Origin: Chromera velia
Lineage: Eukaryota; Sar; Chromeraceae
DNA: 64,000 bases
NCBI GenBank assembly: GCA_018398765.1
Contig: JAHBMJ010001217.1
Coordinates: 21,916-85,915, forward strand
Direction of reading: 5' to 3'
The position numbers and the translations under genes were made by a program. Positions 1-64,000 of the stretch are shown one piece after another (within the stretch, counting starts at the first letter, position 1; every line of letters begins with the position of its first letter). The notes beneath the pieces were generated by a model that saw only the letters and a program-made list of their open reading frames with translations, ran no database searches and had not been told where the DNA came from.

Positions 1-28
1 CCCCCCCCCCCCCCCCCCCACACACACA
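1..28. repeat. Poly-C run followed by CA dinucleotides
   Basis: The window opens with 19 C residues and then a short CA repeat. It lies inside the presumed first intron of the minus-strand VPS45 gene. A poly-C tract also flanks the N-gap near 36860, so homopolymer length here may be unreliable. Confidence 0.8.
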
Positions 29-180
29 GAAGCTCAAAAACACGATTTCTGACGAAGCAAGAACAAGATCGCCCTCTTCTCCCCTCCACCCATACACTCC
101 CAGCCTGCCCCACACACTCAGCACCGCTGCCCAACCCCCCCATGCCTTCCTTATCTTTTTCTTTCTCCTCACCGACTCAC

Positions 181-862
181 CCGCACGTTGAGCTGAGAGG
201 CCCATGGAGTCAAACAGGGCGCTGTCCGTGCTCATCCTTCTCTGCAACTCCATCGCGACCTCGTGGCAGATGTGTGAGGTTCTCTGGAACCTGATCATGG
301 GTCTTCTTCTGAGGGCCAGGACTGCAGAGAGGAGTCCCTCGATGACACGAGAGAAGGAGGTCTTCACGTAGAGACTCCACCCAGAGGGGTCCTGGGTCAG
401 TCCCGAGGTAGAAGGGATGTTCAGAGAGAAAAGATTGTGATTCATTGCAAACACATCTGCGTAGAATTCTTGGACCTGCTTCACGACTTCACATTCGTCA
501 GCTTTGGCAAGCTTTTCCAGTTGATCGTGTTTGACCACATTGGAAAAGAAGAGGTGGTACTCTCCGTAGCAGGGCTTTCGAAGTTCTTTTACGAGTCGGA
601 TGAAGTTCTCGGTGGTTGGGCGAACGAAGACAATGGCATTGACGTGTTTCATTTTCTCCTTGTGTTCCACATCAATCTTCTCCACAAGAAACACCTCCTT
701 CTCGAGGATCTGTGTCTGGCTGTACAAGAGAGAAATGATGCCGGTGGTGTCCTTATCAAGAATTAACACCTTCATACCCCCAACTTTGTCTATCATAGAG
801 CGGACATACTCCTGGAGGCATGAGACGATGCTCAGCTCTTGGAGGTTCGCCATTCTTGCCAT
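181..862 (-). CDS. VPS45: VPS45, Sec1/Munc18 family vesicle-fusion regulator (first coding exon, partial gene)
   Basis: The minus strand from an ATG at 862 (or 853) reads as the N-terminal part of a Sec1/Munc18 protein that matches VPS45 closely. Recognisable stretches are GGMKVLILDKDTTGIISLLYS, EILEKEV-like QILEKEVFLVEKID, KHVNAIVFVRPTTENF, VQEFYADVFAMN, HNLFSLNIP and RRRPMIRFQ, in the same order as in animal and fungal VPS45. The exon codes for about 227 residues, roughly the first 40 percent of the usual 550-570. It ends at a GTGAGT donor (complement of 175-180), so the rest lies beyond the left edge. VPS45 binds the syntaxin Tlg2/STX16 and controls SNARE assembly at the trans-Golgi and endosomes; in apicomplexans its homologue serves secretory-organelle traffic. 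It is head-to-head with the synthase gene. The family call is firm; the exact start (862 or 853) is open. Confidence 0.88.
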
Positions 863-1816
863 CCTGTCTGACTCCCCCACTATCCCGTCTCCGACCCTCG
901 TCCAGACAAATCTTTTCTCTGTTTGAGCGTATCAACAATGGAAAGTCAATCGATAGCGCCATGAAAGGGTGTTGCAAAAAAGCAGAGAATTGAAGCCGCA
1001 AAAGGTTTCCCGGAACAGCGACACAGATCTCCAGACATCTCCAGACTCTGTCCCGTTCTGATCCCGTTCTGTCATGTTCTAGCTGTCTTGAACTTTAGAT
1101 GAATACACCGCTTTCTGCGCTCACGCGCGCCAACTGTTTCAGCCGAAAGTTTTGTAGCTTAGCGGGCCCAGGCATGCCGCCTTCCGATTCATGCAGTGTA
1201 CGTAGCCGCGGGGCCCTCTGCATGACGGGCACCATGCATGCGTGCGTGGAGCACAGAAGAACCTCGGAGGGCGTGAGGTGTATATTTTTTGCACGTAAGA
1301 GGCCCCAGAAATGCAAAAAAACGCATTTTAGTAAATTAACGTACAGCGAATGTATATATACGTACGTAGAGAATTAAAATCGAGCCGTTTGTCACTCTTG
1401 TGAGGCACTTACAAATTTGGAACATTACTGAACCGGGTGTGTGTCACGTTTTTACTGGCTGTGTTGCGCGCGCGCGGAGGGCTTTAAACCCGACATGCGT
1501 TGCGGGCCGATGCGCGGGGGGGGTCCTGGGCCCTCCTGGTAAGGCAGCGCAAAGGGCCCCCCACCAAGGAAAACCCTCATGCGGGACACTGGGATCTGAC
1601 AGACACATATATGATCAGACTGAGGCCCAAGGGACGCCACCTGAGTTACCTGAAATGGGAAAATTAGACTCATCACAAAGGTTCATGCATCAAGATAATG
1701 TGTGTATACATGGGAGGACACGTGTTGCATTTGAGGACCGTTTTCTGGACTTGGGTCTGCAGATGTGCAGGACCTGAAGAACTGTGTTTTTGAGAGGTGG
1801 GTCTCAAGATTTTATT
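863..1816. promoter_or_regulatory. Divergent intergenic region between VPS45 and the synthase
   Basis: The two start codons point away from each other with about 950 bp between them, so both promoters should lie here. I see no TATA box or other motif I would defend. The segment holds GC-rich stretches around 1200 and 1465-1560 and a short AT-rich patch near 1320-1380. Open frames at 1095-1377 and 1400-1777 show no protein-like sequence. An in-frame TGA at 1775-1777 lies upstream of the chosen synthase ATG. Confidence 0.5.
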
Positions 1817-4800
1817 ATGGAGCAGGAGACGCAGGAGAAGGTCTCCTTGACTTCTCCGCCTCCCGAGCTCGCTCTGCGACCGGATCAGATTTCGAGAGAG
1901 GATGATCTTGTCCTTGTTTCCGCTGCCTGTCGACTCCCGCGGGCAGCGTCCCCGGAGGAGTTTTGGAGACTGCTGGCGTCTCCTGAAAATGGGGATCAAA
2001 AGCGAGAAGCCGTCTCCTGCCCTCCAGCCTCTCGGGGTTGGAAGAATTTGAGCAGATCGTTGAATCTCTATAAAGATTTCTCAACCAAGCTCGCTGAGAC
2101 AGAGTTTGGATGGATTGGTGACGTGGAGAGTTTTGATTGCGGCCGTTTTGGGCTCTCCGTGGCGGAGACGGCGGCCCTCGACCCTCAGCAGCGCTGGCTT
2201 CTTGAAGTGTCTCATGAGGCGCTGGTCGGTGCTGGAGTTGCCCGACAGGAAGAGTGCGGAGCAAGAGTCGCCTGTGTGGTTGGTAGCTCGTCTCGTGACT
2301 TTGCCGTCGAGATGCAGACGCTTCTTGTCTCTCATTCCCTGAGAGAAACAGCCGTAAAGGGCGAAAGAGTGTCGGCACAATACAGCCCGTCTCCCGTCTC
2401 TTCGGCTTTTGCCCTCACGGCTTCCAACTTCGCCCTGCTCGCCAACCGCGTATCTTATTCTTTAGGTCTCAGGGGGCCGTCTTTCGTCGTCGACGGCTCA
2501 TCTGCCTCCTCTCTGGTGGCGCTGGACTCTGCTGTGAGAATGCTGAGGGACCCCCAGTCGTTCTCTGCCCCCGATGCAGTTGTGGTAGGGGCAGTGAACG
2601 CAGTGTTCTCGCCCCAGGTCACTCTCGGCCTGGTGCTCTCCGGGGTCCACTCCCCTCTTGCCTCAGTGACAGGGGGCGGAGGCAGGTGCAGGAGCTTCGA
2701 CAGTGCCGCGAATGGTTTCGTGAGGGGAGAGGCCTGCGTAGCTTTCGTTCTGCGACGGTTGTCGTCCCTCACTGAGTCCGAGAAGGCCAGGGCACTGGCA
2801 ATACTGAGGTCCGTCTCTGTTGTACACGGGCGCCCAGCTGAGTGCCCGGGTGGGGACTGGACCCAGCCGCGAGCCATCGTCTCGCCCAGCAGCGAGGCTC
2901 ATTCCAAGGCCATTCGGGAAGCCGTTCGGGCAGCCGGTCTGGAGCCGTGGGAGGTGGCGGCAGTGGAGGCCCACGGAAGCGGGACACCTGCAGGAGATAT
3001 TGCAGAGATGAGTGCCTTGCGTGCGGCCTACCTGGAGAGTGTGCCTCGAAGGAGCTGCCCTCTGATTGTTGGGGCAGGGAAGAGCGTGACAGGGCATGCA
3101 GAGGGCGCTGCGGGTCTGGTGGGTCTTCTGAAGGCAGTTCTCTCCCTTCGTCACGGTGCAGTGCCTCCCATCAGACACCTCAAAGAGCCCAAACCGAAGG
3201 AGGAGGGGGGGTTCGGACACGACGAGTGCGTGCGGCTGCCATCAGACAGTACGGGGCCCCTCCGTCTTCTGCCACTGCTGCTGCGGTCTTCCTTGGAGTT
3301 CCAGGAGGGCGAAGGAGGGGATGAGCAGAAGCATTCGAGGGATGCTATTTTTATGGGAGTCTCCTCCCTCGGTCTCGGCTGTGTGAATGCGCACGCAATT
3401 GTTTGCACCGTGCCCAGAGATTGGGGGAAGATCATGAACGAGGGCGGGACGAAAACAGGAAGCGGTGGCGGAAGTATGACAACAGAGACAGAGACGGGCA
3501 ATGACGACCAGTCAGACAAAATTGCCGAAAAGGAGAACAAGAAACGGGATCAGCGCCCCCAGGCACAAGCGTCAGTCAGAAGGACGTAGGTGAATACCTT
3601 TGTTCCTTCTCTTGCAGACAACCCCTTCGACGGGTCTTTCTAGTTGCATGAACGCATGTACTCTCGAAAGCGAGCAGCCGTCCTTCTCATCCAGCTTGTA
3701 TTCTCTCTTTGTCCTTCTCGCACCTGCTGTCTCCGTGCGTGTGCACACACTCGCGTGCTCCATTTGTTCTCCGATCTCCCGCCTCTCAACGCCCGTGCTC
3801 TGTATGTGTGTGTGCGTGTCTGCGTATCTGCGTGAGTACGTGTCTTTGCAGCAACAAAAAGCGACTGACGTTTCCCCTTCCCTGGGGCTCTGATGTCGCT
3901 CTCCCCCTGCCTGCCCATGATTGGGGGAGGGACAGAGAGAGAGAGACCCCCACCACGACACAGAGGACTTCTCCAGGAAACTCGAAAAGGATAACTCCCT
4001 CCTCATCTGCCGCCCAAACCCCGCCAACAAAGACGGCGATGCCCTTGCGAACCATCAATGGCACTGCCGAGGCAACCCCAAAGCCCAAAGACGAAAGAGA
4101 AAAACCGCAACAACACGTTCGCTTTCCCCTCTCAGAAAGGGAGTTGGAAGGGGAATCGCGCAATCTCGAGGAAGAGGCAGGGGAAGAGGAGAAGAGGGAG
4201 AGTTGTCAGACTCCGAAGGGGAGTGTCGGAGTCAGGGAGGAGAGTTTGGTCCTCGGTTCAGATGGAGGGGGAGTGGGGACCTTGGGGTCTTCTTCTTCGT
4301 CTCTGTCTCCCCGGAAACGTGTAGGGGGTGACGAGGTGTGGCAACAGATGAGTGCCTCAGAGCGTCTGCGGGGAGTGACTGCAGTGGTGGATTCCTCTCT
4401 GAGAGAGGTTCTCCCTGCCCTCTCTCTCTCTGCCTCACCGGAAGGGGTCGAGATGGATGCGGAGATCCGGGGGGAGAGCGGAGAAGGAGATGGAGTTGCA
4501 CACGTTGATCGTGTCAGCCACTCGCAGAGCTTTCAAGAACTAGGGCTGGACAGTGCTGGTTCTGTCGAGTTTGTCGGCTTGCTGGAGTTGAGACTGTACG
4601 GCTCCAGGAGAGACGTGGGAGGCCGTTTGCCGCGCACTCTTCCCTTCGACTTCCCCTCTGTGTCTGCTCTTTCCGCTCACCTCGCAAGCGAGCTTGCTGG
4701 GGACTCCGCAAAGTCCTGCGCACTGCTGCCCACCGTCGATCCCGCCCTCCTCCGTGCTGAGTTGGAGAATCCCCGTGTGTGTATCGTCGGAATGGCCTGT

Positions 4801-6677
4801 CGTGCTCCCCGATCTGTCCGATCTCCGCGGGATCTCTGGTGGTGCGTGATCGAGAAGGAGGACGCCGTGAGCGAATGGCCACTTGTGCGGGGCATGGTGG
4901 ACGATCTGTTCAATCCCGAGTACTCAAAGAACGAACACGGCACTTATGTGAGGAGGTCGGTGGTAACACACACAGAGAGACATGAGGGTGGCCTTCCGTG
5001 TAGAGCCTCCATTTTTGGGGTCCCCTTCTTGTTTTTTCTCTCACTCCCGAAATGGCCGGCTGGATGCCTGGTTAACAGCACAGTGGACTATCCATCTATT
5101 TCTTCGATTGTCTAAATGACTCTGTCTTTTTTGCGCAACTGTCGGCCCACCTCTTTTCTTCGCTTACTTCTCTTTCTCCTTTACGTCCCCATTCAAAGAT
5201 GATAAAACGAGAAATTGAAGAGTCGAAGCTTCTGCCTAAAGTTTGTCCGCAGAAGGTGACTTGTGAAGGAAGTACCAGATTTTCATGTTCTTCATTGTTC
5301 GCACGGAATTCTCATTTAACGCACAAATTCTTTTGCTGTGCAAGCATGCCAAGAGGGACAAGTTCATGACTTGAGCAGCTCTGATTGACAATACATTGGG
5401 ATTAGTATACGTGCGATTTTTCACGTAGGTCCGTATGCATGTACAAGAACATATGAATTGCTTTATGCAGAGGCGGATTCATGGAGGACGTGGAGCTCTT
5501 CGACGCCCCCTTCTTTGACATGAAACCCCAGGAGGCGGCAGCCACAGACGTGCAGCAGAGGTGCATGCTGGAGGTTGCCTTCGAGGCTCTGCACGACGCG
5601 GGGTACTCAAAAGAGTCCATTCGGGGGTCCAACTGTGGTGTCTACCTTGGGGCTGCGTCCCCTGAGTGGCAGCATGTTGACAAGGAGATGCAGCACATCA
5701 AGAGGCAATCCCCGTTCATCATGCAGGGCAACCTCCTGTCCATTGTGTCCAACAGAGTCTCCTACGCCCTCGGCCTAAAGGGCCCATCCTTCTCCATCGA
5801 CACCGCCTGCTCCTCCTCTCTGGTTGCATTCGATATTGCTGTGAAGGGCCTGACCTTCAAAGCCCCCCAACCACAAAAGAGGGCAAAGAACGGACGTCGA
5901 GAAGATGTTCAACCAGAAGACGCAGAGTCCCTGCCTGAGGGGGCATTTGACGTCACGCCCTGTGACATGGCGATCACGGGAGGGGTGCAGATCAACCTGA
6001 CTCCCTCTGTCCTAGCCTACCTCTGCAAAGCAAGATTCTTGTCTCCGAACGGCAGGTCGGTCAGTCAGTCAGTCAGTCAGTCAGGCAGTCAATTAGTCAG
6101 TCAGTCAGACAGTCAATTAGTCAGTCAGTCAGTCAGTCAGTCAGTCAATTAGTCAGTCAGTCAGTCAGACAGTCAATTAGTCAGTCAGTCAGTCAGTCGG
6201 CCGGCTTCTCCCCACTGATTTCTGTGCTCCTCTCGATCTGCTTCTTCGAAAAGCCCCCCCAAGATACAGCAAAGAGCATACAGGCCGGTTTAAGTTCTTG
6301 GAGTTCTCAAAAGCAATCTGTAAGGCCCGTTTATTCCCTCTCCCTGATTGATGATGCGTGGCTCCTTGAATGATCGACAGACAATTTTCTCTGCGCCAAC
6401 CTCTCGTATACTTCTTACGCCCTCTCCTCATGCAATGCAATGCAGGTGTCGTCCGTTCGATGCGAAGGCAGACGGGTACTGCCGGTCGGAGGGGTGCGGG
6501 GCCGTGCTTCTCAAAAAGGCCGCAGCTGTGCAGAGAGACAGAGATTCTGTCTATGCGACTGTGAGAGGGACTGCCCTGACGCACGTGGCAAGGACAATGG
6601 TCGGTCTTTGGGTTTGTCTGTTGTCAACTTGTCTTTCCCTCCCTCTACCTGTTGATGTCTCCCGTCTCCATTCCTCC

Positions 6678-6719
<42 letters not shown>

Positions 6720-6971
6720 CGCTCGCTCGCTCGCTCGTGCGCATGCACACAGACACATACACATACATATACACATACGCACAAGATAAACACCTCCCGA
6801 CTTTGCCATGTGTGTCCGCCCTGAGTCTCTCTCTCTCAGCACTGTTCTGTCATCTGGCAAAGAGTTTGTGCCGCTCTTCAGTACAAATGCTTTCTGTCTT
6901 GTCTTCTCCTCTGCAGGTGCTGACAGCCCCCGGCAGTGAATCACAAGCAAGGTGTATTGCAACTGCACTTC

Positions 6972-7009
<38 letters not shown>

Positions 7010-7028
7010 GTGTGTAGGTGTGTGCAAA

Positions 7029-7060
<32 letters not shown>

Positions 7061-10000
7061 GGCGACGGCCGGTGACCGGAATTGGCAAGCTGCGCATGGA
7101 GCGCGAGGAAACGACTTTCGTTGTCTTCCGCATCTTTTCCCTCCGCTGAACGGAGTGCGTAGGACCGTCGCCCTCAGGCAGGCAGACAAAAAATCACTTC
7201 CAGCTCCCTGTCAAGTGCAGGGAGACAAGAGACTTCTCACTTTTTTTTTGTTTGGAGTGCAGACGAGAGCAAAAAGAATTTCCCCCCCTTTTTCTGAGAA
7301 GACCGTATTTCCTTGTCTGACTTAATTCCTTCTGCTTCCCTGCAGGACGGCCGAGTCCGACCCGAACGAGTGAGCTACTTCGAGTCCCATGGAACCGGCA
7401 CCTCCCTGGGTGACCCCATCGAGATAGACGGCATTCGAAAAGTGTTTGGGTCCGACTCTTCTGAGGCTGCATTCGCGGCTCCTTTGGTGATAGGTGCCCT
7501 AAAGGGCAACATCGGGCACTCGGAGGGGGCGTCGGGGATCCTGGGGCTGATCAGGTGCGTGCTGTCTCTGATGCAGGGAGTGGCAGCCCCGATCCTCCAC
7601 CTGAGGAATCTGAATCCCCATCTGGGCCTCGACAGGTTCGGCAAGAGAAGAGTGGTCCTCCCTTCTACAGAGAGTGGGGCACTCGAACTGCGTGCACAGA
7701 GAGAGGAGAAAGAGTCTGCGGGGGTGGGAGACGAGGAAGAGGAGGGAAATGGCCTGATCGGGTGTGTGAGTGCGTACGGGTTTGGAGGAGCGAACGCGCA
7801 CGCTGTTGTGCAGGCAGCCTCGGGACCTCTGGCACGGGGGCGCCTGCCTGCGGAGGACAGTGGCAGTAGAGACCCCCAAGGGGAGGGCGAGAGACGCGTG
7901 TACCCGTTCCCATGGAAGCACAAGGTAATCAATTAGATGGGCACGTGAGTGCGACGTGAACAAGAAAGGAGGGGAAGAGAAAGGGAATGAAGAGACAAGG
8001 TTGCATGACAGCCCTGCGAGAAGAGAAAAAGAAGGGCTCACGCTGTTTTCTCTGACAACGTGGAAGTTGTGACGGAGACCGGAGGTAAAGAGATCCCCCA
8101 CCTGTTTCATGTCGGACACAACAAACAGGGAGGCAGGCTCAGCTGTAAGTATGCGTGTGCGTTGGAATGTCTGTGTCTGTGCATATATTATGTATTAATG
8201 TGTCTGTGCCTGCAGAGGTTTCCGTGGATCCCCATTGCCCACCCCATGACTGGGGCTCGTCGACCGCATGAGTATTTCGGCGGCCTGAGGGGCACCTTTG
8301 AGGGCGTCTACGAGAGCTTGCTTAGAGAGGACACCGCCAGCGTGTACTCTGACCACAAAGTCCGTTTCTACGTTTCTCTGCATGTGCGTGTGGTAGTCTG
8401 CGTGGACAAACACATGTCTGGAAGTACGTCTCGTGCGGCTGGTAGCTGTGGGTAGACGCAGATATCTGCTTGTGTCGTCCCCTGGATGAGCCTTACTTCC
8501 CGTTTGTCTCTCTTTCTCTCTTTCGTTTTTCTTTTTTGTCCGTCTGGATGGATGGATGGATGATGCAGGTGATGGGTAACCCCCTGGTGCCTGGGATGGG
8601 CTATCTAGACATTATCGGGGGGGCAGCGGTGGACTCTCTGTTGAGGGAGGAGAGGACGCTTGTGAACCCTCCGACGGGCAATCTCCCTGCGTCTGTGTGG
8701 GACTTCTCTTGTGAGGACCTGGGATGTCCTCTCGGGTGGGATGTCGGCATCGTTTTTGAACAGGTGAGAGAGACAACAGTTGTGTAGATGGGTGTGGTAC
8801 GGGCAGTCGCTTTTGTCTTGGGAGACAAAGACCCGTCAGCAAGAGCGGCAATCACTTGGTTGCCTGACTTGAGAGATAGACGGTTGACAGACGGTTGGAA
8901 TAGCACAAAATGGCAAAAATGGAATGAGGGGAACAAATGCAGCGGAATACAAAGAAAGAAAACGACCGCTGGATATGCACTTGGTGCCTCGTGCTGCAAA
9001 GCCTGATCAGCATTCGCTCTTCTGTCTACCTGTTGTCTCAACTTATTGTTTTTTCGGGTCGTCTCCGCTCTCTTAAATTGATACAGATCCGTCGGCAGGG
9101 CAAACTTGAGTGATAGAGAGAAGCAAGTAGGTAAATGCGTTTGACCCTCTTCTTTGGTTGATTCCTTCAGGTCGGCTTCATTCGGCCCTTCCGCCTTCCA
9201 AGAAAGGTGAATCCCAACCAACCTTGGGTCGTCTCGGTGGGTCTGCAGAGGGAAGAGGAGGAGGAGGAGGCGGAAGAAGGAGACGAGAGTGATGCAGAGC
9301 AGGGGGAGGAGGAGGACGAGAAAGACGCAGGGAAGCAAGAAGAGAAGGGTGAAGAAAAGAAGAAGCAAGAGACCGAAGGAGCAGACGGGGCAGGGGAGAA
9401 GAAGCTGGGTCTTGCCAAGCCTTCAGGTCGTCACTTCGTCGTGTCAGTCAAGAACCCGATCGAGGAGACGCCCGAGAGAGTCTGTGAAGGCAACGCGAGA
9501 GCGTTCATCGCTCCCCTCACACAATCCTCGCACTCGCTCTCTTCCCAGCGGGCCGGTTCTGACTCCTCCAACAAGTTTTCATCCCTCTTCGAAGAATTGG
9601 ACTTTGAGATCTTGGGAGATCGTCCAGAGTCTTTAGAGCCGGGGGATACTCAGGAGAGAAACACAAACAGCAAAACAGCCGGGCCCGACAAGTTCGGTTC
9701 TCTTGAAAACGTCAAGCAGCGCTGTCTTTTTCACTTGACCCCTCAAGAGAGGCTCGAGAAACTTGGCGACAGAAGCATCGAAGAGAACGCTCCAGTGTGG
9801 GCAGCCTCCCGGTTTGAATCAGACTCATGGTACACTTCCGTGATGCCGCCTAACCTGGCCCTCTCTGATCGTTTCAGGGTGATGAAGGACTTCGCTGTCA
9901 ACCCCGAGTTCGGCCCGGCCCCGTCGCCTTCAGAGATCCGGCCTCTCTCAGGGGACCATGGAGAAGACCCGACGGGCGGCTGGAGAGAGGAAGCGGAGGG

Positions 10001-13000
10001 ACGGCCGGTGGAGGACAAAAGAGTTCTTGAGGCTGTTGGTCTGATTGGCCTGGAGGGGGCCTCCGATACTGAGAGGGGATTCTGGGTGCGTTTTTCAAGA
10101 ATCATTTAGCATTTATGTTTTTTTTCATGCACGGTGGAGAGAGGTATGTGGGGGGGTTTGCATATTGGACGCACGCACTACTGCAGTAGGGAAGAAGTCA
10201 ACCGCTGCTTCTGTGGGTGAGAGAGGAGGAGAGAGACAGTGGTTCGATCGGACATGCGGAGTTTTGTTTGGCGTCTTTTCCTTTCTGCTCCTAGTATAAG
10301 GAGAGGGTTCACTTTTCGTTTCCTCCTACACGATAGATCTTATATGTGGCCTTGCGAATGTGGTATGCAGACGGTGCAGTATCGCCATGCCCCCCCGTGT
10401 TCCAGAGCAGAACCGTGACTCCCTTTTTGTGCCTTTTTGTGATTGATGCGCGCAGGGACATCCTGGGCTGCTTGACGGCTTTCTGCAAGTGGGTGCACCT
10501 CTCGCAATTCAGGCCCTCCGGCTCTACTTCAGTGATCCCGCATCATCATCTCCAGCAGGCAAGAGAGAGGGAGACGTGAACGTGGAGGCCATGTCCCCTG
10601 TACTCAGGGCATTGATTCATACGCAGATCTACGTGCCCGTGTTCGTCGAGAAGGCCGCCCTCCGACACATCCCCGCAGTCACAGTGACCAGCAACGGCAC
10701 CCGAGTCCCCAAGCAGTACCTCGTGCACTACTCCCTTCGTGTGCCGTCCAAGCAGAGGGGGTGGAGACAGGAAGTACTGCCCCCGCCCCTCCACGCGAAC
10801 ATTAGGGTCTTCGACGCTAGTGATAACAAGCTTGTTGGTTGTTTTCTCCGAGTGCGCCTTCAAGCCTTCGATTCGCCTGCTGCGGAGGTGCCACGACAGC
10901 TGCTCTGGACGTCCATGTGGCAACAGCGCCCAGCCTCAGGCCCCCCGCAGACGCCAAACGGTGATGGGAAGCAAGAGCAGGAGGCACTTGTAAGTGACAG
11001 TAAGCGAGACGCACAGCCGGCTGACGTGAAGGCAGAAATTGAGAAGCCGACGCAGGAAAAGAGCAGAGATGGCGCGGGCAGGGGAGAAGCGCCTCCTCAC
11101 GCCGACGGGTTTCTTGTCCTGTCGCTAACAGGAGGGGAACTCCCACGCGCCCTCGCTTCCCGAGCAGGACCAGAGAGTGAGGTCCATGTGTTGAGCGAGG
11201 CAGACGAGAGACGGAAAGAGAAGGATGAAGAGGGGGATGGAGAGGCCGCACTCGTGCAAGCTCTTGTCGAGGGGGAGAACCGAAAGAAGACAAACCTTGC
11301 AGAGCTGCAGCAGAAGGTCAAGGAAAGCCTCACCCCTCTAGCACGCCTCATGACGTCTCGCAAGTGGCGCTGCGTTGTCTACACAGGAGCCCTGGAGATG
11401 CCCGCAGCTGACAGCGCGGTGTCGGTTCTCAACGGAGCACGACGGATTGCTGCGGCTTTCCTGCACGTCCGTATGCCTGAGTGGCTGCATGTCCGGATAT
11501 TGACGGTGGGGGTCCACTCAGCGATGCCTCTCGCACCTCCTCTTGAAGGCCACACTGACTTACCGAAGCCAGGGGAGGAGGGGAAGAAGGTAAAGGCAAT
11601 CAAAGAAGCGGGGGGGGCACCGCGAAGGAACCAGCAGCCAAACGATTCTGTCGAATACGAAGGCAACGGTGATGAGGAAAAGACACGGAGTACGGTCAGC
11701 GGTCCCAAGAAAGAGAAATCTTCTCTCCCTGTTCCTTCCAATCCAGCATTCCCAGTACACGGAGGCCTCTGGGGCTTTGCGCGTTGTTTCCGTACGGAGA
11801 TGGAAGTCACGTTTCTCCGTCTGCCCTCCTTCGGCTGTGTCGATCTGGACCCAGACTCGGCCAACATGCGCGGTCTGACTGTGGGCGACTCCCTTTCTTC
11901 TAGGCCTGTGGGATGTGATGCAGACAGGCGGGAGAAGGATATGACAGGCCTCGGTGCAAACGTCGTCGCGTGTGCTGAGGAAGTCTGCTCCGTGATCAAT
12001 TCGCTCAGAGAGAGACGGGAAGGGGAGAATGAGGAAGAAGTCGAGGTCAGTTGTCTCCTTTCTTCACTGATCCTTTTCTCATTTGAAGCCTGAAATGAAC
12101 TAAATGGACTGGAAATTCTGTGAGAAGTGCATTTATCGTGTTCACATCCGTCTTCCAACGCTGGGTCCTTGAGTTTCTTGGTTTTGTGTGCTCCTGCTGA
12201 AAGACTGGAGAGAGACCAGGTCTGAGGAAACGTGCAGCAGGGGAATGACACGACTGTACACTCTCTGCGTGAAAGCGCGCTCATGATGGTTTTGCTATCG
12301 ATATCTAGTTTGCTGCTTGTGGATGTTTATCGAATTCCCTTTCTTCTTTACTCCCTTCTTACAGGTTGCCGTGAGGGATGGGAAGCACTTCACTCTTCGA
12401 CTTGTGCAGCAGGACGGAGAGACCCGAGTCCGAGGGCCGGTGGGTACTCATTCCTCCGTGCATGCTCTCTCGAGGTTTTGCCTCTCTCCACCTTTCTTCA
12501 ACGAGACACAGACAAACAAACATGCACATCTTTCTATCCCTTTGTCTTATCTCCTTTTGGCATGTCTCGGCTTCCTTACACCTTTGTCTGTGAATCCACG
12601 TAGCAGTAGTTCCTCATGTATGTATGAGGGCTCTGAATGCTCTGCTTAATTGTGAGTGTGTGGGTGCAGGTGGAGCTGTCCCTGTCGTCCCGTGGCGCCC
12701 TGAGGAACCTCCAACTCCGTGCGCAGACGCTTCCGCGACTTTGGAGGTGGAGACAGGTGGGGTGACTGACTCAAAAATGAATGAACCGACGAAGGAACGA
12801 AAACAAACAAAGAAGCAAGCAAGGACGCGAGGAAGAGATCAAGGGAGCAAGGAGACAAGAAAAGAATGCAACTGCCTTAACCAGCTGCTGACTAGACTCT
12901 TGCAGCTGCCAGGCGCAGAATGGTGTTTCTGTTCATTCCTGCCTGCCTGTAGGTACTACCGGGGAGCCCTGCGCCAACAGACGGTAGCGGGTTGAGTTAT

Positions 13001-16000
13001 CCGGGCTCTGTGGGGGTGCGTGTGCGCGCTGTGGGCCTCAACTTCCGTGACGTCTTGAACGTGATGGGGCTCTATCCGGGTGCTGCAGGTCAGTTGACTG
13101 ACGCACGCCTTGAGAGAGACTAACCAGAAAGAACACCTGAGGAACGATGATGACGGGGACACGAAAAGGACTTTACGACTCGAATGAGCATTTTGAGTGT
13201 ACGCCAGTCTGACTCCATTCTGACTCCATTGTGACTCCATTGTGACTCCATTCTGACTCCATTCTGACTCCAGTCTGACTCCAGTCTGACTCCATTCTGA
13301 CTCCAGTCTGACTCCAGTCTGACTCCAGTCTGACTCCAGTCTGACTCCATTCTGACTTCAGTCTGACTCCAGTCTGACTCCACTATGACTTCAGTCTGAC
13401 TCCATTCTGACTCCAGTCTGACTCCAGTCTGACTCCAGTCTGACTCCAGTCTGACTCCAGTCTGACTCCAGTCTGACTCCATTCTGACTCCAGTCTGACT
13501 CCAGTCTGACTCCAGTCTGACTCCATTCTGACTCCATTCTGACTCCATTCTGACTCCAGTCTGACTCCATTCTGACTCCAGTCTGACTCCAGTCTGACTC
13601 CAGTCTGACTCCATTCTGACTCCAGTCTGACTCCATTCTGACTCCAGTCTGACTCCATTCGGACTCCAGTCTGACTCCATTCCGACTCCATTCTGACTCC
13701 ATTCTGACTCCAGTCTGACTCCAGTCTGACTCCAGTCTGACTCCAGTCTGACTCCAGTCTGACTCCATTCTGACTCCAGTCTGACTCCATTCTGACTCCA
13801 GTCTGACTCCAGTCTGACTCCAGTCTGACTCCAGTCTGACTCTGACTCCATTCTGACTCCAGTCTGACTCCAGTCTGACTCCAGTCTGACTCCAGTCTGG
13901 CTCCATTCTGGCTCCATTCTGGCTCCAGTCTGGCTCCAGTCTGGCTCCAGTCTGGCTCCAGTCTGGCTCCAGTCTGGCTCCAGTCTGGCTCCAGTCTGGC
14001 TCCAGTCGGACTCCAGTCGGACTCCAGTCGGACTCCAGTCGGACTCCAGTCGGACTCCAGTCGGACTCCAGTCGGACTCCAGTCGGACTCCAGTCGGACT
14101 TCACTCGGACTCCATTCGGACTCCATTCGGACTCCAGTCTGACTCCAGTCTGACTCCAGTCTGACTCCAGTCTGACTCCAGTCTGACTCCAGTCTGACTC
14201 CATTCTGACTCCAGTCTGACTCCGGTCTGACTCCAGTCTGACTCCGGTCTGACTCCGGTCTGACTCCATTCTGACTCCATTCTGACTCCATTCTGACTCC
14301 ATTCTGACTCCAGTCTGACTCCATTCTGACTCCAGTCTGACTCCATTCTGACTCCAGTCTGACTCGAGTCTGACTCCATTCTGACTCGAGTCTGACTCCA
14401 TTCTGACTTCATTCAGACTCCATTCTGACTCCAGTCTGACTCCAGTCTGACTCCAGTCTGACTCTGCAGTCTGACTCCAGTCTGACTCTGCAGTCTGACT
14501 CTGCAGTCTGACTCTGCAGTCTGACTCTGCAGTCTGACTCCAGTCGGACTCCAGTCTGACTCTGCAGCATGCTGACTCTGCAGCATTCTGACTCTGCAGT
14601 CTTCTGACTCCAGTGGGACTCCATTCTGACTCCAGTCGGACTCCAGTCTGACTCCAGTCGGACTCCATTCTGACTCTGCAGTCTGACTCCATTCGGACTC
14701 TGCAGTCTGACTCCATTCTGACTTTCCAGTCTGACTCCAGTCTGACTCTCCAGTCTGACTCCAGTCTGACCCCATTCTGACTCTCCAGTCTGACCCCATT
14801 CTGACTCTCCAGTCTGACCCCATTCTGACTCTCCAGTCTGACTCCATTCTGACTCTCCATTCTGACTCCATTCTGACTCTCCATTCTGACTCCATTCTGA
14901 CTCCATTCTGACTCCATTCTGACTCCTTTCTGACTCCAGTCTGACTCCTTTCTGACTCCATTCTGACTCCATTCTGACTCCATTCTGACTCCAGTCTGAC
15001 TCCATTCTGACTCCAGTCTGACTCCATTCTGACTCCAGTCTGACTCCATTCTGACTCCAGTCTGACTCCATCCTGACTCCAGTCTGACTCCATTCTGACT
15101 CCAGTCCGACTCCATTCTGACTCCAGTCTGACTCCAGTCTGACTCCAGTCTGACTCCAGTCTGACTCCATTCTGACTCCAGTCTGACTCCATTCTGACTC
15201 CAGTCTGACTCCATTCTGACTCCAGTCTGACTCCATTCTGACTCCAGTCTGACTCCTTTCTGACTCCAGTCTGACTCCTTTCTGACTCCATTCTGACTCC
15301 AGTCTGACTCCAGTCTGACTCCTTTCTGACTCCAGTCTGACTCCTTTCCGACTCCATTCTGACTCCATTCCGACTCCATTCTGACTCCAGTCTGACTCCA
15401 TTCTGACTCCAGTCTGACTCCATTCTGACTCCATTCTGACTCCAGTCTGACTCCAGTCTGACTCCATCCTGACTCCAGTCTGACTCCATCCTGACTCCAG
15501 TCTGACTCCAGTCTGATTCCAGTCTGACTCCAGTCTGATTCCAGTCTGATTCCAGTCCGATTCCAGTCTGACTCCATTCCGACTCCATTCTGACTCCAGT
15601 CTGACTCCATTCTGACTCCAGTCTGACTCCAGTCTGACTCCAGTCTGACTCCATTCTGACTCCAGTCTGACTCCAGTCTGACTCCATTCTGACTCCATTC
15701 TGACTCCATTCTGACTCGAGTCTGGCTCCATTCTGACTCCATTCTGGCTCCATTCTGACTCCAGTCTGAGTCCAGTCTGAGTCCAGTCTGACTCCATTCT
15801 GACTCCAGTCTGACTCCAGTCTGACTCCAGTCTGACTCCAGTCGGACTCCAGTCGGACTCCAGTCTGACTCCAGTCGGACTCCAGTCGGACTCCATTCTG
15901 ACTCCAGTCGGACTCCAGTCGGACTCCAGTCGGACTCCAGTCGGACTCCAGTCGGACTCCAGTCTGACTCCAGTCGGACTCCATTCTGACTCCAGTCGGA

Positions 16001-19000
16001 CTCCGGTCTGACTCCATTCTGACTCCATTCTGACTCCATTCTGACTCCATTCTGACTCCAGTCTGACTCCAGTCTGACTCCAGTCTGACTCCATTCTGAC
16101 TCCATTCTGACTCGAGTCTGACTCCATTCTGACTCCATTCTGACTCGAGTCTGACTCCAGTCTGAGTCCAGTCTGACTCCATTCTGACTCCAGTCTGACT
16201 CCAGTCTGACTCCAGTCTGACTCTGCAGTATGCTGACTCTGGAGTCTTCTGACTCCAGTCGGACTCCATTCTGACTCCAGTCGGACTCCAGTCTAACTCC
16301 AGTCGGACTCCATTCTGACTCTGCAGTCTGACTCCATTCTGACTCTGCAGTCTGACTCCATTCTGACTCTCCAGTCTGACTCCAGTCTGACTCTCCAGTT
16401 TCTGACTCCATTCTGACTCCATTCTGACTCCAGTCTGACTCCATTCTGACTCCAGTCTGACTCCATTCTGACTCCAGCCTGACTCCATTCTGACTCCAGT
16501 CTGACTCCATTCTGACTCCATTCTGACTCCAGTCTGACTCCACAGTTCCAGTCTGACTCTGCAGTCTGACTCCAGTCTGACTCTGCAGTCTGACTCCAGT
16601 CTGACTCCAGTCGGACTCCAGTCGGACTCCAGTCTGACTCTGCAGCATGCTGACTCTGCAGCATTCTGACTCTGCAGTCTTCTGACTCCAGTCGGACTCC
16701 ATTCTGACTCCAGTCGGACTCCAGTCTGACTCCAGTCGGACTCCATTCTGACTCTGCAGTCTGACTCCATTCTGACTCTGCAGTCTGACTCCATTCTGAC
16801 TCTCCAGTCTGACTCCAGTCTGACTCTCCAGTCTGACTCCAGTCTGACTCTCCAGTCTGACTCCATTCTGACTCTCCATTCTGACTCCATTCTGACTCTC
16901 CAGTCTGACTCCATTCTGACTCTCCATTCTGACTCCATTCTGAAACTCCATTCTGACTCCATTCTGACTCTCCATTCTGACTCCATTCTGACTCTCCATT
17001 CTGACTCCAGTCTGACTCCTTTCTGACTCCATTCTGACTCCTTTCTGACTCCATTCTGACTCCAGTCTGAGTCCATTCTGACTCCAGTCTGACTCCATTC
17101 TGACTCCAGTCTGACTCCATTCTGACTCCAGTCTGACTCCATTCTGACTCCAGTCTGACTCCATCCTGACTCCAGTCTGACTCCATCCTGACTCCAGTCG
17201 GACTCCAGTCGGACTCCAGTCTGACTCCAGTCTGACTCCATTCTGACTCCAGTCGGACTCCAGTCGGACTCCAGTCGGACTCCAGTCGCACTCCAGTCGC
17301 ACTCCAGTCTGACTCCAGTCTGACTCCAGCCTGACTCCAGCCTGACTCCAGCCTGACTCCAGCCTGACTCCAGCCTGACTCCAGTCTGACTCCAGTCTGA
17401 CTCCAGTCTGACTCCAGTCTGACTCCAGTCGGACTCCAGTCGGACTCCAGCCGGTTTCCAGTCGGACTCCAGTCGGTTTCCAGTCGGACTCCATTCTGAC
17501 TCCAGTCGGACTCCATTCTGACTCCAGTCGGACTCCAGTCGGACTCCAGTCGGACTCCAGTCGGACTCCAGTCGGACTCCAGTCGGACTCCAGTCGGACT
17601 CCAGCCGGACTCCAGCCGGACTCCAGCCGGACTCCAGCCGGACTCCAGCCTGACTCCAGCCTGACTCCAGTCTGACTCCAGCCTGACTCCAGTCTGACTC
17701 CAGTCTGACTCCAGTCTGACTCCAGTCAGTGACTCTCCAGTGTCCAGTCAGTGACTCTCCAGTCTGACTCCAGTCAGTGACTCTCCAGTCTGACTCTCGT
17801 CAGTGACTCTCCAGTCTGACTCTCCAGTCTGACTCTCCAGTCTGACTCTCCAGTCTGACTCTCCAGTCTGACTCTCCAGTCTGACTCTCCAGTCTGACTC
17901 TCCAGTCTGACTCTCCAGTCTGACTCTCCAGTCTGACTCTCCAGTCTGACTCTCCAGTCGGACTCTCCAGTCTGACTCTCCAGTCGGACTCTCCATTCTG
18001 ACTCTCCAGTCTGACTCTCCATTCTGACTCTCCAGTCTGACTCTCCAGTCTGACTCTCCAGTCTGACTCCATTCTGACTCTGCAGTCTGACTCCATTCTG
18101 ACTCTGCAGTCTGACTCCATTCTGACTCTCCAGTCTGACTCCATTCTGACTCTGCAGTCTGACTCCATTCTGACTCTCCAGTCTGACTCCATTCTGACTC
18201 TCCAGTCTGACTCCATTCTGACTCTCCAGTCTGACTCCATTCTGACTCTGCAGTCTGACTCCATTCTGACTCTGCAGTCTGACTCCAGGCTGACTCTGCA
18301 GTCTGACTCCAGTCTGACTCTGCAGTCTGACTCTGCAGTCTGACTCTGCAGTCTGACTCTGAAGTCTGACTCTGCAGTCTGACTCTGAAGTCTGACTCCT
18401 TTCCGACTCCATTCTGACTCCAGTCTGACTCCATTCTGACTCCAGTCTGACTCCATTCTGACTCCATTCTGACTCCAGTCTGACTCCATTCTGACTCCAG
18501 TCTGACTCCATTCTGACTCCTTTCTGACTCCATTCTGACTCCTTTCTGACTCCATTCCGACTCCAGTCTGACTCCATTCCGACTCCATTCTGACTCCATT
18601 CTGACTCCATTCTGACTCCAGTCTGACTCCAGTCTGACTCCATTCTGACTCCTTTCTGACTCCATTCCGACTCGAGTCTGACTCCATTCTGACTCCATTC
18701 TGACTCCAGTCTGACTCCAGTCTGACTCCATTCCGACTCCAGTCCGACTCCAGTCTGACTCCATTCTGACTCCAGTCTGACTCCAGTCTTGCCAGGATTT
18801 CTTCCAAAAAGAGCCGGTCGAAAGCGACGATGGGAAAGACAGTCAGAAACAATGAATCAAAGAAAGAAGCAAGGGAAAGGAGGAACTGTTTCACTTTGCT
18901 ACTCCGCCTCTCCCGCCACCATCTCCATCAGCGACCGCATGCAGAGTGCTGTCCGCAGGACCCTCTGAGATATTGTTGTTCGTGTTCTGCGACTGCTTCG

Positions 19001-22000
19001 GCTCTCCTGCTGATCATTGTGATTTTGATTGTTTATGACTCGGTGGGATGACCTCCCCGCAGGACCTGTGGGGAGCGACGTTGCGGGGACGGTTGTACAC
19101 GTTGGCTCCGGCGTGGAGGGGCTGCGGGAAGGGGACGATGTGTTTGGAATCGCCTCCACAGGGTGCCTCCGGACTTACGTTCAGGTACATTCTCTCAAGC
19201 GTGCTTGATTTGGATAGAATTATTTCTGGTTGTCTTTCGGGGAGCAATACTTTTGTTCCGCAAGCGTGCGTTGACTGAAGCCTTCTTCTCGGCGCAGATA
19301 AATCACGAAAAAGAAAATACACACGTGGTTGCTGCGCACAATTGAAGCTATTTGCATGTTTCGGGGCGTGCCTGCAGACCCCTGCAGATCTGCTGGTGCG
19401 CATTCCGAACAGAAGCCTGAGCTTTGAAGATGCTGCTTCGCTACCGACCTGTTGTGCGACGGTCGAGCTGTCTCTCGGACCCGAGGGCGCGGCACTCAGG
19501 AGCGGGCAGCGCGTTCTCTGCCATGCGGTAACAGGGGGTGTTGGGCTCTTTGTGGTGCAGTACTGCAAAGCCGTGGGGGCCTCTGTGGTCGGCACTTGCT
19601 CGGACGGTAAACGGAGGGCGGCAGAGGAGGCGGGGGTGGAGTTTGTGTCGTCCTCTAGAGACGCCTCTTCGTTTCGACAGGACATGTTCCTCTGGATGGA
19701 GAGACACGGGAAGGTCGACGTGGTGATCAACTGCCTCAGGGTGAGTGCATGGGTAGAACAGTATACGTGTGAATGCGAGTGCGCGGAAAAGTTGGATTGA
19801 ACGCCTCTGCACGTCTTGACTGGTTGATATTCATACACTGCACCTTTTTGCATGCATTTGCAGGCAGGCCTGAATGCCGCCTGGCGGTATTTGCCCGCAT
19901 AAATGAAGAATAAAAACTTGTCAGGAGAGCGCAAACAGAATGTCATCACTCCACATGTTTTTTTGCTTTGCAGGATGAATTTGTTCCGCATTCCCTCGAG
20001 GTGCTTCGAGAGGGTGGCGTCTTTGTGGAACTAGGAAAGGGGGCTGTGTGGTCGAAAGAGAGAATGAGAGCGGCCAGACCGGACGTCAAGTACATACCCG
20101 TAGAGTGGGATACTGTCGCATTCGAGAGCCCCGTGAAGGCGAGGGAGCTCCTCGAGAGGACTGCAAGAAAGATTCACACAGGGTTCTACTCCCCCATCCC
20201 CACGCATGTGTTCGACATGACTAGAGAGGGCGAGGGAGGATGTGTAGAGGCCATGAAGCTAATGCAAAGAGCGCAGCATATCGGAAAGGTGGTGATATCC
20301 GTGCCCTCTTCACTTGGCAAAGACCGCCAAGCAGTGGCGGAGGGGACAGTCGCCATCACGGGAGGCCTCGGGGGTCTCGGCCTCTGCTTTGCCCGCTGGT
20401 TGCAGGTCTGCATGTCTGTTTGTCTGCCTACCTGTCTGTCAGTCAGTCTGTAAGTCCGTCTGTAGGTCAGCCCAATTCCGTGCCACTGTCTGTTTGCTGT
20501 GGGGTGACTCCCTTCTTCCAATGTTTCAATCCCCCTTCTCCGACCTCTCTCGTACTCCGTTTCTCCATGCAGGCATTCGCTCCCTTCTCCACTAAATCTC
20601 GGATCGATTCCTTCACTCACTCACTCACTCAGTGTTCCTTGCCGGGCCTTCTCTTCTGCGTCTGCATTTCTTCCTAGCACGTCGCAGCAATGCTATTTGA
20701 ATGATCGGCATGCATCAGAATGGTGCACACGAATTGTGTGGAGGAGATACACGACAACATATCTATACAACCGCACACAAACACCTTCGAGTCATGCGCT
20801 CTTTCTCCTCGATCGGCTTTCTGCCCTGTCGTGCAGCACGAGGGTTCGAAGAACGTCCTTCTCCTTTCCAGAAGGAAGGTGAAGATGAGCAGGTCGGAAA
20901 AGGGACTGGAGAAAAATGAGGACTGGGGGATGATCGTGGACGCCCAGACACAAACTGCAGATGGAGGGGGCGCACTGAGCGTTAACAAAGTGGTCACCGA
21001 ATCCTGCGACGTGGCAGACATCGAACAGGTTGGCCGTGGAGCTCTCAAAAGAAAACAAACGTCCACCTGCCACCACGCAGTAAATACGCATTTCGTCTCC
21101 TTTCTATTCTGTTCTGTTCTCCCCTCTGGATTGTCCGGTTTCTTTGAGGGTCGAATCCACCCGCGTGCTCACTTGTTCTTTCGTACATTGGTTTCATCTG
21201 GTGTACGTTTGCATGTTCGATCTCTAAAACGGGGCAGCGCTGGATTGAGTGATCTCTCCCCCATTTGTTGTGTGTGACATTTTCTTCGACTGTTAACTTG
21301 TCGTCTGCCTCGAGAAGTCGCAATGAGACGCCATGCATCTGTGAACACTCTCTCCCGATTTTCCCGCGTCTGCCCTCCCTGCCCGATGATGGATGGACAG
21401 GCGGAGATTCTCCGCACAAGTGTCTTCGAAGAGCACCTTCACAAGTGCTTGTGAACAAGTGATCAGGATAGTGGAAGATCATCGCACAGGAGTATCAAGG
21501 TGTCATACGGGAATTGTGCACTTCATCGCTGCAGGTGCGGAGGGTTCTTTCAGACGAGCACCTTCGCACACTCGGGCTCCCTCCTGTGACCGGGGTGCTT
21601 CACTCCGCAGGCCTCTTGGACGATGCTCTGATCGACAACCAGAGCGTTGAGAAGATCGCCCGCGTGTTTGAGTGCAAGGCGAGGGGGGCCTGGAATCTTC
21701 ATGAGGTTCTCGGGGACCGTCTTCGTCTGTTCGTTCTCTTTTCCTCCATAGTCTCTCTTTGGGGAAATGTGGGACAGGTCAGAAGACAAAAACAAACTGA
21801 CAAGAATGCACACTGCTATAGGATGTCGGATGCATGCAGGAAGGAAGGGAGGGAGAAATATGAATCGTAATTGTGGCCGCAACGTCACAAGTAAGAGAGA
21901 CACGTGCAGTACATAAGTGGAGAAGGGATCTTCCAATCCAAATCAAACCGAAGAGATGTTTGACTTTGTCCTCTTCTTGAGTGCCCCCCCTTTTTTTTCC

Positions 22001-25000
22001 TATGTTGTCTCTCGCCTGGCTCTCCTCGATTTTTCCTTCTTGTCTCCTCTCCCTTTTCTGAGCTCTCCCATGCAGGTCAACTACGGAGCTGCGAATTACT
22101 GTCTTGACGCTCTTGCCTCCTTCCGACGTTCCAGGGGCCTCCCTTGCTTGACCCTCAACTGGGGGTTCTGGGGGGAGCAGGGAATGGGGGCGGAGTCTGA
22201 GGACAGTCTTCTGCAGACGGGCATCCGACCGTTGTCATCCGACCTGGGCAGGAGGGTCATGGCCGACGCGATGCGCCTGTTCGGAACCTCCAGGGACAGC
22301 GACTCCCAGTTCGCACTGGGGGCACAGCCGCTGATTGCCTCCCGATATGCAGCCAGAACCAGCGAGATGCCGAGGGGACCCTATTGGTCCCGAGTGACAA
22401 TTGAAAGCGATGAAGCGGCAGATCTGGGAGCTGAAGAATTGTTGGGGCTTTCCGACGAGGAGATCGCAGAACGCACAGGGCAGCACATTATTAGAACAGT
22501 GTCGGAGGGGGTCTCCCCTGGCACTGCGGGGGGAGAGTGGACCCTGGACACGCCCTTGAGTGAGCTCGGCATGGACTCTCTGGCTGCTGTGGAGGTTCGA
22601 AACGCCCTCCAGACGCGTCTGTCCGTCTCTGTACCCGCTTCTGTTTTCCTCGAGTCCGAAACACTGCGCGACATTTCGGGCTTCATCGCGCAGAAGCTGA
22701 TCGCAAAGCGAGACGCGGCAGCTGCTGCGTCAGGGGGGAAGAAGAAGAACACAAGACCAAACAGCGAACAAAAGCAACGGCAAAAGAAAAAGAGAAACAC
22801 CACACCGGCCTCTGGCAAACTGCAGCCCCCCCCGCCCTTATCGTCCCACCCGGCAGTCACCGCCTTTCTCTTTACAGGCCAAGGATCCCAGTGGAGCGGT
22901 ATGGGTGTGGACCTCTACGGGGCAAATAGGGTTTTCCGGGAAGCCATTGATGAATTCAGCTCTTTCTTTGCTGACCGCCTCAGGGATTCTCATTCCGAGC
23001 TAAGTCTTCCTGTTGAAATCACCAGCGACACGTTGCGCGAGGTGATGCACCGTCGCGAGGACAAAGCAGATGGGGAGGGCCTCTCGCTGAACTCCGCTCT
23101 TTTTGCTCAGCCTGCTATCGTGGCTGTGGAGCTTGCACTGCTCCGCGTGTGGGAGACAGCTGCAGGAGTGCGTCCCCGGGTGGTCATCGGCCACTCCCTT
23201 GGAGAGTACGCTGCGGCCGTGGCGGCAGGTTGCCTGAAGTGGCAGACCGCGCTTGCTCTCGTGATTGAGCGGGCCCGACTGACGACTCAAGTCCCTCGGG
23301 GAGATGGGGTGATGGCTGCAGCCAGGGTGAGAGCTGAGGATGTGCGGAATGCCTTTGCGAAGCTGCCCTCCAACATTCGACCCCGAGTTGCACTTGCTGC
23401 AGTGAATGGGCCCTCCTCTGTGGTGGTCTCAGGGGAGAGTGCGGCTGTTAGGGAGACCTTTCGGCTCTTGCGTGAGGACACTGAAGGGGAGTATTCAGGA
23501 AAATATCGGAATCTGAAGACGAAGGAACTCGATGTCACTCATGCGTTTCACTCTCCTCTGATGGATCCCGTCGCAAAAAGGTTCAAGCACTTTCTGGACT
23601 CCTCCTCTATCCTTTCCAAGGGCCTGCAAGGGACGGCCTCTATCCCTCCAGTGTGTGCGCCCCTTGAAGGCGTCACGTGGGTTTCCACAGTCACGGGGGG
23701 GCGGATCGGCGCGTCCTCCGATGAGCTCTCCGTCCTTCGCAGCTCTGTCCACTGGAGGTCTCACATTAGCGACAGCGTCCTCTTTGAGCCCGCCATGACG
23801 ACGGTGGTTGCAGAGATGAGTGCCTTGTCTTCCCACCCAGATGCTCCTTTTCTTTGGGTGGAGGTCGGCCCCTCTTCCACTCTCACCTCTCTTGCAAAGG
23901 CCTGTCTTCCTCTCGAGGTCAGACAGTCTCAGCGACTGCAGCTATGGCTGTCCTCCATGGACAAGACCGCACCGCAGGAGGCAGCTGCCAGGCTGGAAGC
24001 ACAAATCGCTCGCGTTCGTATGCACCTGCAGTTGGATGCCCACACAGCGACGAAGGAGGAGAAAGAAGCAGCAGCAACAAACTCTCGCCGGGACCAGAAA
24101 GAGGAAAAGCAGGAACTGAGAGAGAGCGCTTCTTCCCAGCCGATAAGGACCAGCGCAGATGCCGTAGCTGCACCTGCTAAGCGTTCTGCACTCTTGCAGG
24201 CGCAGGCTCTCCGTCTCGCCCCTCTCGGTGACGCAGCGCAGCTTGTGCGGGAGTTGGCCTTCGACAGGAGTGCACTCTCGCCCCCTGCTGCCCCTGAAGA
24301 CATTCGGTGTGTACTCTTGACGGGGGCCACCGGATTTGTCGGTCGCTTTGTCCTTCGGGCTCTTCTTGGACACGGGAGGAAGGACCTGCCGAGGTCTCAG
24401 CAGCAGGTGGCGGCAAGAAGAAGGAATCGGCTCTGGGGGGGAATGGGGAGACGTGGACGGGGTGCCGAGTTTCGCGTCGTCTGTGTGGTCAGAGGAAAAT
24501 CTGACTGTGATGCCTACGAGAGGGTGCGTGCCGCTTGTGTAGAGTCCGGTGTGTGGGACGAGGGGTTGATTCCAGGGGGGCGGTTGGAGGTGTTGAGCGG
24601 GGACCTTGAGTTGCCTCGCATGGGACTTTCAGAAGAGACTTGGAAGAGATTGACGGAGACAGTGGACGCGGTGTATCACGTGGCTGCGGTCTTGTCACTC
24701 GGGAAGGGGTCAGTCAGTCAGGGAGTCCAGCAGCCACACATAGCGATGAGAGGAAACAGACTGTTACATTCACAGCTGAATTGATTTTCACAAAGAGGAG
24801 AAGGACCATTCAGAAAACGCACGAGCAAAGTTGAGCGAATAATACAAGTGTGTACTACTTCGTTTTGCATCGTGCATCGCTTCTCTTGCTGGGCACATCT
24901 CTGGCTGTGTTCATGCCTCCTTGCGCCCGCGATCGTGCCCAACCTGAAGCGCCATGAATTTGATCTATCGCTGTATCCAACTATGGTATACTGGTTGCAG

Positions 25001-28000
25001 ATACACCCGCCTGAAGGGGCCGAACCTCGTGTCTCTAAAGGGGGTTGTTGCGCTCTGCACGACGGCGAAACTGAAGCATCTCTTCTACACCTCCACAGCA
25101 GGTCGGTTCTTCAGCTGTCTGGGCCTTTTTCCTTGACATGACGCAAAACGATGTTGCAGTTTCGTACGCACTTTTATTGTTTGAATGCATCTCTGTGTGC
25201 AGCCGTTTGGCTCTCTCTCTTTGCAAGAGATGCGCGGTCGTTGGAAAGTCTCCGAGACTGCGAAGCTGCCTGGGCGCCGCCGTCCTCCTCGAGTGACGCC
25301 GCAACGGAGGACGACCTTCTGCTGATGGAGCGCCTTGTCCCTCCGCACGTGTCCGGGTACATATGGACGAAGGTGTGTTGGGAGCCCCGGGCGGCCCGCC
25401 CTTTCAGCAACGAAAACTGGTTGAAGAGAATGATCGAAGTCGTTTCTCAATTGTAGTCTCTTTCCTCACTCGACTCTCCCTCTTCCCCTCTGTGCAGGTC
25501 GCTGCCGAGCGGGTGCTCAGAGGCCTGCGGGAGCGCTGCGGTCTGCCCTCTGTGATTTTCAGATTGGGGTCCAACACCTCCATCGCAGCGCGCTTCCCTG
25601 CCCTCGGAGGGTCGCGGTATGTGCAGACCCTTGCGATGGCCGCTGCTCTGAAGCATAGAATCATGCTCCCAGCCGCACAGCCGTGGGTGGCAGTCGACAC
25701 CGCTGCAGAGCTCATGGTCCGTTTCGTTTGTGAGTTAATTTGTCTGCGCTTTTGGTTGGCTGTTTTTTCTTCAGTGAATAACCCATATTCCAGTGTCCTC
25801 TTGCTCCTCAAACGGCGCATGAAATTACTGCGAGCAGAGGACGGCGGAAAACGAGTGTGCTGCCCTGTTTTAAAAAGCGACTTGGGTGTCAGCAGGTGGA
25901 AGCAAGCAGCCTTCTTTCTCGTCATGAGGGATAATTTCTTAATCTGTAAGTGGTAAGGTGAGCCCGGAAGACAAAAGGTATCCGTGTCCCTCCGACAATC
26001 AACTTTGGCAAAAGCGCTATCAAACCTGTAAATCCTTTCCGCTATGCGTGCAGGTGCGTAGACTGTTCACTGGTCACGCGAAGAGAAGCGACTACTTCCT
26101 GTTTGACATGAGCGCACAGGCTCAGGTGGTTGCTGCATGCCAGCAGGAGCTCTTTGAGAGCACAAACCTCCAAAACTCCTTCAACGAAGAGATCCGCGAG
26201 GGGTCTCTGAGAGACGTCCTCTCCCTGGAGAAGGGGGACCCCTCAAGTCCCCTCTCCGGCTCTTCCATGCTTCTGGAGCTCCTCACCAGTGTTGCAGAGG
26301 CATTGGACAAAACCGCAACTTCCCCCGGACCCTTGGAAAGGAGGAACGGGGTGGGGGGTCAAGCAAGGACCTCCCTCGTGCATGCGGCTGAATGGGAGAA
26401 GTTGAGTTCTGCCATCTTCGAGGATCTCCCCTCCTCTGACACGCCTCCATGGCCTGACCCGACGATTCTCGCCTGGCGTTTCGGCACTGCCTGCTGCCGG
26501 TTTGAACTCTTGGGGGGAACCCCTCCCAGAGAGCCTGCGTGTCCAAAAACAAAAACAGCAGAAGGGGAAGGGGAGTGCAGGGGGGCGAGGAGGAATTCCT
26601 CGACCGCGGGAGCAAAGGGCCTCCTCCAGTCGAGCGCCCTGATTGTCAGCAGGACTGGAAGCCTAGAGAGGAGCGGGGATCGGATGGAGGGCCGAGGAGG
26701 CAGGCAGGATGGGGGGACGGAGGAGAATCCCCCTAGCTCGGAATTTGACTCCGCCGCTTCTCTGCATCATGGGGTCTACGTCGATTTGGAGTCCCTGCAG
26801 CGAGACCTGGACGCTGTAGAGTCCCTCCATCCCGCGTTCGGGGGCACAAACGCCTTCCTTAGTCTGAGGGTATGGAAGGCAAATGGACTCAGAAACCGTC
26901 TCGCCCTCTCAACGCTCGTGCCTCGTCCCCTCCGACCTCCTCGACAAATTCGAATGGAGTCCCCTGTAGTGGTCACCGGGCTCTCCCGATTTTGGATAGG
27001 CGTCGTTGCAGACTGCCTCGAGGCCAATGAAGCGCTGTGCCTCCTCAGGCCCTCAGTGTCTGATCTTGTGTCCCCTTTCGGAGCGGCAGGCGGAGGGGAA
27101 CGCTGGCGAGAGACTGAAAAGGCTGTTGCCCTCGCTCTGTCTTCTGTCGGAGTTGCCTTCTCCCCAGTTCGCGTACCCCCGACAGAGACACTGCCGCACG
27201 ACAGAGAGAGAGGCCTTCGGGGCATTAGCCGGATGCGCACACGCCCCCTTGAGGATTCTCCTCTCTCCTCCCGGCCTGAACTTCCTGACGTCCTGCATTG
27301 CTCCGATGGACTGGCAGAACTTTGTCTGTCCCCCCTCGTGCATGGGGACTCCCTTGTGTCCTCCCAGCTGGAAGGACCCGGTCCTGTACTCGACCCTGTC
27401 GTCTTGGCAGTGCGTGGACTGCACGGGGAAATCGTGGAGCGCGGCCGGCGCGCACCGTCACCTGGGCGTGCGGCGGCCCTGTACAGTTTCTACAGGAACG
27501 TGGTTGAACGGGGGTGTGCAGGGGGGAAGCTCCGGGGGTTCAGGGATGCAAATAGACAGGAATGCGAGGGAGGGGTGCAGATGGAAGGAGTGAGGAGGCC
27601 CTCAGCCAAGACAGACCGCGTCTTTTCGCGGCCCCTTTCTATCCCCGATCCGGCTGCCGCCCTGGAGAGCCCCGGGGGGGGTGGGGAAGACTCTGAAGCA
27701 AGACGCACGACCCGGAGAGTTCTCATGTGTGACGTGGAGCACTACGGACAGATGGGCGCGCTCCTTCGTGAGTTTCCGGATGCCGCCATTGTGGTCGTCG
27801 ACAGGTAAGGGCAAGAGGAAAGACAGACAGAGATGCTTATTTTTGTGCTTGCACGTCTGATCAGCCGTCTCCCGCCCCGCCCTTACGTCAAAGCAGAAAG
27901 CAACGCACACCATTGCACGGGGCCAGTCAGGAAAATCCCAACCTGCCCGAATTTTCTCCTTCATTTGTTTGCGAAGGAACCTGCCCGTCTACCCATGTCA

Positions 28001-29248
28001 TAGAACCCTAGCTCCCTCCTTTGATCTCTCACTGCTCCCTCCCTCTTTCGATCAGCTGTATCCTCTAGTGTAAGTTCATTCCCTTAATTCCCGTATTTTA
28101 TGATTAGCCCCTCTGATTCTGTCGCCTCGGCTCCACCGTGTGCCCAAGCTCCTTTCTTTTCTTTGTGCATACACTTTCGTAGGGAGTGGTTGGTTCAGCC
28201 TGTCTCTGGCTGGCTTCCCGACTCTTCTTCATGATAGCATGGGTGTTGCTGTGTGGGACGGTTCTCGTATAGAAAGCTCAATCATTTCAATCGCATTGAG
28301 ACGCATCTGTCAAGCACACGGCTCTCCCCCACCGTGATGATGGCGTGCAGTCCCGCTGAAGATGCCGCGCTCGAGTGGGCCCTTTTCAGTCGCATAGCAG
28401 CGGAAGCTTTCTTCCAGACCGCAACGGCTGGCAGACAGAGAGAGGGCACTGCTGCTGCACGGGGAGAGGAAGTACGGCAGAATCTGATCTCCCCACTCTC
28501 GGTCTCGGAGCTCCTTCCGATCGCCAGAGAGAGCGTCGCACATCTGGTAACCGCCTTTGAGACGTTCCTCTCCTCTGCAGAAGGGGTGAGTGCCTCGGAA
28601 GAAGGCCGTGTGCAGAGGGTCTCTCTTGAGGCTCTGACTGAGCGCGGAATTTCTGGTCAAACTCTGCACACACTCGCTTCCCGCCTCAGTCCTGTTGGTG
28701 GGGCCTCTAGAGAAGGGGGGCAGCTGAGGAGTAGGAGTAGCGCTGGCAGGCGGGGGCAACGGGCGGGGGCGGGTGGCCCTGCCGACCCTCCGGACGACGG
28801 TATCACCCCGAGGTGCGGCTTCTTGATGAGACAGCCGAGTGGGGGAGGACAGGCCCAAAAGAGACAGAAGAAAAAAACAATGTGGGGGTACTCCGACGTG
28901 CGTGAGAGAGCCCGCAGCCGCCTGGAGAGGTTCCTTCAGACGCGCAGGCAGGCAGAGGCCGTTGTAGCCGCAGCAGCGAAGATCAGACAGGCTTTTCGCA
29001 GTACTAGAGAAACGAAGAGTGGAGAAAAGAAGGCACAGTCGTCTGAGAGGTCTCAGGAGGGGGGCGTGTCCATTCTGAGAGTTTCCACACAGCCGGCCGG
29101 ACCATGGGGGGATTCTGTAGAAACAGCTGGGGAGGCTTCAGAAGCCCTCTCTTCTTCTTCCACGCTCGCGACCTTGGCGCGTCTCCTGTGCTCTCACGAC
29201 AGCACCCTGAAAGCCGAAGCTGAGAAGTGGCTTTCCCGATCCGTGTGA
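1817..29248 (+). CDS. Large modular type I PKS/FAS-like synthase, KS(Ser)-ACP-KS-DH-ER-KR-ACP-AT-TR
   Basis: I join 24 exons: 1817-3585, 3852-4955, 5471-6055, 6446-6599, 6917-6973, 7346-7924, 8216-8359, 8569-8763, 9171-10085, 10456-12045, 12365-12439, 12670-12756, 12953-13088, 19063-19184, 19378-19740, 19974-20405, 20837-21028, 21535-21777, 22076-24708, 25001-25101, 25203-25372, 25498-25716, 26054-27804 and 28351-29248. All introns are GT-AG, every junction keeps frame, and the total is 14,514 coding bases (4,837 residues). The start is the first ATG after an in-frame stop at 1775. The domain order is unusual: no AT sits in either KS module, and a single AT follows the second ACP. A reductase domain suggests reductive release, as in apicomplexan type I synthases. 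The protein is probably cytosolic; I see no signal peptide. The weakest point is the 3' end: acceptors at 28237 and 28350 both fit the phase, and I chose the one that opens a 299-codon exon. The product is unknown. Confidence 0.85.
1898..3415 (+). CDS. Domain: N-terminal ketosynthase with Cys to Ser substitution
   Basis: Residues about 28-533 of the synthase, all in exon 1. The fold signature is complete: LVSAACRLP at the start, ALDPQQRWLLEVSHEAL, ANRVSYSLGLRGPSF, EAHGSGTPAGD with His386, and KSVTGHAEGAAG with His427. The nucleophile motif that normally reads DTACSSS reads DGSSASS here, so the catalytic Cys is Ser229 (codon 2501-2503). Both His residues are kept. Ketosynthases lacking the Cys cannot carry an acyl thioester for condensation, but loading-module KS domains with a replaced Cys can decarboxylate malonyl-ACP to make an acetyl starter. 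Its position as first domain, before an ACP, fits that role by inference. Confidence 0.85.
4348..4700 (+). CDS. Domain: acyl carrier protein 1
   Basis: Residues about 756-873, in exon 2. It has the carrier signature FQELGLDSAGSVEFVGLLE, with Ser824 (codon 4552-4554) as the phosphopantetheine site, followed by FDFPSVSALSAHLASEL, the usual helix 3-4 region. A low-complexity linker rich in Glu, Ser and Lys (exon 2 start, 3852-4340) separates it from the first KS. No AT, KR or other catalytic domain lies between the KS and this ACP. Confidence 0.85.
4771..7824 (+). CDS. Domain: second ketosynthase, apparently active
   Basis: Residues about 896-1383, spread over exons 2-6. It starts with VCIVGMACRAP, then VELFDAPFFDMKPQEAAATD, NRVSYALGLKGPSF and the intact nucleophile motif DTACSSSLVA with Cys1071. 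His1238 is in ESHGTGTSLGDP and His1281 in KGNIGHSEGASG. The domain ends with GFGGANAHAVV. All three catalytic residues of a condensing KS are present. Tiny exon 5 (57 bp) carries the LTAPGSES turn. The chain then passes straight into a dehydratase with no AT. Confidence 0.88.
6056..6201 (+). repeat. (GTCA)n tetranucleotide tract at the start of intron 3
   Basis: Immediately after exon 3 the intron begins with repeated GTCA units, broken by a few CAATTA variants, to about 6200. Each unit recreates GTCAGT, which this gene also uses as a real 5' splice donor at introns 10, 13 and 19. Confidence 0.85.
6681..7057 (+). repeat. Microsatellites in introns 4 and 5: (CT)n, (GT)n, (GA)n
   Basis: Intron 4 contains a CT run at 6681-6715 followed by (GCTC)n, and CA-rich steps to about 6785. 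Intron 5 starts directly with (GT)n from 6974, so the donor is embedded in the repeat, then has (GA)n near 7028-7057. The 57-bp exon 5 at 6917-6973 lies between these tracts. Confidence 0.85.
8216..10890 (+). CDS. Domain: dehydratase with large acidic insert
   Basis: Residues about 1417-1980, exons 7-10. The hot-dog catalytic motif HKVMGNPLVPG matches HxxxGxxxxP with His1463; exon 7 ends and exon 8 begins inside it. The second motif HPGLLDGFLQ supplies Asp1841. The domain is about twice the usual 280 residues because exon 9 carries a low-complexity Glu/Lys-rich insert (9246-9410, residues about 1555-1610) and further charged spacer before the second motif. It should dehydrate beta-hydroxyacyl-ACP. 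Both catalytic residues are present, so I expect activity. Confidence 0.82.
10890..12756 (+). CDS. Region: post-DH linker, probable structural pseudo-KR
   Basis: Residues about 1980-2418, the rest of exon 10 with the two small exons 11 and 12. It sits where fully reducing synthases carry a non-catalytic KR-like subdomain between DH and ER. A strand-like DGFLVLSLTGG and the later RKWRCVVYTGALEMP and GLWGFARCFRTEMEV segments fit that kind of fold. The last of these resembles the WGxxRxxxxE motif often found before the ER. Charged low-complexity stretches interrupt it. The assignment is by position and weak motifs only. Confidence 0.55.
12953..20316 (+). CDS. Domain: enoyl reductase, split by the 6-kb minisatellite intron
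   Basis: Residues about 2419-2733, exons 13-16. Exon 13 gives VRAVGLNFRDVLNVMGLYPG, a hallmark of PKS/FAS enoyl reductases. Exon 14 continues with GSDVAGTVVHVGSGVEGLREGDDVFG. Exon 15 has IPNRSLSFEDAASLP and the nucleotide-binding loop CHAVTGGVGLFVVQYCKAVGA. Exon 16 has LEVLREGGVFVELGKG and the closing GKVVISVP. Intron 13 (13089-19062, phase 1) divides the domain after GLYPGAA. It should reduce the enoyl-ACP double bond using NADPH. Confidence 0.87.
13206..18786 (+). repeat. 11-bp minisatellite filling intron 13
   Basis: About 5.6 kb of a unit close to GACTCCAGTCT, with common variants GACTCCATTCT, GACTCCAGTCG and 13-bp forms GACTCTGCAGTCT and GACTCTCCAGTCT. Stretches are locally homogeneous: GGCTCC-type units at 13899-14005, CGGACTCC at 14005-14130 and CTCCAGTCTGA at 17760-17960. 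The unit is 11 bp and carries no stop codon on the minus strand, so all three minus frames stay open for hundreds of codons (one for 1,367). These are not genes. The array lies within the spliced intron 13089-19062 of the synthase, between two enoyl-reductase exons. Confidence 0.95.
20340..22390 (+). CDS. Domain: ketoreductase
   Basis: Residues about 2746-3020, exons 16-19. The NADPH loop is VAITGGLGGLGLCFARWLQ, followed by KNVLLLSRR. Exon 18 holds GVLHSAGLLDDALI and the catalytic Ser2904 in FVLFSSIVSLWGN. Exon 19 opens with VNYGAAN, giving Tyr2917 and Asn2921 at the expected spacing of 13 and 17 after the Ser. The LDD motif is typical of B-type ketoreductases, which give the D-3-hydroxy product; that stereochemical reading is inference from family rules. 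Confidence 0.87.
22447..22720 (+). CDS. Domain: acyl carrier protein 2
   Basis: Residues about 3040-3130, in exon 19. It contains LSELGMDSLAAVEVRNAL with Ser3082 (codon 22577-22579) for phosphopantetheine, then PASVFLESETLRDISGFIAQKL. A basic Lys/Gln/Pro-rich linker at 22730-22855 joins it to the acyltransferase. Confidence 0.9.
22855..24020 (+). CDS. Domain: acyltransferase, malonyl-type, located after the last ACP
   Basis: Residues about 3175-3560, entirely within exon 19 with no intron. It has AFLFTGQGSQWSGMG at the start, the nucleophile motif VIGHSLGEYAAAVAAG with Ser3288, and THAFHSPLMDP with His3406. In bacterial PKS enzymes HAFH is typical of malonyl-CoA selection. The remaining end signature VEVGPSSTL is also present. 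It is the only AT in the gene, so it must serve both ACPs in cis or across a dimer, or be helped by a free-standing enzyme. Confidence 0.88.
24298..25716 (+). CDS. Domain: NAD(P)-dependent thioester reductase (reductive release)
   Basis: Residues about 3655-3955, exons 19-22. The extended short-chain dehydrogenase signature is CVLLTGATGFVGRFVLRALL, followed by FRVVCVVRG, LEVLSGDL and VDAVYHVAAVLSL. Exon 20 ends with KHLFYTSTA, and exon 21 supplies the YxxxK pair in SGYIWTK (Tyr3878, Lys3882). Exon 22 has RLGSNTSIAARFP. Such domains reduce the ACP-bound thioester to an aldehyde or alcohol in carboxylic-acid reductases, NRPS/PKS release modules and apicomplexan synthases. A normal thioesterase is absent. 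Confidence 0.84.
26054..29248 (+). CDS. Region: unidentified C-terminal extension of the synthase
   Basis: Exons 23 and 24, residues about 3956-4837. The first part (RRLFTGHAKRSDYFLFDMSAQ and the following) may close the reductase fold. The rest I do not recognise. It contains a Gly/Arg-rich patch near 26570-26740, an ordered-looking stretch with PVVVTGLSRFWIGVVADCLE, and RRVLMCDVEHYGQMGALL followed by DAAIVVVD at the exon 23 end. Exon 24 begins PAEDAALEWALFSRIAAEAFF, looks helical, then becomes Gly- and Lys-rich. It could be a substrate or docking domain, but nothing proves it. The exon 23/24 junction is phase-compatible but is the least certain in the gene. Confidence 0.6.
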
Positions 29249-32200
29249 GAAGAGAAGAGAGAGGAACGAAGGAGGTATGGTGAGAGGAGGTAGAAGGAGA
29301 ATGGACGTCGAACTTTTCGTGACGACCGTCAAGCGGCTGCCTGTGTGAAAGCAGAGAAAAGACTGTAAAGACGTTGAGGGACCGGCAGGTCATAGAAGAA
29401 CATGAGAGAAACTGCAGTAATTTAAACCACGCTGTACGAGATTCTGTTTCCAGACAACCGCAGGCATCATCCGTTGCGGGACCCATCCATTTCATTACAG
29501 GGACAAGTCGTCTCTCCGTTCGATTGCAGAGGGGATTGCAGGTTGGGGATCGGGGTGGACAACCCGCTTCCTGGTGGGGTGATACGCAGGCTTGCGTGCG
29601 TCAGATGGTGCTGAAGGTCAGAGATCTCGGACGTGAAGGTGTCCCGTGTGAAAGTGCATGCCGATACGTGTTTGCATAGGACTGTGTGGAGACGGCGCCT
29701 GAATGTGGAATTTGATATTCGCTGACAGAGTGCATGTCAACGTGTGTGTGCTCAAGCATGATGGCGCGTGAGTGTGTGCAAGCGTGCCTGTACGCAAAAG
29801 TGCATGTCAATCGTGCTTGCTGTGGAGTGCATGGAAATGATGATTGTTGTTCAGTGAGACTTGTGAGAATGTGGATTTTACATTAACCTCCGTCTCCTTC
29901 TGTGAAAAGGGGCGATGCCTGTTGTGCATAAGAGTGTGTGAGCTTTTGCTTGAGTAAAAAAAGCAATGCGAGGGAAATCGGGCGTCCGCGAGGGTGTGGG
30001 TTCTGACTGTGTATCTGTGTTCTCTTCTCCTCGCACTCTTTTTGTCTCGCTGTCTGTAACAACGCGGGAATGGGATCTGATGAAAAGGGACATGCTTTGA
30101 TAGAGGGGGAAACAAGCGCAACTGTATTCTTTCAGCCCTCTTTGACTGCCTTTTGCTTGCCAAACCGACTTTCTGAGTACTCTTTTCCTCTTGTTATTAC
30201 GGAACGAATAATGAGAGAGCTCCCTTGTCTACTCCGCGTGCGTGGGTGTACCTTTATACTTCCCTCCCTTACCTCTATCTCTGAGAATGTGGCGTTAGGA
30301 CTGACTGAAAAGGGAAAGAATCTAAGAGAGACAGAAGGACCCACGAGTTTGTGCGGTCAGCATGTGGTGCCGGCCTTTTCCTGGTCGGACTGACTCTCTG
30401 TTGGGCTCTTCGATTTTCCTCTCAAGGGGTGAAGGCGAGAGGCACAAAGATTCTACTCTGAAACTGTATTTGTATTCCTGTCGTTCTCTCTCTCCCTCCC
30501 TCTCTCTCCCGAGGAATGTGGCATTGGGTTCGAATGAAAGTGAAACAGACTTTGACTGAGGCAGAAAGAAAGTTTAAAGAATGTGTATTGATTCTGTACG
30601 TCTGTTTGTCTGACTGGCATTTCGCCTCCATACCCGGTCCGATCTTCCGCTCCTCTTTGCTCACCTCTTGACTTCCGTTGTCAAGGAATGGTGAGAGACG
30701 TTCTTTCAAACCAATTGCAATATAAGTCCAGTTCTTGTCGAGTGCATCAGTGTGCCTACATTTGCATGCGTGCTCAATGAATGGGTTTCAATCTTCGGTT
30801 CTTGGAAGTTGATCTTTGCATGTGCGATTCCAGTGTCAGAGCGTGGACCAAAGCCTCAGTTTCGTCTTCCTTCGTGGGAGAAGACTGCCCCAGAAGTGTG
30901 TCCAGCTGCGCATCGCACTTGCCAAACGCTTGATGCCTGTCCTGGGCTGATGGCAGCGGTAAGTGATGATGAGGATCAACGATTCAAAGAAAGTTGCGAT
31001 TTTATATCGATGTTGAAAGACAGAGTAAACCTTGAAGGCCAGATTAGACAACGACGACACGCTGTCAGTGTTACATTGAAATTAAGAAATTAATAAGAAT
31101 GTATCATATAATCAATCAATCAATCAAAAAAGACTTTATATTTACAGATCTAAAGGTGTTGCTGAGTTAGAGTCCATTATTTAATAATTTGTTTTGCATG
31201 TTGTTAGGTATGTTTTGACCTACGAAACGCTAGACTCGACTCGGAGCGACGGGGCTGATGCTTATTATAGGCCAATCATGATGGCGTATAATGATAATAA
31301 TGACAAAAGTATAATATATAATGATATATGTCCAGTTTTCACAGGTAAACTTTTTAAATCAATGAGTAGATCAATGAACATTGTAACTAAACTGAATAAA
31401 ATGTTGTCCATCATATGAAACCGTTTGTTTTAAACCAAATACAAAAATATATATAAATTCTTTTCATGGTATTACATGGTGTCTTCTTGCACATCAAGTC
31501 TGTTGGCTACTCTGTATGTGCTAACTAGTATCAATATTCTGTACAAATTAACTGTTTTTTATTCTAATAGCCTTTAAAAATAATTTTTCTATAATAAGTG
31601 AAGTTATATATGTCATAATTGATAAACTAGCTTAAACGAATTATATAAACGCACGCTACGAATGAACAACTTAATCAATAAGTGAGGGAGAGTTAGTCGG
31701 TGTGTTCATCAGCAAGTCAGTGTATGTTGGAGGCTGAGTGATATTAATACATGGTTATCACAAAAAAAAAAATGTGAGAGTGTTCCCGACATAAACTTAG
31801 GCGCACATCCCGGGGAATCGCGCGGACCCGCGCGATGCCCTGCATGGTTTTTTTTTTCACCGCAGAATTTCTTTTGAGCCTGCGCTAATTGAATGCATGC
31901 ATGATCATGCATTCATTGAAGTTTTTCTTTGTTTTTCACGTATACGTACGTGTGCATCGATACATTCTCATCGGTGAAATGGCACACAGGGAGCACAGAT
32001 CAGGTTTGCCACCACTGATTGATCTTCCATTGAAAAATTTGAAGAGAGGCTCAGTGCAGGGATTTTCCACAAAAGAGTCTCATGACATGACAGCAGGAGG
32101 GGGCAACGGAGAAGGGATGTGAAGCATCGCTCTTCTGTTGTTCTGCGTTTGCTTACTCGACGTTGACTCGGCCCCTCAACGGATCTCTCTCCTGCCAGGC
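29249..32200. other. Intergenic region after the synthase; no gene seen
   Basis: No protein-like open frame or RNA gene was recognised. 29249-31080 has average composition. Around 31085-31760 the sequence becomes strongly AT-rich, beginning with an (AATC)n run near 31109, and may be an old insertion of unknown class. A GC-rich patch lies at 31800-31845. Confidence 0.5.
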
Positions 32201-32273
32201 AAGTGCATTGAATTCTGTACGAAAAGCACTGCTTGCTCATCCGACGTCGACTCCCGACCCGTTTGACACAAAA

Positions 32274-35200
32274 ATGTACAAAGTGGACAGAGATCAACAC
32301 CAACAACACAAGTACCATCACAATGACAGCCGACACAGAGAACAATCGACAAACGGACTGTTGCATGCACCCTTCTGGGAGAAACCTTCGATGGGCCTGC
32401 ACGCAAAGAAGCGAGCGGGGGCCTATGGACTGAACCGCAACGCCACTCTGATACCACCCCTCGCAGGGCGCAGTTTTCCCAGAAATAGAGAGCGAGGCTT
32501 GTCCAACCTTTCCTCGCACAACCCAGCTCCGTCGAAACCACGCCCCCACCACGCGAACACATTCGCACCTTCCAGATTCGACACCCGGAGAACCCAAAAT
32601 GGAAATCGACACTCTGTCAATCGGCAGCAGAATCCCACAAAGTTCCGTCTGAGCAACTCCCAGATCACCAAGACAACCTGGGACCACGACAACGGATCAT
32701 CTTGCAACACCACTACACAATCAAACAAGTGTTGTTTGAACCAAGTGCAACACTTCAAACCAGCAGGCAAGGGTCCAATCCCCCAGGGAAGACCTTCAGA
32801 CGCATCTACTGTATGTCAAGTAGACCATCTAGACCCTAAAGGCGACCACGGCGGCCCAAGGGGAGGTGCACGCACACGCTCTCCAAGTAGATCCGCACAG
32901 CCAGGTTTGACCCCGACAGACTCCCCGTGTCGACAAAGAGAAAGACGGGAGAGAGTACAGAGGGCTGCACGACCCACACGTGCGTACAGTTCTGCTATTC
33001 CGCTGGAAGGGCCGAGGGCCCCGGAAAGCTCCGACGACTCCACCAAGGACCTCAAGTGAGTTCATTCAAGAATTTGTTAGTGCCTTGGGTAACTTATGAC
33101 TCCCTCTCTCTCTCCCCCCCCCTCTCACTCTTCCCCTCTCTCCCCCTCTCCCTCTTTTCTCTGCCTCTCTTTTTTTCTCTTTCTCTCTCTACCTCGCTTC
33201 CAACCCTTTCCCCCTCTTCTTTCTCCTTCGTGCTCAATTTGACTCCTCCGAAAACCAGACTTTTTTCTCTCGCAAAGCCTTTTTTCTGCCGCCCGCTCTA
33301 TGTCTCTGCAGAGCCCTGCTTGCTGCAAAGCGGCAGGCGAGGCCGTCAGGACGAGAGAGAGGGGGGGGCAGAGCGGGCAGTCAAGCTCACGCTCTGACTT
33401 CGCCTCTGGCAGGCAGGCGAAGGAACAAGAGCCTAGGTCCTCACCTCAAGGAGAAGAAGGAAAAAGAAGCCGAGCGACTGGAGAGGGAGAGGGAAAGGGA
33501 TCCACTGAATGGGACCATGACCGCAATTACAAATTCCAAAAACCATAACAGCAACAACGGGAAGAACAACAACAGACCGCCTGTGTGCTCTCTTGAAGAG
33601 GTCCGCCTCTCGATCGACTCAGTGAATGCATGCGCTTTCTGCTGCCTGCCTGCCGGCCTGTTCGCCCCTTTCTTTGCCTGCCTGCGAGCCTAGCTTCCAG
33701 TCCTCTAGTCTATCTGTTGCCCCCGTGTCTCTCCGGTGGTTGATGTCCAGCACGTTGCATTTCCTTGTTCATTCCCCGCACCTTTCCTTCTCCCTCAGGT
33801 TTCAATGATTTTCTCCTTTTCTCTCTGTATACATATACATATTTATGCCCTACGCGGGGGAATGTACTGGTGCAGGAAGTTCTGATTGCTTTCTGGCGTC
33901 TTCAACAACAGCAACAGGGCATGTCTGCTGCCCGACAAGCAGTGAAGGACAGCAGCACCGACAATGAAGAAACAGAGCACATGTCCCCAAACAGGTGCGT
34001 TGTCAGTAATTCAATCAGCTGTGTCGTATTCCGAGGGAGGGACATGGGGGGGAAGGAGGACGAGGGAGAGAGGCTCTTTACTGGTTTCACAGGAAGGAGT
34101 GCGAGGAACAGTTTTGCTGCATTGCATCCCTTCTTGTTTCTGCGTGTGCCTGCAGACCGCGATCGCGACCCTCATCGATAGACCGCTCCCCGACTGCGAG
34201 AGCAAACGGACTTTCAACAACTGGTCCTCTCTGTGTCCCGCCCTCAGCAGCCACCCACGAGACCGACCTTTCCTTGTCCTCCCGCATACAGACGGCAGAC
34301 ACGCCGACAGCCCCCATCCAGACACACACATCCAGTAGTGACACCAACAAACACGCAGCCGCCGGAGTGCCTCTCGGCGGAGGAGAGCCGTATGATGCCG
34401 ACGATTGTCACTGGGAGGAGGACGACGAAGCAGAGGAAGAGGAAGAGGAGGAGGAGGAAGAAGAAGTGGATCCCCTCGAGCTCACTGCTCTTGCTCCCAT
34501 TCCCATTCCCGTTCCCATTCGTCCTTCCCCTTCTCTTAACTCAAACTCAAAGCCCGACAGCAGAAGAACGAATGGTGTTGATGCGTATGCGGATTCCGTC
34601 TCTCACTGGGAGGAAGATGACGAAGACGAGGGGCAAGAAGGAGAGGGGGAAAGGGAGAACGGCAGCACAAGAGATCGCGCTCCTTCACAGCCTCAGGGGG
34701 GCGACCGAAGAGGTCGAAGAGGGGGCCGAAGAAAAGAAGAGGAGAGCAAATCGAAGGCACAAATTTTCCCATCCCGCTTCCCCTCGACTCGACATGGAGG
34801 AGAGACGGATGAAGAAGAAAATGAGCACGGGAGCAGAAGAAGCAGAAGCAGCAGCACGATCCGAACTTCCATCCATGCCAATCCCGACTCCGCCTCTTCG
34901 CCGTCATCCCCTGCTACTTCTTCGTGTCCAGAAACGGCCAGCTGCGGATGTTGGGGAGAAAGGTCAGTCATCTACTTGCCGCTTCTCTTTTTTCTCTGAC
35001 CTCTTTGATCGAATTTCAATTTCATCGCTAGTCTCACTTTTTCCCCTCCGGTCTCTTCAATTCGACATTTCATAAAGATGCCTCACCTAGCTGTCTTGTT
35101 GAAAGCACGGAAATGAAGGAGAAAGCAAAGGCAAGAAAGGAAAGGATCCGAAGAGTCTGCCTGCCTGCGAAATTGTGAATGCGAGGGGTACTGGTCGACG

Positions 35201-37390
35201 CGACAGAGGACACTCAGAGACCTACCGGCCTGCAATCAAATGTCAAGATCCGTCTGGCTGTCTGTGTGGGTATTTTCAACCTGTTGGTGTGTTCTTTCTT
35301 TTTGTCTTTGATGCCTGGTTGTTCCTCAGGTCTGTTTCGTGCTACGGGGCCCTGTCGTATTCAGGGTCTCGTCAAAGTTCCACCCGCATTGCACCCCCTG
35401 CTTCGGGGACTGCAGAGGGGGGATGTTGGAGTGGGAGAAGTGGCGGTGGGTTCGTGACAGGAGGATTTTTTCAGGGACTTCCGGGGGGGATTTCTCCGTC
35501 AGAGGGTCAAATGGGCGACAAGTCATCTGCACAACTATCCCCTGAGGCCCCCTGGTGGATGCGCGCCTTTGCAACGGGCCCAGGCCCTCTGGAAGTGGGT
35601 GGGGTGAGTGCCTCAGATGGGAAAACAAACGAACGTCCGCTGACAGAGGGGCAGCAGATACTTCCCACTGTGCAGAATAAGGCAGGAGGAGGGGGGAAGA
35701 AGACAGGGGTGCGTCCGGGACGCCGACGTTCCGAAGAGATTTCAAGAGAGGTAGATCGGAATTCGTCTCAGAGAGAAAAGATAGACCGACACCCAGCCTG
35801 TGAGGGCACCCTGGCGGGAGGTCCCACAAACCTGTTCCCCTTTCCGCCACCCCCCGATCTCCGAGATCTGCGGCGCCGCACGAACGTGACAGAGGCCGTC
35901 GCCCTTTTATCGTCTCAATCAAGTGACTCTTCCTCTGCCTCAGAATCCGACCATTCTCCCCTCTTTGCCCCGCAGCAGAAGCCAACAGTAGATAAGCACA
36001 AGAAGGAAAAGAAGGAAAAAATCACTGCAAACAAGGATAAATCCAAACTGAGAGCCGTCCGCAGACACTCCGACTCGACAGGTGCTGCTGCAGACTCGGG
36101 GGGGCTGAAACCTCGGCAGTACCGTAGCAGAAGTCTCAAACAGAAGGCACATGAGGGGGGGATGAGGTCCCTCAATCACCCTCCGCCTGCACAGCGCCCC
36201 TCACTTTCCCGTGGAGGGTCTGGGCGATTCAAGTCTCTTTCCTTCTCGGGTGTTTCTGATGAATTCTCTGCGCCTGCCCGAACGCCCTCTGTGCTTCCCC
36301 TAATTGAAGGGGGATCAGTCGCCCTCCCCCAATTACAGAACCGCACAATTCTTCCAACAACTAACAAAAACTTGCACCTCGGTCCTCATCATCGTCACCA
36401 TAACCGGAAGAGGGAAAAGGACAGAGACAGAGAGAGACAAGAAGACCATGACGACCGGAAGCCACACGCACACACACCCACTTGCCAAATGCCCCCCCAT
36501 GCCAACCCTTCCGTCTCCGTCTCGCGCCGCCCCCTCCAGACACGAAGTTTCCAAGACGCTGTACCTCTCCCAAGCGAGACCCAATCTGCCTCGTCGTCCC
36601 TTTGTGGCTCTGAGCCCTCGGGTCTTTGTTCTCACTCTAGGCGAAGGGCGTCTGCTGTATCGATCTCTGAGCAGAAAAAGAGAGAGAAGAAGATGAAGAG
36701 AGAAAACAGACCACGGGACAAAACAGAGAAAGAGAGAGATGGCGCAAAACCCAGGGACAGAGGGAGAGACGAGAGACCCCCCTCAAGCCCCATCCAAGCA
36801 CTCAAACACAGGCCGAGAGCAGCGTTTCAAGATCACAGTCCACCTGCCAACTCCCCCCCCCCNNNNNNNNNNNNNNNNNNCCCCCCCTTCCAAGCGCTAA
36901 GCTCTGCAGAGGCTCCTCCAGCCGCGAGGGCCCTCTCCCTCGGACCAACAGAAAGAGACAAGCACAAAGGCAAAGAGAGAAAATCAGGCAGATCCAAAGG
37001 AAAGGATAAAGCACGCCCTTGCGGCACTTCCTCTCGCGTTGCGCTATCTTCTCGTACTTCCTCTCTAGCTCCAGACTCCTCTGACGTCTCCCAGAAGAGC
37101 TCTGTGACAGTTTCCTCCTGCGCGCACACACCACTGAACAATTCACGCTCAATCACGTCTAGTCCCTCATATCAGGGCAGATGTGGACATGCCGATGCCT
37201 CCCCACCTTCATGCAAATCAGGGTGCACCGAGAAGGAGAAGGAGAGGGTTAAGGAAAAGCATTCCTCAGCAAAAGACAGAGATAGAGAGGAAGGGGGGTC
37301 CGAAGAGACCGACGCCACACCTCCGAAGACCCACATGCCGACGCCCTGTTTCATCAAGGTCAGTCGAATTTTGCTTCACTCATGCACCGC

Positions 37391-37428
<38 letters not shown>

Positions 37429-38283
37429 GCACAGACAAACCGTGAGATAGACTTTCCCTTTTTTCCCTTCCCTTCTTGATCCTCTCCTCTCCTCTCTCCT
37501 GCGGATCTGTCTCTGCCTCCCTCCCTCCCTCCCTCCCTGCAGGTGGGTGCTGTCCAGAGAATGTCTCCAGTTGGGCTCCCTCCCCTCCCCCCTGCCTTGC
37601 TGCGGCTCGGGTACATTTTAGAGGCAGAGCAGCCTGTTCCCCTTTTCCGGAGAAATGGGAGGAGACCGCGTTTCGCCTCTCTCTCAGTCTGCACAGACAA
37701 CGGTGAGACAGACGAAGCCGCCCGAGCCAAAAAGGAAAAGAAGGAATACGACGGAAAAGAGAGCGTGGTCGCGTCATGGAGAGGGAGAAGCCGAGCAGGC
37801 AACGACGGTCAGCTCGGACCCATGACTGCCGAGTCTGCGGACCACCTTCCCATTTTTGCCTACGGGGACGAGGCTCATTCTGATGGGGGCTTCGGGTACC
37901 CCTTGCAGGCGGGGGGGCTGGAGGGGGACGATGATGGTCTGTCCTCAGTGGAGGGGATGGGGGACTCTCTGTCTCCGTCTCCCTCCTGTTCGTATGTGGA
38001 CCCTCAGATCGTCAGGAGATGGAGGGATGCACTGGTAGCAGAGAGAGAGGAGGCAAGAGAGTCGGATGGGGAGTCGGAAATCGAGAGGAGAGCATTGGTC
38101 CGAGCGGGGTTGGTGCGAAGAGAAAGAGAGAGAACACAATACATTAGGGGGCAGGGAAAAGGCTGCTGCGAGTCTCCTGACTCGTCGGCTTCAAATGTCT
38201 CTAAGTCTGTTTCTTCCTCTTCTCTTCTTTTAGAGATGGTGCAAAGGAGAAAGGCACAGGCTTCGGCTGAGCGTCTTGCTTGA
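32274..38283 (+). CDS. Long low-complexity, probably disordered protein of unknown function (six exons)
   Basis: Phase-consistent GT-AG exons are 32274-33055, 33312-33600, 33876-33994, 34156-34962, 35330-37358 and 37543-38283, giving about 1,588 residues. The first in-frame ATG is at 32274, but a good acceptor at 32200 means an upstream exon is possible, so the N-terminus is uncertain. I recognise no domain. Exon 1 is rich in Asn, His, Arg and Ser. Exon 4 has a long Glu run and two copies of an HWEEDDE motif. Exon 5 is rich in Ser, Lys, Arg, Pro and His, with many KEK/RDR stretches as seen in nuclear or RNA-associated proteins. Exon 6 ends with a charged, helix-prone segment (PQIVRRWRDALVAEREEARE). 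There are no membrane segments. An AATAAA lies at 38510, about 230 bp after the stop. Exon 5 contains 18 Ns at 36863-36880. Confidence 0.6.
36851..36887. other. Assembly gap of 18 N flanked by poly-C
   Basis: Eighteen Ns at 36863-36880 stand between C runs inside exon 5 of the low-complexity gene. The reading frame is the same on both sides, which agrees with a gap length divisible by three but does not prove it. Confidence 0.97.
37391..37429 (+). repeat. (ACAG)n microsatellite in an intron
   Basis: About ten tandem ACAG units near the 5' side of the last intron (37359-37542) of the low-complexity gene. A (TCCC)n tract forms the pyrimidine stretch before the acceptor at 37542. Confidence 0.9.
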
Positions 38284-39390
38284 TATCGTCTTATCTGACA
38301 GACCGAGGAGATTTGTATAGGGAGGCGCTTCTGTTGATCTGACTGAAGAGAGGGAGCACAATTAAGGAAGCACTGTGGCAGGTTCATCGAATGTGTCGTT
38401 CTTGCCATCTTTGCCCACCATTGCGTTGTCTCCCTCCATGCATTTATTCATCATGGTAGAAGGGAAAAGAGTCGAGCGCAATAACACCTGAGCTCAACTA
38501 AGTGAGCTCAATAAATTAAATGGGAAAATTGACGTGCAGAGGCGGGAAGAAAAAGCTGACACAAAGGAAAGCAGAAGCAGAAAAGGATTGACTCATCCAC
38601 ACGCGTAGAGGGGGAGAGGGGGAGAGAGAGAGAGTCCCACACAGCTTACATGAAGACCCCTCAATGGATCGATGAAGACACTGAGTGATCCGAGAGGGAA
38701 TGAATACGTTCAGACTCTCGATCGATCAGAGATACAACCCCTTTCGATCTGTTCTCTCTTTTCTGCCGCCTCTCTCGCCAAGTACTGAGGGGCAAGAAAC
38801 CAATGTGCGTCTCTATACGGACATAATTGAAATGCATACACCCTCTTCCCAATATCCTTTGATCTGCTCCCCATACGCACTGTCTCCTGAATCTGCCCCT
38901 CATTCACTTTCACTCCCCTTTTTCCGGTTTCAGTACCTCAATTCATCTTTTTCCTCTCTATTCCTCTCAAGTCCCGATCCGGTACAGAGTGCAGTCTCAT
39001 TGATACTTATCGTCTGGCCGGTTCTTTAGCTGTGCTCAGGCTGCTACCAATGCACCTGTCAGTTCACGCAACTCACTTAGCTAATCAGTTATTCGTTTAA
39101 TTGATTTACTAATTGGAGAAAACTCTAAAAAAACTATAATTTACTATCACACACATGTGTTCTAAATAGTTCTATATATATAGTAATTAAGTTTTAAAGT
39201 ATTTTAAAGTGAATTTTATACTATATTTTGTTTAGGGTGGCCCCATTCTTCATATTCATACATATTCAACATAATGTCCTAAGACTTCTGCTAATATTAT
39301 AGATTGTTAGCTTCAGATGCTAAGGAATTCTGATCACAATCAGACAGATTGATTTAGATTAATTTCGAGGGTTGTGGTGTCGTTGTAGAG
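38284..39390. other. Intergenic spacer, AT-rich from about 39050; no gene seen
   Basis: No open frame here resembles a protein. Composition drops sharply to AT-rich sequence between 39060 and 39360, just before the inverted-repeat element. Confidence 0.5.
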
Positions 39391-39843
39391 CACACTATTG
39401 TATTTTGGCGGACAGTCATTCTGTCCGTTTTGCCGTGCCCGAGTTCCGCGCCCAAGTTTCGTGCTCGAGTTTCACGCTCGAGTTTCTTGGGCACCGAGGT
39501 CCCATTTTTCGGGCGTCAGGCGTCAAAAACTCAGGCACGTCGGGATTTCCGAAATCTCAGGCGCGCCTGAGTCTGGAAAGAGACACCTGAGAAGCACTAT
39601 GACGCAACTCAGTCGTCAAAAATCCAGATCTCAAATGCATCCACGAACCCTCGTTCACGATCTCAAGCACCGACAATGAGCAACTCAAGCATATACCGCC
39701 CACTGAAAACTCAGGCGCGCCCGAGTTTTACCGTGCCCGAGTTGGCCTTTTTGCAAAGGAAAAACTTGAGCGCGAAACTTGGGCACGGAACTCGGGCGCA
39801 GCAAAACGGACAAAATGACTAGTCGTCCGCCAGAATAGCGCAT
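39391..39843. mobile_element. MITE-like element with long terminal inverted repeats
   Basis: The left arm (about 39391-39485) and the reverse complement of the right arm (about 39755-39843) match over roughly 90 bp with a few differences. Shared parts include TTTGTCCGTTTTGC-like, CCGAGTTCC and CCCAAGTTTCG blocks. The 270-bp centre has no coding capacity and repeats related CTCAGGCGCGCC and CGAGTTT words. Length, inverted ends and lack of genes fit a non-autonomous DNA transposon or foldback element. I could not define a target-site duplication with confidence. Confidence 0.7.
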
Positions 39844-39927
39844 TATCGTCTTTTCGATCTTTTATTTTTTGCTACATTTTAGTGCCCGAGGGGGGCCTTT
39901 CTCCCATACAAGAGTCGCTTGAATGTG

Positions 39928-40704
39928 CTCCGTTAAGCTGTATCAAGGGGGCGCATTTCGCCTAATGCCGTATAACTGTTTCGCTTGCTTACGCAACATT
40001 GGGCGCACACCCAAGGGATTTAGCAGCCCCCACTATGCCGCATATGATTAGATCCTTCATCGACAATCTTCCCCCCCCGTTCACCCCAAAAAACCAGTAC
40101 GAAATAGTTCTTCCCCAGTAAACTGAGTTCACTACCCGAGCAGTTGATCGGCTTTATAGCTAAGGCGATGGATTGGAGAAGCACTGTCTAAAGCGGTGGG
40201 AGGGTGGGTTCCGGTTTGTTCGACGGAATTGTCAGAACGGACTATCGTCTTTTCTCCTTCGTTTGACTCCTCTTCAACTACTTAACATATTTTTTCTGAC
40301 TCATGCATTTTTCTTGATTTTTCTGAGCGCACGGCGGATAAAACCACCACCACTATTTTTTTTCGCCCGCGCGGGACGGATTTGACGTCCCCGGCTTTGC
40401 GCGTTGGTACCGCAAAGGCCGTATCAGGCCCAGGACTATATTTCCTGTCGGATCATGATTTCCGTCATTTGAACACACGGTTTTGCTCCGCAAGCTAGGC
40501 TTCGTCTTCCATTCAAACTTCTTTGCAAAAATCCTGATGGCTCCTAGCTTAGACTGTGGGACCCGTAGACATGACTAGATTTACGTCTTAATGAAGGGTA
40601 ACTCCGTTAAGCCATATCAAGGGGGTGCATTTCGCCTAATACCGTATATGTTTCGCTTGCTTACGTAACATTAGGCGCGCGCTCAAGGGATCTAGCAGCC
40701 CCCA
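39928..40704. repeat. Element bounded by about 100-bp direct repeats
   Basis: The segments 39928-40032 and 40612-40704 are direct copies, from CTCCGTTAAGC through TAGCAGCCCCCA, at roughly 85-90 percent identity. They bracket about 580 bp that includes the dispersed repeat at 40216-40512. No protein is coded. It may be a small direct-terminal-repeat element or a local duplication; I cannot assign a family. Confidence 0.6.
40216..40512 (+). repeat. Dispersed repeat, copy 1
   Basis: About 300 bp beginning GTTCGACGGAATTGTCAGAA and ending near AAGCTAGGCTTCG. A second copy in the same orientation lies at 57450-57757. The two differ by scattered substitutions and small indels, by eye about 85-88 percent identical. 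Open frames inside it are not conserved between copies. Confidence 0.85.
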
Positions 40705-41180
40705 GTCTGAGACGGGTCTCCAGTCTGAACAGACAAAAAACAGTAATACGTAGTTTGGTTAATCAATAAACATTTATGTTTATGATTTACCATTACTGAT
40801 TCATATCTTAGAGCGAATGAGATAGAGCTGAAACACTCCATAATGTAGCAACTGCATGTGCCTAAAGATGCAATAATTTATTGTTGCCAATAAATTTATG
40901 TTATCTTTTTTTACTTTGGACACTGCCTCTTTGATCAACTTTGAGGTCCTATTTCAATGGCGATCTACTGACTATACAAAAGAACACGCCGGATCCGTGT
41001 CTGCCATCAAGTCTGCCATGGATCAATTAGTAGAAGGAGAGCTATAACATCCTCTCTGCCTTTTAAAGATGTATAGAAAGAGCAAACGCTATGAGACGTT
41101 GCATTTCTCTGTCTGCAATGGATGCCTGGACACAGCAGCAGCTGCTTTTTAACTCCGCAAACAATGCGGCGGCCCAGAGA
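40705..41180. other. AT-rich spacer before the satellite array
   Basis: Mostly AT-rich sequence with no gene seen. The first recognisable satellite-like words (TTCTCTGTCTGCAA) appear at about 41105. Confidence 0.5.
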
Positions 41181-44100
41181 CAAGGGTCTCGCCCTTCTCT
41201 GTCTGCCAGAATGGAGAGATGTACAGAGAGAGAGAGCAATCTCTGCCCTTCTTTGTCTGCAAAGAAGAAAGATATACAGAGAGAGGGGTCTCTGCCCTTC
41301 TCTGTCTACAAAAAAGAAAGATGTACAGAGAGAAGTATCTCTCCCCTTCTCTCTTTATAAAGAAGAAACATGTACAGAGAGAGGGTTCTTACCCTTCTCT
41401 GTCTGTAAAAAATGAAGATATACAGAGAGGGGTCTCTGCCCTTCTCTGTCTGCAAAGAAGAAAGATGTATAGAGAGAGGTATCTCTGCCCTTCTCTATCT
41501 ACAAAAAAGAAGGATGTACAGAGAGAAAGGCAGGAGCCCAGGGGGCTTTCTCTGTCTGTAAAAAAAAAAGATGTACAGAGAGAGATGGTCCTACCCTTCT
41601 CTGTCTGCAAAGAAGAAAGCTGTAAAAAGAGAGGGGTCCTGCCCTTGTCTGTCTGCAAAGAATGAAGATGTACAGAGAGAGAGATTTTTAGCCTTCTCTG
41701 TCTGTAAAGAAAAAAGATGCACAGAAAGAGAGTTCTTTGGCCTTCAATCTCTGTTTGCAAAAAATGAAGATGTACAGAGAGAGAGGTCTCTGCCCTTCTC
41801 TGTCTGCAAATTAAGAAGAAAAATGTACAGAGAGAGGTGTTCTACCCTTCTCTATTTGTAAAGAAGAAAGATGTACAGAGAGAAGAATCTTTGGCCTTCT
41901 CTATCTGTAAAGAAAAAAGATGTACAGAGAGAGGGATCTTTAACCTTCAATCTCTGTCTGCAAAGCAGAACGATGTACAGAGAGAGGTGTCTCTGCTCTT
42001 CTCTGTCTGCAAAGAAGAATGATGTACAGAGAGAGGTGTCTCTGCCCTTCTCTATCTGTAAAAAAGAAGGATGTACGGAGAGGGGGGTCTCTGCCCTTCT
42101 CTGTCTGCAAAGAATGAAAATGCACAGAGAGAAGGGTGTTTGCCCTTCTCTGTCTGCAAAGAATGAAAAGATGCCCAGAGAGTGGGATCTCTGCCCTTGT
42201 CTGGCTACAAAGAATAAAGGTGAGCAGAGAGAGGGATCTTTGCCCTTTGATCTCTGTCTGCAAAGAATGAAAAGATGCATGGAAAGAGGGTTTTCTGCCC
42301 TCCTCTATCTGTAAAGAATGATGATGTACAGAGAGAGGCGTCTTCGTCCTTCTCTGTCTGCGCAAAGAATGAAAAGATATACAAAAAGAGGGATTTCTGC
42401 CCTTCTCTGTCTGCAAAGCATAAAAAGATGCAGAGAAAGAGGGGTCTCTGCCCCTTTGTCTGCAAAGAAGAAAGATGTATAGAGAGAGGTATCTCTGCCC
42501 TTCTCTATCTACAAAAAAGAAGGATGTACAGAGAGAGGGGCAGGAGCCCTTTTCTGTCTACAAGAAAGAAAGATGTACAGAGAGAGGTGGTCCTGCCCTT
42601 CTCTGTCTATAAAAAAGAAAGATGTACAGAGAGAGGGGTCTTTCCCTTCTCTGTCTGCAAAGAAGAAAGATGTACAGAGAGAAGGGTCCTGCCCTTCTCT
42701 GTCTGCAAAGAATGAAGACGTACAGAGAGAGGAATCTTTGGCCTTCTCTATCTCTAAAGAAGAAAGATGTACAGAGAGAGGGATCTTTAACCTTCGATCT
42801 CTGTCTGCAAAGCAGAAAGATATACAGAGAGAGGTGTTTTGTTCTTCTCTGTCTGTAAAGAAGAATGATGTACAGAGAGAGGTGTCTCTGCCCTTCTCTG
42901 TCTGTAAAGAAGAAAGATGTATGGAGAGGCGGGTCTCTGCCCTTTTCTGTCTGCAAAGAATGACGATGCATAGAGAGAGGGGTGATCGCCCTTCTCTGTC
43001 TGCAAAAAATGAAAAGATACATAGAAAGAAGGATTTCTGCCCTTCTCTGTCTGCAAAGAATAAGAAAATATAGAGAAAGAGGGGTCTCTGCCCCTTTATC
43101 TGCAAAGACGAAAGATGTACAGAGAGATGGGTCTCTACCCTTCTCTGTCTGCAAAGAAGAAAGATATACAGAAAGAAAAGTCCTGCCCTTCTCTGTTTAC
43201 AAAGAAGAAAGATATACAAAGAGAGGGTCCTGCCCTTCTCTGTCTGCAAAGAAAAAAGATGTACAGAGAGATGGGTCCCTGCCCTTCTCTGTTTGCAAAG
43301 AAGAAAGATGTACAGAGAGAGGGTCCTGCCCTTCTCTATCTGCAAAGAAGAAAGATGTACAGAGAGAGAGGTCTTGCCCCTCTCTGTCTGCAAAGAAGAA
43401 AGATATACAGAGAGAGGGGTCCTGCCCTTCTCTGTCTGCAAAGAAGAAAGGTATACAGAGAGAGGGTCCTGCCCTTGTCTGTCTGCAAAGAAGAAAGATG
43501 TACAGAGAGATGGGTCCCTGCCCTTCTCTATCTACAAAGAAGAAAGATGTACAAAGAGAGGTGTTCTGCCCTTCTCTATCTACAAAGAATGAAGATTTAT
43601 AGAGAGAGGGTCTTGCCCTTGTCCGTTTGCAAAAAAAAAAGATGTACCGAGAGAGGGGTCTCTGCCCTTCTCTATCTGCGAAGAAGATGTACAGAGAGAT
43701 AGGTCTTTGCCCACCTCTGTCTGCACAGAAGAAGGATATACAGAGAGAGGGTCCTGCCCTTCTCTGTCTGCAAAGAAGAAAGATGTACAAAGAGAGGGTC
43801 CTGCCCTTTTCTGTCTGCACAGAAGAAAGATGTACAGAGAGAGGGTCCTGCCCTTCTCCGTCTGTACGAAGAAAGATGTACAGAGACAAGGTCCCTGCCC
43901 TTCTCTGTCTACAAAGAAGAAAGATATACAGAGAGAGGGTCCTGTCCTTCTCTGTCTGTACAGAAGAAGGATGTACAGAGAGAGGGGTCATGCCCTTCTC
44001 TGTCTGCAAAGAAGAAGGACGTACAGAGAGAGGGGTCCTGCCCTCCTCTGTCTGCAAAGAAGAAGGATGTACAGAGAGAGAGGTCCTGCCCTTGTCTTTC

Positions 44101-47100
44101 TGCAAAGAAGAAAGATGTACAGAGAGAGGGGTCCTGCCCTTCTCTGTCTATAAGCAAAAAGATGTATAGAGAGAGGGTCCTCTCCTTCTCTGTCTGCAAA
44201 GAAGGATGTACCGAAAGAGGGGTCTTGCCCTTCTCTGTCTGCAAAGAAGAAAGATATACAGAGAGAGGGTCCTGCCCTTCTCTGTCTGCAAAGAATAAAG
44301 ATGTAAAAAGAGAGGGTCCTGCCCTTCTCTGTCTGCAAAGCAACAAGTTGTACAGTGAGATGGGTCTCTGCCCTTCTCTGTCTGCAAAGAAGAAAGATGT
44401 ACAGAGAGAGGAATCTTTGGCCTTCTCTGTCTGCAAAGAAGAAAAATATATATAAAGAGGGATCTTTGCCCTTCTTTGTCTGCAAAGAAGAAGATGTACA
44501 GAGAGATGGCTCTCCCTTCTCTGTCTGCACAGAAGAAAGATGTACAAAGAGAGGGTCCTGCCCTTCTCTGTCTGCAAAGAAGAAAGATGTACAGAGAGAG
44601 GGTCCTGCTTTTTTCTATCTGCAAAAAAGAAAGCTGTAAAGAGAGACAGGTGTCTGCCTTTCTCTGTCTGCAAAGAAGAAAGATGTACAGAGAGAGGGTC
44701 CTGCCCTTCTCTGTCCGCAAAGAATGAAGATGTACAGAGAGAAGGGTCCTGCCCTTCTCTGTCTACAAAAAAGAAAGATGTACAGAGAGAGGGGTCCTGC
44801 TGTTCTCTGTCTACAAAGAATAAAGATGTACAGAGAGAAAGGTCCTGCCCTTCTCTATCTGCAAAGAAAAACGATGTACAGAGAGAAGGGTCCTGCCCTT
44901 CTCTGTCTGCAAAGAAGCGCAAAGAAGAAAGATGTAGAGAGAGGGGGGTCCTGCCTTTCTCTGTCTGCAAAGAAGAAAGATGTACAGAGAGAGGGTCCTG
45001 CCCTTCTCTGTCTACAAAGAAGAAAGATGTATAGAGAGAGGAGTCCTGCCTTTTTCTGTCTGCAAAGACTGTAGATGTACACAGAGAGGGTCCTGTCCTT
45101 CTCTGTCTACAAAGAAGAAAGATATACTGAGAGAGGGGTCCTGCCTTTCTCTGTCTGCAAAGAAGAAGGATGCACAGAAAGAGGGGTCTTGTCCTTCTTT
45201 GTCTGCAAAGAAGAAAGATGTACTAAGAGAGGGGTCTTGCCCTTCTCTGTCTGCACAGAAGAAAGATGTACCAAGAGAGGAGTCCTGCCCTTCTCTGTCT
45301 GTAAAGAAGAAAGATATATAGACAGATGGGTCTCTGCCCTTCTTTGTCTGCAAAGAATGAAGATATATAGAGAGATGGTCCTGCCCTTCTCTATCTGTAA
45401 AGAAACAGGATGTATAGAGAGAGGGGTCCTGCCTTTCTCTATCTACAAAGAATGAAGATATACAGGAAGAGGGGTTTCTGCCCTTCTCTGTCTGTACAGA
45501 AGAAAGATGTATAGAGAGAGGGTCCTGCCCTTCTCTATCTGCAAAGAAGAAAGATTACCGAGAGAGGGGTCCTGCCCTTCTCTGTCTGCACAGAAGAAAG
45601 ATGTACAGAGAGAGGAGTCCTGCGCTTCTCTGTCTGCAAAGAATGAAGATGTACAGAGAGAAGGGTCCTACCCTTCTCTGTCTACACAGAAGAAAGATGT
45701 ACAGAGAGAGGGTCCTGCCCTTCTCTGTCTGTAAGAAAAAAGATATACAGAGAGAAAATCCTGCCCTTCTCTGTCTATAAAGAAGAAAGATGTACAGAGA
45801 GAGGTGTCTCTACCCTTCTCTGTCTGCAAAGAAGAAAGATGTACAGAGAGATAGATTTCTGCGCTTCTCTATCTGCAAAGAAGAAAGATGTACAGAGAGA
45901 GGGTCCTGCCCTTCTCTGTCTGTAAAGAAGAAAGATGTACAAAGAGAGGGTCCTGCCTTTCTCTGTCTGCAAAGAAGAAAGATATACAGAGAGAGGTTCT
46001 TGCCCTTCTCTGTCTCAACAAGAAAGATGTATAGACACAGGTGTCTCTACCCTTCTCTGTCTGCAAAGAAGAAAGATGTACAGGGAGGGGTCCTGCCCTT
46101 CTCTGTCAGCAAAGAATGAAGATGTACAGGGAGAGAGGTCCTACCCTTCTCTGTTTGCAAAGAATGAAGATGTACAGAGAGAGGGGTCCTGCCCTTCTCT
46201 GTCTGCAAAGAATGCAGATATACAAAGAGATGGGTTTGTGCCCTTCTCTGTCTGCAAAGAAGAAAGATGTACAGAGAGATGGGTCTCTGCCCTTCTCTCT
46301 CTACAAAGAAGAAAGATATACAGAGAGAGGGTCCTGCCCTTCTCTCTCTGCAAAGAAGAAAGATGTACTGAGAGAGGGGTCCTGCCCTTCTCTGTCTACA
46401 CAGAAGAAGGATGTACAGAGAGAGGAACCCTGCCCTTCTCTGTCTGCAAAGAATGAAGATGTACAGAGAGAGGGGTCCTACTCTTCTCTGTCTGCACAGA
46501 AGAAAGATATACAGAGAGAGGGTCCTACCCTTCTCTGTCTGTAAGAAGAAAGATATACAGAAAAAAAATCCTGCCCTTCTCTATCTGTAAAGAAGAAAGA
46601 TGTACAGAGAGAGGGTCCTGCCTTTCTCTGTCTGCAAAGAAGAAACATGTACAAAGAGAGGGTCCTGCCCTTCTCTATCTGTAAGGAAGAAAGATGTATA
46701 GAGAGAGGGTCCTGCCTTTCTCTGTCTGTGAAGAAGAAAGATGTACAGTCAGAGAGAGAGGGGTCCTGCCTTTCTCTGTCTGTGAAAAAGAAAGATGTAC
46801 AGTCTGAGAGAGAGGGGTCCTGCCCTTCTCTGTCTGCAAAGAAGAAAGATGTACAGAGAGAAGGGTCCTGCCCTTCTTTGTCTGCAAAGAAAACGCATGT
46901 ACAGAGAGAGGGTCCTGTCCTTCTCTGTCTGCAAAGAAGAAAGATATACAGAGAGAGGGGTCTCTACCCTTCTCTATCTGCAAAGAAAAAAGATATACAG
47001 AGAGAGGTTCCTGCCCTTCTCTGTCTCAAAAAAAAAGATGTACAGACAGAGGTGTCTTTGCCCTTCTCTGTCTGCAAAGAAGAAAGATGTACAGAGAGGG

Positions 47101-50100
47101 GTCCTGCCCTTATCTGTCTGCAAAGAATGAAGATGTATAGAGAGAGGGGTCCTGTCCTTCTCTGTCTACAAAGAATGAAGATGTACAGAGAGAGAGGTCC
47201 TGCCCTTCTCTGTCTGCAAAGAAGAAAGATGTACAGAGAGATGGGTTTCTGCCCTTCTCTGTCTGTAAAGAATGAAGATATATGAAGAGAGGCATCTCTT
47301 TCCTTTTCTGTCTGCAAAGAAGAAGATATACAGAGAGAGGGTCCTGCCCTTCTCTGTCTGTAAAGAATGAAGAGGAATGAAGAGAGGGGTCTCTGCCCTT
47401 CTCTGTCTGCAAAGAAGAAAGATGTACAGAGAGAGGGTCCTGCCCTTCTCTGTCTGTAAAGAAGAAAGATGTATAGAGAGAGGGGTCTCTGCCCTTCTCT
47501 GTCTGCAAAGAAGAAAGATGTACAGAGAGAGGGTCCTGCCCTTCTCTATCTGTAAAGAAGAAAGATGTATAGAGAGAGGGTCCTGCCCTTCTCTGTCTGT
47601 AAAGAAGAAAGATGTACAGAGAGAGGGTCCTGCCTTTCTCTGTTTGTAAAGAAGAAAGATGTACAGAGAGAAGGGTCCTGCCCGTTTCTGTCTGCAAAGA
47701 AGAAGATGAACAGAGAGATGGGTTTCTGCCCTTCTCTGTCTACAAAGAAGAAAGATGTACAGATCGAGAGAGGGTCCTGCCCTTCTCTGTCTGCAAGGAA
47801 AAAAGATAAACAGAGACAGGTTTCCTGCCCTTCTCTGTTTACAAAGAATGAAGATGCACAGAGAGAGGGGTGTTCGCCCTTCTCAATCTGCAAAGAATGA
47901 AAAGATGTCCTGAAAGTGAGATCTCTACCCTTGTCTGTCTGCAAAGAAGAAGATGTATAGAGAGATGGGTCCTGCCCTTCTCTCTCTACAAAGAAGAAAG
48001 ATGTATAGAGAGAGGGGTCCTGCCTTTCTCTGTCTGCAAAGAAGAAAGACGTACAGAGAGAGGGTCCTGTCCTTCTCCGTCTGCAAAGAAGAAAGATGTA
48101 CAGAGAGAGGGGTCTTGCCTTTGTCTGTCTGCAAAGAAGAAGATGTATAGAGAGATGGGTCTCTACCTTTTTCTGTCTACAAAGAAGAAAGATATACAGA
48201 GAGAGAGGTCTTGCCCTTCTCTGTCTGCAAAGAAGAAAGATATACAGAGAGAGGGGTCCTGCCCTTCTCTGTCTGCACAGAAGAAAAATGTACAGAGAGA
48301 GGGTCTTGCCCTTCTCTGTCTGTAAAAAGAAAGACGTACAGAGAGATGGGTCCCTACCCTTCTCTGTCTACAAAGAAGAAAGATATACAGAGAGAGGGTC
48401 CTGTCCTTCTCTGTCTACACAGAAGAAGGATGTACAGAGAGAGGGGTCCTGCCCTTCTCTGTCTGCAAAGAAGAAGGACGTACAGAGAGAGGGGTCCTGC
48501 CCTCCTCTTGCTGCAAAGAAGGAGGATGTACAGAGAGAGGGGTCCTGTCCTTCTCTGTCTACACAGAAGAAGGATGTACAGAGAGAGGGGTCCTGCCCTT
48601 CTCTGTCTGCAAGAAGAAAGATGTACAGAGAGAGGGTCCTCTCCTTCTCTGTCTGCAAAGAAGGATGATGCACAGAGAGAGGCGTCTTCGTCCTTCTCTG
48701 TCTGCGCAAAGAATGAAAAGATATACAAAAAGAGGGATTTCTGCCCTTCTCTGTCTGCAAAGCATAAAAAGATGCAGAGAAAGAGGGGTCTCTGCCCCTT
48801 TGTCTGCAAAGAAGAAAGATGTATAGAGAGAGGTATCTCTGCCCTTCTCTATCTACAAAAAAGAAGGACGTACAGAGAGAGGGGTCCTGCCCTCCTCTTG
48901 CTGCAAAGAAGGAGGATGTACAGAGAGAGGGGTCATGCCCTTCTCTATCTACAAAAAAGAAGGACGTACAGAGAGAGGGGTCCTGCCCTCCTCTTGCTGC
49001 AAAGAAGGAGGATGTACAGAGAGAGGGGTCCTGCCCTTGTCTGTCTGCAAAGAAGAAAGATGTACAGAGAGAGGGGTCCTGCCCTTCTCTGTCTACAAGA
49101 AGAAAGATGTATAGAGAGAGGGTCCTCTCCTTCTCTGTCTGCAAAGAAGGATGTACCGAAAGAGGGTTCCTGCCCTTCTCTGTCTGCAAAGAAGAAAGAT
49201 GTACAGAGAGAGGGTCCTGCCCTTCTCTGTCTGCAAAGAATAAAGATGTAAAAAGAGAGGGTCCTGCCTTTCTCTGTCTGCAAAGCATCAAGTTGTACAG
49301 TGAGATGGGTCTCTGCCCTTCTCTGTCTGCAAAGAAGAAAGATGTACAGAGAGAGGAATCTTTGGCCTTCTCTGTCTGCAAAGAAGAAAAATGTACATAA
49401 AGAGGGATCTTTGCCCTTCTCTGTCTGCAAAGAAGAAAGATGTACAGAGAGATGGGTCTCCTTTCTCTGTCTGCAAAGAAGAAAGATGTACAAAGAGAGA
49501 AGGGTCCTGCCCTTCTCTGTCTGCAAAGAAGAAAGATGTATAGAAAGAGGGTCCTGCTTTTTTCTATCTGTAAAAAAGAAAGATGTAAAGAGAGAGGGGT
49601 GTCTGCCCTTCTCTGTCTGCAAAGAAGAAAGATGTACAGAGAGAGGGTCCTGCCCTTCTCTGTCCACAAAGAATGAAGATGTACAGAGAGAAGGGTCCTG
49701 CCCTTCTCTGTCTGCAAAGAAGAAAGATGTACAGAGAGAGGGGTCCTGCTCTTCTCTGTCTGCAAAGAATAAAGATGTATAGAGAGAAAGGTCCTGCCCT
49801 TCTCTATCTGCAAAGAAGAAGATGTACAGAGACAGGGGTCTCTGCCCTTCTCTATCTGCAAAGAAAAAAGATGTACAGGGAGAAAGTCCTGCCCTTCTTT
49901 GTCTGCAAAGAAGAAAGATATACAGAGAGAGGTTCCTGCCCCTCTCTGTCTGCAAAGAAGAAAGATGTACAGAGAGAAGGCTCTCTGGCCTTCTCTGTCT
50001 GCAAAGAAGAAAAATGTATAGAGAGAGGGGTCTTTCTCTTCTCTGTCTGCAAAGAAGAAGATGTACAGAGAGAGGGGTCCTACCCTTCTCTGTCTACACA

Positions 50101-50610
50101 AAATGAAAAGATGCACTGAGAGAGGGGTGTTTGCCTTTCTCTGTCTGCGAAGAAGAAAGATGTACAGAGAGAGAGGTCTTTCTCTTCTCTGTCTGCAAAG
50201 AAGAAGATGTACAGAGAGATAGGTCCTGTCCTTCTCTGTCTGCAAAGAATGAAGATGTATAGAGAGGGGTCTGCCCTTCTCTATCGGCAAAGAATGAAAA
50301 GATGCATAGAGAGAGGGATCTTTGGCCTTCAATCTCTATCTGCAAGGAATGAAGATATATATAGAGAGGGGTCTCTTTCCTTCTCTGTCTGCAAAGAATG
50401 AAGATGTATAAAGAGAGGGGTCTCTGCCCTTCTCTATCTGCGAAGAATGAAAAGATGCATTAAGAGAAGAATCTCTATCCTGCTCTGTCTGCAAAGAGTG
50501 AAGACGCACAGAGAGAGAGATCTTTACCGTTCTCTGCCTGTTGAGAATGGCAAGATGTACAGAGAGAGAGGTTTCTGCCCTTCTCTGTCTGCCAAAATGA
50601 AGGGAGGAAT
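41180..50610 (+). repeat. 9.4-kb tandem satellite of a 47-48 bp unit
   Basis: Roughly 195-200 tandem units of the pattern TCTGCAAAGAAGAAAGATGT, then ACAGAGAGAGGGGTCCTG, then CCCTTCTCTG. The common length of 48 bp is 16 codons, so stop-free frames persist for hundreds of codons on both strands. These repetitive frames (for example 654 codons on the minus strand at 48368-50332) look like by-products. Larger blocks are duplicated: about 42330-42520 reappears at 48680-48870, and about 44160-44860 reappears at 49110-49800, which points to segmental amplification. Confidence 0.95.
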
Positions 50611-51200
50611 GCAAAACTGCGGCTGCATTAGTTGATGCGGACGGTTAACACATTTTGGGGGAGGGAATGCCACCCTATCTTTCCTTTTGTGGGGGCCCGT
50701 GTACTGAAGCCAGGCTGCCCTCTCATAGACGGGCAGGGAGCGCTTTCCTGGGATCTTTTGACGCTCTGCAGTCAGGCAGAAGACAAAGATGCACAGTGAT
50801 TCACTGTCAGCCCTTCTACCAAAGCACGTGGTATGGGTGTGAAATGTGAGAGGTTTGCAATCCTGTGGTCGACCGTCTCTGTGTGAGAAATTGTGAGAGC
50901 GACTTCAAGGATCAAGACGTGAGGAGATGCCGACTTCCATGAGTTGGATCATTTTATATCCAACATGGTCACTGACCTTTACAACGGTCTTCAACACGCC
51001 GAATCAACATTCATTGGGCTCACTGTGCTCATGCACCGCTGGTTATTTCATGTATTCCTCTATTATTGAGACCTTTAGATAAAGTCTGCCTCGAAACTCT
51101 TGTGTCAAATCTCCCTGAAACGAGGGAGTTCTCGCCAGAAAAAAATAGCCGTCTCCGCTGAGTGTATCTTTCCCTTCTCGTTGCTGAAACGCCATCATAA
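50611..51200. other. Unique sequence between the satellite and the LINE; no gene seen
   Basis: No repeat units and no protein-like frame. Some of this may be the 5' untranslated part of the LINE, whose 5' boundary I could not fix. Confidence 0.45.
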
Positions 51201-51214
51201 TATCCTATAGAATA

Positions 51215-52125
51215 TTGGCTGGCCTTCTTAGTGGCTCCGATCTCTCCTCTGGCAATGGGGGGGCCATCCTTCCTAAAATAAAAGCACTGTTCAACCAACA
51301 GACAGCTTCTCAGAGGGAGTACTTCAACGGCAGATTTGACATTGTTGCAAAAAAGATTGACAACCTTGACAACCAGATTAGTCAGAATGAGAGAAGGGTT
51401 GAGAAATATGAGAAGTCAATTGAGAAGATCGAATCAACCGTGCTGAGTCTTCAGCCCTCTGATGAGGAGAAAGACCCCGTCCCTCGCTTGCGTGTAGTGC
51501 TGGGCCTCTTTCTCAATGAGGCAAGGAAGTGGCAGTAATTCCAATCCTTCCTCAAAGACTTGCTCACCTTTTCTCTCTCCCTCAATGGCCAAGTGTACCA
51601 GACAAATGAAGTGATCTCCCGTTCTTCCCAGCTGTACGACGCTGTGAAATCCATCTTCTGCAGCAAAAACTACAAGTGGGTCTCCAAACTCACTGTTGAA
51701 TTCAAACGTAAAAAAGATGTAGAAGACTTTGACGGTCCTGCGCCTCTGACCGCTCCATGCAGTACAACGTCCTCTCCCTTGCTCGCACCGGATCTGTGAA
51801 GTGTGTGCTCAGGAAGACGGAGGAGGAAGAGAAAGCTGGCAGAATTTTCTGGGCGCAAAGTATACTTAACGATGCCGGGGCATCCACTAAGGATAAAGAG
51901 AGGGCTCAGGCCCTTCTGCTGAAGGAAAGGGTGAGTGAGTCCGCTCAACCGATTCCCAGGGCACCTGCACCACCACTGCAGCAGCACCCATTCCCCCCTA
52001 TGCCGCCCCAACAAAATTTAGCCGCCGACTCTCATATGATGGGTTCACCACTCGTAGCCGCGCGGTCGTACAGCAGAATGTGGTGGCAGCCGCGGTGCCG
52101 TAAACCTCGAGCACTGCTGCGTTAA
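51215..52125 (+). pseudogene. LINE ORF1-like coiled-coil region
   Basis: The first frame (51215-51538) has a strong heptad pattern (IVAKKIDNLDNQISQNE and following), as expected of an ORF1-type coiled coil. The same frame resumes after a TAA at 51536-51538 and runs to 51799. It then appears to shift into the frame of 51757-52125, which continues with an acidic segment and a Pro/Gln-rich tail ([18 protein letters not shown]). This would be the RNA-binding partner protein of the element. Homology to a specific ORF1 family was not recognised. Confidence 0.6.
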
Positions 52126-52279
52126 ACTTTGCAATGCACACCTAATAGCAACAACAGCAAGCTAAACAGCTCCCGCAGCCGTCTCATGAGGGTGGTATGG
52201 TTTTCAAGACCCCGGTGCAAGTGAGAGCCGAGTCGGAAAACGGAGACGGAGGTGCTGCTCCCGGCTTTGGTCATTAGTT

Positions 52280-54133
52280 TTGGATGGAAACGGGAAGAGT
52301 TGGGGGGAAGGGCGTATGGTTGGGAGTCCTCCTTCTCCTTCCAAACCGACTGGACTCCCATGGTTAAAAAGGAAATTGTTAGGTCTCCTGGAAGAGAAGG
52401 AGGCTCTCAGAAAGGATATGTGTGATTTGTGTGCCTGGTTGTCTTCTGTCTCTGTCAATGAGTTGTGTTCTCCTCCGGGCACCGCACCTTGCGATGTCTT
52501 TTTTGATTCATTGAAATTATGGTGTGAGTCAGACATGAAATTCAATCTACGTAGAAAAGGGCATTCGGCCCCTGTCTCTCCCTGTCCCTCTGTCTTTTAT
52601 GGCAATCGTTTTGATGTTCTGTTGGAGTGCGCAATGGACGAAGGATCTGTGAACGGCGGCGAGCTTGATGCCCTTGCAGGCAAGTCAGACTGTTCTTCTC
52701 CTCTATTTAATTCTTCTCCGTCCCTTCATGCCCCTGATGTTGATTCTCTTTCCTGTTTCCCTTCCCTTTGCAGTCAAGCACCTTCTCCTTCCGGTGAGGG
52801 CTTGTCTGTTCTGTCTTTTATATCTGATATGTTTTTTGTTTCGAAGGAGAGGTCGGTTAGGAAGCATTGCAGGGGGAAAAGGAAAAAGCGCGGGGGAGGC
52901 AACCATAAGCATGGCACGTTACAGCAGCCGAGTGAAGCGGGGGAGCCTGCCAGCCCAGAGCTGGAGTGGGAGATCGTGCGGGTGCTTCGTACTTGCATGA
53001 ACGGAGAAGGGGGGGAAAGGGAATACCTGGTTGACTGGGGCAGGAATTTCTCTCACACGTGGGAGCCAGCAGCAAACCTAAGTCACTGCGAAGAGCTGTG
53101 AAGGGAGTTTTGGAAAGAGTGGCAGAAAGAGAAAGAGAAAGAGATAGCAGCTCCGGCTAGAGTGAGGGATGCCTCGGTCCGCTTTTCGTTGTTGAATGTG
53201 AATGGGGTAAGAAGTAAAGAAGACAACGGTTCCCTTTTCCGTTGGCTGGCTGAGAAAGATCCCGACCTAGCCATCTTCACAGAAGTAATGGACATAACGA
53301 GGGACATCTCTTGTGGGGGGTGGAAAGGCAAAAACTTCAGCTACCGTGATTGGTACCGGCAGCAACTAGGTACACGCAGAGCAGCCCATGATAGGGACCG
53401 CAGGAGTGGAGATGTTTATGTACTTGTAAAAGAGGAACGGTGGAGCAAGCTGAAACCCGAAATCTCCTTCATGGGCCCGAGTCTAGTTGAAGTGAAGATT
53501 ACAGTGGGTAGGTACAGGGTGCATGTATTCGGTCTTTACCTTCCCGGGTCTTGGTCCGATCACAGGGACAGTAAAGTCCCTGACCTCTTGAAGGATGTAT
53601 TTGGGGGGGTCCCTCTTGAGAAAGACAAGGTGGTGATGGGGGATTTCAATGCACACTCAGGCAGCCTTGTCCCCAAAAATCTTTTGTGGTCCCGTGTAGA
53701 TCTCCTCCTCCCGCCGAGGGATTCTGGGGGGGTTGATGGGAGGGGAGAAAATAATGAAGGCTCGGAGGAGCCTGACAGACCCTCGTTCGTCCGCACGTCT
53801 CAGTACAGCAAAGACGTTGACCACAGTGGGAGGGACTTTATTTAAATTTGTAGTGATATGAATCTTGTTCCTTTGAACGGACTGACGGGAGAAGCAGGGG
53901 GAGAGTCCTTTGTTTTTCCTGGTGAGTGCACCCACTATTCCAGACAGAGCAGCATGTCTACGCCCACTTCTCTCATTGATTACGTACTTACTGATCTATC
54001 TACTGTACAGAAGGTTTCTGATTGGGAGGTTAACTTTAATGGTATTGCCTCCCCCAACCATGCGACCGTTTCCTTCTCCTTCTCCCCTCCCTTGGCTGAC
54101 CCTGAATCCGAAGATGCTCTCACACCCCACTAA
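52280..54133 (+). pseudogene. LINE chromodomain plus APE endonuclease region
   Basis: One frame runs through 52280-54133 with only two internal stops (TGA at 53099-53101 and TAA at 53843-53845). Residues near 52960-53100 form a chromodomain: WEIVRVLRT, REYLVDWGRNFSHTWEP and ANLSHCEEL, with the aromatic cage positions and TWEP motif. A basic stretch precedes it. After the TGA the frame continues REFWKEW, like the closing helix of a chromodomain, then the endonuclease: FSLLNVNGVRSK, DLAIFTEVMD, HVFGLYLPGSWSDH, VMGDFNAHSG and, at the end, SLIDYVL. In the endonuclease the expected Asn, Glu, Asp-x-Asn and Asp motifs can be seen. Confidence 0.8.
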
Positions 54134-56985
54134 AACCTCTCTGATTGTCCTCCCCTTTTCTGATGAAGAAATCGCGCCGCTTGCAGCAGCGGTGAGATTG
54201 TTTACTGAGGATCGATGGCCTGGCTTGTGGGCCTATCATGAGCAGATCGAACCATTCAAGGAGCCGCCTGCTCCTCCGCCTCCCTCAGTGTCCCCGCATC
54301 TCCAACTAGGGCTGACTTCGGAGGGCGGTGACAATCGTGCATGTCTGCACAGGTTAGTTGAGGAATGGTCGCATGTGCTGGTAGGGTCAATCAAGCAGAC
54401 AGGGGACAAGGGGCCTGGCCCAGAAGGTAGACGATCAAAGAGAGAGGCATGGTTTGATTTGGAATGTAAAGCTTTACAGAAAGAGGTTAGAGGGGTAGAT
54501 GAGAGATGGAAGCTAGTGAGAGATGGGAATGGAAGGGGAATAGAGTTCGATAGACTGCAGAGGCTTCTCCAGGTCCGTTATACTCTATTCAAAAGAAAAG
54601 GAGTTGCGTGGGAGAAAGCATAAGCCCAGAGGGTATAAGAAGAGTTGTTAAAAGACCCGCTTGCTATCTAGAGGAGAAAAAAAAAAGCTGCCTCAGCTGG
54701 GGGAGTCTTCCGTCCTTCTCTACGTGAGTTCTCGAATCATTGGGCAGGGGTGACACTGTTTGAAGATAAGAATGAAGAGCCTCTCCCTTCCGCCCTCCCA
54801 CCTGCCCCTCCTCCTTTCCACCCTTCTATTTTGCCCTTCTCTTTCCATCAAATCTCCTCTGCTCTAAAGAAAATGAATAGAAAGAAAGCCTCCGGCCTTG
54901 AAAGAATCTCCCCCGCTCAGCTTGACCTTTGTTTTGCGCACTCGGCGTTCTCTCGTTTTTTACTTTTTGTTTTGTTTAATTGTATGTATATCTTTGCTTG
55001 CTGGCCTCCCTCCTGGAATGTGCTGCGTATATCTGTCCTGTCTCTAAAGGCCCTGCCTCTCCTTCTCCCAATGAATGGAGGCCTATTCACATTATCAACC
55101 CTTTCGCAAAACTTTTTGGTTTGCTGATAGATGGCTGTTGAGCTTGACGTCAGGCAGTTAGGTTTCAGATAAGGAGTGGGAATGAGGGAAGGGGTAGGCA
55201 CGCTTGTCTCTGCGATTCTCTCCTCTAAAAAGAAAAAAAAAGCTCTGCTGGCAAGCTTTGTTAATTTTTCCAAAGCCTTCAACACTGTACCGAGAGGTAA
55301 GCTAATTCAGAAACTGAGAAGAGAAAGTGTATGTGAGGCAGATGTATGTATGATCTGTGAAATGTATAGGGAGGTCTGGCGAAAAGTAGATGGGGACTCT
55401 TTGCGTTTTCGGGAGGGCGCTGGGGTAAAGCAAGGTAATGCTTTCTCTCCCATTCTCTTTCTTATCTATATCAATGACCTTCCCCGTGTGTGTTCAGTTA
55501 GTAAGAACGAGGGAGCCATAGATAGAGAAGCAGAGGGAGTAGGATGGTCAGAGAGTAGAATGGGGGAGGGCAGCGTTGAGGAGCCCGAGAGAGAGCCCGA
55601 ACCTGTCCTCCTTAACAACTACATCTTAGACAGTCTGAGGTATGTGGATGATCTCTGTTTCCTTGCTCATTCCATCTAAAATCTGTAAAAGAAGTTCTCA
55701 GCCTTGGAAGGGTATTGCAAGGAATGGGGATTAACTGTGAACTTAAAAAAAACGGAAATCTTGCGTCTGTCTGCCTTGGCTCTGGGGCAGTCTGCAGGTA
55801 GAGTCGTGTATGGTGGGAGGGAAGTTGAATGGACATCCGAATACAAATATCTGGGGTATGTTTTCTTTGAAGGGGGGTGCTTGAACAAGACAATTGAGTC
55901 CCGTATTGCTTTTGCTTCGCGGGCTCTGGGAGGGGTAATTGGATTGATTGCAAGCATGGGTCCGCTCAGCATTGACGCGCAGGTAATAGTCTTTCGAGCT
56001 TGCTGGACCCCCGTAGCGCTCTACTGCCTTGAATATCTGCAAGTACGGGATGCAGACCTGCTCGTTCTTGATGCTTTGCAGCTTCGGTTTGCTCGTTGGT
56101 GTGGTCATTTGTCTGCTCGCAGCCTGCGCCTGCCCTCTCTTTGCATTCTTGGTCTTCTTCCCTACAAAGCCCTTCTCTCTAGCCTTCTCTACTCCTGTGT
56201 GGCTGACTGGTGGCACTCTCTTTCTATCATAACACACACTATTCCTGCAGCCATGTTGCATGCCTGGAAGAATAACTGCTGCCAACAATTTATAAGGTCT
56301 ATAGACAGGCTGCTTCGTTGGGCTGATTTGATTTCTGTCCGCTCGCTGAGGGTCGAGCCCAATCTGTCTTTGCAACGCGGGCAGAATGGTTGTAGGGTAC
56401 AAGGCACCGGCTTACTTTTCTTCAAGGGCAAGATGAGACAGACAGTTGCAAAGGAATGCATGAAGGCTTCTGAGGATGATGGGCAATCTTCCTCTCACTT
56501 TCCCCTCCTTGCTAGACTCACCCCTCTGCAGCGTGACTTCGCGTCCTCCCGCCGTATGTTTGTCTTCCTCCTGTATAGCAGGTCGTCCTCCGGTGTTCTT
56601 TCTGTCTCTGCCCTTCCCCGTTCTGCCTTGTCGGTTACGGATGGCTCGATCTTTTCTTTTTTACGCATGCTGATGTATAACCCAATGGGCGGGCAAGGTG
56701 GGCTACCTGTTGGTTACTCTGATAGAAAGCTGTACACCTATGAAACTTGCTGCCGGTGTGTAGATGATTTTATTCATTGGCTCTCTGTTTGCCCCCGATG
56801 GACTGCCGAACAAGACTTTTTATAGTGGTTGGCATTAATTCAATCAGACCGCTTCACTCGTTGTGACTCACCCTTTGCATCCGCCTCCTTTTCTAATCTG
56901 GGGGTTCGCAAGTTCATCACATCGCTCTTACGCTCTCAACCCTCTCTCCTCTTTATGATTTTTTGTTATATTGTAGTAAATGATT
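54134..56985 (+). pseudogene. LINE reverse transcriptase and C-terminal Cys/His motif
   Basis: A second frame, overlapping the endonuclease frame near 54100, carries the rest: a WFDLECK linker, NRKKASGLERISPAQL (RT region 1-2), FVNFSKAFNTVPRGKLIQKL, GVKQGNAFSPILFLIYINDL and the catalytic YVDDLCFL at about 55637-55660. The thumb follows (WGLTVNLKKTEIL, YKYLGYVF). Near 56745-56800 a CCRC...H....C pattern resembles the zinc motif at the end of many LINE ORF2 proteins. The frame can be read on to about 56985. In-frame stops occur, for example after 54623, 55127 and 55679, so it is not functional. Confidence 0.85.
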
Positions 56986-57118
56986 GATTAGATTAAGTTT
57001 GAATAACTGTTGTCCACTTAGCTTGCAGCTGGCATAATTAAACAGACACATATATGTATGCGCCGCCCGGGAGTTCTAACTCCACCTAGGGTTTGGCATC
57101 AATCAATCATCAATCATA

Positions 57119-57449
57119 AGAGCAACAGTTATTATGGATCCAGTGGCTATGTTGCGAAAGGGGTGCTTACCTTAAGGTGGTATCTCTCTGCCTTTGTGCC
57201 GACTGGAAGGGGTTTCCCAGCCTAGTTGCTCCTCTACCTAGTCCCTTCTTTTACCTCTCTAAGAGGAGGCCCTTTCAAGAGGCCCCCTGGGGACTGACAA
57301 GAGAACGCTGCAGCCTCTTTCAGCTGTTATGTTCCATCTGATTTTGGGGTTTTACGACCGTCATCTTTTAACTTGAGACCTCCCCACCTTTTTGGTTGGG
57401 GGGCTCTGACGAGTGCGCTTAGTTTCGAACCGGAAACGTCTTCTTCCAG
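57119..57449. other. Spacer between the LINE and the dispersed repeat; no gene seen
   Basis: No protein-like frame, tRNA or tandem repeat recognised. A short imperfect palindrome occurs around AGAGGAGGCCC / GAGGCCCCCTGG near 57260-57290. Confidence 0.4.
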
Positions 57450-57757
57450 TTCGTTCGACGGAACTGTCAGAACGGACTATCGTCTTTTCTCCTTCGTTTA
57501 ACTCCTCTTCAACTACTCAGCATATCTTTTCTGACTCATGTATTTTTCTCGATTTTTCTGAGTGTACGGCGGATAAAACTGCCACTACTGTTTTTTTTCG
57601 CCCGCGCGGGACGGATTTGACGTTCCCGGCTCGGCGCGTTGGTGCCGCAAAGGCCGCGCCGGGCCCAGGACTATATTTCCGGTCGGATCGTGATTTCCGT
57701 CATTTGAACGCATGCACGCGGCTTCGCTCCGCGCAAGCTATAGGCTTCGCCTTCCAT
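57450..57757 (+). repeat. Dispersed repeat, copy 2
   Basis: Same sequence family as 40216-40512, same orientation, starting GTTCGACGGAACTGTCAGAA. This copy is more GC-rich, with extra GC-containing insertions such as GCATGCACGCGG near 57709. It lacks the 100-bp direct repeats that flank copy 1, so the unit shared by both is only about 300 bp. Confidence 0.85.
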
Positions 57758-58135
57758 GCATGCAGCGCGCGAACCGGGCCGCGATGGGCCGCGGGCACCA
57801 TGCAGACCGGAGCAGAACGATCATGAACGATCTGGTCGAATCCACGACGACTTGCAACTATTTGTAACTTAGCAGCTTCATGCAGTTTCTGCCTTCAAAT
57901 GCTGGTCCGTCGGTCACTCGCAAACGTACGGAATCCGGCCGTGATCATCCGAAGTTCGATCGACACTTGGGCAGAGTCACGAAGAGCCGGAGTTTGCATC
58001 CCACTGTTTTTGGTGCTGCATCCTTGAAGTCTCCGCTGTTTGTCTTGACACCTCCCACAGTTGAGCAAACACGATCCAACGGAAAATCCGTCTACCTTGA
58101 ATTTCTGTACAAAGCCTTGCATACGAGTGAGGGGA

Positions 58136-61100
58136 ATGCAGGGGATGAGAAGGGCAACCCACTTGAAGAGCCCTGAAGATACGGCGAAAGCCATCGTGGC
58201 GAGTGGGATTTTGGGTTTTCGGGGTTTCTGGAAGATTTCTTCTCTGTCAAAGAATCTTCTCTCCCTCAGAGATGACATAACGACCCTGGGGCTGGGTAGC
58301 GTGTGCGCTGAGTTTGCCCATGAATCAGGGAGGAATGCGGTGTGGGAATTCATCCGCAACTGTTTTCGATTCGATGACGTAAAGACATTAAAGCAGTTCC
58401 TTGCCTTGCCCAGAATCTCCGACCGTTACCCCTTTCTCTTACGACTGCTGTTGTCGGAGAATCCAAACGCCATGAAATGCCTGGAAATTTTGATTAAAGA
58501 AGGCGCAAACAGGAGCGGCACAGGGGAGTTGTGCAGCCTGTTCTTGCTCCATGAAGAGGTAGAGCCTCTTCAGAATGAGGCGTTGAAAATGATGATTGAT
58601 GGGAATGTGATACAACCCAACTCATGGACCATGGGTCGTTCTGCCTCTCCTCCTGGGGATGATGTAGCTCTCCCTGTCCTGTGTGCTTTGATCCAGGGGG
58701 AGAAATTTGAGGCGGCAGAAGCATTGCTGACAAAGGGGGCAAAAGTCGACGTGTGCGCATGGAGAAACTCCAGCGGGGGTGAATTTCTGAGCGACCCGCT
58801 CCCTCTGTGCGCTCTCGTGCACCGACTCGCCAACATCGCCAGCGAAGCACAAGCCCAAACGATTGTAGAGGGGGAAGATGAGGAAGAGGCAGAAGAGAGA
58901 GCCGCGATTCGAGGCAGATACGTTGAACTCGCAGAGCGGCGCGAGAAGTGTCTGTCTCTCTTTCGCAGTCTCTCTGTGGCAGCCCTGGAATCAGGCTGTC
59001 TGCACTGGAAGGAGAATGCAAGGGTGGGGGGAAACCAGATCGTTGTAGGTGAGAATACTGCTTTGCAGCTTGCCTGTCGGTACCGAGACCCCGAAATGAT
59101 CGGTGTCCTAGTTGACAGGGAGGCGGACAGCCTAGAGAGAGGGGAGGGGTGTGGGTCCGGTCTTCCCTTTCTGGTGTTGCAGTCGAGACAGCCCTCTACT
59201 AGCGAGGTCAGTTGTGATTCCCATTGCGGAGCCGCTCTGAGTCACCTCGCACGCCTGAGGGGAATCCATCTGAACGCCACCAGCACAGACAGACACACCA
59301 ACCGAACCACCCATACCCCCTTGTCCCTTGCGTGCTCTCATGGGATGGTGAAGAGTGCGGAGGTGCTTCTGCAGAATGGTGCACTTGCGAATAAAGTCAA
59401 AAAGTCCCCCCGGGTTGTCACACGACAGCCGCAGAGCGTGTGGACCTCTTATTCCATGCCCCCCCTCTTCGAGGCTCTCAAAAGGCACTCTGAGCCCCTT
59501 GTGACTCTCCTGTTGGAGTGGGGAGCCGATCCGAATGAGGTTGTTGTGTATCGGGGGAGGGCCTGCACGCTGTTGCAGATGGTTCTTGACCTCCCTTTCC
59601 GATCTGTCTGTGGCGATGCCACTGCGATCAATTTTGCCAAATTATTGGTCGGCAAAGGGGCTGTGTTCGGGGCTGACATTGCACCGCTTGTGCCGCAGCC
59701 TGTGTTCGGTTCTCAGACCACTGCAAATAGAGAGGATGGTTTCATGAAGGAAGTTCGTTCGCAGTTGAGTAGGGGGCAACTCGTTGGTGCGGTAACGGAA
59801 TTAAAGAAGGAGATGGCAAACGGAAGTGATGTCAATGGGACATTTCAGGATGGTCATTCCCTTGTGTCACTCTCTTGTGTGTTTGGGTTTGGGAGCTTTT
59901 TCGATTTCCTTCTGCAGCAGGGAGCGGCAGTTGGTGGTGGAGTGGGGTGGTGGAGAGGGCGCCACAGTCCCCTCGTGAAAGCTGCAGAGGATTTCCCGAA
60001 CCCGGAACAGGTTTCGATTCTTCTGCGGCAGGGTGCAGACCCGAACGCCCTGGGGTGGAGGAAGGGGGCAGACGCCAATGAGGTGCTGTCGTCTCCTCTA
60101 CAGGCAGTCATGGATGTGAGTGTGGGGGGAAGTAGACTGCACCTCTTGCTTCCGAAGATCTATGAGGTGGCCAGCCTGCTTCTTGACCACGGAGCAAGGT
60201 GCACCCCCGGGAAGGACCCTACTTCCCCTGCATTTACAGACATGGCACAGAGAGCAGGACTGAATCTGCCCGACTTCCTGAGAGCGCCCCATCCTGTCTG
60301 TCAGCTGTCTCCTTTAGACAAGGCCATTCGAATGGGGGACTCGCCTCTCGTACAGCTTCTGTATCAGAGGCCAGAGGTGTCCTTTCAGGCGGAAGGCAGC
60401 GAGCTCGTAAGAATCGCAGTTGTACATCTGACCGACAGGAACAGCGGGAGCTAGATCTCGAGGGTAGTGGAGGCGGGGAGGACCCTGAAGCAGTGGCGTT
60501 TGGCCGAGGCCCTTCTGAAAGAGAACCTTCTGAACGTGAGTCAGTACACTGAGTGCCTGTCATGCAGCTGAATTTGGCGAGTCATGCAGCTGAATTTCTT
60601 TCACTTGTTGAATGCCTCACTCACTGGTCCCGATGTATTGCTCGTCTTTACAGACAGTGCCTTGCTTTTCTGTCAGTCCGGGTGAAATCGGAGCAAACAT
60701 GCATGCATCGCGTATTATCGCCCTGTATGAGAGCATTTTGAGCTGTTCCATAGCGGCCGGATCGCTATACGCAGGTACGATAACCTTCTGTCCGTTTTTA
60801 TGAAAGAGCTTGCGAAGGGTCCAAAAGTGAATGCATATGGGAGTCCCGTTCTGCTGCTTGTCCCTGCATCAGATCGCATGTCCATTCCGTCTCTGTTTTT
60901 TCAAGTGGGGGCCTCTCTCAGATGGAGGGGTGGATCTGTTGATTGCATGGGCTACCGAATTTGCTTTCTTCTTTTCTTTGCTTTGTCTGCATCTTGGCGG
61001 CAAGCGTTGAATCTCGCCGACTGTGTCCCCTGGACCGGCCTTCCTTCTGCTTAATGCATCTTCGTTGCGTGAGCGAGTGAATGCTTGAATGAATGAATGA

Positions 61101-61683
61101 ATGAATGAATGAATGAATGAATGAATGAATGAGTGCGTGAATCAATGATTCAGTGAGTGCATATCTGCATGCAGACTCCCCTGGGAGAAGACGTTGGGGG
61201 CCCTGGGTTGATCTGGCCCCCCTCATGTGGCTCGGCCTCCCGCGAGGATCAATCAATAGCTCGGTTCGGCTCTGGCTCCTGCTTGCAGACCTGATCAACC
61301 TTGAGGCAGCCCGAGGGCCCATTCTGCTACAGATCATTCGGGCGGCACCGAAAGAAGAGTTGGAAGAGGTGCAGATTGTAGACGGCCGCACTCCTCTGAC
61401 ATTACCAGGTTCGGGGGCTTGCAGAGATGGCGATTTTTCTCCTCTTGTGGTTGCACTCAAACACGGGTGGGAGGACGGGACGAATGCCTTACTCGAGAGG
61501 GGGGTGGAAGTGAATCGACGTTACAGTTCCTCCACCGTTTACTTTCAGAGCCCTCTGTGTGCCGCTCTCAGCAAAGAGCTGTGGGATGTCGCGAGAAGTC
61601 TCCTGAGGAAAGGGGCGGGACTCGTGGTAGGAGAGGAAGAGTGGGCAAAAAAGCATGACAAACTATTCAAGGAGAACCGCTAG
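58136..61683 (+). CDS. Ankyrin-repeat protein
   Basis: The long first exon (58136-60406) contains many ankyrin-like units: NTALQLACRYRDPEMIGVLV, HTPLSLACSHGMVKSAEVLLQNGA, PPLFEALKRHSEPLVTLLLE followed by WGADPNEV, HSLVSLSCVFGFGSFFDFLL, SPLVKAAEDFPNPEQVSILL with RQGADPNAL, ASLLLDHGA and SPLDKAIRMGDSPLVQLL. The final exon (61175-61683) adds GRTPL, FSPLVVALKHGWEDGTNALL and SPLCAALSKELWDVARSLLR. I count about 11 units, several degenerate. The best in-frame model has a small exon 60439-60535 between them, giving about 958 residues, but it needs a 32-nt intron at 60407-60438. The start is uncertain: 58136 is the first in-frame ATG, and an upstream exon is possible. Ankyrin repeats bind partner proteins; the partner is unknown. 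Confidence 0.72.
61087..61131 (+). repeat. (GAAT)n microsatellite
   Basis: About eleven tandem GAAT units in the last intron of the ankyrin-repeat gene, shortly before its acceptor at 61174. Confidence 0.9.
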
Positions 61684-62880
61684 GCATCCTTAAAGCACTG
61701 GACCACCTCTCACTGCTCAGCTGGTACTTCAACCGTGCTTACAACCTTACCAGCTCAACAAAAGCGGCGGCAAGCTGCGGTGCAGGAGCAGAACCGGTCA
61801 ACTAGCCGGTCAAGTCTTCAAATCTATGTTAAACGTACATCTGCATTTTACCGCAGCATGTATAAAGCGTAACCAAATGTTGTGAATGAAATAATTGGAC
61901 TAGTAATTGGAATTTGAAATGTATGGTTTCTACTAGGCCGTGCACTATACAATGTAGTATACATAAAAAAATATAAAAAAACTATAAGCTAGGCGTATCA
62001 CAATAAAAAAAAAATAATTAAAGCCGATTTTCGCTTACTTTTTTTTTTTTTTTTTTTCTTAAACGCGATGTTACGTGATAAACAACTGTTGTTCAAGTGT
62101 TGCATAACAGTCGTAACTGTTGTTTAGGTGTTGCACAACTGTTGCTTAGGTGTTGCACAAAAAAAAAGAAAAAAATAATTAAAGCAAATTTTGGTTTACT
62201 TTTTTTTTTTTTGTTGTGATACGCCTAGACTATAATTTTATTTTTTTTCATTTTTTTTTATGTTTATCACCTCGTTATAACTAGATAAACAACTAGATAA
62301 ACAACCGTTGTTTAAATGTTGTATGAGTGGACGACGTACTGGACGTTGCTGCATGTAGTCACTGACTTACTGTGCAGTGTTACAGGAAGTCTTGCTGCCT
62401 CTTGCATGAAAAACAAATGTTGTCTATAGTGGATAAATAAAAAAAAATAAAAGAACTGACATTTTTTTTTTTTTTAATTAATTCTTCAAATTCTTTTACT
62501 TACTTAGACTTACTTATTGCTGCTAATATTGCAAGGCCTAGGCTATAGGGCCTATAGGGTTTCTACTAAGTATGATTTAAAAATTCCGAGCTGGCTGTTG
62601 CTAGTTGTGGTCCTGACCTAGCCTTTTTTCGTTTTTGAATGGGAAAACGTTCACGATCACGAAAAGGATGAAGGAGGATAAAAGCCTAGTAATCTAACCC
62701 TAGATCTAACCAGTAAGTGAATCTTTCTGAATCCACAGGAACGATGGGCCAGAATGCAATGACCGATCCTTGGATACCATGTGTCATTCGTTTGGAGGCG
62801 AAATAAGTCTATAAATGAATGTGCGAGTCAGTGCGACACCTTATACCAGCCTATCTGAGGTCCATCTCCCTTTGAATCAA
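61684..62880. other. AT-rich intergenic region between two convergent genes
   Basis: The ankyrin gene ends at 61683 on the plus strand, and the next gene ends at 63083 on the minus strand. The sequence between is poor in GC and has many A and T homopolymers. It contains one inverted-repeat element (61981-62233) and no gene that I can see. Confidence 0.6.
61981..62233. mobile_element. Small AT-rich MITE-like element with inverted ends
   Basis: The left end reads ACTATAAGCTAGGCGTATCA followed by CAA, and the right end is its inverse (TTGTGATACGCCTAGACTATA), giving terminal inverted repeats of about 23 bp. Inside, a 35-bp AAAATAATTAAAGC-type block occurs twice in direct orientation, and a GTTGCACAACTGTTG-like unit is repeated near 62090-62160. 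The size of about 250 bp and absence of coding fit a non-autonomous DNA transposon. Confidence 0.7.
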
Positions 62881-63082
62881 CCCCCCCCCACTGCCCCCAG
62901 ATCCGTCAATCAAGAATCAAGATCCCTTCGGAGCACTTGCCTTCTTTGCTAAACGCACTGAGTCACCGGAAATCATATCAACAAGTTGGCCAGTCAATCA
63001 CGACTCTGGACTTTCTCCCCCCCCCCTTCCCTGCCTGTGCATGCTGGCATCCAAGTGACCCGCCAGATTTTCAATCGACCCT

Positions 63083-63528
63083 TCAATCTCTGTATCCAAC
63101 CCCGCCCCTCCGATGGTGACCCCCCCCGCCCCGCGACGGCATCCGGCCGTTGCTCCGGAACCCCCCCCGTCCCCCCATGAAAGTTGGGGGGGGCATCGCG
63201 TTGAAGGCAATTGGGGGAGGCATCGCGTTGAAGGGCATGGGTGGGGGCATGGAATTGAACCCCCCAGGCGGAGGCATCAGAGGTGGCATGCCGGGGCCCT
63301 CTCCAGTAGCAGTGTCGCTTCTTCCTCTCTTCAGTCGATTCACATCCTCATCCGTCCTCCCCCCTGCGGCCGCCATCCTCATCTCATTTCGGAGCTTTTG
63401 GTTCTCCTCTTCGTAGTTCAAACCCCCTCCCTCCCCGCCTCGCCTCTCATCGTACTCCTCTCTGAACTCGTCTCTCCACTGAATACCGTGGTGTCCTCTT
63501 CCGAATTTCCTGGCAGCGCTGTCAATAC
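63083..63528 (-). CDS. Last exon of a Gly/Pro/Met-rich protein of unknown function
   Basis: On the minus strand an acceptor (GCGCAG, complement of 63529-63534) opens a frame that runs to a TGA at 63083-63085, about 148 residues. It begins IDSAARKFGRGHHGIQWRDE, has an acidic/basic stretch with YEEENQKLRNEMRMAAAGG, then four MPPP repeats spaced by F/N/A residues, and ends in an RGG-rich tail (MGGRGGFRSNGRMPSRGG). RGG and MPPP repeats are common in RNA-binding and spliceosomal proteins, so an RNA-related role is possible, but I do not recognise the family. The upstream exons lie beyond the right edge. Confidence 0.6.
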
Positions 63529-63674
63529 CTGCGCACATACACACACACGTACAGATGCTTTCACATACACACACACGTACAGATGCTTTCACACACTCAC
63601 ACATACCCACACAACAGACAGACTATATCATCTTTCCTTCACTTCACTTTTTCCGAATCGCTCCCTTTCTTTCG

Positions 63675-63710
<36 letters not shown>

Positions 63711-64000
63711 GGGTCTTTGTTGTACTTCTTTGTCTTTGTTCTTTGGGCGCACTCTCAGTGAAAAGGCTGGCACCAGATCTCCGGACAGGCAGGCAGGCAT
63801 AGTGTGACCACGTTGTTTCTTTCTCTCATTCTTCTTTCATTCCACTCTCTTCCTCACGGATATATATGCACTCACTCTCTTTTGCGATTCTCGCGAGAGC
63901 GACGTTTTAAACAGTCAGGCCCTGAAGCAGAGAGACGGAAAAAAAGACTGACGATACGGATATTTTCTTCCCCCTCTCCTCTACTTTCTTTCTTTCTTTC
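63529..64000. repeat. Intron sequence with CA, (CAGA)n and (TTTC)n tracts
   Basis: This is the presumed intron upstream of the minus-strand last exon. It has two near-identical CACACACGTACAGATGCTTT copies at about 63541-63590, a (CAGA)n run at 63675-63710, and TTTC repeats at the window end. No coding exon was recognised. Confidence 0.65.

Follow-up and report, generated by a model that had tools for sequence, protein, structure and literature searches.

How does a type I synthase charge its carrier proteins when neither of its KS domains is followed by an acyltransferase (AT)? The question is raised by a predicted gene of Chromera velia whose only AT lies between the last ACP and a C-terminal thioester reductase (TR). 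The gene lies on the forward strand of a 64,000-nucleotide stretch of DNA (bases 21916-85915 of contig C1216; hereafter, the window), and the genome searched comprises 177,833,721 bases in 4040 contigs. Judged from its sequence, it is a chromerid type I PKS/FAS-like synthase with an AT outside its module. The reading favored here, at a probability of roughly 0.58, is that a C-terminal "semi-trans" AT, displaced from the KS2-DH junction, would load both ACPs, with KS1-ACP1 as the starter unit, KS2 responsible for extension and the TR for release.

Gene model and domain order

The gene was modeled with a script combining coding scores and splice sites, with similarity to further PKS loci in the genome as a guide. 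The script returned 23 exons; a 24th (8216-8359, the start of the DH) was added by reading frames. The resulting model (1817-29248, 24 exons, 4269 residues) contains no internal stops, as its construction ensures. Its exons near 6381-7009 are rough, the last three (26054-29248) were called by coding score alone, and the 3' border of the TR is uncertain. Pfam profiles and motifs on the predicted gene give the order KS1-ACP1-KS2-DH-ER-KR-ACP2-AT-TR. An initial annotation of the window had proposed the same order and the identical span, and both are reproduced by this independent model; only the residue numbers of the AT differ (Ser3153/His3271 here vs. 3288/3406), the spacing being 118 in each case.

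The end of the KR, ACP2, the AT, and the start of the TR are contained in a single exon (22076-24708, borders predicted) within one open frame of 955 residues (21917-24781). The ACP2-AT-TR order is therefore independent of splice prediction. The initial annotation had allowed for the region from 22855 onward belonging to a separate gene; this possibility is rejected on the sequence, as the common frame contradicts it, although a transcript that begins internally is conceivable. The other joints of the polypeptide correspond to predicted splicing, and the KS, ACP, AT, and reductive domains are found in one predicted chain, as is typical of type I PKS and FAS.

KS1 is probably N-terminal in the synthase, the ATG at 1817 being used as the predicted start. 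An N-terminal part of a Sec1-family gene (2-931, reverse strand; Pfam Sec1 147.3 bits, profile matched from position 1) is oriented head to head with the synthase, which suggests that the latter starts between this part and 1817. A stretch of N, either an assembly gap or withheld sequence, occupies nearly 10 kb just ahead of the window (about 12.3-21.9 kb of the contig) and ends close to the window start. A synthase N-terminus hidden in this run is judged unlikely because of the same head-to-head arrangement, unless the Sec1 gene has 5' exons beyond. Elsewhere in the window, a 48-bp tandem array (194.7 copies) occupies 41175-50592, and the forward strand at 53102-56822 resembles an endonuclease/exonuclease (E 3.2e-6) and, weakly, a reverse transcriptase (16.9 bits, under the cut-off), so that it is perhaps a retroelement relic.

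A single acyltransferase behind the last carrier protein

The AT (22853-23920, residues 3039-3394 of 4269) is recognized by Pfam PF00698 with 143.6 bits over profile positions 2-203 of 319. Its C-terminal part is present as well, since the BLAST alignment to the AT of the C727 locus runs from 22838 to 24031. The active site motifs (GHSLGEY with Ser3153, Arg3178 within ERARL, and HAFHS with His3271) match those of malonyl-type ATs. The combination of HAFH and the arginine is associated with malonyl specificity; the domain thus carries the residues of a predicted malonyl transferase. Among solved structures, its five closest relatives are modular PKS chains, headed by a GfsA chimera with AncAT; FabD and trans ATs rank lower.

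A six-frame Pfam search of the whole genome yielded one AT match on the contig, in agreement with a search using the AT itself. When 23 other ATs (chromerid sequences, Escherichia coli FabD, and two from solved PKS structures) were used as tblastn queries against positions 1-31000 of the window (E up to 0.1), all 23 matching pieces fell in the AT region. No second AT was found in positions 1-31000 by tblastn or on the contig by the six-frame search. This includes 7925-8215, where the initial annotation had considered that an AT exon might have been overlooked; the exon that follows (8216-8359) resembles the beginning of the DH. Pfam, tblastn, and the open frame thus all agree with the earlier observation that neither KS is followed by an AT and that the sole AT lies between ACP2 and the TR. 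Among the KS queries, nine matching pieces fell outside KS1 and KS2; they stem from C409b, C781b, and C2171a, which also carry AT, DH, or ACP sequence.

The arrangement departs from the known classes in different ways. KS2 is followed by the DH and the AT comes after ACP2, so that the AT does not directly follow the KS of the extending module as it does in type I modular PKS and FAS. An extension module lacking an AT is a feature of trans-AT PKS, as seen in the AT-less modules of green algae, but there the AT is a separate protein, whereas here it belongs to the same chain (PMC4661987, as far as the cited part describes these systems). In the semi-trans-AT PKS, as presented in the cited part of PMC7073580, one AT lies within the same polypeptide, and a single AT was likewise found in the present synthase by six-frame Pfam and tblastn searches; their AT is N-terminal, while here it is situated between the last ACP and the TR.

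A free-standing trans AT might instead replace the in-module ATs, the C-terminal AT being left with a special task, e.g., the loading of ACP1 or the removal of stalled chains. In green algae, trans-AT PKS are the predominant kind according to the cited part of PMC4661987, and the genome does encode a FabD-type AT (contig C1139). The latter is, however, probably a plastid protein: a plastid acyltransferase of C. velia is mentioned in the cited part of PMC7464705, and C1139 may well be its gene. Moreover, the window AT is of the in-module type with its malonyl residues retained, which makes the replacement by a trans AT decidedly improbable.

KS1 and ACP1 as a putative loading unit

In KS1 (1892-3451; PF00109 152.8 bits, PF02801 100.2 bits) the catalytic cysteine is replaced with serine (codon 2501-2503), while both histidines are present. 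The domain reads D-G-S-S where other KS read D-T-A-C, and alignments to 7zma and 4mz0 are ungapped at this place. The change is absent from the initial annotation and alters the reading of the first module. Substitution of the first KS cysteine by serine or glutamine with retention of both histidines is the hallmark of the KSS/KSQ type, and it is what KS1 displays. Since serine replaces cysteine while both histidines remain, the sequence suggests that KS1 is a decarboxylating loading KS. KS domains with the same cysteine-to-serine change in the loading modules of actinobacterial polyene synthases are described in the cited part of PMC12843615 as only decarboxylating the unit delivered by an AT. 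The order of those modules is KSS-AT-ACP, whereas no AT was found between KS1 and ACP1 in the six-frame Pfam search of the genome or in the tblastn search of positions 1-31000. ACP1 (4435-4677) carries Ser692 (4552-4554) in an LGLDS motif and reaches 18.6 bits with Pfam PP-binding (cut-off 20.8).

KS domains with threonine in place of cysteine (DTATSSSL and DTATSASL) are encoded at C612:43705-44034 and C1782:23582-24343, respectively; downstream of each lie a stretch that by eye resembles a carrier domain but has no Pfam match, and then a second KS. The first KS of C612 runs off the contig end. In the KS tree, neither locus groups with KS1, and as these threonine-bearing domains exist and branch apart from it, AT-less loading pairs seem to have arisen more than once in the genome. 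The tree contains 24 rows besides KS1 and KS2, so that, of the 53 KS match pieces, many are not represented; the filter detected no frame for C3834 at 36 kb, which was omitted, and the rows of C409b and C781b are filled in 34% and 36% of the columns. The branches of KS1 and KS2 in this tree measure 3.84 and 1.66.

The extending module and the reductase

KS2 (4768-7822; PF00109, PF02801) extends over several exons, joined by the script used here, and contains Cys939, His1141, and His1184. The DH (8240-10902) is divergent, bears a long acidic insert, and has no Pfam match; it was recognized by its HxxxG motif (DHKVMGNPLVPG, with His1366 present) and by matches to paralogs. Some part of each of two paralog queries covering KS, AT, and DH matches 10798-10926 (E 2.4e-4 and 6.3e-4) and, weakly, 8213-8362 (E 0.060 and 0.024). 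The second catalytic residue of the DH, an aspartate, is apparently replaced with arginine, as read by eye in a region where the MAFFT alignment is poor. The ER (12040-20303, borders approximate; Pfam ADH_N, ADH_zinc_N, and ADH_zinc_N_2) includes a predicted intron of 6 kb (13089-19062) that consists mostly of an 11-bp minisatellite (13204-18789, 494.6 copies). The KR (20343-22375; Pfam KR 173.5 bits on the joined 23-exon protein) contains Tyr2782, its serine and asparagine having been read by eye. It is followed by ACP2 (22445-22708; Pfam PP-binding 46.4 bits; Ser2947 at 22577-22579) and, beyond the AT, by the C-terminal TR (24305-26119; Pfam NAD_binding_4 107 bits; Tyr3760, Lys3764).

The long branches of KS1, KS2, and the AT would also suit relaxed constraint, and together with the apparent loss of the second catalytic residue of the DH they count against the favored reading. 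The same features could be expected if the gene were decaying or misassembled, an unused copy whose AT position serves no function. Against such a gene speak the long exons that remain open (1657, 1533, and 2633 nt) and the retained residues of KS2, ACP1, ACP2, KR, AT, and TR; moreover, the sole run of N inside the window is at 36863-36880, and the ACP2-AT-TR join lies in one open frame ending in a linker resembling that of sister genes. We consider such a nonfunctional gene highly unlikely.

Placement of acyltransferases across the genome

Among the 24 AT loci scored in the genome, the nearest upstream domain is a KS in 19, at a distance of 592-1396 bases. No upstream domain was scored in four (C1139, C2087, C3973, and C675), and the window gene is the one case in which it is an ACP, 178 bases away. 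These counts derive from 29 AT, 53 KS, 15 TR, 39 KR, 52 ACP, and 36 DH match pieces merged by position. As the matches were made exon by exon, they constitute lower bounds, and domains missing from the table may just be unscored; the ACP1, DH, and KR of the window gene are themselves absent from it. For comparison, 29 AT domains in chromerids, plus modules without an AT, are listed by Tomcala 2020 (PMC7464705, cited part).

Two sister genes, at C3391 and C608, share with the window gene the KS-ACP-KS-DH-KR-ACP-TR core and a similar linker ahead of the TR. Their scored order is ACP-KS-ACP-KS-AT-DH-KR-ACP-TR, the first KS-ACP unit having no scored AT. The match to the window gene is incomplete because their first KS keeps its cysteine and is preceded by an ACP; in addition, their AT is found between KS2 and the DH. 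The gene at C819:705-20341 (ACP-KS-DH-KR-ACP-KS-DH-KR-ACP-KS-AT-DH-KR-ACP-TR) resembles the window gene in its AT-less KS-DH junctions, in carrying a single scored AT alongside three KS modules on the contig, and in the terminal TR. In contrast to the window gene, its AT occupies the normal place in the last module, and more may lie upstream, as the contig starts within the gene. An intron position common to the window gene and module 1 of C819 was compared by eye and is not claimed.

Other ATs of the genome show peculiarities of their own. The in-module ATs at C409:118052-118906 and C781:24123-24974 have GHG and GRG instead of GHS and lack HAFH; these serine-less domains are probably dead and left in place. 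The AT at C675:68279-69289 has fungal FAS beta subunits as its best solved relatives (best E 8.6e-75), and a KS match (49.7 bits) lies 7 kb downstream; these similarities suggest a fungal-type FAS at this locus.

Likely traces at a putative former site and at the present site

The junction between KS2 and the DH (VYPFPWKHK / RFPWIPIAHP, 7898-8245) spans one predicted intron (7925-8215), with the splice joint predicted between WKHK and RFPW. It corresponds to the strand that in AT-bearing paralogs follows the AT and precedes the DH (e.g., WKHKSFPF in C3391), and is also seen in the AT-less modules of C819. In the window gene, 52 residues separate the NAH of KS2 from the DH start HPMTG, with VYPFPWKHKRFPWIPIA as the preceding stretch. 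Over 17 residues, the junction is identical to that of C3391 at 10 positions, of C727 at 9, of C2410 at 8, of the AT-less module 2 of C819 at 8, and of C608 at 7, in ungapped registers picked by eye at the conserved HP; none of 20000 shuffles scored as high against any of the five paralogs.

Complementary features are present around the AT itself. The linker between ACP2 and the AT (22709-22852) comprises 48 residues of low complexity. Behind the AT, the first part of the post-AT linker (23921-24037) is still joined to the domain, and, by eye, what the AT lacks is the last strand of this linker, i.e., the part remaining at the KS2-DH junction. The linker ahead of the TR (24212-24304) is like the ACP-TR linker of the sister genes: an ungapped stretch of 29 residues ahead of the TR core aligns with C3391, C608, C510, and C727, and in none of these comparisons did any of 20000 shuffles do as well. 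Since these residues match the linkers of four sisters, the AT and the first part of its post-AT linker lie inside the ACP-TR linker. The traces fit a move of the AT within the gene, short of proof.

The AT could alternatively be the remnant of an eroded third module, whose KS, reductive domains, and ACP were lost while the AT of the second module disappeared separately; it would then still be a shared AT. Modules without a scored AT are indeed common in the genome, as in C819, where two out of three KS modules have none, and the AT tree joins the window AT to no single paralog. On the other hand, no KS relic was seen in the 48-residue ACP2-AT linker, the pre-TR linker resembles that of the sisters, and the KS2-DH junction retains the terminal portion of the post-AT linker, the part that, by eye, is missing from the displaced AT. 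These features render a third-module relic unlikely in comparison with displacement of the AT from KS2-DH.

Sequences between KS and AT were compared by seeking NAH, at the KS end, and FTGQG, at the AT start, in one frame. Both were found in seven of 13 contigs or loci (C3391, C608, C819, C727, C612, C1549, and C2410). As the gap in these seven measures 28-50 residues, the KS-AT linker domain of CurL (about 130 residues) seems to be absent from the corresponding chromerid PKSs.

Origin of the acyltransferase

In a tree of 24 rows, the window AT falls with the type I ATs, from which the two FabD rows (FabD and C1139) are split off at 100/99. It groups with 17 of the 19 chromerid in-module ATs at 80/90, C1305 and C3434 being placed outside. 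Its branch is long (1.63) and has no supported partner, the pairing with C2171 in the best tree reaching 64/21. Of the two bacterial rows, one is an AncAT that comes from a laboratory chimera, and the sequences of FabD and C1139 are incomplete. C2087 and C675 were excluded before tree building, and neither C3973 nor a short AT piece (C133:4-255) was included. AU tests reject none of the four constrained placements: a relationship to FabD (p 0.195), to the bacterial rows (p 0.169), or to the C3391 group (p 0.0975), and a chromerid group without the window AT (p 0.363). Because the branches are long, the tree does not settle the origin of the domain.

The two p values for FabD and C1139 and for the bacterial rows leave room for recruitment of the AT by fusion from a bacterial or plastid gene of the FabD type. 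In the kept tree columns, the window AT likewise shares its highest identity (40%) with the AT of a laboratory construct, the GfsA KSQ-AncAT chimera. The separation of FabD and C1139 from the type I ATs argues against such a fusion, as do the scores of the NCBIfam models (198.1 bits for type I vs. 130.8 for fabD, both under their cut-offs) and the retained part of the post-AT linker. No close relative of the ACP2-AT segment was found in bacterial or archaeal contigs by a search reaching close relatives only. A FabD-type origin is thus hardly credible, and an AT displaced within the gene is retained as the favored reading.

Proposed mechanism and relation to known synthases

In the mechanism considered here, the AT displaced from the KS2-DH junction would act in cis while detached from any KS, loading malonyl onto both ACP1 and ACP2. 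Forming a loading unit with ACP1, KS1 would decarboxylate malonyl-ACP1 to acetyl-ACP1, and KS2 would condense this acetyl starter with malonyl-ACP2. The product would be reduced by the KR, the ER, and perhaps the DH, and after one or several rounds the TR might free the thioester as an aldehyde or alcohol. The proposal of the initial annotation that one in-cis C-terminal AT substitutes for the missing in-module ATs is consequently kept as the best reading, the AT having the residues of a malonyl transferase.

The accompanying suggestion of an unrecognized design was too strong: a shared in-cis AT has been described, and the part of the C819 gene on its contig has three KS and one AT. O'Neill 2020 (PMC7073580) reported a single N-terminal in-cis AT in haptophytes and Breviolum minutum, termed it "semi-trans", and proposed that it supplies all modules; chromerid PKS are described as cis-AT in the cited part of that paper. 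As a shared AT is already known from the N-terminus of haptophyte PKS, the design of the window gene is a variant rather than wholly new, its novelty with respect to the cited part of that work being the C-terminal placement. Literature searches on ATs placed behind an ACP or unusual domain orders, on semi-trans ATs, and on algal and alveolate cases (the last in part among the matches listed) gave no C-terminal example in the titles and abstract openings of open-licence papers. Further related sources, cited in part, are Woo 2015 (PMC4501334) and a review of ATs (PMC6164871). Product release by a reductase has parallels in the apicomplexan CpFAS1 and CpPKS1, which share the C-terminal reductase with the window gene; these are three- and seven-module synthases, unlike the window gene, and the comparison, based on partial accounts, concerns release and module number, not AT placement.

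Shelest 2015 (PMC4661987) proposed displacement of ATs to separate genes and called the order of displacement and duplication unclear; the cited part of that paper sees hardly any convincing support for an iterative trans-AT PKS, the intermediate to be expected. We tentatively suggest, at somewhat less than even odds, that the window gene represents, in a eukaryote, a frozen intermediate of AT displacement: the AT would have left its KS within the gene, the end of its linker staying behind, and entered the ACP-TR linker, from where it might serve, at a distance, both an extension module and an AT-less, decarboxylating loading pair made up of the serine-bearing KS and an ACP. If so, rebuilding a type I synthase without its KS-AT unit is possible even while the enzyme stays one chain. 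An AT that is displaced yet covalently attached, with likely traces at both its old and its new site, bears on the transition from cis-AT to AT-less synthases. Should the AT indeed charge both ACPs, the KS-AT unit would be dispensable in this natural synthase, which would then offer a natural, testable design for one AT common to several modules.
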